NCBI RefSeq assembly: GCF_027625935.1
Contig: NZ_CP115300.1
Location: 2,666,001-2,730,000 of the forward strand
Source of the DNA: Streptomyces camelliae
Lineage (GTDB): Bacteria; Actinomycetota; Actinomycetes; Streptomycetales; Streptomycetaceae
DNA length: 64,000 nucleotides
Direction: 5' to 3'
Each line of letters starts with the position of its first letter. Position 1 is the first letter of the stretch. The position numbers and the translations under genes were made by a program. The notes below the pieces were generated by a model that made no database searches, had not been told where the DNA came from, and was given only the letters and a program-made list of their open reading frames with translations. Of the stretch, positions 1-64,000 are shown one piece after another.

Positions 1-2743
1 CGGCGGGGCGGGCGAGCACGGCGAGGGCGCAGTGGCGCAAGCGCTCGCGGTCGGCCTCCGTGCGCGCGTGCGGGGCCGCGCGCAGCCCGAACGCCACGGC
101 CGCCGCCCGGCGCGCGGGGCGCTCGTCGTGCGCCCAGCGGTCGACGGCCCGGCACACGGCCGACGGCTCGTCCTCGGCGAGCGTGGCGAGCAGTTCGTCG
201 GCGCGCCGGTGGGCGGCGGCCACCAGGAGGTCGGTGAGGGTGTCCGGCGCGCCGTGCCGGTGGGTGTGCAACAGCGCCTGCGCGGCGGTCGCGACGGTGG
301 CGTGCGGGGTCGCGGGCAGGGGCCGTTCGTCGTCGAACCAGCGGATCAGCTCCGGCTGGACGACGGCGGGTGCGGCGGCGAGCAGCCCGGCCACGGCGTC
401 GAGGTGGCGTCCGCCGGGCCCCGGGGCCGCCTGGTCGGCCAGCACGAGCCGGCGCAGCAGGTCCAGCCGTTCGGCGTCCGGGAGGGGCAGCTCGGTCCAG
501 AAGACGGGCGCGAACTCGGCCGGTACGGGCCGCCGCGCCCGGCTCCAGGCCACGATCCGGTCGGCGAGCAGGCGCAGCACCTCGGTGTACGGCGTCGCGT
601 CCGGGACCTGCAGGAGCGTGCGGGCGAGCAGCCGGGCGGCCCACCAGGAGCCGGGGTCCTGGTCCAGGGCGTCGGTCAAGTCGCGTAGCCGCGCCGCGAG
701 TTGGCGGGAGCCGTGCTGCCTCGCCAGGAGCAGCAGGGCCTGGACGACGGGGCCGACGCGATGGTGCGGGACGGGGACGGGGGCCGGCTGCCGGGGCGTG
801 TGGGGGCGGTGGACCAGGGCGTGCAGGGCCTCGTCCAGGTCGAGGTGCATGCCCTGGATCCAGTCGGCGAGCTCCTCGTGCGCGAAGCGGTAGCCGGTGC
901 CGGCCGGGACGAGCAGGCCCTCGGTGAGGACGGCGGACGCCCAGCCGGTGCCGCCGCCGAGCCGCGCCGGGGCGGGTCCCCAGGGGAACACCGCCTCGAA
1001 CGACTCCCGGTCCAGCTCGCCCTGCCCGGGCCCGAGGCTGCGTCGCGCGGCCTCGTGCACCTGCCCGGCGACCCGCGCGGCGAGCCGGCGTACGGCCGTA
1101 CCCCGCAGTCCGCTCTCGGCGGCGAGGCGCACCGCGATGCGCAGACACATCAGGTCCAGGTGGGCCGCGAACACCTCGTGCCGGTCGACGGGCCCGGCGG
1201 CGGCCGGGGCGTCCGGAGTGGCGGCGCGGACCTCGGACAGCAGCCGGAGCGCGAGCGGATGCCGGGCGTCACGCTCGGCCAGGGCGCCCTCCGGGATGCC
1301 GTACCGGGCACGGACCCGCCGGGCCTCGTCGGGGGTGAGGGCGGTCAGGCGGACGCAGGGTGGGAGGAGGGGCGTGGGGGTGGTGGCGAGGCCGGCCGGC
1401 GGAGCCTGCGCGCCGCGCGGCGCGTGCAGCAGATCCGGTGGGAAGCCCGCTCCGGCCCGCTCCCAGTACTCCTCCCGGCAGGCCACCACCAGGTGGGTGC
1501 CGGTCTCGCGGAGCCAGGCGGTCGTGCCCTGGATCCATTCGGCCAGGCGGTGGGCCAGGACGGGGGGCATCTCCTCGGGGCCGTCCAGCAGGAGGAGCAG
1601 GGGGCGGCCGGCCGTCGCGGCGAGGTGGGCCACGCGCTCGGGGGTGTGGTCGCCGAGGTCGGCGGGGTGGCCGCCGCGTGCGGCGGCGACGATACGGGCG
1701 GCGCGCTCCAGGGTGCGGCGGGCCGCGTCGGCCACGGAGCCGTCGGCGTCCGCCAGGTCGGCGCCGCGCAGCCACAGCGTGGGCGCGGGCCGCTCGGTAC
1801 GGGCCCGGCGTGCGGCCAGGGCCGCGAGCTCCGTCGTACGGCCGCTGCCCGGGGCGCCGACGAGGGCGAGTACCCTCCGGTCGCCGTCCGTGAAGGCCGC
1901 CAACTCCCTTGCCGGGAGGGCGCGTTCGACGGGCTCCGGGCCGGACTGCGGGACGGCCTGGCCGACCGAGGTGGCGGTCAGCTCCAGGATGCCGGCCGGG
2001 TTGAGGTCGGCGCCGTAGGCGGGCACGGTCGCCGCGTTGCGGGCGAGCAGCTCGCCGAGGGGGCCGTCGGCGGGCCGCAGCGGGACCGCGAAGGCCGCGT
2101 CGCGCTGCGCGGAGTGCAGGGCCGTGCCGACGACGCCGAGGACCGCGCCGGTCCGCGCGTCCAGCACCGGTGCGCCCGCCGCGCCGCCGCCGAGCCGCAG
2201 CGCGTCCCGGCCGCCGGTGCCGATGGCCAGCTCCAGCGCGTCCTGGAGCAGATGGAAGCGGTCGGTGGCGGTGTACGTCGCCTCGGTGGCGGCCAGCACC
2301 CGCGCCTGACGCCAGCAGCCCGCGGGGAGCCGTACATACGTACCGGCGTCGATCCGCTCCCGCACGGTCAGCGGCAGCGGGACCAGGCCCAGCCCCTCGG
2401 TGCGGATGAGGGCCAGGTCACGGTCGGGCAGCGGGATGACGGCGGAGGCGTCCACGACACGGACGCGCTCGCCCGTGCCCTCGTCGGCGGCGTGCAGCAC
2501 GAGCCGGGGCAGACCGTCGACGGCCTCGTGGCTGGTGAGCAGGGTGCCGTCGTGATCGGCGAGGAAACCGATGCCCCGGGGGCGGCCGGCCAGGTCGCGG
2601 ATCTGGACCAGCGCGGGAGTGGGGTCGGGCGGAGCGTGAGGCGGGGCGGGGGTGCGGCCGGTGCCGTCCGGCGTTTCCCGTTCCCCCGTACCGTCCGCCG
2701 GCTCCCCGCGACCGCTTCCGGTGCGCGGGCCCCGTCCCGCCAT
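1..2743 (-). CDS. Trypsin-like (inactive) + P-loop NTPase protein, 3' end outside window
   Basis: Reading in from the right, the protein begins MAGRGPRTGSG at 2743 and stays open to base 1, so at least 914 residues are visible and the C-terminus is missing. Residues about 45-220 have the shape of a trypsin-like peptidase: GIGFLADHDGTLLTSHEAV, then GGGAAGAPVLD. In active members the last motif is GxSGxPV; here the serine position is Ala, and the usual TNAHVV is TSHEAV, so proteolysis looks unlikely. A nucleotide-binding domain follows with GAPGSGRTTEL (Walker A with Arg in place of Lys) and a Walker B-like PLLLLLDGPEE, then a helical, Ala/Leu/Arg-rich region to the window edge. This architecture is typical of actinobacterial STAND-like sensor or effector ATPases. 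Function is not known; a regulatory or defence role is inference only. Confidence 0.75.
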   Translation of the reverse strand, partial: MAGRGPRTGSGRGEPADGTGERETPDGTGRTPAPPHAPPDPTPALVQIRDLAGRPRGIGFLADHDGTLLTSHEAVDGLPRLVLHAADEGTGERVRVVDASAVIPLPDRDLALIRTEGLGLVPLPLTVRERIDAGTYVRLPAGCWRQARVLAATEATYTATDRFHLLQDALELAIGTGGRDALRLGGGAAGAPVLDARTGAVLGVVGTALHSAQRDAAFAVPLRPADGPLGELLARNAATVPAYGADLNPAGILELTATSVGQAVPQSGPEPVERALPARELAAFTDGDRRVLALVGAPGSGRTTELAALAARRARTERPAPTLWLRGADLADADGSVADAARRTLERAARIVAAARGGHPADLGDHTPERVAHLAATAGRPLLLLLDGPEEMPPVLAHRLAEWIQGTTAWLRETGTHLVVACREEYWERAGAGFPPDLLHAPRGAQAPPAGLATTPTPLLPPCVRLTALTPDEARRVRARYGIPEGALAERDARHPLALRLLSEVRAATPDAPAAAGPVDRHEVFAAHLDLMCLRIAVRLAAESGLRGTAVRRLAARVAGQVHEAARRSLGPGQGELDRESFEAVFPWGPAPARLGGGTGWASAVLTEGLLVPAGTGYRFAHEELADWIQGMHLDLDEALHALVHRPHTPRQPAPVPVPHHRVGPVVQALLLLARQHGSRQLAARLRDLTDALDQDPGSWWAARLLARTLLQVPDATPYTEVLRLLADRIVAWSRARRPVPAEFAPVFWTELPLPDAERLDLLRRLVLADQAAPGPGGRHLDAVAGLLAAAPAVVQPELIRWFDDERPLPATPHATVATAAQALLHTHRHGAPDTLTDLLVAAAHRRADELLATLAEDEPSAVCRAVDRWAHDERPARRAAAVAFGLRAAPHARTEADRERLRHCALAVLARPA

Positions 2744-2996
2744 GCCGTACCTCCCCGCCCGTACCCGTGCCCTGTGCACGACGGTAGGCGCGCGGTGATC
2801 GGCGCGACAGATCGCGTGGCGAACGCGCCCCCGTCCGCTCCCCCGGTTCACTCCGAGCGCCTGCCCGGACGGGTGAATAGGCGGGTGCCGCTGGATAACC
2901 CTAGAGGTGGGGGAACCGAGGGGGGACCGTGGAGCGGCGGCAGGGGCCCGCCCCGTGGCCGGCCGCCGCTCCACGGGCGACACGCAAGCATCCGTC
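2744..2996. other. Intergenic region between truB and the NTPase gene
   Basis: About 250 bases without a convincing gene. It holds the truB terminator hairpin (listed separately) and must carry the promoter of the leftward NTPase gene. I see no clear -35/-10 pair. Confidence 0.5.
2927..2976 (-). terminator. Hairpin terminator after truB
   Basis: A 15-bp perfect inverted repeat (2927-2941 against 2962-2976; core GGAGCGGCGGC) with a 20-base loop lies just past the truB stop. There is no T-run, as is usual in Streptomyces. Confidence 0.6.
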
Positions 2997-3902
2997 TCAG
3001 CCGAAGACGGCCAGGCTCTTGGCCTTGCCCTTCTGTTCCTCGACGAGCGCCAGGAAGCGTTCCTCGGTGTCGAAGACGGCGACGGGGCCGGCGCCCGCGT
3101 ACGCGTCGGGCATCTCCAGCCGGACGCCGTTCAGCAGCAGCCGGGCCCGCCTGGCGTCCACCTGCCAGCGCGGAAAGGCAGCCGAGGCGGCCTCGGCGAC
3201 CGGCATCACGGTCAGCTCCTGCTGGAGCTGGTCCAGCGTCTTCGCCGCGTCCAGCTTGTACGGCCCGACGCGCGTCCGGCGCAGCGCGGTGAGGTGGCCG
3301 CCGACGCCGAGGTCGGCGCCCAGGTCGCGGGCGAGGGCACGGATGTAGGTGCCGGAGGAGCAGACGACCGAGACGACCAGGTCGAGGACCTGGGTGCCGT
3401 CCTCGGCGACCGCGTCCCGGACGTCGTACACCGTGAAGGAGGAGACCGTCACCGGGCGGGCCGGGATCGCGAAGTCCTCGCCCTCGCGGGCCCGCTTGTA
3501 CGACCGCACGCCGTCGATCTTGATGGCGCTGACCTTGGACGGCACCTGCATGATGTCGCCGGTCAGCTTGGCGATGCCGGTGTCGATGGCGTCCCGGGTC
3601 ACCTTGGAGGCGTCGGCGGACGAGGTGATCTCGCCCTCGGCGTCGTCGGTGACCGTGTTCTGGCCCAGGCGGATGGTGCCCAGGTACTCCTTCTCGGTCA
3701 GCGCGAGGTGACCGAGGAGCTTGGTGGCGCGCTCGACACCGAGGACCAGGACGCCGGTCGCCATCGGGTCGAGGGTGCCGGCGTGGCCGACGCGGCGGGT
3801 CCGGGCGATCCCGCGCATCTTGGCGACCACGTCGTGCGAAGTGAAACCCGACGGCTTGTCGACGATGACGAGGCCGTCGGGCGGGGTGGGCTTGCTGGTC
3901 AT
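2997..3902 (-). CDS. truB: tRNA pseudouridine(55) synthase TruB
   Basis: 301 residues, normal for the family. It isomerises U55 in the T-loop of tRNA to pseudouridine. The N-terminal GLVIVDKPSGFTSHDVV and the catalytic motif GHAGTLDPMATGVL (Asp45) are textbook TruB; RVGPYKLD and the C-terminal PUA-like tail (RLLLNGVRLEMP) follow. The ATG at 3902 overlaps the stop of rbfA by four bases, so the two are translationally coupled. It is the last gene of the DUF503-rbfA-truB group and is followed by a hairpin terminator. Confidence 0.97.
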   Translation of the reverse strand: MTSKPTPPDGLVIVDKPSGFTSHDVVAKMRGIARTRRVGHAGTLDPMATGVLVLGVERATKLLGHLALTEKEYLGTIRLGQNTVTDDAEGEITSSADASKVTRDAIDTGIAKLTGDIMQVPSKVSAIKIDGVRSYKRAREGEDFAIPARPVTVSSFTVYDVRDAVAEDGTQVLDLVVSVVCSSGTYIRALARDLGADLGVGGHLTALRRTRVGPYKLDAAKTLDQLQQELTVMPVAEAASAAFPRWQVDARRARLLLNGVRLEMPDAYAGAGPVAVFDTEERFLALVEEQKGKAKSLAVFG

Positions 3903-4351
3903 TCGGCGCTGTCGTCCGTCTCCTCGTCGGCACCCGGCTTCTTGTACGGGTCCGCCTCACCGGCGTACGTGGCGCCCGCGGACGCCTCGCGCACCGCGGC
4001 GTCGGACTGCCGGGCCCGGTCGAGGAGGTCCTCGATGGTCCGGGCGGTGTCCGGCAGAGCGTCTGCGACGAAGGTCAGGGTCGGCGTGAACTTCACGCCG
4101 GCGGCCCTGCCGACCTCCGACCGGAGGATGCCCTTGGCGCTCTCCAGACCGGCGGCTGCGGCCTGCCGCTCCTCGTCGTCGCCGTAGACCGTGTAGAAGA
4201 CGGTCGCCTCCCGCAGGTCACCCGTGACCCGGGTGTCCGTGATGGTGACGTGCGAGCCGAGCCGCGGGTCCTTGATCCCGCGCTGCAGCTTCTGGGCCAC
4301 CACCTCTCGGATGAGGTCCGCCAGCCTTTTCGCCCGCGCGTTGTCGGCCAC
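3899..4351 (-). CDS. rbfA: 30S ribosome-binding factor A
   Basis: 150 residues starting with GTG. The protein binds the 30S subunit late in assembly and helps 16S rRNA 5'-end maturation and cold growth. The start MADNARAKRLADLIREVVAQ, GIKDPRLGSHVTITDTRVTGD and the KH-like core with LRSEVGRAAGVKFTPTLTF are diagnostic. It has an acidic, low-complexity tail of about 30 residues ending ETDDSAE, a common actinobacterial extension. It overlaps truB and is preceded by a DUF503 gene. Confidence 0.96.
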   Translation of the reverse strand: MADNARAKRLADLIREVVAQKLQRGIKDPRLGSHVTITDTRVTGDLREATVFYTVYGDDEERQAAAAGLESAKGILRSEVGRAAGVKFTPTLTFVADALPDTARTIEDLLDRARQSDAAVREASAGATYAGEADPYKKPGADEETDDSAE

Positions 4352-4427
4352 TGGTCCGTCTCCCGTTCTTTCTTCTTCTTGCGTTCTGTGCTCGGTCGTC
4401 GGCGTTCCGTCGGTCAGCCGTCGGCGT

Positions 4428-4721
4428 TCAGTCGTCTTCGCCGTGGAAACGGCGTCGTACCGACAGCAGTTCCACCTCGGGGCGGCCGGCGACCAGCCGT
4501 TCGCACCGGTCGAGTACGTCGCTCAGGTGCCCGGCGTCGCCGGAGACCATCGCCAGGCCGATGCAGGCCCTGCGATGGAGGTGCATGTGGTCCACCTCGG
4601 CCGCGCTCACCGCGTACTTCCGCTGGAGTTCGGCCACGATCGGGCGGACGACGGAGCGCTTCTCCTTCAGCGAGTGGACGTCGCCGAGGAGGAGGTCGAA
4701 GGACAGAGTCCCCACGTACAT
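4428..4721 (-). CDS. DUF503 (YlxP-like) protein
   Basis: 97 residues, the usual length of DUF503/YlxP proteins. It begins MYVGTLSFDLLLGDVHSLKEKRSVV and includes HMHLHRRACIGLAMVSGD. The family is encoded next to rbfA or infB in many Gram-positive bacteria, and the fold is ferredoxin-like; a ribosome-related function is suspected from context but not established. It is 76 bases upstream of rbfA and follows the strong hairpin after infB, so it probably has its own promoter in the 4722-4856 gap. Confidence 0.9.
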   Translation of the reverse strand: MYVGTLSFDLLLGDVHSLKEKRSVVRPIVAELQRKYAVSAAEVDHMHLHRRACIGLAMVSGDAGHLSDVLDRCERLVAGRPEVELLSVRRRFHGEDD

Positions 4722-4856
4722 GTGTATAGCCGGTTCACCCGCCGGTACGGGATCGATGGCCCCTTGGCCGTATGGCCGGGGACATCAAGAACGGTACCGC
4801 GTACCCGCCGGTGGCTCGACAGGGTTTACGCGGCACCCTTGGCTGCGCGGAACGGG

Positions 4857-4893
4857 GCGCTGGCCGGCGGAACAGCGTTCCGCCGGCCAGCGC
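4857..4893 (-). terminator. Very strong hairpin after infB
   Basis: A perfect 17-bp stem (GCGCTGGCCGGCGGAAC at 4857-4873 against 4877-4893) closed by a 3-base loop, 14 bases past the infB stop. It separates infB from the DUF503-rbfA-truB group, which are often assumed to be one operon. It could terminate transcription or stabilise the infB mRNA 3' end. Confidence 0.75.
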
Positions 4894-4906
4894 GAACCGT
4901 GGGCCG

Positions 4907-7987
<3,081 letters not shown>

Positions 7988-8134
7988 TTCGCTCCTTTGA
8001 GGTCCGGGTTGAAGCCGGACCGTCGCTAGTTCATGGGCGTACTCATCGCGTACTCATCGAGTGCTCATCGCAATCTCGACCTGCTTTCGACTCGCGAGGT
8101 ACCAGGCCGCACGGGGGGTTCCGCACGGCACGTC

Positions 8135-8431
8135 TTACGGTGTTGCCTCCTCGGCAACTGTTGTCTGCTCGACGTATCGACGCAACGCCTTTGTGTCGAG
8201 CGGCCCCGGGGCGCGCAGTGCCCGCGGGAACGCCCGGCGGCGAACCGCCTGGTCGAGACAGACCAGGGCGGGGTGTACATAGGCACCCCGGCCGGGCAGC
8301 GTACCGCGAGGATCGGGGGCGCATGCGTCCTCGATCCTCACGATCCGCAGGAGATCGTCCTTGGCCGCCCGCTCCCGGCACCCCACACAGGTGCGTTCAG
8401 GGCAGACTCCGGTGTGCGTCCGGCCAGACAC
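8135..8431 (-). CDS. ylxR: YlxR (DUF448) RNA-binding-type protein
   Basis: About 98 residues. The hallmark TCVGCRERAAKDDLLRIVR and GRGAYVHPALVCLDQAVRRRAFPRALR place it in DUF448/YlxR, a small basic protein encoded between nusA and infB across Firmicutes and Actinobacteria and thought to bind RNA. I chose the GTG at 8431 (VSGRTHTGVCPER); a TTG two codons upstream (8437) lies closer to the GAGGTAG ribosome site and is an alternative. Confidence 0.9.
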   Translation of the reverse strand: MSGRTHTGVCPERTCVGCRERAAKDDLLRIVRIEDACAPDPRGTLPGRGAYVHPALVCLDQAVRRRAFPRALRAPGPLDTKALRRYVEQTTVAEEATP

Positions 8432-8532
8432 AGTCAAGTCTACCTCCCCGTACCGACCTCACCCCTTTGGGGCAAAGATCGAACGGCTGTTGTCGTGATC
8501 TCAGCGGCCTGCGGCTGGGATTTATTCCCCGC

Positions 8533-9519
8533 CTACTCCCCGGCCTGCTCGGTGTCGGGCCGGATGTCGATGCGCCAGCCGGTGAGGCGGGCGGCGAGGC
8601 GGGCGTTCTGCCCCTCCTTGCCGATCGCCAGCGACAGCTGGTAGTCCGGCACGGTCACCCGGGCGGAGCGGGAGGCGAGGTCGACGACCTCCACCTTGCT
8701 CACCCGAGCGGGTGACAGGGCGTTCGCCACCATCTCCGCCGGGTCGTCCGACCAGTCGACGATGTCGATCTTCTCGCCGTTCAGCTCGCCCATCACGTTG
8801 CGCACCCGGCCGCCCATCGGGCCGATGCAGGCGCCCTTGGCGTTCAGACCCGAACGGGTGGACCGTACGGCGATCTTGGTGCGGTGGCCGGCCTCGCGGG
8901 CGATCGCCGCGATCTCGACCGACCCGTCGGCGATCTCCGGCACCTCCAGGGCGAAGAGCTTCTTCACCAGGTTGGGGTGCGTCCGGGACAGGGTCACCGA
9001 GGGGCCGCGCACGCCCTTCGCCACGCGAACGACGTACGACCGCAGGCGCATGCCGTGCGGGTAGGTCTCGCCGGGCACCTGCTCCTGCACCGGCAGGATG
9101 GCCTCCAGCTTGCCGATGTCGACCAGCACGTTCTTCGGGTCGCGGCCCTGCTGGACCACGCCGGTGACGATGTCGCCCTCGCGGCCCGCGTACTCACCGA
9201 GCGTGGCGTCGTCCTCGGCGTCGCGCAGGCGCTGCAGGATCACCTGCTTGGCGGTGGTGGCGGCGATGCGTCCGAAGCCCGACGGGGTGTCGTCGAACTC
9301 GCGCGCCTCCTGCCCCTCCTCCAGGTCCTCGGGGTCCTCCTTCGCCCACACGGTCACATGCCCGGTCTCCCGGTTGAGCTCCACGCGCGCGTGTCGGCGG
9401 CTTCCCTCGGTGCGGTGGTAGGCGATGAGGAGGGCCGACTCGATCGCCTCGACCAGCAGGTCGAAGGAGATCTCCTTCTCCCTGACCAAGCCCCGCAGGG
9501 CGCTCATGTCGATGTCCAC
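8533..9519 (-). CDS. nusA: Transcription termination/antitermination protein NusA
   Basis: 328 residues. It binds RNA polymerase and the nascent transcript to modulate pausing, termination and rRNA antitermination. N-terminal RNAP-binding domain ([21 protein letters not shown]), an S1 domain around residues 110-180 ([25 protein letters not shown]), then KH1 and KH2 ([42 protein letters not shown]). It lacks the acidic C-terminal repeats of E. coli NusA, as usual in actinobacteria. Start GTG at 9519 with GGAGGAG upstream, two bases after the rimP stop. Confidence 0.97.
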
Positions 9520-9521
9520 GG

Positions 9522-10040
9522 CTACGCCTCCTCCTCTTCCTTCATGTCTTTCTTGTCCGTCTTGTCTTTGCGGCTGAACTCGACCTGCACGCGCGCCTTG
9601 GCGATCTCCGGGAAGGCGAGGCGGCGGGTGGTGGCCTTGCGGCCCTTCGCCCCGGGGACCTCCAGGTCCACGCCCTCGTCGTCGACGTCCAGGATCCGGG
9701 CGACCAGCTCGCCGCCCTCGGTCAGCTGGAACTTCACGAGCCGGTCCGTGGCGCGCACGAAGTGCCGCTGCTCGGTGAGGAGGCGCTCCGCGCCGGGGGT
9801 GCCGACCTCCAGGTCGTACGCCGCGTCGCCCATCGCGTCGGTCTCGTCGAGCTTCGCCGAGAGCGCACGGCTCACATCGGCGATGGCGTCCAGATCGGCT
9901 CCGGTGTCGGAGTCGACGACCACACGCAGCACCCGCTTGCGTCCGACGGAGTCCACGGCGATCTCTTCGAGATCCAGCCCCTGGGAGGTGACGAGCGGTT
10001 CCAGCAGCTCTCGCAGCCTCTCGCTCTGGGTGGTGCTCAT
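9522..10040 (-). CDS. rimP: Ribosome maturation factor RimP
   Basis: 172 residues. RimP acts in 30S subunit assembly. I start at ATG 10040 ([20 protein letters not shown]), which has GAGGAG 8 bases upstream; the longer open frame is only GC-rich read-through. The conserved [46 protein letters not shown] and a C-terminal SH3-like domain are present. The C-terminus is a charged tail rich in Lys, Asp and Glu ([16 protein letters not shown]). It is the first gene of the leftward nusA-infB operon. Confidence 0.95.
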
Positions 10041-10372
10041 CCGGGTGACTCCTCGGCCGCGTGTGCTGTTGTGGGATGGGTCGCGTGTCTGGTCAAAGGG
10101 TATCCGGTCGCGGGGAGTGATGCGTGCTGCCTCCGGCGGGGGGCCGGTGCGCCTTCGAGCTCGGTGGGCTGGGGTTTTCGAGCGGGTGCGGGTTGTGGGG
10201 TTGTGGGGGCTGTTCGCGCCCACGCGGCGGAGCCGCATATCGATACAGCCCGCGCCCCTTGGGCGGGTCCACTGAGCCGGTGACATCAGGCGCGGGGGTG
10301 CGCGGGTACCGTGATCACGGCGGATCACCTTCCTGTCCGTGTGTTCGTACGAGGCCCCCGAGGACGTCAGCC
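10041..10372. promoter_or_regulatory. Divergent promoter region rimP / lipoprotein gene
   Basis: A 332-base gap between the leftward rimP operon and a rightward lipoprotein gene. It must contain both promoters. A short AT-richer stretch near 10237-10250 (GCATATCGATAC) stands out, but I cannot assign a sigma factor or operator. Confidence 0.5.
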
Positions 10373-10888
10373 GTGCCGTACCCCTCACCTTTGCGTGCCC
10401 CCTCGGGGCCGCGCAGAAGATCCCTGCTCGCCTCGGCCGCCGGGGCCGCCCTGCTGACGGGCTGCACGAGTGGTCCGGACTCCGGCGGCGACGGGAGCTC
10501 CTCGGTGCTCTCGCGGGCACGCGCGCGTGCGGCGCGGGACAGTGCGGGGCTGCTGGCGCGGTACGACGCCGTGCTCGCCGCGTATCCGGGGCTCGCGGAG
10601 CGGCTGCGGCCGCTGCGGGCCCAGGTGGCGGCGCACGTGCAGGCGTTCACGGACGGTACGGCGCCCACGCCCGCCCCCGCGAAGTCCTCGGCCTCCCCCT
10701 CCCCCGCGCCGGCCGTGCCGGCCACCGGGAAGGCCGCCCTCGCCGCACTGGCCGGCGCCGAGCGCACCCTCGCCGATCAGCGGGCCAAGGCCCTGCTGGA
10801 CGTGCCGGGCGAGCTGGCGCGGCTGCTGGCGTCGGTGGCGGCGGCCGGGGCCGCGCACGCGTATCTGCTGACCGAGGGGGCCAAGTGA
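10373..10888 (+). CDS. Putative lipoprotein paired with a DUF4439 protein
   Basis: 171 residues from a GTG with GAGGAC 7 bases upstream. The N-terminus has a twin-arginine-like PRRRSLLASAAG and a lipobox ALLTGC, so it is expected to be exported and lipid-anchored. The mature part is helical and Ala/Leu/Arg-rich with a Pro/Ser linker about residues 95-120. No enzyme motif is visible. It overlaps the next gene by GTGA, so the two products probably act together. Function unknown. Confidence 0.8.
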   Translation: MPYPSPLRAPSGPRRRSLLASAAGAALLTGCTSGPDSGGDGSSSVLSRARARAARDSAGLLARYDAVLAAYPGLAERLRPLRAQVAAHVQAFTDGTAPTPAPAKSSASPSPAPAVPATGKAALAALAGAERTLADQRAKALLDVPGELARLLASVAAAGAAHAYLLTEGAK

Positions 10889-11391
10889 GTGACGAGGCGA
10901 AGAAGGCCGAGCTGACCGCGTTGCAGGCGGCGCTGGCGGCCGAGCACGCGGCCGTGTACGGGTACGGCGTCGTCGGCGGGCGGATCGCCGCGGCGCGCCG
11001 GAGCGAGGCGCGGGCGGCATGGGACGCCCACCGGGCCCGCCGGGACGCGCTGGTGCGTGAGGTGCGCGATCTGGGCGGCGAGCCGGTCGCTGCGGACGCC
11101 GCGTACGCGCTGCCGTTCCCGGTGCCGGACTCGGCGGCCGCGGTACGGCTCGCCGCGCGGCTGGAGGAGCGGCTGGCCGGGGTGTACGCGGACCTGGTGC
11201 GGGCGGCGACGGGCGCGCGGCGCGGCTCGGCCGCCGGGGCGCTGCGGGAGGCCGCGGTGCGCGCGGTGCGCTGGAGCGGGGAGAGCGTAACCTTCCCTGG
11301 GCTCGCCGAGCGGGCCGCTGAGAACGGGGGGACGACCGGGACGGGTGCGGCCGGTACGGCGCCGTCGGCCTCCGCCTCGACGACACCCTGA
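10885..11391 (+). CDS. DUF4439 ferritin-like domain protein
   Basis: 168 residues, GTG start overlapping the stop of the lipoprotein gene. The core ALQAALAAEHAAVYGYGVVGGRI, the repeated helix with ARLEERLAGVYADLVRAA, and length match the DUF4439 four-helix, ferritin-like family. The C-terminus is a low-complexity Gly/Thr/Ala/Ser tail. The family lacks an assigned activity. Coupling to a lipoprotein suggests a shared membrane-side role, which is inference. Confidence 0.85.
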   Translation: MSDEAKKAELTALQAALAAEHAAVYGYGVVGGRIAAARRSEARAAWDAHRARRDALVREVRDLGGEPVAADAAYALPFPVPDSAAAVRLAARLEERLAGVYADLVRAATGARRGSAAGALREAAVRAVRWSGESVTFPGLAERAAENGGTTGTGAAGTAPSASASTTP

Positions 11392-11436
11392 CCCGCCCCC
11401 TACGGCACGACCCGGACTGGAAGGAAACGCTCGCGC

Positions 11437-12336
11437 ATGGCTTTCGAACCGCCGCCCCGCCTGATCCGGGCGCTCGGTGAGACGGCACCGGACGGCGACG
11501 GCTGGCTGGCGGAGCTGCCCGCAACCGCCGAACGGACCGTCGCCGGGCTGGAGTTGACCGTGGAGCGGGTGCAGTTGCCGGGCGGTCGCAGCAGCCTGGT
11601 GCTGCTGGTGCGGCGGGCGGACGGCACCCCGGCCGTGCTGAAGCTGGCCCCGCCCCGGGCCCGCCCGGAAAGTGAGCGGGCGGCGCTGGCGCACTGGGGT
11701 GGTCTGGGCGCCGTACAGCTGCTGGAGGCCGGGGGCGAGGAGGGCGTGCTGCTGCTGGAGCGGCTGCACCCGGATGTGTCGGTGCGGTCGCTGCCGGAGG
11801 CGAAGGCGCTGCTGGAGGCGGCGGGGACGCTGCGCCGGCTGTGGGTCGAGCCGCCGGCGGGGCATGTCTTCGAGACGGTCGCCGAGCGCACCGGGCGGCA
11901 GGCGGCGGCGATGCGGGCGGGCGCGGAGGCCGACCCGGAGGCGGCGCCGCTGGTCGACGCGGCGCTCGCGGCCCGCGAGGAGCTGCTGGCCGCGCCGCCT
12001 GAGCACCGGTTGCTGCACGGCACGTTCCGGCAGAGCAAGGTGCTGTCCGGGGAGCGGATGCCGTGGCTGGCGGTGGGTCCGGATCCCGTGGTCGGCGAGT
12101 GCGCCTTCGATCTGGCGCGGCTGGTGCGGGACCGGGTGGAGGACCTGATCGCGACGCCGTCCGGCGCGAGTGCCGTCCGACGGCGGATCAAGCGGCTGTC
12201 GGAGTCGCTGGAGGTCGATCAGGACCGGTTGCGGGGGTGGACCCTCTTCCGGGCGGTGGAGTCCGGTGTGCGGGCACGAAGGGTCGGCCGTGAGAAGGAT
12301 GCGGAACTTCTGCTGGAGTTCGCCGGGTGGCTGTGA
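11437..12336 (+). CDS. Aminoglycoside-phosphotransferase-fold protein, likely pseudokinase
   Basis: 299 residues. The fold resembles APH/fructosamine-kinase-like proteins: a nucleotide lobe (PAVLKLAPP, with the ATP-binding Lys), a hinge GVLLLERL, and a C-lobe. At the catalytic loop, where the family has HGDLHPGNVL, this protein has HGTFRQSKVL, so the catalytic Asp and the metal-binding Asn are gone. The metal-binding IDP-like motif reads AVGPDPVVGECAFDLARL. A kinase reaction is therefore doubtful although the fold seems intact. It is followed by a terminator shared with proS. Function unknown; binding or scaffolding is possible. Confidence 0.8.
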   Translation: MAFEPPPRLIRALGETAPDGDGWLAELPATAERTVAGLELTVERVQLPGGRSSLVLLVRRADGTPAVLKLAPPRARPESERAALAHWGGLGAVQLLEAGGEEGVLLLERLHPDVSVRSLPEAKALLEAAGTLRRLWVEPPAGHVFETVAERTGRQAAAMRAGAEADPEAAPLVDAALAAREELLAAPPEHRLLHGTFRQSKVLSGERMPWLAVGPDPVVGECAFDLARLVRDRVEDLIATPSGASAVRRRIKRLSESLEVDQDRLRGWTLFRAVESGVRARRVGREKDAELLLEFAGWL

Positions 12337-12347
12337 GGAGTGAAGGA

Positions 12348-12388
12348 GAAGCCCCCTGGGACCTCCACGGGTCTCAGGGGGCTTCTTC
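12348..12388. terminator. Bidirectional terminator between convergent genes
   Basis: Inverted repeat GAAGCCCCCTGGGACC against GGTCTCAGGGGGCTTC around a short loop, followed by TTCTT on the plus strand. It lies between the stops of the kinase-like gene and proS and can serve both. Confidence 0.8.
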
Positions 12389-12397
12389 CGCCGAGGC

Positions 12398-14104
12398 CTA
12401 CTCGGCCGTCAGGCGGGCGATCGCGTCCTCCACCGACAGCTCCTCACGCTCGCCGGTCCTGCGGTCCTTCAGTTCCACGACGCCCTCGCCGGAACGGCGG
12501 CCGGCGACCAGGATCTGCGGGACGCCGATCAGCTCGGCGTCGGTGAACTTCACGCCCGGGGAGACGCCGGCCCGGTCGTCGACCAGGACGCGGACGCCCG
12601 CGGCGGACAGCTTCTCGGCGACGTCGAGGGCCAGCTCGGTCTGCAGGGCCTTGCCGGCGGCGACGACGTGCACGTCGGCCGGGGCGACCTCCTTGGCCCA
12701 CACCAGGCCCTTGTCGTCGGCGTTCTGCTCGGCGAGCGCGGCGACGGCGCGGGAGACGCCGATGCCGTAGGAGCCCATGGTGACGCGGACGGGCTTGCCG
12801 TTCTGGCCGAGGACGTCGAGCTTGAGGGCGTCGGCGTACTTGCGGCCCAGCTGGAAGATGTGGCCGATCTCGATGGCGCGGTCCAGCTTCAGGCCGGTGC
12901 CGCACTGCGGGCAGGGGTCGCCGTCCTGCACGACGACGACGTCCACGTACGCGTCGACCTCGAAGTCACGGCCGGCGACGACGTTCCTGGCGTGCGTGTG
13001 CTCCTTGTTGGCGCCGGTGATCCAGGCGGTGCCGGGGGCCACGCGCGGGTCGGCGATGTACGTGACCTTCTCGCCGAGGCCCTGCGGGCCGACGTAGCCG
13101 CGGACCAGGTCGGGGCGGCCGGCGAAGTCGGCCTCGGTGACCATCTCGACGACGGCCGGGGCGAAGTGCGCCTCGACCTTGCCCATGTCGACCTCGCGGT
13201 CCCCGGGCACGCCGACGGCGACGATCTCGCCGTCCACCTTGACCAGCAGGTTCTTCAGGGTGGCGGAGGCGGGGACGCCGAGGGAGGCGGCCAGGGTCTC
13301 GATGGTCGGGGTGTCCGGGGTGGGGATCTCCTCCAGCGCGGGCACGGCCGAGCCGTCGACCGGCTTGAGGGCGTAGGTGATCGCCTCGGTGTTGGCGGCG
13401 AAGTCGCAGTTCGGGCAGTCGGCGAAGGTGTCCTCGCCGGCCTCGGCCGGGGCGAGGAACTCCTCGGACTTGGAGCCGCCCATGGCGCCGGCGGTGGCCG
13501 CGCAGATGCGGTAGTCCAGGCCCAGGCGCCGGAAGACGCGCTGGTAGGCCTCGCGGTGCAGGGCGTAGGACTTGGCGAGGCCTTCGTCCTCCAGGTCGAA
13601 GGAGTACGAGTCCTTCATCAGGAACTCGCGGCCGCGCAGGATGCCGGCGCGGGGGCGGGCCTCGTCCCGGAACTTGGTCTGGATCTGGTAGAGGATCACC
13701 GGCAGGTCCTTGTAGGACGTGCACTGGTCCTTGACCAGGAGGGTGAAGATCTCCTCGTGGGTGGGGCCGAGGAGGTAGTCACCGCCCTTGCGGTCCTTGA
13801 GCCGGAACAGCTCCTGGCCGTACTCGTCCCAGCGGCCGGTCGCCTCGTACGGCTCCTTGGGCAGCAGGGCGGGCAGGGAGACCTCCTGGGCGCCGATGGC
13901 GTCCATCTCCTCGCGGACGATCCGCTCGACGTTGGCGAGGACCTTCTTGCCGAGGGGCAGCCAGCTCCAGATGCCGGCGGCGGTGCGGCGGACGTAGCCG
14001 GCGCGGACGAGGAGCTTGTGGCTGAGGACCTCGGCGTCCGCCGGGTCGTCGCGCAGCGTCTTCGCCATCAACTGGGACATGCGCTGGACCGGTGCTTTCG
14101 CCAT
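12398..14104 (-). CDS. proS: Prolyl-tRNA synthetase
   Basis: 568 residues, bacterial type. Charges tRNA-Pro with proline. Class II motifs are present: [37 protein letters not shown] (motif 2) and [15 protein letters not shown] (motif 3). The insertion (editing) domain lies about residues 230-385 with [12 protein letters not shown], and the anticodon-binding domain with [20 protein letters not shown] closes the protein. Start ATG at 14104. A dispersed-type palindrome lies just upstream. Confidence 0.98.
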
Positions 14105-14125
14105 GGCTCTCGTACTCCTGCCGGA

Positions 14126-14165
14126 TGGGGGTCCCCCCCGCCCGTGCGAAGCCGAGGGTGGGGGA
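14126..14165. repeat. Streptomyces-type dispersed palindromic element
   Basis: TGGGGGTCCCCCC, then GTGCGAAGCCGAG, then GGTGGGGGA. This pattern (G-run/C-run, GCGAAGCCGAG core, G-run) recurs in intergenic regions of many Streptomyces genomes. Here it sits between proS and the upstream GNAT gene. Confidence 0.6.
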
Positions 14166-14214
14166 AGGTGTTGGCATGGAGGTTAGCCGGGCCGCCTGTG
14201 CGGGCGGAAATCGG

Positions 14215-14745
14215 TCAGCGCCTGCGAAGGGGAAGGTGGGCGCCCATCACGGCGTACGGCTTCGGCGCGCTCGGGAAGTGGACCTGGCGGGCGAGGTCGA
14301 CGTACCCGAGGGAGAAGTACAGGCCCCGGGCGGGGCTGTCGGTGTCGATCGCGGAGAGGATCGAGCGGGGCTCGGCGGCGGAGTCGGTGATCATGGTGAT
14401 CAGCCGCCGTCCGATTCCCCGGTTCTGGTGATCGGGGTGGACGTGGAGCTCGGTGATGACGAAGGAGTCGTCGAGCCAGAAGTCGTTGCCGCCCGCGCGC
14501 AGGTAGGGCTCGACGACGGTGGACCACCAGTGGGTACGGCTGTTGGGCATGCCGTAGACGAACCCGACGAGGCGTCCCGCGACGCTCGCGCCGAGGGCCC
14601 GCGCGCCCCGGTACTGCATGTGCCGCTGGACGATCTGCCGGCGTACGGCGACCTCGTCGGGACCGAGCCCGAACGCCACCGCTTGGACCGCGAGGGCCTC
14701 GTCGACATGGGCTGCGAGGTCCAGGGGGCCGATCACGAGGTCCAT
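14215..14745 (-). CDS. GNAT-family N-acetyltransferase
   Basis: 176 residues from ATG 14745 (MDLVIGPLDLAAHVDEAL). The acetyl-CoA binding motif A is visible as ELHVHPDHQNRGIGRRLI, preceded by LVGFVYGMP, and followed by RGLYFSLGYVDLARQVHF. Substrate unknown. It lies 20 bases downstream of another GNAT gene in the same direction, so the two form a pair. The open frame extends much further right only as GC-rich read-through. Confidence 0.9.
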   Translation of the reverse strand: MDLVIGPLDLAAHVDEALAVQAVAFGLGPDEVAVRRQIVQRHMQYRGARALGASVAGRLVGFVYGMPNSRTHWWSTVVEPYLRAGGNDFWLDDSFVITELHVHPDHQNRGIGRRLITMITDSAAEPRSILSAIDTDSPARGLYFSLGYVDLARQVHFPSAPKPYAVMGAHLPLRRR

Positions 14746-14765
14746 GCGGGGAGGGTACAGGGGGT

Positions 14766-15614
14766 TCAGAACAGCACACTCATGAAGGCGCCGGCCTCCT
14801 GGAAGCCGACCCTCTGGTACGTCCGTCGCGCCGCCGTGTTGAAGTCGTTGACGTACAGGCTCACCACCGGGGCCACGTCGGCGAGCGCATAGCGCAGGAC
14901 GGCGGCCATGCCCGGTGCCGCGAGCCCCCTCCCCCGGTACTCGGGGGCGACCCACACGCCCTGGATCTGGCAGGCCTGGTGGGTCGCGGCGCCGATCTCG
15001 GCCTTGAAGACGACCTTGCCGTGTTCGTCGATGCGGGCGAACGAGCGGCCGGAGCCCACGAGTTCGGCGACGCGGGCCTGGTACAGCAGCCCGCCGTCCC
15101 CCGCCATCGGGGAGACGCCGACCTCCTCGGTGAACATCGCCACGCACGCCGGCATGATCGTCTCCATCTCGTCCTTGCGGACGCGGCGGACGTAGGGGTC
15201 CGGGGCGACGTCGGCGGGCATGCGGTCGGTGACCATGAGGGGCTGGTGCGCGCGGACCTCGCGGGCGGGGCCCCAGTGCGGCTCCAGCAGGCGCCACAGT
15301 GCGGCGGTGGCCCCGGCGGGGCCGACGATGGAGGAGCAGCGCCGGCCGGCTCTGCGGGCCCGGTCGGAGAAGGCCCGTACGGCCCTCGGGGTGGCGCAGA
15401 TGGGGACCAGGTTGGCGCCGGCGTAGCACAGGGACGTGAGCATGCCGTCCTCGTACCAGCCCCACATCTCGCCGCCGAGCCGCCACGGGTCGAGGCCGGC
15501 GACCTGGACGCGCGAGGTCACGAAGGCGTTCGCGACCGGCTCGCGGTCGAGGACGGCGAGCGCGGCGTCGAGGTCGCTCGGTTCGAGCACCCGTGAGGTG
15601 GTCTGGGTCAACAC
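14766..15614 (-). CDS. GNAT-family N-acetyltransferase with DUF4081 N-domain
   Basis: 282 residues from GTG 15614 (LTQTTSRVLEPSDLDAALAVL). The N-terminal half (residues about 5-120) matches the DUF4081 domain seen in front of actinobacterial acetyltransferases; the C-terminal half has motif A as GVWVAPEYRGRGLAAPGMA and SLYVNDFNTAARRTYQRVGF. Substrate unknown. This gene is typically found near ispG-rseP-dxr in Streptomyces. Confidence 0.92.
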   Translation of the reverse strand: MLTQTTSRVLEPSDLDAALAVLDREPVANAFVTSRVQVAGLDPWRLGGEMWGWYEDGMLTSLCYAGANLVPICATPRAVRAFSDRARRAGRRCSSIVGPAGATAALWRLLEPHWGPAREVRAHQPLMVTDRMPADVAPDPYVRRVRKDEMETIMPACVAMFTEEVGVSPMAGDGGLLYQARVAELVGSGRSFARIDEHGKVVFKAEIGAATHQACQIQGVWVAPEYRGRGLAAPGMAAVLRYALADVAPVVSLYVNDFNTAARRTYQRVGFQEAGAFMSVLF

Positions 15615-15741
15615 GTAGGGGGCCTCACCCTGAGGATTCCGCTGGTCCCGGCACTGTACCTCGTGCGATTGTGACGTGCTCCGGGCTGAACAGCCGGGAT
15701 TCCTCCGCCCCGCCTGCCCGGGGCCCTTCCTCACGGGGATC

Positions 15742-15939
15742 TCATGTGCCGGCATCCCGCAGCCGCACGACGACGTGCAGCCGGTCACCGACCTGGGGTG
15801 GTGCGACGGGCTCGTCCCACACGGAGGGATGCTTCACCTGGTCGATGAAGCCGGCCTCGCCGTCGGCTTCGGCCTTCGCTCCCACAGGGGCCACCGCGAT
15901 CACGGTCACGTCCAGCTCCTGATGGTTACGAAAGGCCAT
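15742..15939 (-). CDS. Small S1/OB-fold-like protein
   Basis: 65 residues from ATG 15939, with GAGGAG 4 bases upstream. The pattern LDVTVIAVAPVGAKAEADGE, then GFIDQVKHP and PQVGDRLHVVVRLRDAG resembles an S1-like RNA-binding domain (V..v..fG....dG..GfI...VGd.v.v.V). Similar small proteins occur beside immunity genes in Streptomyces toxin loci. It lies downstream of the Imm50-type gene in the same direction. Function not assigned. Confidence 0.55.
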   Translation of the reverse strand: MAFRNHQELDVTVIAVAPVGAKAEADGEAGFIDQVKHPSVWDEPVAPPQVGDRLHVVVRLRDAGT

Positions 15940-15971
15940 TTCGCTCCTCACGTTCCACCGCTGGAACTTCG

Positions 15972-16001
15972 GATTCAGACTTCATTGATTCAGACTTCAT
16001 T
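15972..16001. repeat. 15-bp tandem duplication at a stop codon
   Basis: GATTCAGACTTCATT occurs twice head-to-tail (15972-15986 and 15987-16001). On the minus strand it duplicates the last codons and the stop of the immunity-like gene, so a second in-frame stop follows directly. Confidence 0.85.
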
Positions 16002-16379
16002 GGCGTATGCGGTCAGCTTTGAGATGAAGACTGTGTCAGCGACGGCCTGAATGCGCGCCTCGGGTGACGTCACATGGAGGGTGACACCATTCTCAGAGGT
16101 CAGCGAAACATCCGCCCTGATATCAGTCCCAAAGCCCTCCAGCGCGATCTTTCCGACACCGCTGAATGAAATCTCGACCTGTGTGGTGTTGAAACGCTGC
16201 ACCGCCCACTTACGCGGAGGCTGTTCTGGGTAACGGGCGAGATCCAAGCGCAGCGTCAAGGTCGGCCCGTCTGTACGGAGCACTGCCTCGTACAGACGAA
16301 CGCCCACGAGGTCCGGCGGGTTGCCCTGGTAAACGGAGGTGATGCCCTCCGGGTTGCGCAACAGGGAAGTCCATGACAT
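15990..16379 (-). CDS. Imm50-type immunity protein
   Basis: 129 residues (MSWTSLLRNPEGITSVYQGN ... ISKLTAYANEV). The length, the N-terminal NPEGITSVY, PDLVGVRLYEAVLRTDGP, LTLRLDLARYPEQPPRKW and the alternating beta pattern fit the Imm50 family of polymorphic-toxin immunity proteins. The base composition is visibly less GC-rich than the flanks, which suggests transfer. It sits 6 bases after the tail of a probable toxin gene. Immunity function is inferred from family and position. Confidence 0.75.
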   Translation of the reverse strand: MSWTSLLRNPEGITSVYQGNPPDLVGVRLYEAVLRTDGPTLTLRLDLARYPEQPPRKWAVQRFNTTQVEISFSGVGKIALEGFGTDIRADVSLTSENGVTLHVTSPEARIQAVADTVFISKLTAYANEV

Positions 16380-16385
16380 GCCGAC

Positions 16386-16613
16386 TCAGCCTTCCGGCTC
16401 GGGGTACTCGTAATGTTGTGCAGTCCCTGGGCCCTTATCAGTTTGCGGATTCTCCCATAGCCGTGCGTTGAAATGCGAACCCTGATCGCCCACTCCGCCT
16501 TCGCCGTAATAGTGCCCGTAGCCGTGATCACCAGTAACACCTGAACAAGCCCAAGAAGCGTCAGCATCAGGGCTTACACGAAAAACAACTCCCCCGGTCA
16601 ACGAAGCCGTCAC
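16386..16613 (-). pseudogene. C-terminal remnant of a probable polymorphic toxin
   Basis: About 75 residues ending HFNARLWENPQTDKGPGTAQ plus HYEYPEPEG. It stops six bases before the Imm50-type gene, the usual toxin-immunity order. The lower GC runs only to about 16590; upstream of that the DNA reads as part of another gene on the opposite strand. I therefore see the 3' end of a toxin gene whose body was lost at a recombination junction. The GYGHYYGEGG and terminal WENP...HYEYP parts have no catalytic motif I can name. Confidence 0.6.
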
Positions 16614-16857
16614 CCTGATCGCCGCCGAACTCGTGGCGAACGCGGTCCGGCCCGGGCGGGACTTCCACCTTCAGCTCACCGCGTCGTACACCACCCTGTG
16701 CCTGGAGGTCTCCGACACCCGCACCGAACGGCTGCCCGCCCTCCAGATCCCGCAGAGCGAGTCCGGCCGTGGGCTGCTGCTGGTCGAGGCGCTCGCCGAC
16801 GAGTGGGGCGTCACGCCACGGCAGCCCGGCAAGTCCGTCTGGGCGAAGGTATGGCTG
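16597..16857 (+). pseudogene. Decapitated HATPase (RsbW-like) ATP-binding protein
   Basis: Rightward in-frame sequence from VNEAVTLIAAELVANAV to GRGLLLVEALADEWGV and GKSVWAKVW is the second half of a Streptomyces anti-sigma-factor-type ATPase (N-box ELVANAV and G-box GRGLLLV). The N-terminal part is missing, replaced by the toxin tail DNA. After VWAKVWL the frame has no stop and runs antisense into ispG, so the 3' end is shifted too. No start codon with a ribosome site is visible. Confidence 0.65.
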
Positions 16858-16887
16858 AGTCCCGCCACCCAGCGGTGGCGGGACTCA
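16856..16887. terminator. Terminator after ispG
   Basis: A perfect 14-bp stem (TGAGTCCCGCCACC at 16856-16869, matching 16874-16887) with a 4-base loop, 16 bases past the ispG stop. Confidence 0.8.
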
Positions 16888-16902
16888 CGAGAACCGGAAA
16901 GA

Positions 16903-18060
16903 TCAGCCGGCCACCGACACCGACGGCTCCCCCGACTCCACACCCTCGTCCTGCATCTTCTCGGCCAGCTTCATGGCCTCCTCGATGAGGGTCTCGACGA
17001 TCTTGGACTCGGGGACGGTCTTGATGACCTCGCCCTTGACGAAGATCTGGCCCTTGCCGTTGCCGGAGGCCACGCCGAGGTCGGCCTCGCGGGCCTCGCC
17101 GGGTCCGTTCACCACGCAGCCCATGACGGCGACGCGCAGCGGGACCTCCATGCCGGTCAGGCCCGCCGTGACCTCTTCGGCCAGCTTGTAGACGTCGACC
17201 TGGGCGCGTCCGCAGGACGGGCAGGAGACGATCTCCAGGCCACGCTGGCGGAGGTTCAGGGACTCCAGGATCTGGGTGCCGACCTTGACCTCCTCGACCG
17301 GAGGCGCGGACAGCGAGACGCGGATCGTGTCGCCGATGCCCTGGGACAGCAGCGCGCCGAAGGCGACCGCCGACTTGATCGTGCCCTGGAACGCCGGGCC
17401 CGCCTCGGTCACGCCGAGGTGGAGGGGGTAGTCGCACTGGGCCGCGAGCTGCTTGTACGCCTCGATCATGACGACCGGGTCGTTGTGCTTGACCGAGATC
17501 TTGATGTCGCGGAAGTCGTGCTCCTCGAAGAGGGACGCCTCCCACAGCGCGCTCTCCACCAGCGCCTCGGGCGTCGCCTTGCCGTACTTCTGGAGCAGGC
17601 GCCGGTCGAGGGAGCCGGCGTTGACGCCGATGCGGATCGGGGTGCCGTGGTCCTTGGCGGCCTTGGCGATCTCCTTGACCTTGTCGTCGAACTGCTTGAT
17701 GTTGCCGGGGTTCACCCGGACCGCCGCGCAGCCCGCCTCGATCGCCGCGAAGACGTACTTGGGCTGGAAGTGGATGTCCGCGATCACCGGGATCTGGGAC
17801 TTCTTGGCGATGGTGGCGAGGGCGTCGGCGTCGTCCTGGGTGGGGCAGGCCACGCGGACGATCTGGCAGCCGGACGCGGTCAGCTCGGCGATCTGCTGGA
17901 GGGTGGCGCCGATGTCCGACGTACGGGTCGTGGTCATCGACTGGACCGAGACCGGTGCGTCTCCGCCGACCGCCACGCTTCCGACCTGGATCTGCCGGCT
18001 CTTGCGGCGCTCGGCGAGCTTGGTCGGAACGGACGGCATGCCGAGAGAAATCGCAGTCAT
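16903..18060 (-). CDS. ispG: 4-hydroxy-3-methylbut-2-enyl diphosphate synthase (flavodoxin)
   Basis: 385 residues from ATG 18060 ([20 protein letters not shown]). IspG converts MEcPP to HMBPP in the MEP isoprenoid pathway, using a [4Fe-4S] cluster. The cluster ligands appear as SCPSCGRAQ and [11 protein letters not shown]; the TIM-barrel motifs [22 protein letters not shown] and VRVNPGNI are intact. dxr of the same pathway lies 2.6 kb upstream. In this genome a decayed recombinase element separates ispG from rseP. Confidence 0.98.
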
Positions 18061-18183
18061 CTGCTGTGCAACCCCAAGTCGTGGATCAGGATCCGGTCCC
18101 GTGAACGGCGGGCCCCAGGCTCCGAGATTACGGCACCGGCCCCTGCGCCAGCACATCCCTCCCCGGAAACCCACTCGATGGAA

Positions 18184-18214
18184 GGCGGCCCGGAGGATCA
18201 TCCTCCGGGCCGCC
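18184..18214. terminator. Near-perfect palindrome, probable old rseP terminator
   Basis: A 15-bp arm GGCGGCCCGGAGGAT and its exact complement around a single central base. It follows the stop of the recombinase remnant. Because that stop belongs to a copy of the rseP 3' end, this hairpin may be the original rseP terminator. Confidence 0.6.
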
Positions 18215-18229
18215 GAGAACGTCGTATGG

Positions 18230-18253
18230 CTACGAGATTTTCGCCGGGTTAAC
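18230..18253. repeat. Attachment-site-like copy of the rseP 3' end (distal)
   Basis: On the minus strand this encodes VNPAKIS-stop, against VNPIKIS-stop at 19332-19355. The two 24-base stretches share 17 bases including CGGGTTAAC. They bracket a recombinase remnant, as attL and attR would. Confidence 0.5.
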
Positions 18254-18826
18254 CGGACCGTCCTGGCGACTCGGGCGAGGTTCAGTGTCGAGTGCCGTAC
18301 GGATGGCCGGCTCCGGCCCTTCCGCATGGCTCAACACCGGTGTGCCCATCTCCTCCTCGTTGAGGAGCTTCACGATCTCCAGCCACACGCCGTCCGCCAA
18401 CCACGTGCGCTGCCTGAAGCGGACCCTCTCCGGGGCACCGAACCGGTCTGGAAGGTCGCGCCAGAGGATTCCGGTGCGCAGGCGGTGCAGCATCCCCGTG
18501 AGTGCTGCTCGCAGATCCAGCGGTGACCGAAAGTGATGCGGCCGGCACCTGGAGCGGAGCAGATCCTCGATACGGGCCCACTGGCTGTCTGTGGGGTCCG
18601 GAGGGACAGGTGTCCCCGTGCGCTCATGCCACCGGATCGTCAAGCACTTCGTTCCCTCCCGGTAGCGGAACTCCGGGTCCACGAGGTCCACGCATACGCC
18701 GACCAACTCGATCAGCCGACGCTGCTCGGAGGGCGAGAGCCGCCGAATCGTCAGCCGTACACAGTCCGGTCGGCAATTGAAGGCGGCCGACGGCGGATGG
18801 CCGGGCGGTCCGCCTCCCAGATGCAA
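18230..18826 (-). pseudogene. Serine recombinase C-terminal part with DUF4096 domain (remnant)
   Basis: A 198-codon frame. Its middle (RLTIRRLSPSEQRRLIELVG, then CVDLVDPEF) resembles the C-terminal end of Streptomyces large serine recombinases. It is followed by a DUF4096 transposase-like helical domain (DSQWARIEDLLRSRC, then RTGILWRDLPDRFGAP), a fusion known in this recombinase group. It overlaps the N-terminal recombinase piece in another frame. I read both as one gene broken by an internal deletion and frameshift. It ends with a copy of the rseP C-terminus. Confidence 0.6.
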
Positions 18827-19149
18827 CGCCAGATGGCCGCCTCCGTTCGCCCCAGACGGTCGAGGCGATGCACGAGGACGAGATTCACCTGCCCCGAGGA
18901 GATGTCACCAAGGAGTGCCTTCAGACCAGGGCGCGAGTCCGTCGAGCCCGACTCACCCATGTCCTCACGAGCCCCCGCCAGACGCCATGACGACCGCTCT
19001 CCCACGAACGCCCGGATGGCCTGCGCCTGGGCCGGAATTCCGTACTTCCCCCTCTGCTCCGCAGTGGAGACGCGCATGTATGCGCCGACAGCAACGATCT
19101 CCGTGTCCTCGGCCTTGTCATCTGCGCACGGCACAGTACCTTGCTGCAT
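18751..19149 (-). pseudogene. Serine recombinase N-terminal domain (remnant)
   Basis: 132 residues from ATG 19149. The resolvase catalytic domain is recognisable: AYMRVSTAEQRGKYGIPAQ (nucleophilic Ser in RVS), ESGSTDSRPGLKALLGDIS and LVLVHRLDRLGRT. The recombinase and zinc-ribbon regions of a full-length (about 450-550 residue) large serine recombinase are missing; after WEADRPA the frame ends in unrelated residues. Together with the overlapping downstream frame it is the relic of an integrase. Confidence 0.75.
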
Positions 19150-19257
19150 GTCAGTCCCTTCACGACTGGCCAGACCCCAGGGTGTTCGCGCACCGCTGGG
19201 GTCACCCATGAACAGCAAGAACGTACGAAGTCCGCCTCCGTGTCGTACAGATAAGTC

Positions 19258-19296
19258 GCGCCCTTCACTCGTGTGAGTTACACGAGTGAAGGGCGC
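19258..19296. terminator. Perfect 17-bp hairpin after rseP
   Basis: GCGCCCTTCACTCGTGT at 19258-19274 pairs exactly with 19280-19296 around a 5-base loop. It is 36 bases past the present rseP stop. Confidence 0.75.
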
Positions 19297-19331
19297 ACCC
19301 TGTGAACACCGCGACGGAAATCGACCGATTC

Positions 19332-19355
19332 CTAGCTGATCTTGATCGGGTTAAC
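19332..19355. repeat. Attachment-site-like sequence at the rseP 3' end (proximal)
   Basis: Partner of 18230-18253. On the minus strand it encodes VNPIKIS and the TAG stop of rseP. Confidence 0.5.
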
Positions 19356-20636
19356 GACATCTGCGATCAGGACGAGAACGGTAAAGCAAACAAAGATCCC
19401 CGCCACCACATAAGCCACCGGCATCAGCTTCGCCACGTCGAACGGGCCCGGGTCCGGGCGGCGCAGCACCCTCGCCACGTTGCGGCGCAGGGCCTCCCAC
19501 AGGGCGCCCGCGATGTGGCCGCCGTCGAGCGGGAGGAGCGGGAGCATGTTGAACAGGAACAGGGAGAGGTTGAAACCGGCGAGAAGCATCACGAACATCG
19601 CCACCTGCTGGGAGGCGGGGATGTCGAGGGTGGCGATGTCGCCGGTGATGCGGGCCGCGCCGACGATGCCCACCGGGGAGTCCGGTTCGCGCGGGCCGTT
19701 GCCGAAGGCGGCGTTCCACAGCGCCGGGATCTTGGCGGGCAGGGCGGCGAGGGAGTCGACGGCGTCGCCGACCCGGTCGGTCATCCAGGTCACGGACTCG
19801 CCGAAGCTCTGGTGGACCACGCCGGTGGCGGAGCTGAAGCCGAGGAAGCCGGCCTTGACGTACTTGCCCTGGACGTACTGACCGCTGGAGTCCTTCTTGG
19901 CGACCAGGTTCGTCGCGATCGTGGCGTGGAGAGTGAGCTGCTTGCCGTCTCGCACCACCACGATCGGGACCGTCTTGCCCGCGCTGTCGCGGATCAGGTC
20001 CGACAGCGTGTTCCAGTCCTTCGTGTTCTTGCCGTCGAAGGAGACGATCTTGTCGCGCTTCTGGATGCCGGCGGCCTGGGCCGGGGACGCGGGGTCGGAC
20101 TTCTTGCAGCTGTCGCGGTTCTCGCTCTGGGCGATGACGCAGGGCGAGACCGAGGCGACGGTCGTCGTCTGCTGCTGGATGCCGAAGCCCATCAGGACCG
20201 TGAAGAAGAGGGCGACCGCCAGGATCAGGTTCATGAACGGGCCCGCGAACATGACGATCACGCGCTTCCACGGCTTGCGCGTGTAGAACATGCGCGTCTC
20301 GTCGCCCGGCTGCAGCTCCTCGAAGGCGGCCGAGCGGGCGTCCTCGATCATGCCGCGCCACGGCGAGGTGGAGCGGGCGGAGACCCGGCCCTCCTCGTCG
20401 GGCGGGAACATGCCGATCATGCGGATGTAGCCGCCGAGCGGGATCGCCTTGACGCCGTACTCGGTGTCGCCCTTCTTCCGCGACCAGACGGTCGGGCCGA
20501 AGCCGACCATGTACTGCGGCACGCGGATGCCGAAGAGCTTCGCCGTGGACAGGTGCCCCAGCTCGTGCCACGCGATCGAGACGAGCAGGCCGACCGCGAA
20601 GACCACTATGCCGAGGATGAACATCAAGGACGTCAT
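19332..20636 (-). CDS. rseP: RseP-type M50 site-2 metalloprotease
   Basis: 434 residues from ATG 20636 ([20 protein letters not shown]). Membrane zinc protease for intramembrane cleavage of regulators such as anti-sigma factors. The zinc motif HELGH is at residues 24-28; a PDZ domain lies around 185-290 ([14 protein letters not shown]); the second metal motif is seen as [12 protein letters not shown]; transmembrane helices lie at about 5-25, 120-140, 345-370 and the C-terminus. It overlaps the dxr stop by ATGA. Its last eight codons recur, diverged, 1.1 kb downstream, and its final 60 bases are less GC-rich than the rest, consistent with insertion of an element in the 3' end. Confidence 0.95.
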
Positions 20637-21904
20637 GCACGCGCCTCCGCGCTCGCCGTGGTGGCTGTCAGTTCCCGGGCCCGGGTGCGGGCCCAGGTCT
20701 CCGCTTCGAGGACGTCCGACACGGTGAGTGAGGTTCCCGTGACCGGGGTGCCGTGTTCCTCGACGACCCGGGTGACGGTCTCCATGATCCCGTTGAAGGG
20801 CAGCGCGCCGCTGCGGAAGGCCTCGACGCACTCCTCGTTGGCCGCATTGAACACCGCCGGGGCCGTGCCCGCGAGCATCCCCACGTGCCGGGCGAGGTTC
20901 ACCGACGGGAAGGCCTCGTTGTCCAGTGGGAAGAACTCCCACGTGGAGGCCTTGCTCCAGTCGAAGGCGGGCGCGGCTTCGGGTACGCGTTCGGGCCAGC
21001 CCAGACCGATGGCGATGGGCCCGCGCATGTCGGGGGGCGTCGCCTGGGCGATCGTGGATCCGTCGGTGAACTCGACCATCGAGTGAACATACGACTGGGG
21101 ATGCACGACCACCTCAATGCGGTCGAAGGGAATGTCGTAGAGGAGGTGTGCCTCGATGACCTCCAGGCCCTTGTTGACGAGGGTCGCGGAGTTGATCGTG
21201 ATCACCGGGCCCATCGCCCAGGTCGGGTGGGCGAGGGCGTCCTCGACGGTGACCTTCGTCAGCTCCTGCTTCGTACGGCCGCGGAAGGGGCCGCCGGAGG
21301 CCGTGACCACCAGCTTGCGGACGTCGGCCCGCGTCCCCGCCGCCAGCGCCTGGAAGAGCGCCGCGTGCTCGGAGTCGACCGGGATGATCTGGCCGGGCTT
21401 GGCGAGCGCCTTGACCAGGGGGCCGCCGACGATCAGCGACTCCTTGTTGGCGAGGGCGAGGGTACGGCCGGCCTCCAGGGCGGCGAGGGTGGGGGCGAGG
21501 CCGATGGAGCCGGTGATGCCGTTCAGCACCGTGTGGCAGTCGGAGGCGGCGACCTCGGTGGCCGCCTGAGGTCCGGCGAGGATCTCGGGCAGCGGCTCCC
21601 CGGCGCCGTACTCGGCGGCGAGGGCCTCGCGCAGGGCCGCTACGGCGTCCTCGCGGGCGACCGCGACGGTCCGCACCCGCAGCCGGCGGGCCTGCTCGGC
21701 GAGGAGGGACACGCGGCCGCCGTTGGCGGACAGGGCGGTGACCCGGAAGCGGTCGGGGTTGCGGAGCACGAGGTCGATGGCCTGGGTGCCAACGGATCCG
21801 GTGGAGCCGAGGATCACCACGTCCTTCGGCCCGTCGCCGGCGAGCGGGTCGTAGACGAGGTGCGGATCGGCGAGAGGGGCCGGATGGGCGGGACTGTCGG
21901 TCAT
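20633..21904 (-). CDS. dxr: 1-deoxy-D-xylulose 5-phosphate reductoisomerase
   Basis: 423 residues from ATG 21904 with GGAGAG upstream. Converts DXP to MEP with NADPH in the MEP pathway. The Rossmann motif [43 protein letters not shown] and [13 protein letters not shown] are intact. The N-terminus has an extension of about 25 residues before the Rossmann fold. Start upstream of this (to 22180) is unlikely because there is no ribosome site. Followed by rseP with a 4-base overlap; ispG lies beyond. Confidence 0.97.
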
Positions 21905-22142
21905 CTCTCCATTGTTGCCGCAACCGGCACCGCTCCGGACAGGGCATCCCCCCAGGCAGGGCGCGTCGGCCGGTTTCATCGCCGGATGGGGTGATTCTTC
22001 CGATGTGAACTGCCGGTGAAGAGGGCGCGGTAACACTTCTGCGACAAAAGCCGCTGAATTCGCGCGCGTCGGGCCGTGGATCATGGCATTCTTCCCGTCG
22101 ACGCCCGTCACACCGGGCGAAAAAGGGGGAGGAGTCACCACC

Positions 22143-22616
22143 ATGAACCGCATGCGCGCGACCGCGGCCGTCCTGGCCACCGCCGGAGTCCTGACCGCCG
22201 CTCAGCTCGGACTCGCCGGAGCCGCCTCGGCCGCCACCCGGACGTCCACCGGCACCGGCTGCCCGATCGACATCGTGTACCCGAGCCGCTTCTACATCGA
22301 CTCGCACGGCTGGGTCACGGGCGGGGGCCTGTACTTCGGGCTCAAGAGCAAGACGACCAAGAGCTTCAAGTACGTCACCTTCACCGTCACGGACCAGAAG
22401 AACCTCCGCTTCGGCAAGGCCAAGCCGACCGGCGGCAGGATCACCCACAACACCTCGACGTCGGTGTCCGTCTACACCGGGACCTTCAAGGGCAAGGCCA
22501 GTCTCGGCATGAGGATCCCGACGCATCTGCTCAACACCCGCTCCTACGCGCTGAAGTTCACCCTGCACGGCTCGGGCTGGAACTGCGCCGTGAACCAGGG
22601 CACCTGGGGCAACTGA
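22143..22616 (+). CDS. Small secreted protein, unknown function
   Basis: 157 residues; ATG preceded by GGAGGAG. A Sec signal peptide (MNRMRATAAVLATAGVL, cut after GAASA) leads to a mature domain of about 127 residues rich in beta-type sequence (FKYVTFTVTDQKNLRFG; SVSVYTGTFKGKASLGMRIP; YALKFTLHGSGWNC). Two Cys (in TGCPID and WNCAV) could form a disulphide. No family recognised with certainty; similar calycin- or Ig-like secreted proteins are common in Streptomyces. Confidence 0.8.
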   Translation: MNRMRATAAVLATAGVLTAAQLGLAGAASAATRTSTGTGCPIDIVYPSRFYIDSHGWVTGGGLYFGLKSKTTKSFKYVTFTVTDQKNLRFGKAKPTGGRITHNTSTSVSVYTGTFKGKASLGMRIPTHLLNTRSYALKFTLHGSGWNCAVNQGTWGN

Positions 22617-22647
22617 CCCCAGGCACCCGGTCCGCGCGGGGAACGAG

Positions 22648-24585
22648 TCAGTCGCCGTAGGGGCGGCGCTCGTTCTCCCGCGCCGACGGTCCGGGGGTCG
22701 CGTCCGCGATCCACGGGCCGTCCCCGGAGGGGTCGACGACACCCTCCTCCAGCCAGGTGTACGACCCGGCCAGGACCGCCTTGACCACCGTGCGGTCCAG
22801 GTCGTCCGTGTTGGTCCACAGCCGGTCGAAGAGTTCCTCGACCCTGATGCGGGCCTGGCGGCAGAAGGCGTCGGCCAGCTGGTAGGCCTCGCGGCCGTGG
22901 TCGCCCTGCGCGCGCAGCCGTTCGGCCCGTACGCAGGCGGCGCTCATCGCGAACAGTTCGGCGCCGATGTCCACGATCCGGCCGAGGAAGCCCTGCTTGG
23001 TCTCCATCCGGCCCTGCCAGCGGGACATGGCGTAGAAGGTGGAGCGGGCCAGCTTGCGGGCGGTGCGCTCGACGTAGCGCAGATGTCCCGACAGATCGAT
23101 TCCGTGCTTGAACTGGCCGTAGGCCATGGGGAGTTGACCCGGTCCGGCGACCAGCTTCGGCAGCCACTTGGCGTAGAAGACGCCCGCGTTCGCGCCCGCC
23201 TTCGCCTTGTCCGACAGGGACTTGTCGGGGTCGATGAGGTCGCCCGCGACCGAGAGGTGGGCGTCGACGGCCTCGCGGGCGATCAGCAGGTGCATGATCT
23301 CCGTCGAGCCCTCGAAGATGCGGTTGATCCGCAGGTCGCGCAGGATCTGCTCGGCCGGGACCCCGCGCTCGCCGCGCGCCCTCAGCGACTCGGCCGTCTC
23401 ATAGCCCCGGCCGCCGCGGATCTGGACCAGTTCGTCGGCCATCTTCCAGGCCATCTCGGAGCCGTAGAGCTTGGCGAGGGCGGCCTCGATACGGATGTCG
23501 TTGCGGTCCTCGTCGGCCATCTGGGAGGACAGGTCGAGGACGGCCTCCAGGGCGAACGTCGTCGCCGCGATGAAGCTGATCTTGGAGCCGACGGCCTCGT
23601 GCAGCGCGACCGGCTTGCCCCACTGCTCGCGCTCCGCCGACCACTCGCGGGCGATCTTCAGACACCACTTCCCGGCCCCGGCGCACATCGCGGGCAGCGA
23701 GAGCCGGCCGGTGTTGAGGGTGGTGAGCGCGATCTTCAGGCCCGCGCCCTCGGGGCCGATGCGGTTGGCGGCGGGGACCCGGACCTGGTGGAAGCGGGTG
23801 ACGCCGTTCTCGATGCCGCGCAGGCCCATGAAGGCGTTGCGGTTCTCGACGGTGATGCCCTCCGACGTGGCCTCCACCACGAACGCGGTGATGCCCCCCT
23901 TGTGGCCCTCCGACTTCGGCACCCGTGCCATCACCACGAGCAGGTCGGCGACCACTCCGTTGGTGGTCCAGAGTTTCACTCCGTCGAGTACGTAGTCGTC
24001 CCCGTCGGGCACCGCCGTGGTGGCGAGGCGGGCCGGGTCGGAGCCGACGTCCGGCTCGGTGAGCAGGAAGGCGGAGATGTCGGTGCGGGCGCAGCGGGGC
24101 AGGAAGGCGTCCTTCTGCTCCTGGGTGCCGAACATCTTCAGCGGCTGGGGCACGCCGATCGACTGATGGGCGGAGAGCAGCGCGCCGACGGCGGGGCTCG
24201 CGGAGCCGACCAGGGCGAGGGCCTTGTTGTAGTAGAGCTGGGTGAGGCCGAGACCGCCGTACTTGGGGTCGATCTTCATGCCGAGGGCGCCGAGCTCCTT
24301 CAGGCCCGCCACGACCTCGTCCGGGATGCGGGCCTCGCGCTCGATCCGGGACGAGTCGATCGTCGTCTCGCAGAAGGCGCGGAGCTTGGCCAGGAACTCC
24401 TCGCCGCGCCGGACCGACTCGTCGTCGGGGAGCGGGTGGGGATGGATGAGGTCGAGCCGGAAGCGCCCGAGGAACAGTTCCTTGGCGAAGCTGGGCTTGC
24501 GCCAGTCCTGTTCCCGGGCGGCCTCCGCCACCTGGCGGGCTTCGCGCTCGGTGACGTTGGTACGGGGTGTGGTGGGGGCGGACAT
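22648..24585 (-). CDS. Acyl-CoA dehydrogenase family protein
   Basis: 645 residues from ATG 24585 (MSAPTTPRTNVTEREARQVA), longer than the usual 380-residue acyl-CoA dehydrogenases because of a C-terminal extension of about 180 residues, as in VLCAD/ACAD9-like enzymes. FAD and substrate motifs: FLLTEPDVGSDPARLATTAV, LDGVKLWTTNGVVADLLVV, GAGLKIALTTLNTGRLSLPA, and QIRGGRGYETAESL with the usual catalytic region downstream (RINRIFEGSTEIMHLLIAR). Likely oxidises fatty acyl-CoA. Divergent from lacI; operator sites for LacI lie in the shared gap. Confidence 0.93.
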   Translation of the reverse strand: MSAPTTPRTNVTEREARQVAEAAREQDWRKPSFAKELFLGRFRLDLIHPHPLPDDESVRRGEEFLAKLRAFCETTIDSSRIEREARIPDEVVAGLKELGALGMKIDPKYGGLGLTQLYYNKALALVGSASPAVGALLSAHQSIGVPQPLKMFGTQEQKDAFLPRCARTDISAFLLTEPDVGSDPARLATTAVPDGDDYVLDGVKLWTTNGVVADLLVVMARVPKSEGHKGGITAFVVEATSEGITVENRNAFMGLRGIENGVTRFHQVRVPAANRIGPEGAGLKIALTTLNTGRLSLPAMCAGAGKWCLKIAREWSAEREQWGKPVALHEAVGSKISFIAATTFALEAVLDLSSQMADEDRNDIRIEAALAKLYGSEMAWKMADELVQIRGGRGYETAESLRARGERGVPAEQILRDLRINRIFEGSTEIMHLLIAREAVDAHLSVAGDLIDPDKSLSDKAKAGANAGVFYAKWLPKLVAGPGQLPMAYGQFKHGIDLSGHLRYVERTARKLARSTFYAMSRWQGRMETKQGFLGRIVDIGAELFAMSAACVRAERLRAQGDHGREAYQLADAFCRQARIRVEELFDRLWTNTDDLDRTVVKAVLAGSYTWLEEGVVDPSGDGPWIADATPGPSARENERRPYGD

Positions 24586-24779
24586 GAGGTTCACCTCGCC
24601 GCGAAGAGGGATGATTGCGGATCGTTCGCTACCGACCAGTGCTACTGGATCGTTGGTACCCGAAACGGGCCGACCCCACCACCCCTCGCGCGTCCGAACG
24701 GCCGAGGGGACTGCCGAAGCCCGGCGCATCGGTGTGTACTGCTGCTCGGCGACTCGTTCGGCATATCGGTCATGGAAAA

Positions 24780-24801
24780 GCTGTCGAAGCGCTTCGACAG
24801 C
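24780..24801. promoter_or_regulatory. Operator O1, perfect 22-bp palindrome
   Basis: A 22-bp perfect palindrome centred on TCGAAGCGCTTCGA, 105 bases before the lacI start. It has the central CG and dyad shape of LacI/GalR-family operators and matches the sites before the transporter and GH3 genes. Confidence 0.8.
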
Positions 24802-24873
24802 GCCTATGGACACCCACTCCCGCTGAAGCTAGTGTCAATCTCACCCTCACTCGCCTCAGTCGGTCACGCGCTC

Positions 24874-24890
24874 TGTCGAAGCGCTTCACA
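24874..24890. promoter_or_regulatory. Operator O2, core palindrome before lacI
   Basis: TGTCGAAGCGCTTCACA, with the 10-bp core GAAGCGCTTC at 24878-24887, 17 bases before the lacI start codon. Its position suggests autoregulation. Confidence 0.75.
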
Positions 24891-24906
24891 AAGCTTGGAG
24901 AGCCGG

Positions 24907-25920
24907 ATGGTCACCCTCGCCGAGGTCGCCCAGCACGCCGGAGTGTCGGCGAGCACGGTGAGCTATGTCCTCAGCGGCAAGCGGTCCATCTCCGCGACCA
25001 CCCGGCAGCGGGTCGAGCAGAGCATCCGGGAGCTGGGGTACCACCCGAACGCCGGCGCCCGCGCCCTGGCGAGCAACCGGTCGAACATCATCGCGCTGAT
25101 GGTCCCGCTGCGCACCGACATGTACGTGCCGGTGATGATGGAGATCGCGATCGCGGTGGCGACCACGGCCCGGACGCACGGCTACGACGTCCTGCTGCTC
25201 ACCGGCGAGGAGGGCCCGGACGCGGTGCGCCGGGTGACCGGCAGCGGGCTCGCCGACGCCATGATCCTGATGGACGTGGAGCTGGAGGACGAGCGGCTGC
25301 CGCTGCTGCGGCAGACCGACCAGCACTCGGTCCTGATCGGGCTGCCCGCCGACCCGAACGGTCTGACCTGCGTGGACCTGGACTGGAGTGCGACGGGCGC
25401 GCTGTGCGTGGAGCATCTCGCGGGGCTCGGTCACCGTGACATCGCTGTCATCGGCGAGGCACCGGCCGTCTACGAACGGCACACCGGCTTCGCCGAGCGC
25501 ACCCTCGACGGGCTGCGCTCCTGGGCCCGTGCGTCAGGCGTCAGGGTGCTGCACCGGCCGTGCGAGGGCGGGTACGACGCGATGGCCCTCACCCTGGCCC
25601 GGATCTTCGACGAGCGCCCGGGGACGACCGGGTTCGTGGTGCAGAACGAGTCCGCGGTGGAGCCGCTGCTCGCGCTGCTGCGCCAGCAGGGCCGGGCCGT
25701 GCCCGAGGACGTGTCCGTGGTCGCGATCTGCCCGGACCAGGTCGCCGTCCAGGCCTCGGTGCGGCTGACCTCGGTGGCCATCCCCGCGCAGGAGATGGGC
25801 CGGCACGCCGTGGAGCATCTGGTGGCCAAGCTGGACGGGCGGGGCGACGACGACGTCGTGCTGCTCGCGCCCGAGCTGACCGTGCGGGCGAGTACGGGAC
25901 CGGCGCCGGCCGCGTCCTGA
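24907..25920 (+). CDS. LacI-family regulator of the xyloglucan locus
   Basis: 337 residues from ATG 24907. The helix-turn-helix at residues 3-25 (TLAEVAQHAGVSASTVSYVL with SGKRSIS) and hinge helix (GARALASNRSNIIALMVP) are typical; the periplasmic-binding-like effector domain fills the rest. LacI regulators usually repress and release operator DNA on binding a sugar. Two operators lie just upstream and two more stand before the ABC transporter and GH3 genes. GH31 follows 77 bases downstream and is probably cotranscribed. Effector unknown; a xyloglucan-derived sugar is my inference. Confidence 0.93.
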   Translation: MVTLAEVAQHAGVSASTVSYVLSGKRSISATTRQRVEQSIRELGYHPNAGARALASNRSNIIALMVPLRTDMYVPVMMEIAIAVATTARTHGYDVLLLTGEEGPDAVRRVTGSGLADAMILMDVELEDERLPLLRQTDQHSVLIGLPADPNGLTCVDLDWSATGALCVEHLAGLGHRDIAVIGEAPAVYERHTGFAERTLDGLRSWARASGVRVLHRPCEGGYDAMALTLARIFDERPGTTGFVVQNESAVEPLLALLRQQGRAVPEDVSVVAICPDQVAVQASVRLTSVAIPAQEMGRHAVEHLVAKLDGRGDDDVVLLAPELTVRASTGPAPAAS

Positions 25921-25997
25921 TCCGCACCGACCGTGCCCTTTCGGGGCACACACCTCTGCCTGCGTCCCTGTCTGCACGCCTCTCCTCAGGAGCCGCC

Positions 25998-28055
25998 GTG
26001 AATCAGCCTGCCGGTATTCAGCCTGCCCTCGCGCAGCCCAAGGTCAGCCTTGCCCAGTCCTCCCCCACCGTCGGCCGCGTCCAGGTGAAGGACGGGGCGC
26101 TGGAGTGGAGCGGCCGTCAGGAGACGGTGCGGATCGAGCCATGGGGTCCGGACGCGGTCCGGGTGCGGGCCCGGCTCGGCGGCCCGGTGCTGCAGGGTCT
26201 CCCGGGCGCGCTCCTCGATTCCCCGCCCGCCGCCGAGGCGACGGTCGACGCCGGTGACGGGGAAGGCCGGCTGACGGTCGGATCGCTGACCGTCGAGGTG
26301 AGCGCCGAGGGCATGCTCCGCTTCCTGCGCACCGACGACGGCAGCGAGCTGCTCGCCGAGGAGCGCGCCCACTTCTGGTGGCCCGGCCCGCGTCTCTACA
26401 CGGCGGTCGGCAACGGCTACCACCGGCTGGAGCAGCGTTTCGCCGCGTACGAGGACGAGAAGCTGTACGGCCTCGGCCAGCACCAGCACGGTCGGCTGGA
26501 CCAGAAGGGCCTGGTGCTGGACCTGGTGCAGCGCAACAGCGAGGTGAGCGTCCCGGTGCTGGTGTCCAGCCGGGGCTACACCCTGCTGTGGAACAACCCG
26601 GCGATCGGCCGGGTGGAGCTGGCGGGCAACGGCACCCGCTGGGTCGCGGACTCGGCCCGGCAGATCGACTACTGGATCACGGCGGGCACTCCGGGCGAGG
26701 GCCAGCGCAACTACAGCGCGGCCACCGGGCGTTCGCCGATGCTCCCGGAGTGGGCGGCGGGCTTCTGGCAGTGCAAGCTGCGCTACCGCACCCAGGACGA
26801 ACTCCTCGACGTGGCACGGGAGTACAAGCGCCGGGGCCTGCCGATCTCGGCGATCGTGTGCGACTTCTTCCACTGGACGCACCTGGGCGAGTGGAAGTTC
26901 GACCCGAAGGAGTGGCCCGACCCGGCGGGCATGGTCCGCGAGCTGGAGGACCTGGGCATCAAGCTGGTGGTGTCCGTGTGGCCGTCGGTGTCCCCGCTGT
27001 CGGAGAACCATCAACTGATGGAGCAGCGCGGCTACTTCGTCGGCACCCAGTACGGCCCGATGGCGCACGCCGACTGGCCGGACAAGGAGGTCGCCTCCAC
27101 CGTCCAGGTCGCCTTCTACGACCCCACGAACCCCGAGGCCCGCGACTTCGTGTGGTCGAGGATCCGGGAGAACTACCTCACCCCGTACGGCATCACGGCG
27201 TTCTGGCTGGACGCGTGCGAGCCCGAGCTGAAGCCCGGCTTCGCGGAGAACCTGCGCTACTGGGCGGGACCGGGCCTGGAGGTCGGCAACCTCTACCCGC
27301 TGGAGAACGCCCGCACCTTCCACGAGGGCCTGCTGGCGTCCGGGGAGCCGGAGGTGATCACCCTCAACCGCTCGGCGTGGGCGGGCAGTCAGCGGCACGG
27401 CGCGGCCCTGTGGTCCGGTGACATCGGCACCGACTTCGCGACCCTGCGCCGGCAGATCGCGGCCGGCCTCAACACCGCGCTGTCCGGCATCCCGTGGTGG
27501 AACACCGACATCGGCGGCTTCCACGGCGGCGACCCGGACGATCCGGCGTACCGCGAGGTGATGGTCCGCTGGTTCCAGTTCGGCGCGCTGTCCCCGCTGA
27601 TGCGGCTGCACGGCTTCCGCGACCCCGGTCTGCCGCTGGGCCCGGACATGACCGGCGGTCCGAACGAGGTGTGGTCGTACGGCGAGGAGGCCGGCGCGAT
27701 CCTGGAGCGGTACCTGCGGCTGCGCGAGCGCCTGAAGCCGTACATCCTCACCGTCATGCGCGAGGCGCACGAGGAGGGGCTGCCGGTGATGCGCCCGCTG
27801 TTCCTGGAGTTCCCGGACGACCAGGCGGCCTGGTCGGTGGACGACGCCTACCTCTTCGGCCGGGACCTGCTGGTCGCGCCGGTGCTGACCGCCGGCGCCA
27901 CGGCCCGCACGGCGTACCTCCCGGCGGGCGCGCGCTGGACGGACGCCTGGACGGGTGAGACGTACGAGGGCGGTACGGCGGTGACGGTGGACGCCCCCCT
28001 GGACCGGATCCCGCTGTTCCTGCGGGACGGGGCACGGCTGCCTGTAGGGGAGTAG
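25998..28055 (+). CDS. GH31 glycosidase, probable alpha-xylosidase
   Basis: 685 residues from GTG 25998 with CAGGAG upstream; no signal peptide, so cytoplasmic. Family 31 catalytic residues: nucleophile Asp405 in AFWLDACEPE and acid/base Asp475 in LWSGDIGTDF. KLYGLGQHQHGRLDQKG, GIPWWNTDIGGF and LSPLMRLHGF are family hallmarks. Family 31 covers alpha-glucosidases, alpha-xylosidases and others; the xyloglucan context (GH12, GH95, GH42, GH3) favours removal of alpha-1,6-xylose from xyloglucan oligosaccharides. Follows lacI on the same strand and ends in a strong terminator. Confidence 0.9.
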   Translation: MNQPAGIQPALAQPKVSLAQSSPTVGRVQVKDGALEWSGRQETVRIEPWGPDAVRVRARLGGPVLQGLPGALLDSPPAAEATVDAGDGEGRLTVGSLTVEVSAEGMLRFLRTDDGSELLAEERAHFWWPGPRLYTAVGNGYHRLEQRFAAYEDEKLYGLGQHQHGRLDQKGLVLDLVQRNSEVSVPVLVSSRGYTLLWNNPAIGRVELAGNGTRWVADSARQIDYWITAGTPGEGQRNYSAATGRSPMLPEWAAGFWQCKLRYRTQDELLDVAREYKRRGLPISAIVCDFFHWTHLGEWKFDPKEWPDPAGMVRELEDLGIKLVVSVWPSVSPLSENHQLMEQRGYFVGTQYGPMAHADWPDKEVASTVQVAFYDPTNPEARDFVWSRIRENYLTPYGITAFWLDACEPELKPGFAENLRYWAGPGLEVGNLYPLENARTFHEGLLASGEPEVITLNRSAWAGSQRHGAALWSGDIGTDFATLRRQIAAGLNTALSGIPWWNTDIGGFHGGDPDDPAYREVMVRWFQFGALSPLMRLHGFRDPGLPLGPDMTGGPNEVWSYGEEAGAILERYLRLRERLKPYILTVMREAHEEGLPVMRPLFLEFPDDQAAWSVDDAYLFGRDLLVAPVLTAGATARTAYLPAGARWTDAWTGETYEGGTAVTVDAPLDRIPLFLRDGARLPVGE

Positions 28056-28067
28056 CCGAGCCGAGCG

Positions 28068-28107
28068 GCGGCCGGTCCCTTCCCTACCCGCGGAAGGGAC
28101 CGGCCGC
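28068..28107. terminator. Terminator between GH31 and chorismate mutase
   Basis: A perfect 16-bp stem (GCGGCCGGTCCCTTCC at 28068-28083 against 28092-28107), 8-base loop, between two convergent genes, ending in CTT. Confidence 0.85.
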
Positions 28108-28118
28108 CTTCTCACGCG

Positions 28119-28700
28119 TCAGTCGCGGCAGACGGAGACCAGGGAGCGGACCAGGGCGGCGGTGTGCAGCAGGTCCGGGTGCTTCTCGTGGTGGACCTCG
28201 ACGACGGCCACGGCGAGTTCGGGATCGCACGTCGGGGCGGCGCGCTCCGGGGTGGTGTCGGCGAGGCTCTGGACGAGGTCCGTGTTGATGCGGTTGATCG
28301 TCTGACGGACCACGTTCAGGTCGGGCTTGGTGGTCGGGGCCTGCTCCGGGTGGGCCGTCCACCGGGCGAACAGGGCGCGCTGGACGACCTTGTTGGCCTC
28401 GATCTGGTCGCGGAAGATGCGCCGGACCTCGTCGGGGTCGGCGCCGATCCGCTGGGCCTGGGCGGCGACGGAGTCGAGGACCTGCTGCTCGCGGGCCGGG
28501 TCGTCGATGGGGCTGTCGGTGCCCCACTTGGCGGCGGCGACCAGGTCGGCGGTGGCCAGACGGTCGGCGGCGAGGGAGGCGACCGGCCGCAACGGGGAGA
28601 GCGGTGCGGGGGCCGCGGAGGCGGGCGCGGCGGCGAGCAGGACGGCGACGCCGGCCGGCAGTACATACCTGAGGGGAGTGGCGATACGCATGCGCGCCAT
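28119..28700 (-). CDS. Secreted chorismate mutase (AroQ-gamma type)
   Basis: 193 residues if started at ATG 28700 (an ATG at 28691 is an alternative). Signal peptide PLRYVLPAGVAVLLAAAPAS, cleaved near ASA. The mature helical protein has the AroQ-gamma pattern: RLATADLVAAAKWG (Arg and Lys), PAREQQVL (Arg), IFRDQIEANKVVQRAL (with the family Gln-Ile-Glu-Ala). It would turn chorismate into prephenate outside the membrane, a role with no clear physiology in bacteria. Two Cys near the C-terminus (PTCDPE, VSVCRD) may form a disulphide. It lies inside the xyloglucan locus without evident connection. Confidence 0.85.
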   Translation of the reverse strand: MARMRIATPLRYVLPAGVAVLLAAAPASAAPAPLSPLRPVASLAADRLATADLVAAAKWGTDSPIDDPAREQQVLDSVAAQAQRIGADPDEVRRIFRDQIEANKVVQRALFARWTAHPEQAPTTKPDLNVVRQTINRINTDLVQSLADTTPERAAPTCDPELAVAVVEVHHEKHPDLLHTAALVRSLVSVCRD

Positions 28701-28725
28701 CCAACCGCAAGCAGGTGAACAACGG

Positions 28726-28761
28726 GAGGGCCGTCCCGGTCGCGCGCCCGGGACGGCCCTC
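28726..28761. terminator. Terminator after GH12
   Basis: GAGGGCCGTCCCGG at 28726-28739 pairs with 28748-28761, 8-base loop, 16 bases past the GH12 stop. It closes the GH42-GH95-GH12 operon. Confidence 0.8.
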
Positions 28762-28777
28762 GTCACCGCTGGGTCAC

Positions 28778-29491
28778 TCAACTGCTGCTGATGCTCTCGC
28801 TGTTGACGGCGAAGTTCAGCCCGCCGGAGGACGAGGTGATCTCGAAGCCGAACTGGAAGTCACCGATGGTCACATCGCCGAACCAGCCCTTGGTGTCCTT
28901 GATCCACTTCAGGATCGGCAGGACGTCGACCGTGCCGGAGCTGGAGTTGGAGCTGCGGACGAAGGAGAACACGTCGTTGGAGCCGTTGTTGCCCTTGTAG
29001 ACGGTCCAGGTGGAGCCGCCGAGGCTGACGGTGCCCTGGGAGGTGCCGAGCGGGCCGACGGCGCCGGTCTTGTTGACCCAGAGCATGATCTCGTACTTGT
29101 GGTTCGTGTCCCAGATGTCGTACGCCGTCTCGTAGGCGCCGGACGACGGGACGGTGACGTTGTAGCCGCTGGTGAGCGAGCCCAAGGAGCTGATCGACTT
29201 GTTGATCACCTTCTTGGCGTTGGGGTAGGACTTGATGCCGCCGGTGTTGGGGTGGTCGGCCCAGACACCCCAGTTGGTGCCGGAGTTGGCCCAGATGCAC
29301 TGGCTGCCGGCGCCGGAACCCCAGATGTCGTTGTACAGGGTGTAGCCGTTCAGCGTGGTGCTGCCCCACTGGTCGCAGGAGGACCAGACCGCGGCGGAGG
29401 CGGGGGCCGCGGCGAGGCCGACGGTGGCGCCGAGGGCCAGGGCAGGGGCGACGAGGGCCGTGGCGACTCTGCGGTACGTGCGTGTTGCCAT
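28778..29491 (-). CDS. Secreted GH12 endoglucanase / xyloglucanase
   Basis: 237 residues from ATG 29491 with GGAAGGGA upstream. A signal peptide (TALVAPALALGATVGL, cut after ASA) directs Sec export. The mature enzyme is a single GH12 jelly-roll: WSSCDQWGSTTLNGYTLYND, then nucleophile Glu134 in KYEIMLWV and acid/base Glu217 in FGFEITSS. Family 12 contains endo-beta-1,4-glucanases and xyloglucanases; no binding module is attached. It is the only secreted hydrolase of the locus and the last gene of the GH42-GH95-GH12 operon, 36 bases after GH95, which suggests it makes the xyloglucan oligosaccharides. Confidence 0.92.
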   Translation of the reverse strand: MATRTYRRVATALVAPALALGATVGLAAAPASAAVWSSCDQWGSTTLNGYTLYNDIWGSGAGSQCIWANSGTNWGVWADHPNTGGIKSYPNAKKVINKSISSLGSLTSGYNVTVPSSGAYETAYDIWDTNHKYEIMLWVNKTGAVGPLGTSQGTVSLGGSTWTVYKGNNGSNDVFSFVRSSNSSSGTVDVLPILKWIKDTKGWFGDVTIGDFQFGFEITSSSGGLNFAVNSESISSS

Positions 29492-29527
29492 GGTGTCCCT
29501 TCCATGGGTGGGGGGAATTGCGGGGAG

Positions 29528-31747
29528 TCACCGCGTCCCCAGGGTGAGGACGCGGTCTTCTCCGGCGACGAGGTCCAGCGGTTGTGCGCCGGAGGAAGTC
29601 CGCAGGTCGATGCGGTGGGTGCGGCTGGGCTTGACGACGGCTCGGGCTCCGTCCGGGGTCCAGCTCAGGTCGATCTCGGCGCCGAACCGGGTGCGTACGC
29701 CCCTCAGTTCACCGGTGGGGCAGGAATCCGGCACGGCGGGCAGCAGGACCAGCCGGTCGGGGGTGGACTGGACGAGCATCTCGATCAGGACGCCGGGCAG
29801 GGTGTGCGCGGCGTCCGCGTTGTAGACGTCCCGCCGCGGATAGTGGGCGCTCATCAGCGAGGCGTGGAAGAAGTCGCCGCCGAGCACTTGGCGCAGGGCG
29901 TGCGCGGCCCGTCCGGCGTCCCGCAGCCGGGCCGCGATCAGGGCGTGGTGCAGATGGCCGTGCGCCGAGTGGTTCTCCGCGCCGCGCAGTTCGAGGGCGC
30001 GGCGGGCGGCGGCGGCCAGGCCGGGGGTGTCGTAGGGGTTGATCTCGTCCAGCGGCCAGACGCCGTAGAGGTGGCTGAGGTGGCGGTGGTCGTACGTGTC
30101 GTCCAGACCGGGCCAGGCCCATTCGGCGAGCGCGCCGTCGGCGTTGATGCGGTGCGGTGGCAGCCGCTCCGCCAACTTCCGCCATTTCACACCCTGTTCG
30201 GGGTGGTAGTCGGCGGCGGTGAGCAGGGCGTGCCGGGCGGCGGAGAGATCCATGGCCGCGTTGAGCGCGCCCCAACTGGCGTTCGCGGGCCGGTTCTCGG
30301 GCGAGTAGGAGGGCACGACGACGAGATGGCCGTCCGCGTCGGTGCGGGTGAGGAAGTCCTCGTAGAAGGCGGCGGTCTCGGCGAGCGCGGCGGCCGTGCG
30401 CGGATCCCGCTCGCCGCGCATCTCGTCGTGGTCGACCAGCGGCTTGAGCAGCCAGTCGGCGCCGGCCGTCCACAGGTGCAGGGGGTATTCGCGGCTGAAG
30501 TGGTACGTCAGCCCGGACTCGCCGTCGGTGTGCGAGGGCGCGACCACGCCCCGGGCGCCGAAGATCGCGCGGGCGTTCTCCCGCCAGTGCGGCAGCTGCC
30601 CGGCGACGAAGCCGGCGAGCGCCTCGGTGACCTCGGGCAGGGCGGCGGCCGGTGCGGAGGCGGTCTGGAGGTTGAGGTTGGCGTTGGTGGTGAACGCCCC
30701 GGACCAGGCGGTGTTCCAGTCACCGGTCCACAGTCCGGTGAGCCGGGGTGGCAGCAGGCCGCTGCTGGAGAGCAGGTGGTAGCGGCCGGCGGCGAAGAGC
30801 CGTTCCAGCAGGGCGGGGCTGTCCGGGCGCGTGAGGAGCTCCGAGCCGGGCAGGGCACGGTCGGCGGGATCGGCGCCGAGGTCGAGGGTGACCCGCTGGT
30901 AGGCGGTGCGGTGCAGGGGCAGGTGCCGGGCGAGGAGGAGGTCGTACGGCGGCTGCGAGCTGCCCTCAGTGCCTTCGAGGAGCCTTCGGAGCAGCCGGGC
31001 CTCGGCGATCACGTCGGCCTCGCCGGTGTGCCGGAGGACGCGGGTGAGCAGCAGGACCGTGCGGGCGCCGGTGACCCGGACGCCGGGCGGAAGGAGTTCG
31101 GTGCGGCCGTCGAGGACGGCGACGAGGGTGACTCCGGTGTAGGCGCGGTCGCTGTCGGGGTAGCGGGCGCGCAGGCTCAGCAGGGCGCCCTCGGGGGTGA
31201 GCAGCGCGCCATGGCCGACCCGCAGCCCGGCCGGGGCGCCGGGCAGCCGGTGATCGAGCCGGATGTCGAGGTCGCCGTTGGCCGTGATCTCGTGCACGAT
31301 CACGTCGTCCGCGCGGGAGACGAAGACCCGGCTGTGGAAGTCGCCGGCGACGGCGGTGACCTCGCCGCTGCTGAAATCGACGTCCCGCCGGTAGCCACCC
31401 CCGCTCTCGCTCCCGCTCTCTCCGGACCGGCTGAGCCGTATCTGGAAGCCGGGGTGGAAGGGCTGCACCCACTGCAGCGGCCGCCCGTCGGTGAAGCCCT
31501 CGGCGGCGGTGCGGTCGCCGGCGAGCAACCGGTCCTGGAGCAGAGCGAGTTGGTCGGCGAGCCGGGGTGGCCGGGCGTGCTCGCCGCCGTTGGGCCGGAC
31601 CAGGGTGTGGTGATTGACGACGACCCGTTCCTCGTTCGGATCACCGCACACACAGACACCGTGGTGGCCGTTCCCGCTCAGGAAGCCGTCCTCCCAGCGA
31701 GCGGCCGGGGCGGGCTCCCAGGTCCCGTGGACGGGTCCATGGCTCAT
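29528..31747 (-). CDS. GH95 glycosidase, probable alpha-L-fucosidase
   Basis: 739 residues, no signal peptide. GH95 enzymes are inverting alpha-1,2-L-fucosidases or alpha-L-galactosidases. Signatures: LTGLWTGDWNTAWSGAFTTN with ANLNLQ (the two substrate-binding Asn), general acid Glu484 in PSYSPENRP, DHRHLSHLYGVWP, and NADAAHTLPGVLIEMLVQS, which holds the Asp that activates water. This last stretch is less canonical than in well-studied members. Start ATG overlaps the GH42 stop by ATGA. Together with GH42 it would remove the fucosyl-galactose side chains of xyloglucan. Confidence 0.88.
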   Translation of the reverse strand: MSHGPVHGTWEPAPAARWEDGFLSGNGHHGVCVCGDPNEERVVVNHHTLVRPNGGEHARPPRLADQLALLQDRLLAGDRTAAEGFTDGRPLQWVQPFHPGFQIRLSRSGESGSESGGGYRRDVDFSSGEVTAVAGDFHSRVFVSRADDVIVHEITANGDLDIRLDHRLPGAPAGLRVGHGALLTPEGALLSLRARYPDSDRAYTGVTLVAVLDGRTELLPPGVRVTGARTVLLLTRVLRHTGEADVIAEARLLRRLLEGTEGSSQPPYDLLLARHLPLHRTAYQRVTLDLGADPADRALPGSELLTRPDSPALLERLFAAGRYHLLSSSGLLPPRLTGLWTGDWNTAWSGAFTTNANLNLQTASAPAAALPEVTEALAGFVAGQLPHWRENARAIFGARGVVAPSHTDGESGLTYHFSREYPLHLWTAGADWLLKPLVDHDEMRGERDPRTAAALAETAAFYEDFLTRTDADGHLVVVPSYSPENRPANASWGALNAAMDLSAARHALLTAADYHPEQGVKWRKLAERLPPHRINADGALAEWAWPGLDDTYDHRHLSHLYGVWPLDEINPYDTPGLAAAARRALELRGAENHSAHGHLHHALIAARLRDAGRAAHALRQVLGGDFFHASLMSAHYPRRDVYNADAAHTLPGVLIEMLVQSTPDRLVLLPAVPDSCPTGELRGVRTRFGAEIDLSWTPDGARAVVKPSRTHRIDLRTSSGAQPLDLVAGEDRVLTLGTR

Positions 31748-33714
31748 GACCGCAGCACCGCCACTCCGTAGCGGCCGAGGGTGAGGGACCCGGTGACCTT
31801 CTCGCCGCCGAGCAGCTCACGGTGGTCGCCCGGCACCTCGACGGTGACCGGCTCCCGCCCGTGGTTGAGCAGGAACAGCAGCTCACCCCGGCGCACCGCC
31901 TCGACCCCGTCCGGCAGCCCCGCCAGCACCGGGCGCACCCCGGCCCCCTCGGCGACGGAGGCGAGCAGCTCGCGCAGCGCCTCCGGCTCGGGGAGCGTGG
32001 AGACGTACCAGGCGCGGCCGTTGTGCAGAACGGCGGGCAGCCCGTCCAGCTCGCCGCCCCGGTACGGCACGGTCCGGGCGACCCCGGGCTCGGCCTCGAT
32101 CTCCTCCGACCACAGCGTCCCGCGGAACCCCTCGCACTCGACGGTCTCCCCCGCCTCCAGGGGCCACCACTCGTGCAGGGTGCGGATGCCGAACAGCTCG
32201 CGCAGCCGGGCGTCCATGCCGCCGGGCCGGACCCGGTCGTCCTCGTCGGCGACGCCGGTGAGGAAGCCGCAGACCAGGGTGCCGCCGCCGTGGACGTAGC
32301 GGAGGAGGTTGTCGACGGCCGCGTCGGTGAGGAGGTAGAGCTGCGGGACGACGACGAGCCGGTAGCCGGACAGGTCGTGCTCCGGGTGGGCGAAGTCGGT
32401 GGCGAGATGGGCCTCCCACAGCGCCCGGTGCCAGGCGGTCAGCACCTCCGGCAGATCCACTTCCGCCGACAGCCGCCCCTCGTGGGCCCCGGCCCACCAG
32501 GAGTGCCAGTCGTGCAGGATCGCGACATCGGAGACGATCTGACTCCCCGTCACCGAACTGCCGATGCGTGCGAGTTCGTGTCCGAGCTGCCGGACCTCCT
32601 GATAGGTACGGCCGTGCTCCCCCGCGTGGCTGACCATTCCGGAGTGGAACTTCTCGGCGCCCTGGCGGGACTGGCGCCACTGGAAGTAGCAGACGGCGTC
32701 GGCGCCGCGGGCGACGGCCTGGAGGGACCAGAGCCGGTTGAGGCCGCGGGACTTGGGGTGGTTGACCCCGCGCCAGTTGACCGGCCCGGCCGCCTGCTCC
32801 ATGAGCATCCACGGCCCGCGGGCCTGTGAACGGGTGAGGTCCTGCACGAGCGCACCGCGCTGCCCGCCGAGCGGATCCCGCGGGTCGGGATAGAGGTCGA
32901 CGGAGACGACGTCCTCCTGCTCCGCCCAGCGCCAGGCGTCCTGGCCGATCCACAGGGGCATGAAGTTGCTGGTCACGGGGGTGTGCGGGGTGTGCCGGCG
33001 GACGATGTCCCGTTCGGCGGTGAAGCACTCCAGGAGCATGTCGGAGGTGAACCGCCGGAAGTCCAGCACCTGGGCGGGGTTCTTCAGATAGTGGGCGTGC
33101 CGGGGCGGGAGGATGCCGTCCCAGGTGTCGTAACCCTGGCTCCAGAAGGCGGTGCCCCAGGCGGAGTTGAGGGCGTCGAGGGTCCGGTACTTCTCCCGCA
33201 GCCAGCGGCGGAAGGCGGCGGCCGCCTCGTCGCCGTAGTCGAAGGTGCAGTACTCGTTGTTGATGTGCCACATCGTGAGGGCCGGGTGGGTGCCGTAGCG
33301 GGCGGCGAGATCCTCGGTGATGGCGGCGGCGTAACGGCGGTAGGTGGCGCTGGAGTGCGAGAAGTGCTGCCGGCCGCCCCACACCTCGGTCCGCCCGTCG
33401 GCGTCCCGGGGCAGGGTGTCTGGGTGGAGGCGGCCCATCCAGGGCGGCGGGGAGGCGGTCGGGGTGGCGAGCACGACCCCGATTCCGCCCTCGTGCATGA
33501 GGTCCATGAGCCGGTCGAGCCACCCGAACTCCCGTGCGCCGGGCTCGGGTTCGAGTTTCGACCAGGAGAAGACACCGAGGGTGACGGAGTTAACCCGGGC
33601 GTCCTTCATCAGCCGGACGTCGTCCTGCCAGGTCTCCTCGGGCCACTGCTCGGGGTTGTAGTCACCGCCGAAGAGGATGCGGCCCCGGCCGGCCGCGGCG
33701 AGGGTCGGTCTCAT
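31744..33714 (-). CDS. GH42 beta-galactosidase
   Basis: 656 residues from ATG 33714 (MRPTLAAAGRGRILFGGDYN). No signal peptide; cytoplasmic. Retaining family 42: acid/base Glu154 in WHINNEYC and nucleophile Glu306 in LMEQAAGP; the trimerisation domain and C-terminal beta domain are complete. It follows the family pattern YNPEQWPEETWQDDVRLMK. The ATG overlaps the stop of a GH74 remnant, and its own stop overlaps GH95. In other xyloglucan systems this step is done by GH2 or GH35 enzymes, so GH42 here is a variant. Confidence 0.95.
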   Translation of the reverse strand: MRPTLAAAGRGRILFGGDYNPEQWPEETWQDDVRLMKDARVNSVTLGVFSWSKLEPEPGAREFGWLDRLMDLMHEGGIGVVLATPTASPPPWMGRLHPDTLPRDADGRTEVWGGRQHFSHSSATYRRYAAAITEDLAARYGTHPALTMWHINNEYCTFDYGDEAAAAFRRWLREKYRTLDALNSAWGTAFWSQGYDTWDGILPPRHAHYLKNPAQVLDFRRFTSDMLLECFTAERDIVRRHTPHTPVTSNFMPLWIGQDAWRWAEQEDVVSVDLYPDPRDPLGGQRGALVQDLTRSQARGPWMLMEQAAGPVNWRGVNHPKSRGLNRLWSLQAVARGADAVCYFQWRQSRQGAEKFHSGMVSHAGEHGRTYQEVRQLGHELARIGSSVTGSQIVSDVAILHDWHSWWAGAHEGRLSAEVDLPEVLTAWHRALWEAHLATDFAHPEHDLSGYRLVVVPQLYLLTDAAVDNLLRYVHGGGTLVCGFLTGVADEDDRVRPGGMDARLRELFGIRTLHEWWPLEAGETVECEGFRGTLWSEEIEAEPGVARTVPYRGGELDGLPAVLHNGRAWYVSTLPEPEALRELLASVAEGAGVRPVLAGLPDGVEAVRRGELLFLLNHGREPVTVEVPGDHRELLGGEKVTGSLTLGRYGVAVLRS

Positions 33715-33890
33715 GCCGGCTCCCCGTACTGGATGCCGCGCCCGTTGGTGGCGAGGTACACCCGGCCGTGCAGGCGCGGATCGCCGGTGATCGCCGGTCC
33801 GGTCCAGCCCCGCTGATGGGCGTCGTCGTTGATGCGGATCCAGGACGTGGCCTGGTCGTCGCTGACGGTGCCGGTGGCCCCCCGCCCAGG
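33711..33890 (-). pseudogene. C-terminal remnant of a GH74 xyloglucanase
   Basis: The last 45 or so codons before GH42 read SDDQATSWIRINDDAHQR, then GPAITGDPRLHGRVYLATNG, then RGIQYGEPA and stop. This is the end of the second propeller of GH74 xyloglucanases, where members have WxRINDDxHQYG and ITGDPRxxGRVYxxTNGRG. All upstream parts are gone. The stop overlaps the GH42 start by ATGA, so an intact GH74 gene was once translationally coupled to GH42. Confidence 0.65.
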
Positions 33891-34097
33891 AGATCGCGAG
33901 GTTCGGATCGGGTTCCGGTTCACGGCGTTCCGGCGGGTTGTGCTGTGCATGAGTGACGTGTGCCATGACGGAACGAAAGTTCCCATATCGAATCCGTGAC
34001 CTGTGTGGGAGGTGATCGTTGGATGGGGTGAGGACATCGTCTGAACCGGGGGTGAGTTGCGGGCGGACTGCGTGACATAGCGGCGCCGTTCGTGGTC
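33891..34097. other. Region upstream of the GH74 remnant
   Basis: No supported gene. On the minus strand a short frame from ATG 33966 (MAHVTHAQHNPPERREPEPD) runs out of frame into the GH74 remnant. Just upstream is an inverted repeat GGAAC-GAAA-GTTCC at 33970-33983, preceded on the minus strand by ATATGG. This may be the present promoter of the GH42 operon, but none of the GAAGCGCTTC operators is here. Confidence 0.4.
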
Positions 34098-34295
34098 CCC
34101 GGGCCGTCCGGGGTGGCGCTCCGTCGCAGCCTCAAGGGCCTGACGGAAAGGGACGTTGAGGTCCTGCACCTGGTCGGTGACCTGCTCGGTTCCCTGGCCT
34201 GCCGCGACCTGAAGGCCCGCTGCGCAGCCGGGCTCGACCCCGCCTACACCAGCCGCTGGGGCGCCCAGCACGGGCAGCAGTCCTTGACCACATAG
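34098..34295 (+). pseudogene. Transposase fragment (IS605 OrfB-like)
   Basis: A frame of about 66 codons (LTERDVEVLHLVGDLLGSLA, then CRDLKARCAAGLDPAYTSRWG) resembles the N-terminal part of Streptomyces IS605-OrfB-type transposases, where a similar LGRLAGRDLAxRC and SSRWAGAIT occur. It has no start and ends abruptly. Weak match. Confidence 0.35.
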
Positions 34296-34827
34296 ACCCG
34301 CGAGACTACCCGTCACGACGCCGCCGCCGTGGCGATCGGAAGACGCGCCCTGGGACACCCGATCCGGCGACGGACGGCACCGCCCCCACAGCACCGGAGC
34401 GATGTTGTGGGGCATCGGACCGTCCAGGCCGCATCCCGTGCCCTGGGACGTGAGGCCGTGTTCATCAGCGGCCTCCGGCCGCGGGCCGCCGCCGCATTTC
34501 GGGACCACGGACACGATCCGTGCGCGCCGGATGCGGAGCGAAAGCGGGCGACCAGCGTGCCCACAACCCTTCGGGGCACACGGCTGAGCACGAGCTCTGG
34601 CAACAGGACTCACTTCCGCTCGGTCTCTGGTAACGGTGGAAGAGGATGCCGGTCACACCGGCAGTACAGCCGCGCAGGGCTGTGTTCGAGATGCGGCCCC
34701 GCCGCGTGGGGGCGATCAGCCACGACGGCCCCGCGCCGGGCTGACGGCCCGCAGTCCTACGGCGCTGCCCGGGCAGCGACCCGCGCTCGCCGACGAGACA
34801 GCACAACCCCCTCGAACAGGCGCCCGG
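34296..34827. other. 532 bases with no supported gene
   Basis: Between the transposase fragment and the permease stop. Open frames on both strands look like GC-rich noise. I see no convincing promoter or hairpin. The combination with the transposase fragment and the GH74 remnant suggests a scarred insertion/deletion region. Confidence 0.5.
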
Positions 34828-35772
34828 TCACCCCTTCACCGCCCCCGTCAGCATTCCCTTCTTGAAATGCTTCTGGACGAACGGGGACAGGACCGCGACC
34901 GGTAGCAGGGCCATCACCATGACCGCCATCTGCACGGCCAGGCCGGACAGTTCGCCGGTCTTGATGGCCTGGCCCAGGCCCACCGGGGCCTGTTGCTTCT
35001 GGACCAGTTGGATCATGACGTTCTGGAGCGGCATCTTGTCCTGTTCGTTGAGGTACAGGGACGCGTTGAACCACGCGCTCCAGTAGCCCACGGCGTAGAA
35101 CAGCGTGATGACCGCCAGCACCGCCCGCGACAGCGGCATCACGATCTGCCAGAGGATCCGGAAGTCCCCGGCGCCGTCGATCCGCGCGCTGTCGATCAGT
35201 TCCTGCGAGATGCCCATGAAGAACCCACGCAGGACGAGGATGTTGAAGACGCTCACCGCGCTCGGCAGGATCAGGGCCAGGTAGCTGTCCATCAGGCCCA
35301 GGGACTGCACCAGCAGATACGTGGGGATCAGGCCCGCGCTGAAGAACATCGTCGCCAGCAGCAGCATCAGGAACCAGCGGTGGCCGAGCGAGCCGATGCG
35401 GGAGAGGCCGTACGCGCACAGGACCGACACCGTCATCGAGAACAGCGTGCCGACCAGCGTGACCAGGATGCTGATGACCGCGGCCCGGGTGACCTGCCCG
35501 CCGCTCAGCAGCTCCTTGTACGCGATGAACGTGATGCCCTTGGGGACCATCACCAGACCGCCCGCCTGGTCGATCGTCTTCCGGGAGGACAGGCTGGTGA
35601 CGATCACGATCCACAGCGGGAAGAGGATGCCGAGGCAGGCCAGGGTGAGCACCAGGCCCTTGCCGGCCAGACCGGCCTTGCTCGGCTCCTCCTCCCACAC
35701 CGGGCGGGGCGGCGCGGCCCACCGGGACGGCGGTCGTTCCCGTACCGGCGGCTTGTCGATGACGGCGGTCAT
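34828..35772 (-). CDS. Sugar ABC transporter permease (YtcP/MalG type)
   Basis: 314 residues from ATG 35772 (MTAVIDKPPVRERPPSRWAA). Six transmembrane helices (for instance GLVLTLACLGILFPLWIVIV and AVMVMALLPVAVLSPF). The EAA loop that contacts the ATPase reads LIDSARIDGAGDFRILWQIV. Belongs to carbohydrate uptake family CUT1, YtcP branch. Its start overlaps the other permease's stop. No ATPase gene is nearby; in Streptomyces such importers use the shared ATPase MsiK, encoded elsewhere. Confidence 0.93.
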   Translation of the reverse strand: MTAVIDKPPVRERPPSRWAAPPRPVWEEEPSKAGLAGKGLVLTLACLGILFPLWIVIVTSLSSRKTIDQAGGLVMVPKGITFIAYKELLSGGQVTRAAVISILVTLVGTLFSMTVSVLCAYGLSRIGSLGHRWFLMLLLATMFFSAGLIPTYLLVQSLGLMDSYLALILPSAVSVFNILVLRGFFMGISQELIDSARIDGAGDFRILWQIVMPLSRAVLAVITLFYAVGYWSAWFNASLYLNEQDKMPLQNVMIQLVQKQQAPVGLGQAIKTGELSGLAVQMAVMVMALLPVAVLSPFVQKHFKKGMLTGAVKG

Positions 35773-36815
35773 TTCTTGTACACCCCCTGCTCGCCCATGA
35801 GATGGGCCACCTTGTTCGCGGCGAGGACCAGCCCGAGGCTGACCACGCCCTTGATCAGACCGGCGGCGGCCGCGTAGCCGAAGTCCTGGTTGCGCACGCC
35901 GTTCCACCAGGTGAAGGTGTCGAGGACCTCCGCCGCGCCCGGTCCTACGGCGTCACGCTGGAGCAGGATCTGTTCGAACCCGACGGTCAGCGCGTCACCC
36001 ACCCGCAGGACCAGCAACAACGCGATCACCGGCCGCAGTGCGGGGAGCGTGACGTGCCACATGCGGCGCCAGCGGCCGGCGCCGTCCATCGCGGCGGCCT
36101 CGTACAGATCGGGACTCACCGAGGCCAGCGCGGCGAGGAAGATGATGATCCCCCAGCCCGCGTCCTTCCAGATCCCCTCCGCCGTGACGAGGAACTTGAA
36201 GGTGGACGGGTTGGTCATGATGTCCAGCCCGTTGTAGCCGTGCCGGCGCAGGAGCTGCGACAGGACGCCCGCGCCGCCGAAGAGCTGCTGGAAGACGGCG
36301 ATGACCAGCACCCACGAGAAGAAGTGCGGCAGGTACAGCACCGCTTGCGCGACCGCCCGCACCCTCGGCCTGATCACGCTGTTGATGAGCAGCGCGAGCA
36401 GGATCGGCACCGGGAAGAACAGCACGAGCTGCAGGAAGAACAGCACCAGCGTGTTCTGGACCGCGTGCCAGAAGGCCGAGTCCGCGAAGAGCTGCTGGAA
36501 GTTGTCCAGGGCGACCCAGGGGCTGTGCAGCATCGAGACGATGCCGTTGTCGCTGACGTAGGGGTCGTAGTCCTCGAAGGCGACGATGTTGCCGAGGATC
36601 GGCAGGTAGTTGAAGAGCAGGATCAGCAGGATCGCCGGCAGCGTCATCAGCAGCAGGACGCGGTCGCGTCTGAAGCGCAGGCGCAGGCTGAGCTTCCCGG
36701 TCCTCGCCTTCTTCCGGTTCTTGCCGGTCGCGGTGGTGTCGTCCGACGCCGCCGCGGCCTTCCCCGCCCTGTCGTCCGCCCCGGCCCTGCTCCGAGGCAC
36801 CGTGCTGTGGGACAC
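35769..36815 (-). CDS. Sugar ABC transporter permease (LplB/UgpA type)
   Basis: 348 residues. A cytoplasmic N-terminus rich in Lys/Arg leads to six helices beginning VLLLMTLPAILLILLFNYLP. The EAA loop is LYEAAAMDGAGRWRRMWHVT. LplB-branch permease, usual partner of the YtcP branch. It lies between the binding-protein gene (28 bases upstream) and the second permease. With them it should import oligosaccharides from GH12 action. Confidence 0.93.
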   Translation of the reverse strand: MSHSTVPRSRAGADDRAGKAAAASDDTTATGKNRKKARTGKLSLRLRFRRDRVLLLMTLPAILLILLFNYLPILGNIVAFEDYDPYVSDNGIVSMLHSPWVALDNFQQLFADSAFWHAVQNTLVLFFLQLVLFFPVPILLALLINSVIRPRVRAVAQAVLYLPHFFSWVLVIAVFQQLFGGAGVLSQLLRRHGYNGLDIMTNPSTFKFLVTAEGIWKDAGWGIIIFLAALASVSPDLYEAAAMDGAGRWRRMWHVTLPALRPVIALLLVLRVGDALTVGFEQILLQRDAVGPGAAEVLDTFTWWNGVRNQDFGYAAAAGLIKGVVSLGLVLAANKVAHLMGEQGVYKK

Positions 36816-36842
36816 GGTCTTCTCCTTGCCTCGTGTCTCGCG

Positions 36843-38552
36843 TCAGCCGGCCGCCGTGCCGTTCTCGTCGAGGAGCTTCTTGTACCAGTCGCGCAGCTTG
36901 TCGCCGCCCCTGCTCTTCCAGTCGGAGACGGCCTGCTGCATGTCGCTGATCTTCTTTCGGCCGCGGGTGATGTCGTCCTCAAGCGTTTCGAAGTTGTCGC
37001 CGAGGTTGGTGTAGCGGGACGGCTCGGTGATCATCTGGCCGTAGAAGCTGGACTTCTTGGTGAAGGCACCCATCCGCTGCTGCCACTCGACCTGGGCCTT
37101 GGCGACGTCGGGGAAGTCGGGGTGGGCGATGGTGGGGGCGGGGCTCGCGACCATGACGTAGGCGTTCATGACCTCGTTGTTGCCCTGGGTGGTCTTGACT
37201 GGTACGCCGTTCTTGACCGTGTAGTCCGCGCCCTGGACACCGTAGTTGGTGGCCATGTACTCCTTGGTGCCGTACGGTGCGGCGGTGACGTTGGCGACGG
37301 CCAGCGCGTCACGGATCACGGACTGCGAGGCCTTCTTGTTGATGAAGGCGAAGATACCGGCGGGCTGTTCGGCCCACAGTCGCGGATCGCCGCCGTCGTG
37401 GCCGAAGATGTCCATGCCCCAGATCTTGAACTGCGGGTTCTGGACGGCCTGTTCAGCAGTGCGGCCCCACCACTGGGAGATGTTGTTGGGGTAGATCAGG
37501 AACTCGCCGGCCGCGAACTTGGGGCCCGGGTCGGGGGCGCTCTTGCCCATCATCGCGTCGGGGTGGACGTATCCGGCAGCGAAGAGCTTGCGGGCCCACT
37601 CCAGCGCTTCGAGGTACTCCTGGGTCTCGATGCGGTTGATCAGCTTGCCGTCGACGAGGTTCCAGCCGAGCGCCTTCTCGCTGCCGGAGAGCACGCCGAA
37701 CATCTGGAAGGCGGTCCACTTCATGTCCAGGCAGGCCCAGCGCTTGGCCTTGGCGTTGGTGATCTCCTTGGCGAGGGACATGAACTCGTCCGCGGAGCGC
37801 GGGACCTGGTAGCCCTCCTTGTCGAAGATGTCCTTGCGGTAGAGGGGCACCATGCTGGTGACGTACGAGGAGGGCATCGGCAGGCCGCGCAGCTTGCCGC
37901 CGATGATGCAACGCTGCCAGGCGTCGGTCGGGATGGCCGCGAGGTTCGGGTAGTCCTTGACAGCTTCGCCGGAGAGGTAGGGGCCGAGGTCGGCGAACTT
38001 GCTGATGATGGCGGTGGGTATCTTGCCGCCCATGTTCCAGCTGGGGACGACCACGACGTCGGGTACGTCGCTGGAGGCGAGGACCGCGCCGAGCTTCTGG
38101 TCGTAGGTGTTGCCGTCCTGGTTCTGCCAGACGACGTCGACGCCGATCATGTCGTTCATCGTCTTGTAGTAGTCGTTGTCGCTCTTGGGCGGGGAGCCCC
38201 AGAACGGCGACATGATGGTGACCTTGCCGCCCTTGCCGAGCTTCTTGGGGACGGAGGTCTTCAGGGTCGCCAGGTCGAGCTTGCCGGTGAAGCCGATCGG
38301 CGAGCCGTTCTTGGACGGGATGTCCGGCACCACCACGTTGCTCGCCACGTAGGACGGCAGCAGCTTCTTCTCGCCCTTGCCTCCGGAGGAACCGCCGCCC
38401 GTGCCGCTGTCCGAGCTGCCGCAGGCGGTGAGCAACGGCATGCCTCCGGCGACCGCCGCGGCGGCGACCGCGGTGGAGGCGAGGAAGCTCCTCCGGCTGG
38501 GCGAGTCTCTCCGGCTGGGCGCGGAGGAGGCGGAAGCGGCGTTCGGCGTCAT
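36843..38552 (-). CDS. Sugar ABC transporter substrate-binding lipoprotein
   Basis: 569 residues, large as in LplA-type binding proteins. N-terminus has a twin-arginine motif SRRSFLAST, hydrophobic stretch, and lipobox LLTACGSS, so a Tat-exported, lipid-anchored protein is expected; a Gly/Ser linker follows. The mature part is a two-domain family-1 solute-binding protein (KVTIMSPFWGSPP; EFLIYPNNISQWW). It is the first gene of the transporter operon; a GAAGCGCTTC operator lies 124 bases upstream. Size and context suggest binding of large branched oligosaccharides. Confidence 0.92.
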   Translation of the reverse strand: MTPNAASASSAPSRRDSPSRRSFLASTAVAAAAVAGGMPLLTACGSSDSGTGGGSSGGKGEKKLLPSYVASNVVVPDIPSKNGSPIGFTGKLDLATLKTSVPKKLGKGGKVTIMSPFWGSPPKSDNDYYKTMNDMIGVDVVWQNQDGNTYDQKLGAVLASSDVPDVVVVPSWNMGGKIPTAIISKFADLGPYLSGEAVKDYPNLAAIPTDAWQRCIIGGKLRGLPMPSSYVTSMVPLYRKDIFDKEGYQVPRSADEFMSLAKEITNAKAKRWACLDMKWTAFQMFGVLSGSEKALGWNLVDGKLINRIETQEYLEALEWARKLFAAGYVHPDAMMGKSAPDPGPKFAAGEFLIYPNNISQWWGRTAEQAVQNPQFKIWGMDIFGHDGGDPRLWAEQPAGIFAFINKKASQSVIRDALAVANVTAAPYGTKEYMATNYGVQGADYTVKNGVPVKTTQGNNEVMNAYVMVASPAPTIAHPDFPDVAKAQVEWQQRMGAFTKKSSFYGQMITEPSRYTNLGDNFETLEDDITRGRKKISDMQQAVSDWKSRGGDKLRDWYKKLLDENGTAAG

Positions 38553-38675
38553 TGCGTCAACCCTTCATGGCGCACCAGGACACCCGGCGGTGGCCGTCGG
38601 CTGCGGTGTCTTGAGTGGATCTGGCTGAGCTGAATCTGGCGGGGAAACATGCTTCGGAGAGGCTGAGAGGCTCAG

Positions 38676-38689
38676 TCGAAGCGCTTCGA
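38676..38689. promoter_or_regulatory. Operator O3 before the ABC transporter
   Basis: Perfect 14-bp palindrome TCGAAGCGCTTCGA, same as the centre of O1 before lacI. Confidence 0.8.
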
Positions 38690-38867
38690 TGTTGCTGCGA
38701 GGTTAAGTGAACACATGGGGGCGCACAAGGGTCGCTCCCAAGATTCCTGCGATGCGCTCCGCTCCTGCGGAGCCGTCATGCGCCCTTGCGAAGACGGCAA
38801 GATGTCGGCTCTCTTGCGCCCTCTTCACGCACGGGACCTTGACACTCCGGCCCCACTCGACCGAGCA

Positions 38868-38881
38868 TCGAAGCGCTTCGA
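38868..38881. promoter_or_regulatory. Operator O4 before GH3
   Basis: Perfect 14-bp palindrome TCGAAGCGCTTCGA, 38 bases before the GH3 start and downstream of TTGACA. Its place over the expected -10 fits repression. Confidence 0.8.
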
Positions 38882-38918
38882 AAGCGTCTCGTCGCTCCAT
38901 CCGCAAGGGGAACCGCTC

Positions 38919-41753
38919 GTGACCGTTGACTCGCCGTCCGCCCTGCCGTTCCGCGATCCGCATCTGCCGTTCGCGAAGCGCATCGACGATCTGCTGGCGC
39001 GGCTCACCCTGGACGAGAAGATCTCCTTCCTGCACCAGTTCACGCCGGCCGTCGAGCGCCTGGGCATCGCCGCCTTCCGCACCGGCCAGGAGGCCCTGCA
39101 CGGGGTGGCCTGGATGGGCCCGGCGACGGTGTTCCCGCAGGCCGTGGGCCTGGGCGCGACCTGGAACCCGGAGCTGGTGCGGCGGGTCGGCGAGGCGGTG
39201 TCCAAGGAGGTCCGCGCGATGCGGGCCCGGGACGAGCGGGTCGGGCTCAACGTCTGGTCGCCGACGGTCAATCTGCTGCGCCATCCGCTGTGGGGCCGTA
39301 ACGAGGAGGGGTACGCGGAGGACCCGAAGCTGACCTCGGCGATCGCCACGGCGTACACCCACGGCCTGCGCGGCGACCATCCGCTGTACTGGCGCACCGC
39401 GCCCGTCCTGAAGCACTGGCTGGCCCACAACAACGAGACGGACCGCGCCACGTCGTCCGCCTCCGTCCGCCCGCGCGTGCTGCACGAGTACGATCTGCGC
39501 GCCTTCCGGGAGACGGTCGAGGCGGGCGCGGTGGCCGGGGTGATGCCGGCGTACAACCTGGTCAACGGCCGCCCCAACCACGTCTCCCCGTATCTGCGCG
39601 ACCCGTTGCGGACCTGGACCGGGGAGGAGCTGCTGGTCTGCTCGGACGCGGGCGCACCCTCCAATCTGGTCGACGCCGAGCACTACTTCGACACCCACGA
39701 GGAGGCCACCGCGGCCGCGCTGCTGGCGGGCGTGGACAGCTTCACCGACCACGGCACGGACGGTTCGCAGATCGTCGAGCGGGTGCGGAAGGCGTACGAG
39801 CAGGGCCTGTTGAGCGAGGCGGACATCGACACCGCCGTACGCCGGCAGCTCTCCGTCCGGTTCCGGCTCGCCGAGTTCGACCCGCACTACGACCCGCACG
39901 TCTGCACCGGCGAGTTCGACACCCCGGGGCACCGGGCACTCGCCCGGGAGGCCGCCGAGCAGGCGGTCGTGCTGCTGAAGAACGACGACGACCTGCTGCC
40001 GCTCGCGCCCGACACCCGGATCGCGGTGGTCGGCCTGCTCGCCGACGAGTGCAAGCTCGACTGGTACAGCGGCAGTCTGCTGCACCGGTCCACCCCTCTG
40101 GAGGGCCTGTACGAGCGGTTCGGCGCCGAGCGCGTGGAGTTCGCGGAGGGCGTGGACCGGGTCCGGCTGCGCACCGCCGCCGGCGCGTTCCTGCAGGTGC
40201 CGCCGACGGACGCGCCGGACGAGGCACGCGGCGCCGAGGGCGCACTGGACCCGGCGCTGCTGGCCGGCCGCACCGATCTGCCGCCGCTCACCGCGGAGGT
40301 GACCGGCACCGAGTTCGCGCTGGTGGACTGGGGCGAGGGCGTGCTGACCCTGCGGGCGCCGGACGGCCGGTATCTGTCGGTCGCCGAGGACGGGTATGTC
40401 CGCGCCTCGGCCGACCAGCCGGGCGGGTGGGTGGTCCAGGAGACCTTCCGTCTCGAACCGCACCACAACGGTCACCTCCTCAGGCATCTGGGCACGGGTC
40501 GCCATGTCCGTGTCGCCGCCGACGGCGTGCAGGTTGCCGACTCCGGTGACGTCTTCGAGGTGATCACGGTCGAGCGGGGCGAGGAGGCCGTGGCCCGGGT
40601 CGCGGAGGCGGCGGAGGTCGTCCTGGTGGTCGCGGGCAACGACCCGCACATCAACGGCCGCGAGACCGAGGACCGTACAACCCTCGCCCTGCCGGAGCAC
40701 CAGCAGCGGCTGCTGCGTGCGGCCCGCGCCGCGAACCCGCGTACGGTACTGATCCTGACCTCGGCCTATCCGTACGCGGTGGACGTGGCGCGGCTCCCGG
40801 CCGCGCTGTGGACCGCGCACGGCGGACAGGCGGCGGGCACGGCACTGGCCCGGGTCCTGGCCGGCGACGTCTCCCCGGCGGGCCGGCTGCCGCAGACCTG
40901 GTACGCCTCGGACGCCGATCTGCCCGACCTGTTCGACTACGACGTGATCGGCGGCCGCCAGACCTATCTGTACTTCGAGGGCACCCCGCTGTTCCCCTTC
41001 GGGCACGGCCTGTCGTACGCGTCGTTCGGCTACGGCGACCTCGTGGCCGGTGTCGCGGACGGCGCGCTCACGGTCTCCTGCTCGGTGACGAACACGGGGG
41101 ACCGGGTGGCGGACGAGGTGGTCCAGCTCTACGGGCGGGCCGTGGACCCGTCGGTGACCCGCCCGCGCCGCGAGCTGCTGGCGCACCGCCGGCTCACCCT
41201 CACGCCCGGCGAGCGGGCCGAGGTGTCCTTCGGCGTCCCGCTGTCCGCGCTGGAGTTCTGGGACGTGGCGCACGATGGACCGCGCCTGGAGACGGGGCCG
41301 TACGAGCTGCTGGTCGGCGCGTCCAGCGAGGACGTGCGGCTGCGTACGACGGTCCACCTCGACGGCACCGGGCCCGCGCCCCGTCCGGTGGCCCGGCGGG
41401 GCCTCGCGGGCGTGGACTTCGACGAGCAGTCGGGCGTCGCGATCGTGGACCGGACGCGGACGGCGGGCGACGCGGTGACTCCCGCCGACGGCGGTACGGC
41501 CGAACTGCTCTACCGCGCCTGCGACTTCGGTCCGGGCGTGACCGAGGTGAGCGCGCAGCTGGCGGGCGAGGGCGTACTCGAACTCTCCCTGGACGGCGGC
41601 CCGGTGCTCGCGGCTCTGCACCTGGACAGCCCCACCGCCGGCCCCTACGCCTACACCACCCTGGGCGCCGGCCTCGTCGCCGAGGGCGTGCACGACGTCC
41701 GCATCGGACTGCGCGGCCCGCTGCGGCTCGCGCACGTCGGCTTCTCCGGTTGA
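38919..41753 (+). CDS. GH3 glycosidase, probable beta-glucosidase
   Basis: 944 residues from GTG 38919 with AAGGGGA upstream; no signal peptide. N-terminal (alpha/beta) domain with KHWLAHNNETDR and nucleophile Asp243 in LLVCSDAGAP; C-terminal sandwich with LLKNDDDLLPLAP; fibronectin-III-like domain near residues 700-800. Residues about 410-545 interrupt the C-terminal domain with a fascin/beta-trefoil-like insertion (LRAPDGRYLSVAEDGYV), and the last 90 residues look like a CBM6-like jelly roll. Inserted binding domains suggest a preference for polymer-like or branched substrates. Preceded by O4. In the xyloglucan scheme it removes glucose (possibly xylose) from the trimmed backbone. Confidence 0.9.
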   Translation: MTVDSPSALPFRDPHLPFAKRIDDLLARLTLDEKISFLHQFTPAVERLGIAAFRTGQEALHGVAWMGPATVFPQAVGLGATWNPELVRRVGEAVSKEVRAMRARDERVGLNVWSPTVNLLRHPLWGRNEEGYAEDPKLTSAIATAYTHGLRGDHPLYWRTAPVLKHWLAHNNETDRATSSASVRPRVLHEYDLRAFRETVEAGAVAGVMPAYNLVNGRPNHVSPYLRDPLRTWTGEELLVCSDAGAPSNLVDAEHYFDTHEEATAAALLAGVDSFTDHGTDGSQIVERVRKAYEQGLLSEADIDTAVRRQLSVRFRLAEFDPHYDPHVCTGEFDTPGHRALAREAAEQAVVLLKNDDDLLPLAPDTRIAVVGLLADECKLDWYSGSLLHRSTPLEGLYERFGAERVEFAEGVDRVRLRTAAGAFLQVPPTDAPDEARGAEGALDPALLAGRTDLPPLTAEVTGTEFALVDWGEGVLTLRAPDGRYLSVAEDGYVRASADQPGGWVVQETFRLEPHHNGHLLRHLGTGRHVRVAADGVQVADSGDVFEVITVERGEEAVARVAEAAEVVLVVAGNDPHINGRETEDRTTLALPEHQQRLLRAARAANPRTVLILTSAYPYAVDVARLPAALWTAHGGQAAGTALARVLAGDVSPAGRLPQTWYASDADLPDLFDYDVIGGRQTYLYFEGTPLFPFGHGLSYASFGYGDLVAGVADGALTVSCSVTNTGDRVADEVVQLYGRAVDPSVTRPRRELLAHRRLTLTPGERAEVSFGVPLSALEFWDVAHDGPRLETGPYELLVGASSEDVRLRTTVHLDGTGPAPRPVARRGLAGVDFDEQSGVAIVDRTRTAGDAVTPADGGTAELLYRACDFGPGVTEVSAQLAGEGVLELSLDGGPVLAALHLDSPTAGPYAYTTLGAGLVAEGVHDVRIGLRGPLRLAHVGFSG

Positions 41754-41775
41754 GGGTCCGGAGGAGACGACGACA

Positions 41776-41819
41776 AGAAGGGGTCCGGCACCGGAAGGCA
41801 GCGGTGCCGGACCCCTTCT
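41776..41819. terminator. Terminator after GH3
   Basis: An 18-bp stem with the core AAGGGGTCCGGCACCG, complementary to 41802-41817, around an 8-base loop, 22 bases past the GH3 stop. It ends in TTCT. Confidence 0.85.
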
Positions 41820-41841
41820 CCGTGGCGGGCCAGCCGCCATC

Positions 41842-41866
41842 AGGTTATATGAAAATGATTCCCATT
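41842..41866. promoter_or_regulatory. Orphan AT-rich box resembling a Zur/Fur-family site
   Basis: TATATGAAAATGATTCCCAT stands out in very GC-rich DNA. Streptomyces Zur boxes contain TGAAAATGATTTTCA; here the first half matches and the second half is changed. It lies between two convergent genes, where no promoter is expected. It may be a leftover of a lost zinc-regulated gene. Confidence 0.35.
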
Positions 41867-41878
41867 AGCCAGGGGCTG

Positions 41879-43246
41879 TCAGCCGTGGCTCGCCTTGGCC
41901 AGGGCCGGCACGAAGGTCAGGGCGTTGAGCGTGCCCACGCCGGTGGCCATGTCGTAGCCGCCCACGGCCTTGTAGCCCTTGACGCCCTGGTAGCTGTTGT
42001 CCGTGCCGTCGTTGACGTCGACGATGCCGGAGCCCTTGCGGCCTTCGAGGGTGTAGAGGGCCTGGTTGATGTCGCCCAGGCGGTGGCCGGCCGCCTGGTC
42101 GGCGAGGGCGACGATGCCCGAGAAGAGCGGGCTGGCCTCGCTGGTGCCGCCGGCGACGTCCCAGCCGGTGGCGGTCGGGTCGTAGCTGGAGTAGGTCCAG
42201 GCACCGCCGTTGACCGCGGCGGCCATGGAGATGTCCGGGGTGCCGCGGCGGGTGCCGACGACGTTCTGCACGCGGTTCTGGAACGACGGCCGGGTGAAGA
42301 CGTGGGACTGGCCGCCGCCGCCCGCGCCGTAGTCGTTGTAGACGCTGTCCGGCTTGACGCGCTCACCCTTGTCGTTCAGGTGGAGCTGGGTGCCGCCGAT
42401 GGAGGTGACCAGCGGGTCCGAGGACGGCCAGGAGTTGACGCGGTACTTGTAGTAGCCCTTGCCGTCCGCGGTGTTGTCGGTGGCGCCGCCGTCGCCGGAG
42501 GAGGCGAGGACGGTCACGTGCTTGCGGGCCGCGGCCTCGAAGGCGTAGCGCAGCTTCTTGATGCTGGAGAAGTCGCCCTTGGAGAAGCCCGGGAAGGTGT
42601 TCTCGGTGGCGCCGAAGCTCTGGCTGATGACGTCGCCGACCCCGTGGTCGATCAGGGACTTCTCGGCGCTCATCATCTCCGGCAGACCGGTGGTGCCCTC
42701 CGTCTCGGCGACGGCCGTCTCCACCAGGACGATCCTGGCGCCCGGCGCGACGGCGTGGGCCATCTCGACGTCGAGGGTGGTCTCGCCGGCCCAGCCGGTC
42801 ATGTCGGAGTTCTTCGGGTCGAACTTCGGCACGTGGCCCCACTTGACCACGTCGACCTTGGTGCTGGGCAGCCCGAACTGCTTGCTGTAGACGTCGAGGT
42901 CGTGCTGGACCGTCGGCGACCCGTACGAGTCGACGATGACGATCGTGCGCCCCTTGCCCGTGATGCCCTTCTTGTACAGCGCGTTGAGGTTGTACGCGGT
43001 TCTGTACTGGAGCGGGGTGTAGCAGTTGATGTGCCACTTGGCCTGGCACTGCGCGATGGGCAGGGGGCTGGCCACGTCGCGCGCGAGGGTGTGCCCCGCG
43101 AGGGCCGGCTGCGCGAAGGTGTGCGGTACGCCGGCGGGCGCGGCGGTGGTGGCGCCGGCCGTGGAGAGGGTCGCCAGTCCTGCGGCGACGAGTGCGGCGG
43201 TGGCGGCGGAGGCCGCGAGGCCGCGCCCGGTTCGGGCTATGTGCAT
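41879..43246 (-). CDS. Secreted S53 (sedolisin-like) protease
   Basis: 455 residues from ATG 43246. Signal peptide (SAATAALVAAGLATLSTAGA) leads to a subtilisin-fold serine-carboxyl protease. The catalytic Glu and Asp lie in GETTLDVEMAHAVAPGA, the catalytic Ser in AGGTSEASPLFSG, and the oxyanion Asp region is in SSGDGGATD. The calcium-binding C-terminal site is around DVNDGTDNSYQGVKG and GGYDMATGVGTLN. Unlike many sedolisins it lacks a long pro-domain: only about 50 residues precede PLQYRTAYNLNALY. Monocistronic. Confidence 0.92.
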   Translation of the reverse strand: MHIARTGRGLAASAATAALVAAGLATLSTAGATTAAPAGVPHTFAQPALAGHTLARDVASPLPIAQCQAKWHINCYTPLQYRTAYNLNALYKKGITGKGRTIVIVDSYGSPTVQHDLDVYSKQFGLPSTKVDVVKWGHVPKFDPKNSDMTGWAGETTLDVEMAHAVAPGARIVLVETAVAETEGTTGLPEMMSAEKSLIDHGVGDVISQSFGATENTFPGFSKGDFSSIKKLRYAFEAAARKHVTVLASSGDGGATDNTADGKGYYKYRVNSWPSSDPLVTSIGGTQLHLNDKGERVKPDSVYNDYGAGGGGQSHVFTRPSFQNRVQNVVGTRRGTPDISMAAAVNGGAWTYSSYDPTATGWDVAGGTSEASPLFSGIVALADQAAGHRLGDINQALYTLEGRKGSGIVDVNDGTDNSYQGVKGYKAVGGYDMATGVGTLNALTFVPALAKASHG

Positions 43247-43387
43247 GTGTTCCCCTGAGTAGTCCGGAGTCGGACGTGGATCGGTCGCCTAAGTCGACAC
43301 ACAGACCGCCGGGTGAGTCATGCACAGAACAAGATTATTGACCGGCTGATGCCAAATCCTTTACCAGACCCGACCTTTCGTGAACAC

Positions 43388-43426
43388 GAACGGCCGCAGC
43401 CCCCGCACAGTGGGCTGCGGCCGTTC
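43388..43426. terminator. Terminator after the aldehyde dehydrogenase
   Basis: GAACGGCCGCAGCCC at 43388-43402 pairs with 43412-43426, 9-base loop, followed by TGTT; 24 bases past the stop of the leftward aldehyde dehydrogenase gene, and it may also insulate the S53 promoter. Confidence 0.8.
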
Positions 43427-43450
43427 TGTTACTGACCTGTCCGTGGCAGG

Positions 43451-44896
43451 TCAGAGCGCGAGACCGGTGAGAACCAGTACGCGCTCGTAGGTGTAGTCCT
43501 CCATCGCGAACCGCACGCCTTCGCGGCCCACGCCGGACTGCTTGGCGCCGCCGTACGGCATCTGGTCGGCGCGGTAGGACGGGACGTCGCCGATCACCAC
43601 GCCGCCGACCTCAAGGGCGCGGTGGGCGCGGAAGGCGACCTGCAGGTCGTGGGTGAACACGCCTGCCTGGAGGCCGTACTTGGAGGAGTTGACCGCGGCG
43701 AACGCCGCAGCCTCGCCGTCGGCCTTCTGCACGGTGAGGACGGGCCCGAAGACCTCCTCGCAGGCGATGGTCACGTCCGCCGGTACGTCGGTGAGGACGG
43801 TCGGCGCGTAGGAGGCGCCGTCGCGGTCGCCACCGGTGCGCAGCGTGGCGCCGGCCTCGACCGCCTCCTTCACCCAGGCCTCCACGCGCTTGGCCGCGTC
43901 CTCGCTGACCAGCGGGCCGACGTCCGTCTTGGCGTCGGACGGGTCACCGGTGACCTGGGCCTCGACGGCGGCGACGATGCGCGGCAGCAGCCGGTCGTAC
44001 ACCGACGCGTCGGCGATCACGCGCTGCACGGAGATGCAGGACTGGCCGCCCTGGTAGTTGGAGAAGGTCGCGATGCGGGTCGCGGCCCAGTCCAGGTCCT
44101 CGTCGCTCGCGAAGTCGGCGAGGACGACGGCCGCGCCGTTGCCGCCGAGCTCCAGCGTGCAGTGCTTGCGCGGCACCGAGTCCATGATCGCGTAGCCGAC
44201 CTTGTCGGAACCGGTGAAGGAGATCACCGGCAGGCGCTCGTCCTGGACCAGGGCGGGCATGCGGTCGTTGGACACCGGGAGGACCGACCAGGAACCGGCC
44301 GGCAGGTCGGTCTCGGCCAGCAGCTCGCCCAGGATCAGGCCGGAGAGCGGGGTGGCGGGCGCCGGCTTCAGAATGATGGGCGCGCCGACGGCGATCGCGG
44401 GGGCGACCTTGTGGGCGCACAGGTTCAGCGGGAAGTTGAACGGCGCGATGCCGAGCACGACGCCCTTCGGGAAGCGGCGGGTCAGCGCGAGGCGCCCCTG
44501 GCCGCCGGCGTCGGTGTCGAGCCGCTGGGCCTCACCGCCGTTGAACCGCCGGGCCTCCTCGGCGGCGAACCGGAACACGGACACGGCACGGCCGACCTCG
44601 CCCCGGGCCCACTTGATGGGCTTGCCGTTCTCGGCGGAGATCAGCTGGGCGATCTCCTCGGCACGCTCGGCCAGCCGCTTGCTGACGTGGTCGAGGGCGG
44701 CGGCGCGCACGTGGGCCGGGGTGGCGGCGAACTCGTCCCGCACCGCGTACGCGGCGGCCACAGCCTCCTCGACCTGGGCCTCGGTCGGCACGCTGACGGT
44801 GCCGACGAGCCGGCCGTCCCACGGGGAGGTGACGTCGAAGGTGTCCTCGCCGGTGACCTGGCGGCCGGCGAGCCAGAAGGCGTGGGTGGAAGTCAT
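43451..44896 (-). CDS. Aldehyde dehydrogenase, possible succinate-semialdehyde dehydrogenase
   Basis: 481 residues from ATG 44896. NAD(P)-dependent aldehyde oxidation. Catalytic Cys in NYQGGQSCISVQRV, Glu in LELGGNGAAVV, and cofactor loop SFTGSDKVGYAIM. Subfamily relates to phosphonoacetaldehyde or succinate-semialdehyde types. gabT lies 4.7 kb away and the polyamine operon 8.4 kb away, so oxidation of succinate semialdehyde from GABA is a reasonable guess. It follows the PucR gene on the same strand by 185 bases. Confidence 0.9.
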   Translation of the reverse strand: MTSTHAFWLAGRQVTGEDTFDVTSPWDGRLVGTVSVPTEAQVEEAVAAAYAVRDEFAATPAHVRAAALDHVSKRLAERAEEIAQLISAENGKPIKWARGEVGRAVSVFRFAAEEARRFNGGEAQRLDTDAGGQGRLALTRRFPKGVVLGIAPFNFPLNLCAHKVAPAIAVGAPIILKPAPATPLSGLILGELLAETDLPAGSWSVLPVSNDRMPALVQDERLPVISFTGSDKVGYAIMDSVPRKHCTLELGGNGAAVVLADFASDEDLDWAATRIATFSNYQGGQSCISVQRVIADASVYDRLLPRIVAAVEAQVTGDPSDAKTDVGPLVSEDAAKRVEAWVKEAVEAGATLRTGGDRDGASYAPTVLTDVPADVTIACEEVFGPVLTVQKADGEAAAFAAVNSSKYGLQAGVFTHDLQVAFRAHRALEVGGVVIGDVPSYRADQMPYGGAKQSGVGREGVRFAMEDYTYERVLVLTGLAL

Positions 44897-45080
44897 AGTC
44901 CGGGTCCCGGCCCTTCCATGTCGGAGGTGTGCTGGCTTGCGTGGTCCACGGTAGGGCGGGGGCGGCCGAGGGTCGTTTGTCCGAGTCGTAGCAGTAGCCG
45001 GACCGGCCACTACTGTTTGGACTATTCGGCGCTGACCTGTTCGGACAGCCGGACCAGCTGACCTTTCCCGGACCGTCGGA

Positions 45081-46709
45081 CTACTCGGCGCCGGTCGCCT
45101 TGAGGGCGAGCCACAGCTCCATCCGCACATCCGGGTCGTCCAGCGACCGCCCGAGGATCTCCTCGACCCGCCGCATCCGGTACCGCAGGGTGTGCCGGTG
45201 CACCCCCAGGTCCGCCGCAGCCGCGTCCCACTGCCCGTGTCGGGACAGCCACGCCCGCAGCGAGGCGACGAGGTCCCCGCGCCCTGTCGCGTCGTGCTCG
45301 TGCAGGGCCCGCAGCAGCCCGTCGGCGAACGCCTTCACCGCGTCGTCGGCCAGCAGCGGCAGCACCGACCCGGCGGCGAGCCGCTCATGCTCCACCAGCA
45401 CCCGTCCCCGCCGCCGCGCCACCGACAGCGCCTGCTCGGCCTGCTTGTAGGCGGCGGCCGCGGCGATCGGCCCGGCCGGCGCCGACAGCCCGACGACGAG
45501 CTCCTCCTCCTCGCCCCCGGCCTGCTCGGGCACCGCCCGCGCCGCCTCCAGCACCGCCGCGTACCGGGTGCAGGCAGCCACCGCCGCTCCCCCGTCGGCG
45601 GCGAGCACCACCAGCCGCTCTCCCTCGGGCACGACCAGCACGGCCTCGCCGGAGCGGGCGGCGGCGGACTCCACGCTCTCGGTGAGCCCGCCGAGCGGAT
45701 CGCCGCCCAGGTCGGCGCCGGCACCCGCCGAAGGTGCGGGGGCGTGCGCCCGCGCCGCCGTACCGGACGCGGACTCGGCGACGATCATCCGAAACGGCGC
45801 GTCGAGCAGCCCGCCGTACAGGTCACCGGCGACGGCGCGGGCGTGGTCCGGCTCGCCGGCGAGCAGCATGCGCAGCACCGCCGTACCGACGCGCTGTTCG
45901 GCCGCACGGAGGGAGCGGGAGCGTTCGGTGGTCAGGGTGAGCAGGGCGATGGCGGAGTGCACGGCGTAGCGCTCGGCGGTGCCGGGGGCGGCGGCGGTGC
46001 CGACGGCGAGCGCGGCGCGGGGCCGCCGGCCCGTCCCGAGGGAGTGCAGCTCGACACGGTCCTCGTGCTCGGGTCCGCCGACGACCGCCGATGCCGGAGC
46101 GGGCCGCTCCCGGAGCCGTTCGACCTCGGCGGTGAGCCGCGCGGCCCGCCGCCCCGCCCACTCCGGCGCGGCGGCGACGACGGCACCGGAGGCGTCGTAC
46201 AGGGCCGCCCATCCGTCGACCTGCGCGGCGAGCGCCCCGAGCACCCCCTCGGGCCCGGCGTTCAGGGCCTGCTTGGTCAGCTCACGCTGCGCCGCGAACC
46301 CTGCCGTGACGGCGCGGTACTGATCGGCGGCGATGGCGGCGGACACGGCCTTGCTGATGGCGAGGAAGGGGGTACGGCGAGGCACCTCCAGCAACGGCAG
46401 CCCCTCCTCCCGGGCGGCGTCGACGAGCGCCTCGGGAATCTCCTCGTAGTTCACCCCCACGGCGAACCCGAGCCCCACGACCCCCGCCCCGGCCAGCCGC
46501 TTCACATACCGCCGCATGGCCTGCGGATCCTCCGCGTCCAGCTTGAGCGCGGTGATCAGCAGCAGCTCGCCGCCCTCCATGTACGGCACCGGGTCGGCCA
46601 GCTCGCTGACGTGCGCCCAGCGGACGGGCACGTCGAGGTGGTCCTCGCCCGCGCGCACGGTCAGTTTGAGCGCGGAGTGGTGGACGAGCGAGGCGAGGGT
46701 GGGGGGCAT
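45081..46709 (-). CDS. PucR-family transcriptional regulator
   Basis: 542 residues from ATG 46709 (MPPTLASLVHHSALKLTVRA). N-terminal PucR ligand domain (PVRWAHVSELADPVPYMEGG), a GAF/GGDEF-like middle, and C-terminal PucR helix-turn-helix (AAADLGVHRHTLRYRMRRVE). Such regulators often control purine, amine or GABA catabolism. Position beside an aldehyde dehydrogenase and near gabT suggests control of GABA/polyamine genes; the binding site is not evident. A second ATG at 46733 is possible but its ribosome site is poorer. Confidence 0.9.
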   Translation of the reverse strand: MPPTLASLVHHSALKLTVRAGEDHLDVPVRWAHVSELADPVPYMEGGELLLITALKLDAEDPQAMRRYVKRLAGAGVVGLGFAVGVNYEEIPEALVDAAREEGLPLLEVPRRTPFLAISKAVSAAIAADQYRAVTAGFAAQRELTKQALNAGPEGVLGALAAQVDGWAALYDASGAVVAAAPEWAGRRAARLTAEVERLRERPAPASAVVGGPEHEDRVELHSLGTGRRPRAALAVGTAAAPGTAERYAVHSAIALLTLTTERSRSLRAAEQRVGTAVLRMLLAGEPDHARAVAGDLYGGLLDAPFRMIVAESASGTAARAHAPAPSAGAGADLGGDPLGGLTESVESAAARSGEAVLVVPEGERLVVLAADGGAAVAACTRYAAVLEAARAVPEQAGGEEEELVVGLSAPAGPIAAAAAYKQAEQALSVARRRGRVLVEHERLAAGSVLPLLADDAVKAFADGLLRALHEHDATGRGDLVASLRAWLSRHGQWDAAAADLGVHRHTLRYRMRRVEEILGRSLDDPDVRMELWLALKATGAE

Positions 46710-46832
46710 GGGACCTTCACGGTGAGGAGACATCCGCCGATCACGGTGTCACAAATGCGGCTGATCCTTTGGCCGCACTGTATGAACGACCTACCCCGAT
46801 TCTGCCTCACCGTACGGTCCCCCGCCCCCTCC

Positions 46833-49337
46833 TCACCCCCGCAGATCGACCAGCAAGGGCGGCGCGTGCTCCCCCCGCACACTGGTCAACGACAACACCG
46901 CATGCCCCGCGGGCACCCCATGAGCCAACTCGGAAGCGGACCACCGCGCCCGCTCCACCTGGCGGACGGTGACGGCCTCGGTGGTCACCGCCTTGCCGGT
47001 GACCAGCTTGCGCAGAGCATGGATCGCGCGCGTCATGGGCTGGTCGGCGAAGACCGTGTGCCGGGCCACGTCCCTGGTCTCCACCCACTCGGTGCCCCAG
47101 GCGTCCGCGAACCTGCTGCCGTCCCACGTGGCCACCCCGGAGAACGCCATCCGGCAGCCGACGGCCGCGTACAGCGGCCCGTGGAGCGCCTCGGGGACGT
47201 CACCGATCGTGCGCAGGGCGAGCACGACGCCCGCGTTGCGGGAGCGCAGCCGCGGGATGCGGCGCAGGGACTCGGTCGTCACCGCGCCGGTGGCGTCGTC
47301 CAGGACGAGGCAGACGAAGTGGGTCCGTTCGCCGGTCAGCGCCAGGGCGCCGAACTGGGCCAGCACCAGCCGGGTGACGATCCGTGACGCCTCCTCGTGA
47401 CCGCGCTCGGGCAGGTCGACACGGACCCGCAGCGGATGGTGGGCCACGGCACGCAGCGAGAACGGCCGGGCACCCGCACCGTCCGCGCCGAAGAACTCGG
47501 CGAACGCCGGCCGGTCCAGCGTTGCGAGCCGGTCGGCCAGCACGGGGGCGGGGTCGCCGGTGCTGCCCGACTGCCGGGCACGCGCATCGAGTTCGCGGCG
47601 CATGGCGGTGTGCTCGTCCCCCGCGAGCGCCGCCCGGAGCGCCGCCAGGGCGGACGGCTCGCCTTCCAGGAGCTCCCGCAGCGCGGGCAGGGTCGGAAAT
47701 CGCCCGTACGCCGCCCGGTGGGGGCCGAGGAGCTGGGCGAGCGCGGTGGCCGCCCGCTGCCCGCTCACGGTGTCGAGGTCACCGACGAGCGCCTCGGCCA
47801 GGAAGGCGGCCGCCTCGTCGGGGTCCTCGGACTCCGCGTACGGGTCGAGGTCGTGGACGGACGCGGGGTCGCCGAGGCGTACGACGACGTCATAGGCGGA
47901 GTCGGGGCCGAGCGGGGTGCCGGCCGCGCAGACGGCGACGACGGCGCACTGTCCGGTCAGCGCCTGCAGGCCGAGGGACTCGACGACGGGCCGGATCAGA
48001 TGGCGGGTCTTGCCGGAGCCGGACGGTCCGACGGCGAGCAGCGAGGTGCCGAGGGTGTCCGGGGCGAGGGCGGCTCCCGCGCCGCCGTACCCGGGCGGGG
48101 TCCGCTCCCCCGTCACCCACTGCCCGATGCGGACCTGCCCGGAGACGAGGTCGTGCCGGGCGCCCCGGCCGGGCAGGTCGCGGTGGCCGGACGGGTGGGT
48201 CCAGGCGGCGCCGCCCTCGCGCAGGACCGTGTCGGAGAAGGAGGAGACCCGGGCCCGGGCGCGGGCCACGGTCCACATGTGGCCGACCCGTGCGCAGTCC
48301 ACGTCGTTCATCCGGCCGGCGTGCACTTCGGCGGCGAGCAGGTCGGCGGCCTGGTGCTGGCCGGCCTCCCGCAGTTCGGGCCACTGCGACGGCCGCCGGT
48401 CCACGGCCCGCGGTGCGGCCTCGCCCGCCTTGGCCCGTGCGCGCGCGGCGAGCGCCGCCTTCGCGAGGGGCCACCAGCCGCCGATCCGGGCGAACGGCCA
48501 CAGCACCAGCAGGGTGATGAGCGCGTACAGCCCGTCCGTGAGCCACTGGGACGCGAACACGCTGTAGTCGCCGGTGATCAGGACGATGAGCGAGAACAGC
48601 GGATCCTGGACGGGCAGGGCGTTCCAGCCGAGGCCGAACGCGCCCGGGAAGACGAAGGCCAGCGCGATCAGCGCCCCCAGGGCGGCGATCAGGGCGCGGG
48701 CCGGCTGCTCGCGGCGGGTGACGACGTGCCGGATGATGTCGGACCAGCTGCCCAGGCGGGCCATGACGTAGACGAGGATCGCGAAGACCACGCCGTCGGC
48801 GACGGTGAGGGCCTCGGCGCCCTTGAACGTCTTGGGCGTCGTGGTGCCGCCCCACCACCAGCCGTCCGGGGTGACCAGCTTGAGGACGGTCCACTGATAG
48901 GGGAAGCTGCCGTGCCGCCACAGTGACCACAGCAGCAGCCCCGCCGCCAGGGGGACGACGAAGCCGACGACGGTGACGGGGGCCAGGCGCTGTGACGGGC
49001 GGGCAGCTTTCGGCGGACGGTAGCCGTACCGCCAGATGCCGGGCTCGACGGCGGGCCGGGGCTGGTCGAGCCACTCGGCGACGGGCGAGCGGGGCTGCGC
49101 GGTGTGCGGCTCGTACGACGGCTGCGCGGTGTGCGGCTCGTACGACGGCTGCGCGGTGTGCGGCTCGTACGACGGCTGCGCGGTGTGCGGGTCGTACGAC
49201 GGCTGCGCGGCCGGGGGCGGCACGTCCGGCGCGCGGGTCGGCCGTGGCGGCACCCCGGCCCCCTCCGCCGGTGCTGTCGGGCGCGGTACCGGATGCGCGT
49301 GCGTGCCGCGTGCGTCTCGTGTGCCGTCGCTGTCCAT
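46833..49337 (-). CDS. VirD4/TraG-like membrane ATPase
   Basis: 834 residues from ATG 49337 (an upstream GTG at 49370 is possible). A disordered N-terminus has four nine-residue repeats close to AQPSYEPHT; five or so transmembrane helices follow (VVGFVVPLAAGLLLWSLW ... ALITLLVLWPFARIGGWWP). The cytoplasmic part has the P-loop AVGPSGSGKTRHL and LVLDDATGAVTTESL as Walker B, like type IV coupling proteins. Streptomyces carry this as a lone chromosomal ATPase without conjugation genes. Function unknown. Confidence 0.85.
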   Translation of the reverse strand: MDSDGTRDARGTHAHPVPRPTAPAEGAGVPPRPTRAPDVPPPAAQPSYDPHTAQPSYEPHTAQPSYEPHTAQPSYEPHTAQPRSPVAEWLDQPRPAVEPGIWRYGYRPPKAARPSQRLAPVTVVGFVVPLAAGLLLWSLWRHGSFPYQWTVLKLVTPDGWWWGGTTTPKTFKGAEALTVADGVVFAILVYVMARLGSWSDIIRHVVTRREQPARALIAALGALIALAFVFPGAFGLGWNALPVQDPLFSLIVLITGDYSVFASQWLTDGLYALITLLVLWPFARIGGWWPLAKAALAARARAKAGEAAPRAVDRRPSQWPELREAGQHQAADLLAAEVHAGRMNDVDCARVGHMWTVARARARVSSFSDTVLREGGAAWTHPSGHRDLPGRGARHDLVSGQVRIGQWVTGERTPPGYGGAGAALAPDTLGTSLLAVGPSGSGKTRHLIRPVVESLGLQALTGQCAVVAVCAAGTPLGPDSAYDVVVRLGDPASVHDLDPYAESEDPDEAAAFLAEALVGDLDTVSGQRAATALAQLLGPHRAAYGRFPTLPALRELLEGEPSALAALRAALAGDEHTAMRRELDARARQSGSTGDPAPVLADRLATLDRPAFAEFFGADGAGARPFSLRAVAHHPLRVRVDLPERGHEEASRIVTRLVLAQFGALALTGERTHFVCLVLDDATGAVTTESLRRIPRLRSRNAGVVLALRTIGDVPEALHGPLYAAVGCRMAFSGVATWDGSRFADAWGTEWVETRDVARHTVFADQPMTRAIHALRKLVTGKAVTTEAVTVRQVERARWSASELAHGVPAGHAVLSLTSVRGEHAPPLLVDLRG
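49093..49210. repeat. 27-bp tandem repeat, about 4.4 copies, in coding DNA
   Basis: Units begin at 49093, 49120, 49147 and 49174, then a partial copy. They are identical apart from one base in the fourth. They encode the PSYEPHTAQ repeats of the ATPase N-terminus. No spacers, so not CRISPR. Confidence 0.95.
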
Positions 49338-49617
49338 CGCCCTTGCCCCCTGACCAGCCGTTCCGTCCACCGTCAGCGAGCAATCTAACGCCCCGGCAAG
49401 GGGAGTTCACCGCTTACGTGGCCGACATGGCGCCGTTGGCGGGTGCGATACCGCCGGTCGGCTATGTCCACCGCGGACAAGCGGCGACGGCGACAACGCC
49501 CACATGGAGCATGCCCACCCCCGGTTCCCGGCCCTAGCCTGCGAAGAAAGATAGGCAAGCGGCCGAAAACGCACCACGAGCCGGGCCGCACCGTACGCAA
49601 GATCATCAGGAGCCCCC

Positions 49618-50952
49618 ATGACCGCACTTCCGCAGGAGCGCCGCGTCGTCACCGCCATCCCCGGCCCGAAGTCGCAGGAGCTGCAGGCCCGCCGCACCGC
49701 CGCGGTCGCGCAGGGCGTGGGCTCCGTGCTGCCGGTCTTCACCACCCGCGCCGGTGGCGGGATCATCGAGGACGTCGACGGCAACCGGCTCATCGACTTC
49801 GGGTCCGGTATCGCCGTGACCTCCGTCGGCGCCTCCGCCGAGGCCGTCGTGCGGCGTGCCGCCGCCCAGCTCGCCGACTTCACCCACACCTGTTTCATGG
49901 TCACCCCGTACGAGGGGTACGTCGCCGTCGCCGAGGCGCTCGCCGAGCTGACCCCCGGTGACCACGCCAAGAAGTCCGCGCTGTTCAACTCCGGCGCCGA
50001 GGCCGTCGAGAACGCCGTCAAGATCGCGCGTGCCTACACCAAGCGCCAGGCCGTCGTGGTCTTCGACCACGGGTACCACGGCCGGACCAACCTCACGATG
50101 GCGCTGACCGCCAAGAACATGCCGTACAAGCACGGCTTCGGGCCGTTCGCGCCCGAGGTGTACCGGGTGCCGGTCGCCTACGCGTACCGCTGGCCGACCG
50201 GCCCGGAGAACGCCGGTCCCGAGGCCGCCAAGCAGGCGATCGACCAGATCACGAAGCAGGTCGGCGCGGACAACGTCGCCGCGATCATCATCGAGCCCGT
50301 GCTCGGCGAGGGCGGCTTCATCGAGCCGGCCAAGGGCTTCCTGCCGGAGATCGTGAAGTTCGCCAACGACAACGGCATCGTCTTCGTCGCCGACGAGATC
50401 CAGAGCGGCTTCTGCCGGACCGGCCAGTGGTTCGCCTGTGAGGACGAGGGGATCGTCCCGGACCTCATCACGACCGCCAAGGGCATCGCCGGCGGTCTGC
50501 CGCTCGCCGCCGTCACCGGGCGCGCCGAGATCATGGACGCCGCGCACGCCGGTGGGCTGGGTGGTACGTACGGCGGTAACCCGGTCGCGTGCGCCGGTGC
50601 GCTCGGTGCCATCGAGACCATGAAGGAGCTGGACCTCAACGGCAAGGCCAAGCGCATCGAGGAGATCATGAAGGGTCGCCTCACCGCCATGGCCGAGAAG
50701 TTCGACATCATCGGCGACGTGCGGGGACGCGGTGCCATGATCGCCATCGAGCTCGTCAAGGACCGCGCCACCAAGGAGCCGAACCCCGAGGCCACCGCCG
50801 CGCTCGCCAAGGCCTGCCACCAGGAGGGCCTGCTGGTCCTCACCTGCGGCACCTACGGCAACGTGCTGCGTTTCCTGCCGCCGCTGGTCATCGGTGAGGA
50901 CCTCCTGAACGAGGGCCTCGACATCATCGAGCAGGCCTTCGCGCGCATCTGA
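49618..50952 (+). CDS. gabT: 4-aminobutyrate aminotransferase
   Basis: 444 residues, normal length. PLP enzyme that moves the amino group of GABA to 2-oxoglutarate, giving succinate semialdehyde. Motifs: NSGAEAVENAVKIARAYTK, FDHGYHGRTNLTMALT, VFVADEIQSGFCRTG (cofactor Asp) and the PLP lysine in TTAKGIAGGLPLAAVTG. ATG has AGGAG upstream. It stands alone, facing away from the ATPase gene. It is the GABA step of the putrescine-to-succinate route. Confidence 0.96.
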   Translation: MTALPQERRVVTAIPGPKSQELQARRTAAVAQGVGSVLPVFTTRAGGGIIEDVDGNRLIDFGSGIAVTSVGASAEAVVRRAAAQLADFTHTCFMVTPYEGYVAVAEALAELTPGDHAKKSALFNSGAEAVENAVKIARAYTKRQAVVVFDHGYHGRTNLTMALTAKNMPYKHGFGPFAPEVYRVPVAYAYRWPTGPENAGPEAAKQAIDQITKQVGADNVAAIIIEPVLGEGGFIEPAKGFLPEIVKFANDNGIVFVADEIQSGFCRTGQWFACEDEGIVPDLITTAKGIAGGLPLAAVTGRAEIMDAAHAGGLGGTYGGNPVACAGALGAIETMKELDLNGKAKRIEEIMKGRLTAMAEKFDIIGDVRGRGAMIAIELVKDRATKEPNPEATAALAKACHQEGLLVLTCGTYGNVLRFLPPLVIGEDLLNEGLDIIEQAFARI

Positions 50953-51415
50953 GCGAGTCGTTCGCCCCTCTGATGCGGCCTGCGGCAGGCCGTGTGAAGA
51001 AGGTGTGCGAGGTGGATGACGGGACGCGATTCCGTCTGCCCAAGCGCCCCGGCCTGCCGTAGGTTCTACGCAGATGAGAGATACACCCCGCCCACAGGGG
51101 ACTGTGGGCGATCTCAGGCCGGGGCCTCCCCAGCTACGGCCTGGTCGTGCCCTCGCGCACACAACCGGCGCCTGACGGCTCCGGGATCTCCTCACCGATC
51201 GGACGGTCGCCGCCCCAAACCCCCCGGGGCGCGCGACGTTCCGATCCGGACGGCCGCCTCGGAACCACCCCCCCCTGTTCCGGGGCGGCCGACCTCCTTC
51301 CTCTTCACTTCCTCCTTCCGCAGCACCAAGAGGCCCCGGCCACTCCTTGCAGTGGCCGGGGTCGCGTCATGCCTCGCGTTGCAAAGCGGCACAGAACCAC
51401 GCAGTGTGATCCGGT
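50953..51415. other. 463-base gap after gabT
   Basis: Contains a small hairpin CGGCCTG-CGG-CAGGCCG (50976-50992) that may end gabT, and a hairpin with an 11-bp stem CCCCGGCCACT at 51334-51344 pairing with 51351-51361, just before the PAP2 gene. No gene is supported on either strand. Confidence 0.5.
51332..51363. terminator. GC-rich hairpin before PAP2
   Basis: An 11-bp stem CCCCGGCCACT / AGTGGCCGGGG with a 6-base loop. Too far from gabT to be sure it is its terminator. Confidence 0.5.
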
Positions 51416-52234
51416 ATGACGATGCGACACACTTCAGGCGGACCTGAGAAGCTGAGCGCTGTGTCGACCGTTGTCCGCCGTGCCCCGCTGCTCGTCCTCC
51501 CGGCCGTGCTCCTCGCCCTGCTCACCTGGCAGGTCGTCACGCACGGCCCGCTGCTGCGGCTGGACGCGCGGGTCAGCGGGGCGCTCGTGCACCCGGGCGG
51601 CCGGTTCTCCGAGATCCTCTCCGGCCTCGGCAACGTTCAGGTCGCCGTCCCGGTCCTCCTCTTCGCCATCGGGTACGTCCTGTGGCGAGGCCATGACGCC
51701 GGTACGGAGCGCTGGTGGCTGCCGCCGCTCGCCGCGGCCGTCCTGATGGCGCTGGTCCCGGCGATCGTCGTCCCCCTCAAGGACTGGACCGCCCGGCCGG
51801 CGACCCCCGTGATGCCCCCGGCCGTCGGCTACTTCCCCTCCGGCCATACGGCGACCGCGGCCGTCGCCTACGGCTCCGCGACCCTGCTCCTGCTGCCCTG
51901 GCTGGATTCGGAGGCCACCCGCCGTCGACTGGTCGCCTGCTGCACGGCCCTGGTCCTCGGGGTGTCGTACGGCCTGGTCCGGCACGGCTATCACTGGCCG
52001 CTGGACGTGGTGGCCAGCTGGTGTCTGTCCACCGTGCTGCTCACCACCTTGTCCCTGGTGCCGGGTGCCGGCCGGAGCACACGTCGGAGTTCTTCCGGAA
52101 TTCCCCGTCCGCACAGCGATCCCGGTTCACCGGCCACGTCATCGGACACGGAGACCGCAGCGCCGGCCAGGTCCCGTGGGTCGCGTACGAGCCGCAGTTC
52201 GTCTTCTTCGTCGGGCAGTCCGTGGTCTTCGTGA
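51416..52234 (+). CDS. PAP2-family membrane phosphatase
   Basis: 272 residues from ATG 51416; a GTG at 51461 (VSTVVRRAP) may be the true start. Six transmembrane helices. The three PAP2 motifs are KDWTARPATP, YFPSGHTATAAV and VRHGYHWPLDVVASW, so it should dephosphorylate lipid pyrophosphates such as undecaprenyl diphosphate or phosphatidic acid. The last 55 residues are low-complexity Ser/Arg/Pro and look like frame read-through; the tail could be altered by a frameshift. Confidence 0.88.
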   Translation: MTMRHTSGGPEKLSAVSTVVRRAPLLVLPAVLLALLTWQVVTHGPLLRLDARVSGALVHPGGRFSEILSGLGNVQVAVPVLLFAIGYVLWRGHDAGTERWWLPPLAAAVLMALVPAIVVPLKDWTARPATPVMPPAVGYFPSGHTATAAVAYGSATLLLLPWLDSEATRRRLVACCTALVLGVSYGLVRHGYHWPLDVVASWCLSTVLLTTLSLVPGAGRSTRRSSSGIPRPHSDPGSPATSSDTETAAPARSRGSRTSRSSSSSSGSPWSS

Positions 52235-52262
52235 AAGTCCGCCGCCCGGCGCGGCCCCGGCA

Positions 52263-52724
52263 CTAGCCGCCCCCGCCCCCGCCCCTGGCGAGCTCCGCCG
52301 CCGCCTCGTGCATGGCCAGCTCCAGCAGCGCGGGATCGGTCAGTGTGCCCGAGCCGTCCGGCGGCACCAGCCAGCGCACACCCTGGGTCGCCCGGCCCGG
52401 GTACGGCACGACGATCCAGGTGCCGGCCCCGGCGGTGCGGATGCGGGTGCCGACCCAGCGGGCCGCGGTGCCGGGCGGCACGAAGAACCCGACCCGGTGG
52501 TCGCCGGAGTCGACGAGTACCGGGCCGGGCCGGTCGAGCATCCGGATGAGCACGTCCAGGGTCGGACCGCCGAGGTCACCGGGCAGGATCAGGACGTCCC
52601 AGGCCTTGCCGGCGGGCAGCAGCGCGACCCCGCCGGGATTGCGCTCCCATTCCCAGCGGCAGGCCTCGGGGTCCGGTGCGACGGATGCCAGCCATTCGAC
52701 GGCCGTCTTCGCCCCAGTCATCAA
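52263..52724 (-). CDS. Conserved small protein, prim-pol N-domain-like
   Basis: 153 residues (MMTGAKTAVEWLASVAPDPE, then CRWEWERNPGGVALLPAGKA). The pattern VALLPAGKAWDVLILPGDLG, LVDSGDHRVGFFVPPGTAAR and GTWIVVPYPGRATQGVRWLV is close to the N-terminal part of bifunctional DNA primase-polymerase-like proteins common in Streptomyces, but the metal-binding part is not seen. The Gly run at the C-terminus is low complexity. Function unknown. Confidence 0.75.
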   Translation of the reverse strand: MMTGAKTAVEWLASVAPDPEACRWEWERNPGGVALLPAGKAWDVLILPGDLGGPTLDVLIRMLDRPGPVLVDSGDHRVGFFVPPGTAARWVGTRIRTAGAGTWIVVPYPGRATQGVRWLVPPDGSGTLTDPALLELAMHEAAAELARGGGGGG

Positions 52725-52845
52725 GAAGGCCTCCCCACTCTTTCTGTCGACGCGGTCGCGTCAGCAGGAGAGAGGGAGGCCTTCCGGGGGCATTACGCGG
52801 GTTCCGCGTCCCCCTTGGAGTGACCTGGGTCACCAGCCGGGGTGG

Positions 52846-53142
52846 TCACCAGCCCCACTCCCAGCAGTCGTGGTCCCAGTTCCAGAAGTAGTGCCAGTGG
52901 TGGTGATGGTGATGGTCCCAGTGGTCCCAGTCGTCCCCGTCGTGGTGGTGGTCGTGCCGGGGGACCATGGTCACCGCGGCCGGCTGGTGCATCGGCGCCG
53001 CCGAGGCGGCCACGGCCGGGACCATGACGCCTCCGGCGACGACGACGGCGGAGGCCACCGCGGTCGCCAGACCCAGACGGCGCCTGGGCCGCTCGGCACG
53101 GGAGTCGTCGTCCTTGCGGATGATGCGGGTGATACGGCTCAT
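52846..53142 (-). CDS. His/Trp/Asp-rich secreted peptide
   Basis: 98 residues from ATG 53142 with AGGAGA upstream. An N-terminal charged stretch (MSRITRIIRKDDDSRAERPR) and a long signal (LGLATAVASAVVVAGGVMV, cut after SASA) lead to a mature part of about 50 residues that is almost only His, Asp and Trp: PRHDHHHDGDDWDHWDHHHH, then HWHYFWNWDHDCWEW. Metal binding is likely from composition. No family known to me. Alone between the prim-pol-like gene and the polyamine operon. Confidence 0.75.
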   Translation of the reverse strand: MSRITRIIRKDDDSRAERPRRRLGLATAVASAVVVAGGVMVPAVAASAAPMHQPAAVTMVPRHDHHHDGDDWDHWDHHHHHHWHYFWNWDHDCWEWGW

Positions 53143-53280
53143 GATCTTCTCCTGCTGATCCGGGGTGGAAGTCGGTGCCTCCCGGTGAGGCCCGTGCATC
53201 CAGTACGCCGGAACGCGGGAGCAGCGTCATGCTCCGGAAATTCGTGGCTTGACGTCGCCCTGAAGACCACGTAAAAGGCC

Positions 53281-54711
53281 TCAGCTGTCGAAGCCCAGCC
53301 CCAGCCGGTCCATGGTCCGCAGCCACAGATTGCGGCGGCCGCCGTGCGCGTCCGCGCGGGCCAGGGACCATTTGGTCAGGGCGATCCCCGTCCAGGCGAA
53401 CGGCTCCGGCGGGAACGGCAGCGGCTTCTTGCGGACCATCTCCAGCTCGGTCCGCTCGGTGCGCTCCCCGTCCAGCAGGTCCAGCATCACGTCCGCGCCG
53501 AACCGGGTCGCACCCACACCCAGGCCGGTGTAGCCCGCCGCGTACGACACCCTCCCCTGGTGCGCCGTGCCGAAGAACGCCGAGAAGCGCGAGCAGGTGT
53601 CGATCGCACCGCCCCAGGCGTGGGTGAAGCGGACGCCCTCCAGCTGCGGGAAGCAGCCGAAGAAGTGGCCCGCGAGCTTGGCGTACGTCTCCGGCCGGTC
53701 GTCGTACTCCGCACGCACCCGGCCGCCGTAGTGGTGGATCGCGTCGTAGCCGCCCCACAGGATCCGGTTGTCGGCGGACAGCCGGAAGTAGTGGAACTGG
53801 TTCGCCGAATCCCCGAGGCCCTGTCTGTTCTTCCAGCCGATCTCCGCCATCTGGTCGGCGCTCAACGGCTCGGTCATCAGCGCGTAGTCGTAGACCGGGA
53901 CGGTGTAGGAGCGCACGCGGCGCAGCAGGCTCGGGAAGATGTTCGTGCCGAGCGCGACCTGGCGGGCGCGGACCGCGCCGTACGGGGTGCGTACGGCCAT
54001 CCCGGCGCCGTACTGCTTCAACGTCAGGGCGGGTGTGTGCTCGTACACCCGCACCCCGAGCTTCAGGCACGCCTTCTTCAGGCCCCAGGCCAGCTTCGCG
54101 GGGTGCAGCATGGCCACGCCCCGGCGGTCCCACAGGCCCGCCTCGAAGGTGGGCGAGTGCACCTGCTCGCGCACGGCGTCGGCGTCCAGGTACTCGATGC
54201 CGTCGGCGAGGCCCTGCTCCGCCAGCTCCCGGTGCCAGTCCTTCAGCTCCCAGGCCTGGTAGGTCTCGGTGGCGACGTCGATCTCGCCGGTGCGCTCGAA
54301 GTCGCAGTCGATGCCGTGCCGGGCGAGCGCGGCCTCGATCTCGTCGAGGTTGCGCCGGCCCAGCTCCTGAAGTGTCCCGATCTCGCCGGGCCAGCGGGTC
54401 AGACCGTTGGGCAGACCATGGGTGAGCGAGGCGGCGCAGAAGCCACCGTTGCGGCCGGAGGCGGCCCAGCCCACCTCGCGGCCTTCCAGCAGGACCACGT
54501 CCCGCTGCGGATCGCGCTCTTTGGCGTTGAGCGCGGTCCACAGCCCGCTGTAGCCGCCGCCGACGACCAGTAGGTCGCAGATGTCGGTGCCGGTGAGGGC
54601 GGGTTCGGGGTGGGGCTTGCCGGGGTCTTCCAGCCAGTACGGCACCGGCTGGGCTTCGGAGAGAGAAGCGATCCAGTTGTCTTTGCCACGACTCATGGCG
54701 CTTGGGGCCAT
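53281..54711 (-). CDS. FAD-dependent oxidoreductase, PuuB-like
   Basis: 476 residues from ATG 54711, AGGGAG 8 bases upstream. DAO-type flavoenzyme: DLLVVGGGYSGLWTALNAKE binds FAD; VVLLEGREVGWAASGRNGGF, and GGYDAIHHYGG and YAAGYTGLGVGATRFGADV follow. This pattern is that of gamma-glutamylputrescine oxidase. It ends the polyamine operon: uptake by the ABC genes upstream and oxidation here, then the aldehyde dehydrogenase that starts the operon. A glutamate-ligating PuuA-type enzyme is not in the window. Substrate is inferred. Confidence 0.88.
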   Translation of the reverse strand: MAPSAMSRGKDNWIASLSEAQPVPYWLEDPGKPHPEPALTGTDICDLLVVGGGYSGLWTALNAKERDPQRDVVLLEGREVGWAASGRNGGFCAASLTHGLPNGLTRWPGEIGTLQELGRRNLDEIEAALARHGIDCDFERTGEIDVATETYQAWELKDWHRELAEQGLADGIEYLDADAVREQVHSPTFEAGLWDRRGVAMLHPAKLAWGLKKACLKLGVRVYEHTPALTLKQYGAGMAVRTPYGAVRARQVALGTNIFPSLLRRVRSYTVPVYDYALMTEPLSADQMAEIGWKNRQGLGDSANQFHYFRLSADNRILWGGYDAIHHYGGRVRAEYDDRPETYAKLAGHFFGCFPQLEGVRFTHAWGGAIDTCSRFSAFFGTAHQGRVSYAAGYTGLGVGATRFGADVMLDLLDGERTERTELEMVRKKPLPFPPEPFAWTGIALTKWSLARADAHGGRRNLWLRTMDRLGLGFDS

Positions 54712-54761
54712 GATTTCAACTCCCTACAGAGGACTTTCCGAGAAGGCCGTTCTGAAAAGTC

Positions 54762-55562
54762 CTATGCCTTCTGGTTGTTACGGCGATTGGTGACGAGCAT
54801 CGAGAACAGCGTGATGAGAACGGCGACGAGGAACATGGCCGTACCGATCACATTGATCTGGACCGGAGTTCCGCGCTGCGCCGAACCCCACACGAACATC
54901 GGGAAGGTGACGGTCGAGCCGGCGTTGAAGTTCGTGATGATGAAGTCGTCGAAGGAGAGCGCGAACGAGAGCAGCGCGCCCGCGGCGATACCCGGTGCCG
55001 CGATCGGCAGGGTGACCCGCACGAAGGTCTGCACGGGGCCGGCGTACAGGTCCCGGGCGGCCTCCTCCAGGCGCGGGTCCATCGACATCACGCGCGCCTT
55101 GACCGCGGTGACGACGAAGCTGAGACAGAACATGATGTGGGCGATGAGGATCGTGTAGAAGCCGAGCTGGGCGCCCATGTTGAGGAACAGGGTGAGCAGC
55201 GAGGCGGCCATGACGACCTCGGGCATCGCCATCGGCAGGAAGATCAGCGAGTTGACGGCGCCGCGCGCGCGGAAGCGGTACCGGACCAGCGCGAACGCGA
55301 TCATCGTGCCGAGGATCGTGGCGCCGACCGTCGCCCAGACGGCGATCTGGAGGCTGAGGGACAGCGAGCCGCACATGTCGGCGACCCCGCACGGCTGCTT
55401 CCAGGCGTCCAGCGAGAACTGCTGCCAGGCGTAGTTGAAGCGCCCCTTCGGCTTGTTGAAGGAGAACACCGTGACGATGACGTTCGGCAGCAGGAGATAC
55501 GCGAGCGTCAGGATTCCCGCCATGACGACGAGATGACGCTTGAGCCAGTTGACGAAGGGCAT
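54762..55562 (-). CDS. potC: Polyamine ABC transporter permease (PotC type)
   Basis: 266 residues. Six helices; EAA loop in DPRLEEAARDLYAGPVQTF. Inner-membrane permease of spermidine/putrescine import. Its ATG directly follows the TAA of the other permease. Confidence 0.92.
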   Translation of the reverse strand: MPFVNWLKRHLVVMAGILTLAYLLLPNVIVTVFSFNKPKGRFNYAWQQFSLDAWKQPCGVADMCGSLSLSLQIAVWATVGATILGTMIAFALVRYRFRARGAVNSLIFLPMAMPEVVMAASLLTLFLNMGAQLGFYTILIAHIMFCLSFVVTAVKARVMSMDPRLEEAARDLYAGPVQTFVRVTLPIAAPGIAAGALLSFALSFDDFIITNFNAGSTVTFPMFVWGSAQRGTPVQINVIGTAMFLVAVLITLFSMLVTNRRNNQKA

Positions 55563-56497
55563 TTAGACCAGGTCCTCCGTCCCCGCCCGGCGGATGTAGA
55601 TCGTGACCATGGCCAGGATGGCGGCCATGAGGATGAAGGAGAGGGCAGCGGCGGTCGGGTAGTCCAGAATGCGCAGGAACTGCGTCTGGATCACGTTGCC
55701 GATCATGCGGGTGTCGGTCGAGCCGAGCAGTTCGGAGTTGACGTAGTCGCCGGCCGCCGGGATGAACGTCAGCAGCGTGCCGGAGACGACACCGGGCATC
55801 GACAGCGGGAAGGTCACCTTGCGGAAGGTGGTCCACGGCCTGGCGTACAGGTCGCCGGCCGCCTCGTGCAGCCGTCCGTCGATCCGCTCCAGCGAGGTGT
55901 ACAGCGGCAGGATCATGAACGGCAGGAAGTTGTACGTCAGTCCGCACACCACGGCCAGCGGGGTGGCGAGGACACGGTCGCCGGCCGTCCAGCCCAGCCA
56001 GTTGGTGAGGTCCAGGACGTGCAGCGAGTTCAGGGTGTGCACGACGGGGCCGTTGTCGGCGAGGATCGTCTTCCAGGCCAGGGTGCGGATCAGGAAGCTG
56101 GTGAAGAACGGCGCGATCACCAGGATCATGATCAGGTTCCGCCAGCGGCCCGCGCGGAAGGCGATCAGATACGCCAGCGGGTAGCCGAGCAGCAGGCACA
56201 GCACGGTGGCGGCGGCCGCGTAGAAGACGGACCGCAGGAACTGCGGCCAGTACTCGCTCAGCGCGTCCCAGTAGGTCGCGAAGTGCCAGGTGACCTTGTA
56301 GCCCTCCTCCAGCGAGCCCGTCTGCACGGACGTGGAGGCCTGGTAGATCATCGGCAGCGCGAAGAAGACGATCAGCCAGAGCAGGCCGGGCAGCAGCAGC
56401 CAGTACGGCGTCCAACGGCCGCGCTTGCGTGGGGGCTTGGTCTCCGGTGCGGTGGGCGCGAGAGGCGGTGGCGCCTCGGCTTCGGTGAGGGTCGACA

Positions 56498-56498
<1 letters not shown>
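55563..56498 (-). CDS. potB: Polyamine ABC transporter permease (PotB type)
   Basis: 311 residues with a Pro-rich cytoplasmic N-terminus (about 30 residues) before PYWLLLPGLLWLIVFFALPM. Six helices; EAA loop IDGRLHEAAGDLYARPWTTF. Its ATG overlaps the potA stop by one base (TGATG). Confidence 0.92.
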
Positions 56499-57654
<1,156 letters not shown>

Positions 57655-57658
<4 letters not shown>

Positions 57659-58902
57659 GCCCCTGTGAGCTTCGAGAACTTCTGCTGGTAGGCCGTCTCT
57701 TCCGCTTGCGTCAGCGCGCGGAAGGCATGGCCCTTGGCCTGCATGGCCTTGTCGGGAATGATCAGCGGGTTCTTCGCCGCCGACGCGTCGATCTTCGCAA
57801 GATAGGGCTGCACTCCGGCGACGGGGCTCACGTAGTTGATGTAGGCGGCCAGCTCGGCGGCGGGCGCGGGCTCGTAGTAGTAGTCGATGAGCCGCTCGGC
57901 GTTGGTCTTGTGGCGCGCCTTGTTGGGGATGAGCAGGTTGTCCGTCGACGTCATGTAGCCGGCGTCCGGGATGATGTAGCCGACGTCCGGGCTGTCCGCC
58001 TGGAGCTGGACGATGTCACCGCCCCAGGCGAGACAGGCGGCGAAGTCGCCCTTGGTGAGGTCGGACGTGTAGTCGTTGCCGGTGAAGCGGCGGATCTGGC
58101 CCTTGTCGACGGCCTTCTGAAGGCGGGCGATCACCGCGTCGAAGTCGTCGCCGGTGAACTTCGCCGGGTCCTTGCCCATGTCGAGCATGGTCATGCCGAT
58201 GCTGTCGCGCATCTCGGTCAGGAAACCGACCCGGCCCTTGAGCTTGGGGTTGTCGAGCAGGTCGGAGACGGACTTCACCTCGATGCCGTCGAGCGCCTTC
58301 TTGTTGTAGGCGATGACGGTCGAGATGCCCTGCCAGGGGTACGAGTAGGCGCGGCCCGGGTCCCAGTCGGGGGCGCGGAACTGGTCCGACAGGTTGGCGA
58401 AGGCGTGCGGCAGGTTGGACGGGTCCAGCTTCTGGACGTATCCGAGCCGGATCATGCGGGCGGCCAGCCAGTCGGTGAGCACCACGAGGTCGCGGCCGGT
58501 GTCCTGGCCGGCAGCGAGCTGCGGCTGGATCTTGCCGAAGAACTCGTCGTTGTCGTTGATGTCCTCGGTGTACGTGACCTGGATGCCGGTGCGTTTGGCG
58601 AACGCGTCCAGCGTGGGATGGCGTTTGCCCTTGTCGTCCACGTCGATGTACTCGGGCCAGTTGGAGAAGTTGACGATCTTCTCCTTGGCCGAGTGGTCGT
58701 CGGCGGACACACCGCCCTGCGTCTTGGTCGCCGCGGGGATCCCGCAGGCGCTCAGCGCCCCGAGTCCGCCGACCGTGAGCGCGCCGCCGGCCGAGGCGCG
58801 CAGCAGCGAACGGCGGGTCAACGCGGCCCGGCCGGTTCGCAGACTGCGCCGTACGGCGGCGACTTCGACCGGTGTCAGGCGGTCGGGCTCGTACTGCTCC
58901 AT
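57655..58902 (-). CDS. potD: Polyamine-binding protein (PotD type)
   Basis: 415 residues. N-terminus has a twin-arginine-like RRSLLRASAGG and a possible lipobox LSACGIP, so it is exported and probably lipid-anchored. Mature PotD fold: VNFSNWPEYIDVDDKGKRHP, GRVGFLTEMRDSIGMTM, AACLAWGGDIVQLQADSP. It binds putrescine or spermidine for import. It lies 49 bases after the aldehyde dehydrogenase, in the same operon. Confidence 0.92.
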
Positions 58903-58951
58903 GCGCGTGGTGCCCTTTCGGGAGGGGTGGGCCTGGTCGGGGCCCGGTCGG

Positions 58952-60487
58952 CTAACGGTCCCCGAAGACGGTGCGGTGCCAGTCCTTCGCGGCCACCGCG
59001 GTGTTGTCGAACATTACGTGCTTGACCTGCGTGTACTCCTCGAAGGAGTAGGCAGACATGTCCTTGCCGAAGCCGGACGCCTTGTATCCGCCGTGGGGCA
59101 TCTCGCTGATGATCGGGATGTGGTCGTTGATCCACACACAGCCCGCCTTGATCTCGCGGGTGGCGCGGTTCGCGCGGTAGACGTTGCCGGTCCAGGCGGA
59201 GGCGGCGAGGCCGTACGGGGTGTCGTTGGCCAGCCGGAGCCCCTCGTCGTCGGTGTCGAAGGGCAGGACGACCAGGACCGGCCCGAAGATCTCGGACTGG
59301 ACGATCTCGCTGTCCTGGGCCGCGTCGGCGATCAGCGTCGGCCGGTAGTAGGCGCCGTTCTCCAAGTCCCCCTTCGGCGCCTCGCCGCCGGTCACCACGC
59401 GCGCGTAGGCTCGCGCGCGGTCCACGAAGGCGGCGACCCGGTCCCGCTGGGCGTGCGAGACGAGCGGCCCGAGGTCGGTGCCGGGGGCGAACGGGTCACC
59501 GAGCCGCACGGTCTCCATCAGTGCGGCGGTCCGCGCCACGAAGGCCTCGTACAGCGGGCGCTGCACGTACGCGCGCGTGGCGGCCGTGCAGTCCTGGCCG
59601 GTGTTGATGAGCGACCCGGCGACGGCGCCGTGGACGGCGGCCTCCAGATCGGCGTCGTCGAAGACCACGAAAGGTGCTTTGCCGCCCAGCTCCAGATGCA
59701 GGCGCTTGACGGTGCCGGTGGCGATCTCGGCGACGCGCTTGCCGACGGCGGTGGACCCGGTGAAGGAGGTCATGGCGACGTCGGGATGCCCGATGAGATG
59801 CTCCCCCGCTTCCTTCCCGGTCCCGGTGACGACGTTGATCACACCGTCCGGTATGCCCGCGTCCGTGGCGGCCTGGGCGAACAGCAGCGAGGTGAGCGGG
59901 GTCAGCTCGGCGGGCTTCAGCACGATGGTGTTGCCCGCGGCGATCGCCGGGAGGATCTTCCAGGCGGCCATCTGGAGGGGGTAGTTCCAGGGCGCGATGG
60001 AGCCCACGACGCCGATGGGTTCCCGGCGGACGTACGAGGTGTGGTCACCGGAGTACTCGGCGGCCGCCTGCCCCTGGAGGTGCCGGGCGGCGCCCGCGAA
60101 GAAGGCGGTGTTGTCGACGGTCCCCGGCACGTCGAACTCGCGCGTGAGCTTCAGCGGCTTGCCGCACTGGAGGGACTCGGCGCGGGCGAACTCCTCCGCC
60201 CGGTCGGCGAGCACGGCGGCGAAGCGGTGCAGGGCGTCGGAGCGCTCGCCCGGGGTGGCCGAGGACCAGCCCGGGAACGCCTCGCGCGCGGCGGCCACGG
60301 CCGCGTCGACGTCGTCGGCGCCGGCCAGCTCATAGGTGTACACCTCCGCGCCCGTCGCGGGGTCGACCACGGCGTGGCTACGGCCCGAGGTGCCCTTGGC
60401 CGGCCGGCCGGCGATGAACTGCGCGCCCTCGGCGAACCGGTCCTGTGCGGGAAATCGTTCCGGGGTGGCGGTACCCGGGTTGTGCAT
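58952..60487 (-). CDS. Gamma-aminobutyraldehyde-type dehydrogenase (PuuC/PatD-like)
   Basis: 511 residues from ATG 60487 with GGAGGAG upstream. Catalytic Cys in NTGQDCTAATRAYVQ, Glu in HLELGGKAPFVVFDDADL, cofactor loop SFTGSTAVGKRVAEI, and GVVGSIAPWNYPLQMAAWK. This subgroup oxidises 4-aminobutyraldehyde (or the gamma-glutamyl form) to GABA. First gene of the six-gene polyamine operon; the upstream gap carries an inverted repeat that may be an operator. Confidence 0.9.
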   Translation of the reverse strand: MHNPGTATPERFPAQDRFAEGAQFIAGRPAKGTSGRSHAVVDPATGAEVYTYELAGADDVDAAVAAAREAFPGWSSATPGERSDALHRFAAVLADRAEEFARAESLQCGKPLKLTREFDVPGTVDNTAFFAGAARHLQGQAAAEYSGDHTSYVRREPIGVVGSIAPWNYPLQMAAWKILPAIAAGNTIVLKPAELTPLTSLLFAQAATDAGIPDGVINVVTGTGKEAGEHLIGHPDVAMTSFTGSTAVGKRVAEIATGTVKRLHLELGGKAPFVVFDDADLEAAVHGAVAGSLINTGQDCTAATRAYVQRPLYEAFVARTAALMETVRLGDPFAPGTDLGPLVSHAQRDRVAAFVDRARAYARVVTGGEAPKGDLENGAYYRPTLIADAAQDSEIVQSEIFGPVLVVLPFDTDDEGLRLANDTPYGLAASAWTGNVYRANRATREIKAGCVWINDHIPIISEMPHGGYKASGFGKDMSAYSFEEYTQVKHVMFDNTAVAAKDWHRTVFGDR

Positions 60488-60696
60488 GTCGCTCTCCTCC
60501 GCCGTCGGGCCCCGTCCCGGGGGTGGGTGGCGTAGCTCCAGCTCGATTTGAGTGCCGATCCTGACAGAGCAGTAGGACTCCAACAAGTGATTCCGTTGTT
60601 GCCTTTTGGTTACGCGACGGAATCTGTCGACCAGGTGTCGAGTCGGGGCCAAAAAGGGCGGACGGAGTGTCAGTGGTGCGTGCCAGACTCGCGTGC
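60488..60696. promoter_or_regulatory. Divergent promoter region with an inverted repeat
   Basis: GATTCCGT at 60589-60596 and ACGGAATC at 60617-60624 form an 8-bp inverted repeat, 20 bases apart, about 100 bases before the operon start. Candidate operator for the polyamine operon. The repeat sits in a stretch less GC-rich than its surroundings. Confidence 0.5.
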
Positions 60697-61260
60697 ATGG
60701 GGAAGATCGACGGGGTGGAATCCCTGATCAGCGAGGTCCGGGCCGGAGCCCGGGTGAAGTACCTGCACTTCTGGGGGCATCGGCCGACGAAGGACGGCAG
60801 CATCGGCCCGAGCTGTCTGAGCCAGTGGTGGCCGTCGCCGTTCGTGGTGGACGGGGTGGAGTACGCGACGGCCGAGCACTGGATGATGGCCGGCAAGGCG
60901 AGGCTCTTCGAGGACGCGGAGGCGGAGCGCAAGGTGCTGGCCGCCGGGCATCCCTCCCAGGCGAAGAAGGCCGGGCGACTGGTCCGGGGCTTCGACGAGG
61001 CGATATGGGAGCGGGAGCGGTTCCGGATCGTGGTCGAGGGCAGCGTGCACAAGTTCGCGGCCGACGCCGCGCTCCGGGAGTTTCTGCTGGGCACGGGTGA
61101 CCGGGTGCTGGTGGAGGCGAGTCCGGTGGACCGGGTGTGGGGGATCGGGCTTGCGGTGAGCGACGAGGCCGCGTTCGACCCTGCGCGCTGGCGGGGGCCG
61201 AATCTGCTGGGGTTCGCGCTGATGGAGGCGCGGGAGAGGCTGGCCGGCTCGGGGGCCTGA
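60697..61260 (+). CDS. NADAR-family protein (YbiA-like)
   Basis: About 187 residues from ATG 60697 (MGKIDGVESLISEVRAG); a GTG at 60667 is possible. Motifs VKYLHFWGH, YATAEHWMMAGKARLF and the C-terminal NLLGFALMEARERL are typical of NADAR proteins, N-glycosidases that act on ADP-ribose-related or riboflavin-intermediate substrates. Divergent from the polyamine operon. Cellular role not certain. Confidence 0.9.
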   Translation: MGKIDGVESLISEVRAGARVKYLHFWGHRPTKDGSIGPSCLSQWWPSPFVVDGVEYATAEHWMMAGKARLFEDAEAERKVLAAGHPSQAKKAGRLVRGFDEAIWERERFRIVVEGSVHKFAADAALREFLLGTGDRVLVEASPVDRVWGIGLAVSDEAAFDPARWRGPNLLGFALMEARERLAGSGA

Positions 61261-61319
61261 GAGGGGTTCCGCTTGGGGGACCGGGCCGGAGGGGCTGCCT
61301 CGGACGCGGCCCGGATCCC

Positions 61320-62075
61320 TCACTTCATGAGCGCGATGACGAACGCCCAGAAGCCCAGCACCAGCACGATGCCCGCCGCCCCGCAGATCAGTCCCGCCAA
61401 CGCCATCCCGGGGTTCGTCGCCTCTCCCCGCTTCGCCTTCCCGCGCCCCACCGCGCCGAAGATGACCGCCAGGATGCCCAGTACCAGGGCGATGGGCCAC
61501 AGCAGGAAGCCGACCGTGGCCAGGATGCCGCAGACCAGGGCGGCCGTGCCCATGCCGTTGCTCGGGAGCGGCTGCATGCCGGGCCAGCCGTAGGCGCTCG
61601 CGGCCGGGTAGGCGCCGGGGTGGCCGTGGGCCGACGGCGTGCCCGGGTAGCCGTACGGCACCTGACCGGGGCCGTCGGGGGCGATGGGCGGCGGGGGGAC
61701 CGGCTCGGCCGCCGGGTGCTGTGCCATGGGCGGTGCGAACGGGTTCGCCGGGGCGGGCGGTGCGGCCGTCGGCGGGGCGAACGGGTCCGCCGGCGGGGCG
61801 AAGGAGTTCGTCGGCGGGGCGAAGGGGTTCGCCGGGGTCGCGGGGGCGGCGATCGGCGGGGCCCAGGCCGCGGGTACGGCGTCCGTGGGCAGCGACGTCA
61901 GCGTCTGCTGGTCATGGACGGAGCCGGGGCCGGGGACCGTCGGGGTCGGAGGCGAGTCCCGCGGAGTCGCCGGTGCCGTGTCCGTCGTCTTGCCCAGGGA
62001 CACCCAGGGCGACATGGGTCCCGTGCCGGCGGGCTGCTGCTCCGGTGGTATGGACTGCGGCACCTCGTCGGACAT
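61320..62075 (-). CDS. DUF4190 membrane protein with Pro-rich N-terminus
   Basis: 251 residues. The first 170 residues are Pro/Ala-rich with repeats like PANPFAPP; the last 80 hold two transmembrane helices separated by a basic loop (AALVCGILATVGFLLWPIAL ... GRGKAKRGEATNPGMALAGL), the DUF4190 domain. Common in actinobacteria, function unknown. Followed by no clear terminator. Confidence 0.88.
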   Translation of the reverse strand: MSDEVPQSIPPEQQPAGTGPMSPWVSLGKTTDTAPATPRDSPPTPTVPGPGSVHDQQTLTSLPTDAVPAAWAPPIAAPATPANPFAPPTNSFAPPADPFAPPTAAPPAPANPFAPPMAQHPAAEPVPPPPIAPDGPGQVPYGYPGTPSAHGHPGAYPAASAYGWPGMQPLPSNGMGTAALVCGILATVGFLLWPIALVLGILAVIFGAVGRGKAKRGEATNPGMALAGLICGAAGIVLVLGFWAFVIALMK

Positions 62076-62260
62076 CGTGACGGTGACCCCCCTCTGCTTG
62101 ATGTGCCCATGCTACGGGCAGGTCCGGACCGCGCCGACGGGGGCCTACGATGATCCCGCGCAACCGATCAGCCGATCACCGCGCCCGCACCACGGACCCG
62201 GTCCACCGACCCTGCTCCACCGGCCTGGTCCCACGGGCGCCCGCTTCCGGGGAGGACCCC

Positions 62261-63331
62261 TTGACCGACCACAGCTCCGCAACCGCCACCGGCACGGCCG
62301 ACCGCGATCTGCGGGACTTCATCACCGGCCTCCCCAAGGCCGAGCTCCACGTCCACCACGTCGGCTCCGCCTCCCCCCGCATCGTCTCGGAACTGGCCGC
62401 CCGGCACGCCGACTCCAAGGTCCCCACCGACCCCGAGGCGCTGGCCGACTACTTCACCTTCACCGACTTCGCGCACTTCATCGACGTGTACCTGTCGGTG
62501 GTCGACCTGATCCGCACCCCGGAGGACGTCCGGCTGCTGACCTACGAGGTGGCCCGCGACCTGGCCCGGCAGCAGGTGCGGTACGCCGAGCTGACCATCA
62601 CGCCGTTCTCCTCCACCCGGCGCGGCATCGACGAGCTGGCCTTCATGGCGGCCATCGAGGACGCCCGCAAGGCGGCCGAGGCCGAGTTCGGGACCGTACT
62701 GCGCTGGTGCTTCGACATTCCCGGCGAGGCCGGGCTGGAGTCCGCCGAGGAGACCGCCCGGCTGGCCACCGACGACCGGATCCGCCCGGAGGGCCTGGTG
62801 TCGTTCGGGCTCGGCGGGCCCGAGATCGGCGTACCCCGGCCGCAGTTCAAGCCGTACTTCGACCGGGCCATCGCGGCGGGTCTGCACTCCGTGCCGCACG
62901 CCGGTGAGACGACCGGCCCGGAGACGGTGTGGGACGCGCTGACCGAGCTGCGCGCCGAGCGGATCGGGCACGGCACCAGCTCCGCGCAGGACCCGGCGCT
63001 GCTCGCCCACCTCGCCGAGCACCGCATCCCGCTGGAGGTCTGCCCGACCTCCAACATCGCCACCCGCGCGGTGCGCACCCTCGACGAGCACCCGATCAAG
63101 GAGTTCGCCAAGGCCGGGGTGCTGGTCACGATCAACTCCGACGACCCGCCGATGTTCGGCACCGACCTCAACACCGAGTACGCGGTGGCGGCCCGGCTGC
63201 TGGGCCTGGACGAGCGCGGCCTCGCCGATCTCGCCAAGAACGCCGTCGAGGCGTCCTTCCTGGACCCGGCGGGCAAGGCGCGGATCGCCGCGGAGATCGA
63301 CACGTACACCGCCGCCTGGCTCGCCCGCTGA
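62261..63331 (+). CDS. Adenosine-deaminase family; probable 6-aminodeoxyfutalosine deaminase
   Basis: 356 residues from a TTG at 62261 with GGAGG 7 bases upstream (LTDHSSATATGTADRDLRDF). Zinc amidohydrolase: KAELHVHHVGSASPR (HxH), HAGETTGPETVW, ERIGHGTSSAQDP, PLEVCPTSNIATRAV and INSDDPPMFGTDL. True adenosine deaminases have HLHLDG in the first motif; HVHHVGS is typical of the branch that deaminates 6-aminodeoxyfutalosine in the futalosine pathway of menaquinone synthesis, known in Streptomyces. I prefer that call, but plain adenosine deaminase cannot be excluded from sequence alone. Confidence 0.85.
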   Translation: MTDHSSATATGTADRDLRDFITGLPKAELHVHHVGSASPRIVSELAARHADSKVPTDPEALADYFTFTDFAHFIDVYLSVVDLIRTPEDVRLLTYEVARDLARQQVRYAELTITPFSSTRRGIDELAFMAAIEDARKAAEAEFGTVLRWCFDIPGEAGLESAEETARLATDDRIRPEGLVSFGLGGPEIGVPRPQFKPYFDRAIAAGLHSVPHAGETTGPETVWDALTELRAERIGHGTSSAQDPALLAHLAEHRIPLEVCPTSNIATRAVRTLDEHPIKEFAKAGVLVTINSDDPPMFGTDLNTEYAVAARLLGLDERGLADLAKNAVEASFLDPAGKARIAAEIDTYTAAWLAR

Positions 63332-63368
63332 CCCCTGAGGCTTGACCGGCCCCGCCACAATGGGGGCC

Positions 63369-64000
63369 ATGCAGACCGTGACCGCCGTGGCCCATCGCGG
63401 CGACCCCTACCGCTTCCGCGAGAACACCACCGACTCGCTGCGTTCCGCGCTCGACCAGGGCGCGGACGCGGTCGAGATCGACGTACGGCTCACCCGTGAC
63501 GGCGTCCCCGTGCTGCTGCACGACGGGACGCTCAAGCGGCTGTGGGAGGTGGACCGGCCGCTGGCCGCCCTGTCCGCCGAGGAGCTGCGCGGGCTCACGG
63601 CGGGCGGGGTGCCGACGCTCGCCGAGGCGCTGGCCGCGACCGGCGACAGCCGGGTGATGGTGGACCTGTGCGGGCGGGTCGAGCGGCGGATGGTGGACCG
63701 GGTCATGGACGTGGTCCGGCAGAGCGGTGCCCGGGAGCGCGTCTACTACTGCGCGGGCGCCGAGGCCATGCTCGCCGTGCGGGCCGCCGACCCGGCCGCC
63801 GAGATCGCCCTGACCTGGACGACCCTCGCCCCGCCCCGGCCCGCGCTGCTGGCCGCGGTCCGGCCGCGCTGGCTCAACTACCGCTTCTCCCTGGTCAGCC
63901 GGGACCTCGCGGCCCGCGTCCACCACGACGGCTGCCTCGTCTCCGTCTGGACCCCGGACACCCGCCGCTCGCTGCGCCGCCTACTGGACCTGGGCGTCGA
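63369..64000 (+). CDS. Glycerophosphodiester phosphodiesterase (5' part only)
   Basis: Begins ATG 63369 (MQTVTAVAHRGDPYRFRENT) and is open to the window end, so 210 residues are visible. The GDPD fold is shown by AHRGDPYRFRENTTDSL (HR...E motif), GADAVEIDVRLTRDGVPVLLHDG and WTPDTRRSL. It would hydrolyse glycerophosphodiesters to glycerol-3-phosphate. It is 37 bases after the deaminase gene on the same strand. Confidence 0.9.
   Translation, partial: MQTVTAVAHRGDPYRFRENTTDSLRSALDQGADAVEIDVRLTRDGVPVLLHDGTLKRLWEVDRPLAALSAEELRGLTAGGVPTLAEALAATGDSRVMVDLCGRVERRMVDRVMDVVRQSGARERVYYCAGAEAMLAVRAADPAAEIALTWTTLAPPRPALLAAVRPRWLNYRFSLVSRDLAARVHHDGCLVSVWTPDTRRSLRRLLDLGV

Follow-up and report, generated by a model that had tools for sequence, protein, structure and literature searches.

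The locus occupies positions 24784-41753 of the window, the whole stretch of 64,000 nucleotides of Streptomyces camelliae DNA that was analysed, and consists of genes for a LacI-family regulator, GH31, GH12, GH95, GH42, two ABC permeases (PermB and PermA), a solute-binding protein (SBP) and GH3, all of them open, together with a relic of GH74. One terminal stop per frame was found in each of the refined coding sequences (LacI, GH31, GH12, GH95, GH42, PermB, PermA, SBP and GH3). All gene families named in a preliminary description of this DNA were recovered at their places by Pfam, in the refined frames and, for the GH74 relic, by tblastn; that description lacked the operator palindromes and the chorismate-mutase gene, and did not note that the SBP begins with a signal-like stretch or that GH74 is intact in most compared relatives.

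Gene order and strand of the locus are repeated in relatives, so the grouping is not due to chance. The loci were located via GH95, so that a loss of GH95 is invisible in the locus counts, and the 80 loci compared were the best of 454 and hence the closest relatives. In the nearest relative, the SBP, permeases, GH42, GH95, GH12, GH31 and LacI are 95-100% identical over their full length, and GH3 is 97% identical over the 57% of its length contained in the compared stretch. A GH95 orthologue was detected in 76 of the 199 sampled Streptomyces genomes, and the locus, which many Streptomyces share, most likely serves xyloglucan use. A small protein of chorismate-mutase type II (28119-28781, minus strand; Pfam CM_2), with a stretch that looks signal-like by eye, is encoded in 12 of these best 80 loci (one a fragment) and is probably a passenger at the locus. 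A SusC/SusD-like outer-membrane pair, as in a Bacteroidetes polysaccharide utilisation locus, was not found among the 20 window proteins that were domain-scanned; the importer is of the ABC type. Beyond the locus, a tRNA-Leu call at 42087-42179 is doubted, as it sits within a protease frame.

Predicted enzymes and importer

GH31 (25998-28055, plus strand; 685 aa; Pfam catalytic domain, E 7.7e-81) is predicted to be an alpha-xylosidase of the MeXyl31 type: MeXyl31 (5zn6) is its nearest solved relative with 682 bits, the next one reaching 365 bits, and D405 and D475 align with the Asp residues of FWLD and WSGD, a pair which we take to be catalytic. Against the NCBIfam alpha-xylosidase model the protein scored 245 bits, under the cut-off of 606. 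GH12 (28778-29491, minus strand; Pfam E 2.6e-22), a predicted endo-glucanase, has as its nearest solved relative NopAA (6sdu, 171 bits), which is active on xyloglucan (PMC7303141) and whose catalytic Glu pair E117/E216 is matched by E134 and E217; it passes the cut-off of NCBIfam NF004860 (391 bits vs 319), a model named only hypothetical protein. It is described here as xyloglucanase-like and, by eye, as predicted to be secreted. The nearest solved relatives of GH42 (31744-33714, minus strand; 656 aa; Pfam E 1.9e-149), a predicted beta-galactosidase, are beta-galactosidases (top 9ta3, 547 bits). GH3 (38919-41753, plus strand; 944 aa; Pfam GH3 N, GH3 C with E 4.1e-48 and Fn3-like domains), predicted to act as a xyloglucan-oligosaccharide beta-glucosidase, is nearest to other solved GH3 enzymes (top 8va7, 266 bits), among which the isoprimeverose-producing one scored lower than others, at 171 bits. 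It fell under all NCBIfam cut-offs (best model, xylan beta-xylosidase Xyl3A, 437 vs 1250), and an insert in its C-terminal domain gave a weak Fascin match in Pfam (18.7 bits, below the cut-off of 23.1).

PermB (34828-35772) and PermA (35769-36815), both with Pfam BPD_transp_1, and the SBP (36843-38552; 569 aa; Pfam SBP_bac_8, 45.6 bits) are adjacent on the minus strand, and the locus has no ATPase gene, as expected of a Gram-positive import-first xyloglucan locus of the R. cellulolyticum type. Only weak matches of the SBP to solved structures were obtained (best E 1.9e-4). Its start appears by eye to be of the Tat/lipoprotein type, with a Pfam TAT_signal score of 17.8 bits, below the cut-off of 22.7. 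The earlier claim that GH12 alone has a signal peptide holds, by eye, for the enzymes of the locus. GH31, GH95, GH42 and GH3 have no signal peptide by eye, and the clustering of an alpha-xylosidase, a beta-galactosidase and a GH3 of this kind likewise fits import before breakdown. An ABC ATPase gene in the window (56498-57658) is accompanied by its own SBP and permease genes, and a 379-aa frame at C1:5024588-5024983 is a candidate for MsiK, the ATPase common to Streptomyces ABC importers (PMC4890002).

GH95 (29528-31747, minus strand; Pfam catalytic domain, E 7.5e-63, 213 bits vs a cut-off of 27) is a divergent, predicted cytoplasmic alpha-1,2-L-fucosidase. Its nearest solved relative is the Xanthomonas xyloglucan fucosidase XacAfc95 (7kmq), and its T353, N355, N357 and D645 align with T395, N397, N399 and D690 of that enzyme, so that the base Asn pair and the acid Asp (N397, N399 and D690) are present as N355, N357 and D645. 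The place of N355 is taken by Asp in 22 of 34 aligned GH95 rows, and the motif VYNADAAHTLP stands instead of FQIDGNFG. The genome has two other GH95 genes, for which one comparison gave a weak match (29% identity). GH95 is likely a fucosidase, though of a divergent subgroup. The altered motif surrounding the acid Asp, together with the N/D variation at one base position, would also suit an enzyme of a xyloglucan locus whose target is alpha-L-galactose or some other alpha-linked sugar of the side chains instead of alpha-1,2-fucose, and an alpha-L-galactosidase is known within the family (4ufc), as described in a study in which, on the other side, the Thr at the place of T395 is also found in a proven fucosidase (PMC8245568). 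Relatives from other genera, detected at E 1e-100 in 11 genomes, point the same way as the motif, since the four examined (43-44% identity) have no other locus genes nearby and a relative in L063 (48%) likewise lies outside such a locus; the aligned base and acid positions and the choice of XacAfc95 as best solved relative argue for fucose, and we regard a different side-chain sugar as rather unlikely.

The LacI-family regulator and the palindrome

The regulator (24907-25920, plus strand; 337 aa) carries the Pfam LacI HTH (2.9e-18) and Peripla_BP_3 domains and fell below every NCBIfam cut-off. The perfect palindrome TCGAAGCGCTTCGA was found in three exact copies at locus promoters, namely upstream of LacI (24784-24797), upstream of the SBP operon (38676-38689) and 37 bp upstream of the start codon of GH3 (38868-38881), and an imperfect, operator-like site with two mismatches (24876-24889) lies 17 bp upstream of that of LacI. 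Only five exact copies exist in the 9.6-Mb genome, another of which is at a second GH74/GH12 locus. The genes that carry the palindrome also include an importer at C1:5619888. At up to two mismatches the window holds five matches (three of them exact) vs 0.33 expected, the largest shuffle giving four, and two exact copies are present in the SBP-GH3 gap of all 19 loci compared. When one mismatch was allowed, eight sites were found in the genome vs two for the reversed control, so one-mismatch sites alone say little.

A LacI orthologue is present in 112 of 199 genomes of the genus, the term excluding six of 118 genomes whose best match was at or below 59% identity (G061 being judged by E-value). 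At least one exact palindrome occurs in 111 of these 112 genomes vs 11 of the 87 without the orthologue, and two or more occur in 102/112 vs 2/87, counts that ignore shared ancestry; with all 118 LacI-match genomes included, an exact site is present in 117 of them vs five of the 81 others. Two or more sites were likewise recorded in 79 of 80 genomes with any GH95 match vs 25 of 119 without (shared ancestry again ignored), and in 76/76 GH95 genomes after four with a best match at or below 50% identity were dropped. The palindrome and the LacI gene are partly inherited together. A LacI HTH, and a perfect palindrome repeated at promoters and conserved together with the regulator, make TCGAAGCGCTTCGA the probable LacI operator; the palindrome and its conservation are new in this analysis.

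Loss of the GH74 gene from the locus

The GH74 relic (33711-33863, minus strand) consists of the last 50 codons (33714-33863) and the stop. Its 50 residues are 82% identical to the C-terminus of the open GH74 in relative L044 (tblastn, E 2e-23), which rejects a chance similarity; a Pfam scan of the relic frame found no family. Alignment of the flanks to L105 revealed that a block of about 960 bp (33866-34826) replaces roughly 2.2 kb of GH74. The block contains an IS200/IS605 (TnpB-type) element reduced to two pieces, its middle part having been lost; the pieces match sites that lie about 1.1 kb from each other in another part of the genome, and the annotation at the match is transposase or TnpB-related in five of ten plasmid records among the matches listed.

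In 58 of the 75 relatives that could be classified (from the best 80 of 454 loci), the same operon holds an intact GH74 between PermB and GH42, intact meaning here that one tblastn match extends over 90% of the query length; in another set of relatives, 14 of 20 loci have an intact GH74 at this position. The GH74 matches of 16 intact loci searched have no internal stops, and the gene is still present in the nearest relative of the window's strain. Among these closest relatives, 18 of 76 loci lack GH74, and a tree, which came from a quick search with no bootstrap and counts changes and not their direction, requires at least 11 changes; the relics in five of the 18 lost rows are a more direct sign of loss, that of L135 being only 48% identical to the query. 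As few changes were obtained in 33 of 500 label shufflings, and the losses are therefore hardly clustered. Comparison with relatives indicates a recent loss of the in-locus GH74 in the window's strain and repeated losses among relatives, with importer and cytoplasmic enzymes kept. The preliminary description had called the locus complete, which has to be qualified by the loss of its own GH74. Three further GH74 genes lie elsewhere in the genome, and, with the locus copy lost, these and GH12 would have to cut the backbone. The second GH74/GH12 locus has retained both of these genes and has a broken importer.

GH42, GH3 and SBP/permease importers of this type serve many substrates, and a related locus, which has a LacI paralogue of its own and sites with one mismatch, carries a melibiase-type (GH36-like) gene instead, which would be in keeping with a locus that serves another glycan (e.g. 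arabinogalactan, galacto-oligosaccharides or mixed beta-glucan) and in which GH12 and GH74 are incidental; the GH74 within the operon of most compared relatives and the presence of a MeXyl31-type GH31 and a NopAA-type GH12 make this improbable. That the locus is decaying and no longer used after the loss of GH74, as the relic and IS remnant could suggest, is very improbable given the open genes, the near-identity of the proteins to those of the nearest relative, the exact palindromes and the fact that the broken importer belongs to the second locus.

Proposed pathway and comparison with known systems

We consider it very probable that the locus serves xyloglucan use by import and cytoplasmic breakdown under a LacI-type switch. 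Both the xyloglucan target and import before side-chain removal, as proposed earlier, are well supported by comparison, because of the enzyme subfamilies, the intact GH74 in the operon of relatives and the cytoplasmic enzymes that by eye have no signal peptide. Secreted GH12 from the locus and GH74 from elsewhere in the genome would break the beta-1,4-glucan backbone down to oligosaccharides, which the lipoprotein SBP and the two permeases would take in, powered by a shared MsiK-type ATPase encoded elsewhere. In the cytoplasm, fucose would be removed by GH95 and then galactose by GH42, after which GH31 (xylose) and GH3 (glucose) would alternate from the non-reducing end. By binding TCGAAGCGCTTCGA, LacI would repress three promoters, namely that of the SBP operon, that of GH3 and its own, downstream of which GH31 lies; an imported oligosaccharide, or a product made from it, would release LacI by binding to it. 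The presence of such genes does not guarantee growth: tamarind xyloglucan supported growth of four of six Streptomyces isolates, and Mut2, an isolate that failed to grow, carries 11 enzymes assigned to xyloglucan families, as reported in PMC11475409.

In Ruminiclostridium cellulolyticum, xyloglucan import followed by cytoplasmic breakdown was demonstrated experimentally, and its cluster Ccel_2451 to Ccel_2458 is described with GH31, GH3 and GH42 without signal sequences and with an SBP and two permeases without an ATP-binding gene nearby, as here; it differs in having a two-component system instead of LacI and a palindrome, and in leaving the polymer to cellulosomal enzymes instead of GH12 and, in most relatives, GH74 of the operon (PMC4780118). 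Alpha-fucosidase genes are drawn in some similar clusters, according to a figure legend of the same source. A preprint on Anaerocellum bescii (PMC12710961) describes Athe_2052-2057 as an importer without local ATPase and with GH31 in the locus, as here, and proposes GH42 for galactose and an extracellular GH74; there, GH42 (Athe_1927) and GH74 (Athe_1860) are encoded elsewhere and a putative fucosidase (Athe_2072) is not adjacent. The use of GH42 and the lack of a local ATPase, which had been held to set the locus apart, are accordingly no marks of novelty, given that R. cellulolyticum has both, A. bescii is similar and MsiK is shared by Streptomyces ABC importers (PMC4780118, PMC12710961, PMC4890002). 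The Xanthomonas XyGUL brings GH74, GH31 and GH95 together, the last two of which rank among the closest relatives with a solved structure; unlike the locus here, it has TonB-dependent transporters, GH35 and a CE20 esterase, and the description in PMC8245568, in the parts concerned, does not mention an ABC importer, GH42 or GH12. The Streptomyces CebR/cebEFG-bglC system resembles the locus in having a regulator with a 14-bp perfect palindrome, an SBP with two permeases and, as predicted here, MsiK in trans, and differs in serving cellobiose/cellotriose and in its palindrome, TGGGAGCGCTCCCA (PMC4890002). In the tomato rhizosphere, xyloglucanase and alpha-xylosidase are among Cellvibrio and Streptomyces variants, and the text concerned contains no such locus (PMC9203511). 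A search of the open-access literature, which does not prove absence from print, found no description of the locus or its regulator.

A more tentative reading, which we hold to be doubtful, is that Streptomyces have a xyloglucan regulon (LacI with TCGAAGCGCTTCGA) that repeatedly loses the secreted GH74 and keeps import and cytoplasmic breakdown, that some strains are in part scavengers of the oligosaccharides of others, and that the two loci of the window's strain have decayed in complementary ways, the window locus by lacking GH74 and the other by its broken importer. Streptomyces are soil decomposers; TCGAAGCGCTTCGA offers a directly testable regulon, and a locus that is stable apart from repeatedly losing its secreted enzyme is a natural test of how secreted digestion and private uptake separate.

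Gene content and probable substrate

The genome containing the window (G000:C1:2666001-2730000) comprises 9.6 Mb in three contigs, and the mean GC content of the window is about 71%. All genes named in the preliminary description, which had proposed a complete xyloglucan utilisation locus, were found by gene calling, Pfam domain search and checking of coding ends, and the coding ends of the locus genes were refined by start-site inspection. Four-base overlaps between PermA and PermB, GH42 and GH95, and the GH74 relic and GH42 suggest a translationally coupled operon. By eye, a signal sequence was recognized in GH12 and none in GH31, GH95, GH42 and GH3; the statement that only GH12 carries a signal peptide thus holds among the enzymes and does not extend to the SBP, whose start is of the Tat and lipoprotein type (Pfam TAT_signal 17.8 bits, below the cut-off). 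A chorismate mutase type II gene (28119-28781) between GH12 and GH31 looks like a passenger and was recorded in 12 of the 80 named loci (once as a fragment), which represent the best 80 of 454 GH95 relatives found and are all from Streptomyces. Some named loci that are otherwise present, among them L113, L114, L137 and L184, showed no GH31 in the interval from GH12 to LacI. A tRNA-Leu (aag) called by ARAGORN at 42087-42179, inside a protease gene on the opposite strand, is probably false.

Xyloglucan is most likely the substrate, as proposed, judging from the nearest solved relatives of three enzymes and the GH74 genes of related loci. The best solved relative of GH31 is MeXyl31 (682 bits), followed by a Xanthomonas alpha-xylosidase (365 bits); that of GH12, in which both catalytic Glu residues are conserved, is NopAA, and that of GH95 is XacAfc95. 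According to the available parts of the source papers, NopAA shows high activity exclusively on xyloglucan (PMC7303141) and XacAfc95 is the fucosidase of a Xanthomonas xyloglucan locus (PMC8245568). The most telling pointer is the in-operon GH74 of relatives: between PermB and GH42 it is full length in 14, partial in 1 and absent from 5 of 20 unnamed loci, and at the same place it is intact in 58, a relic in 4 and wholly absent from 13 of the 75 classifiable named loci (5 of the 80 being left out as unclassifiable). The NCBIfam search counts against a firm substrate reading, since it gave no name for GH95, GH42 or SBP, GH31 scored under the alpha-xylosidase cut-off and GH3 under every cut-off, and GH12 fell in a family called 'hypothetical protein'.

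In a profile alignment with 11 relatives, T353, N355, N357 and D645 of the window GH95 align with T395, N397, N399 and D690 of XacAfc95, whose roles are given in the available part of PMC8245568; chain numbering of XacAfc95 in the alignment is 4 lower than in that paper. Around the acid Asp, VYNADAAHTLP takes the place of the usual FQIDGNFG and is near-constant among relatives, and the N355 position is Asp in 22 and Asn in 12 of 34 rows (33 distinct proteins from 49 loci, and the window, which has Asn). The window protein belongs to a divergent GH95 subgroup, and our best guess is that it would be a fucosidase.

Distribution and the predicted LacI operator

Among 199 Streptomyces genomes sampled as the same genus, 80 gave a GH95 match with an E value of at most 1e-100; in 76 of them the best match exceeds 50% identity. 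The window order of GH3, SBP, both permeases and GH95 is kept in 18 of 20 stretches fetched around GH95 matches, the exceptions being the degraded L055 and also L063, where a 48% relative lies in a different setting. GH95 was matched at E 1e-100 in 11 of the 296 genomes searched from other genera, and in each of the 4 of these 11 whose surroundings were compared, no other locus genes were found around it.

The palindrome comparison covered 19 loci, that of the window and all fetched stretches except L055 and L063 (18 of 20); in every one, the SBP-GH3 gap contains two perfect copies of TCGAAGCGCTTCGA. In the window, a third exact copy lies upstream of LacI, an imperfect copy adjoins the LacI start codon, and a fifth match with two mismatches falls within GH3. 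Five exact copies exist in the whole genome, three of them at the window locus. Of the other two, one is at C1:272893, between GH3 and SBP of a second locus with GH74 and GH12. The other, at C1:5619888 (L076), precedes by 40 bp the start of the gene for the sugar-binding protein of another ABC importer, a possible unlinked regulon member. A third related locus (L077, C1:58000-76000), with an ABC importer, GH3, a melibiase-type gene and a LacI paralogue (62% identity), has two one-mismatch sites in its SBP-GH3 interval, which are weak operator candidates because the reversed-pattern control also yields two sites at one mismatch.

A LacI orthologue was identified in 112 of the 199 genus genomes. 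At least one exact TCGAAGCGCTTCGA occurs in 111 of these 112 genomes versus 11 of the 87 without the orthologue, and at least two in 102 of 112 versus 2 of 87; by GH95 match, at least two occur in 79 of 80 versus 25 of 119, and in 76 of 76 after dropping the four genomes whose best match does not exceed 50% identity, all as raw counts that include shared ancestry, site and gene being partly inherited together. The pattern read backwards gave 0 or 1 copy per genome (1 in 29 of 199). Exact upkeep of non-coding palindromes across such distances is the behaviour to be expected of an operator. A literature search for the core CGAAGCGCTTCG found no paper.

Loss of GH74 and the second locus

Streptomyces sp. 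CoH27 (L105) is the closest relative, with a GH95 95% identical to that of the window; at the place of the relic it has an open GH74 frame, 784 codons long from stop to stop. The flanks of the two are 94-96% identical, and 965 bp in the window replace 2203 bp in L105. Two pieces of the replacing block match, at two sites elsewhere in the genome, spots separated by about 1.1 kb, and 5 of the 10 plasmid records listed (15 matched) carry transposase or TnpB-related annotation there, which together mark the block as an IS200/IS605 (TnpB-type) element missing its middle. About 100 bases beside this remnant (34672-34773, approximately) also match 25 short stretches elsewhere in the genome.

GH74 is absent from 18 of 76 rows of a GH95 plus GH42 tree, which needs 14 changes, at least 11 of them by well-supported branches. 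Another GH74, near full length, is carried by 14 of the 17 named genomes that lost it; in the remaining L106, L107 and L154 none was found at E 1e-60, and GH12 is kept in their loci. Intact-GH74 genomes have a second copy in 14 of 16 searched, and the S. camelliae genome has three other GH74 matches, all in long open frames.

The second xyloglucan-type locus of this genome (L065, C1:272000-290000) contains GH3, SBP, permeases, GH74, GH12, a shortened GH42, an acetyl-xylan-esterase-like (AXE1-like) gene, GH1 and another GH31. In the sequence as assembled, its SBP has a frame shift, PermA lacks an internal stretch, PermB has no stop and reads on into the GH74 frame, and GH42 ends prematurely; GH74 and GH12 are open. 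With this importer broken as assembled and these enzymes open, the strain seems to depend on the window locus for import and on other places for GH74. A candidate MsiK gene, named from its domain make-up, lies at C1:5024588-5024983.

Comparison with known systems

MsiK powers many Streptomyces importers, according to the available part of PMC4890002. The preliminary description had considered GH42 and the absence of a local ATPase to set the locus apart, but both are known from R. cellulolyticum: in the available part of PMC4780118, cytoplasmic GH42, GH31 and GH3 act after ABC import, and the importer, like that of the window locus, has no ATP-binding gene close by. A figure in that paper depicts comparable clusters from more distantly related Gram-positive bacteria, some of them including alpha-fucosidase genes; the word 'Streptomyces' is absent from the text, and the figure may still include an example from that genus. 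A. bescii is described similarly in the accessible part of a preprint (PMC12710961). Growth on tamarind xyloglucan was reported for four of six Streptomyces isolates, and one isolate that failed to grow encodes 11 enzymes assigned to xyloglucan families (PMC11475409, available part). The interest of the locus lies in a testable regulon and in the repeated loss of the secreted enzyme GH74.
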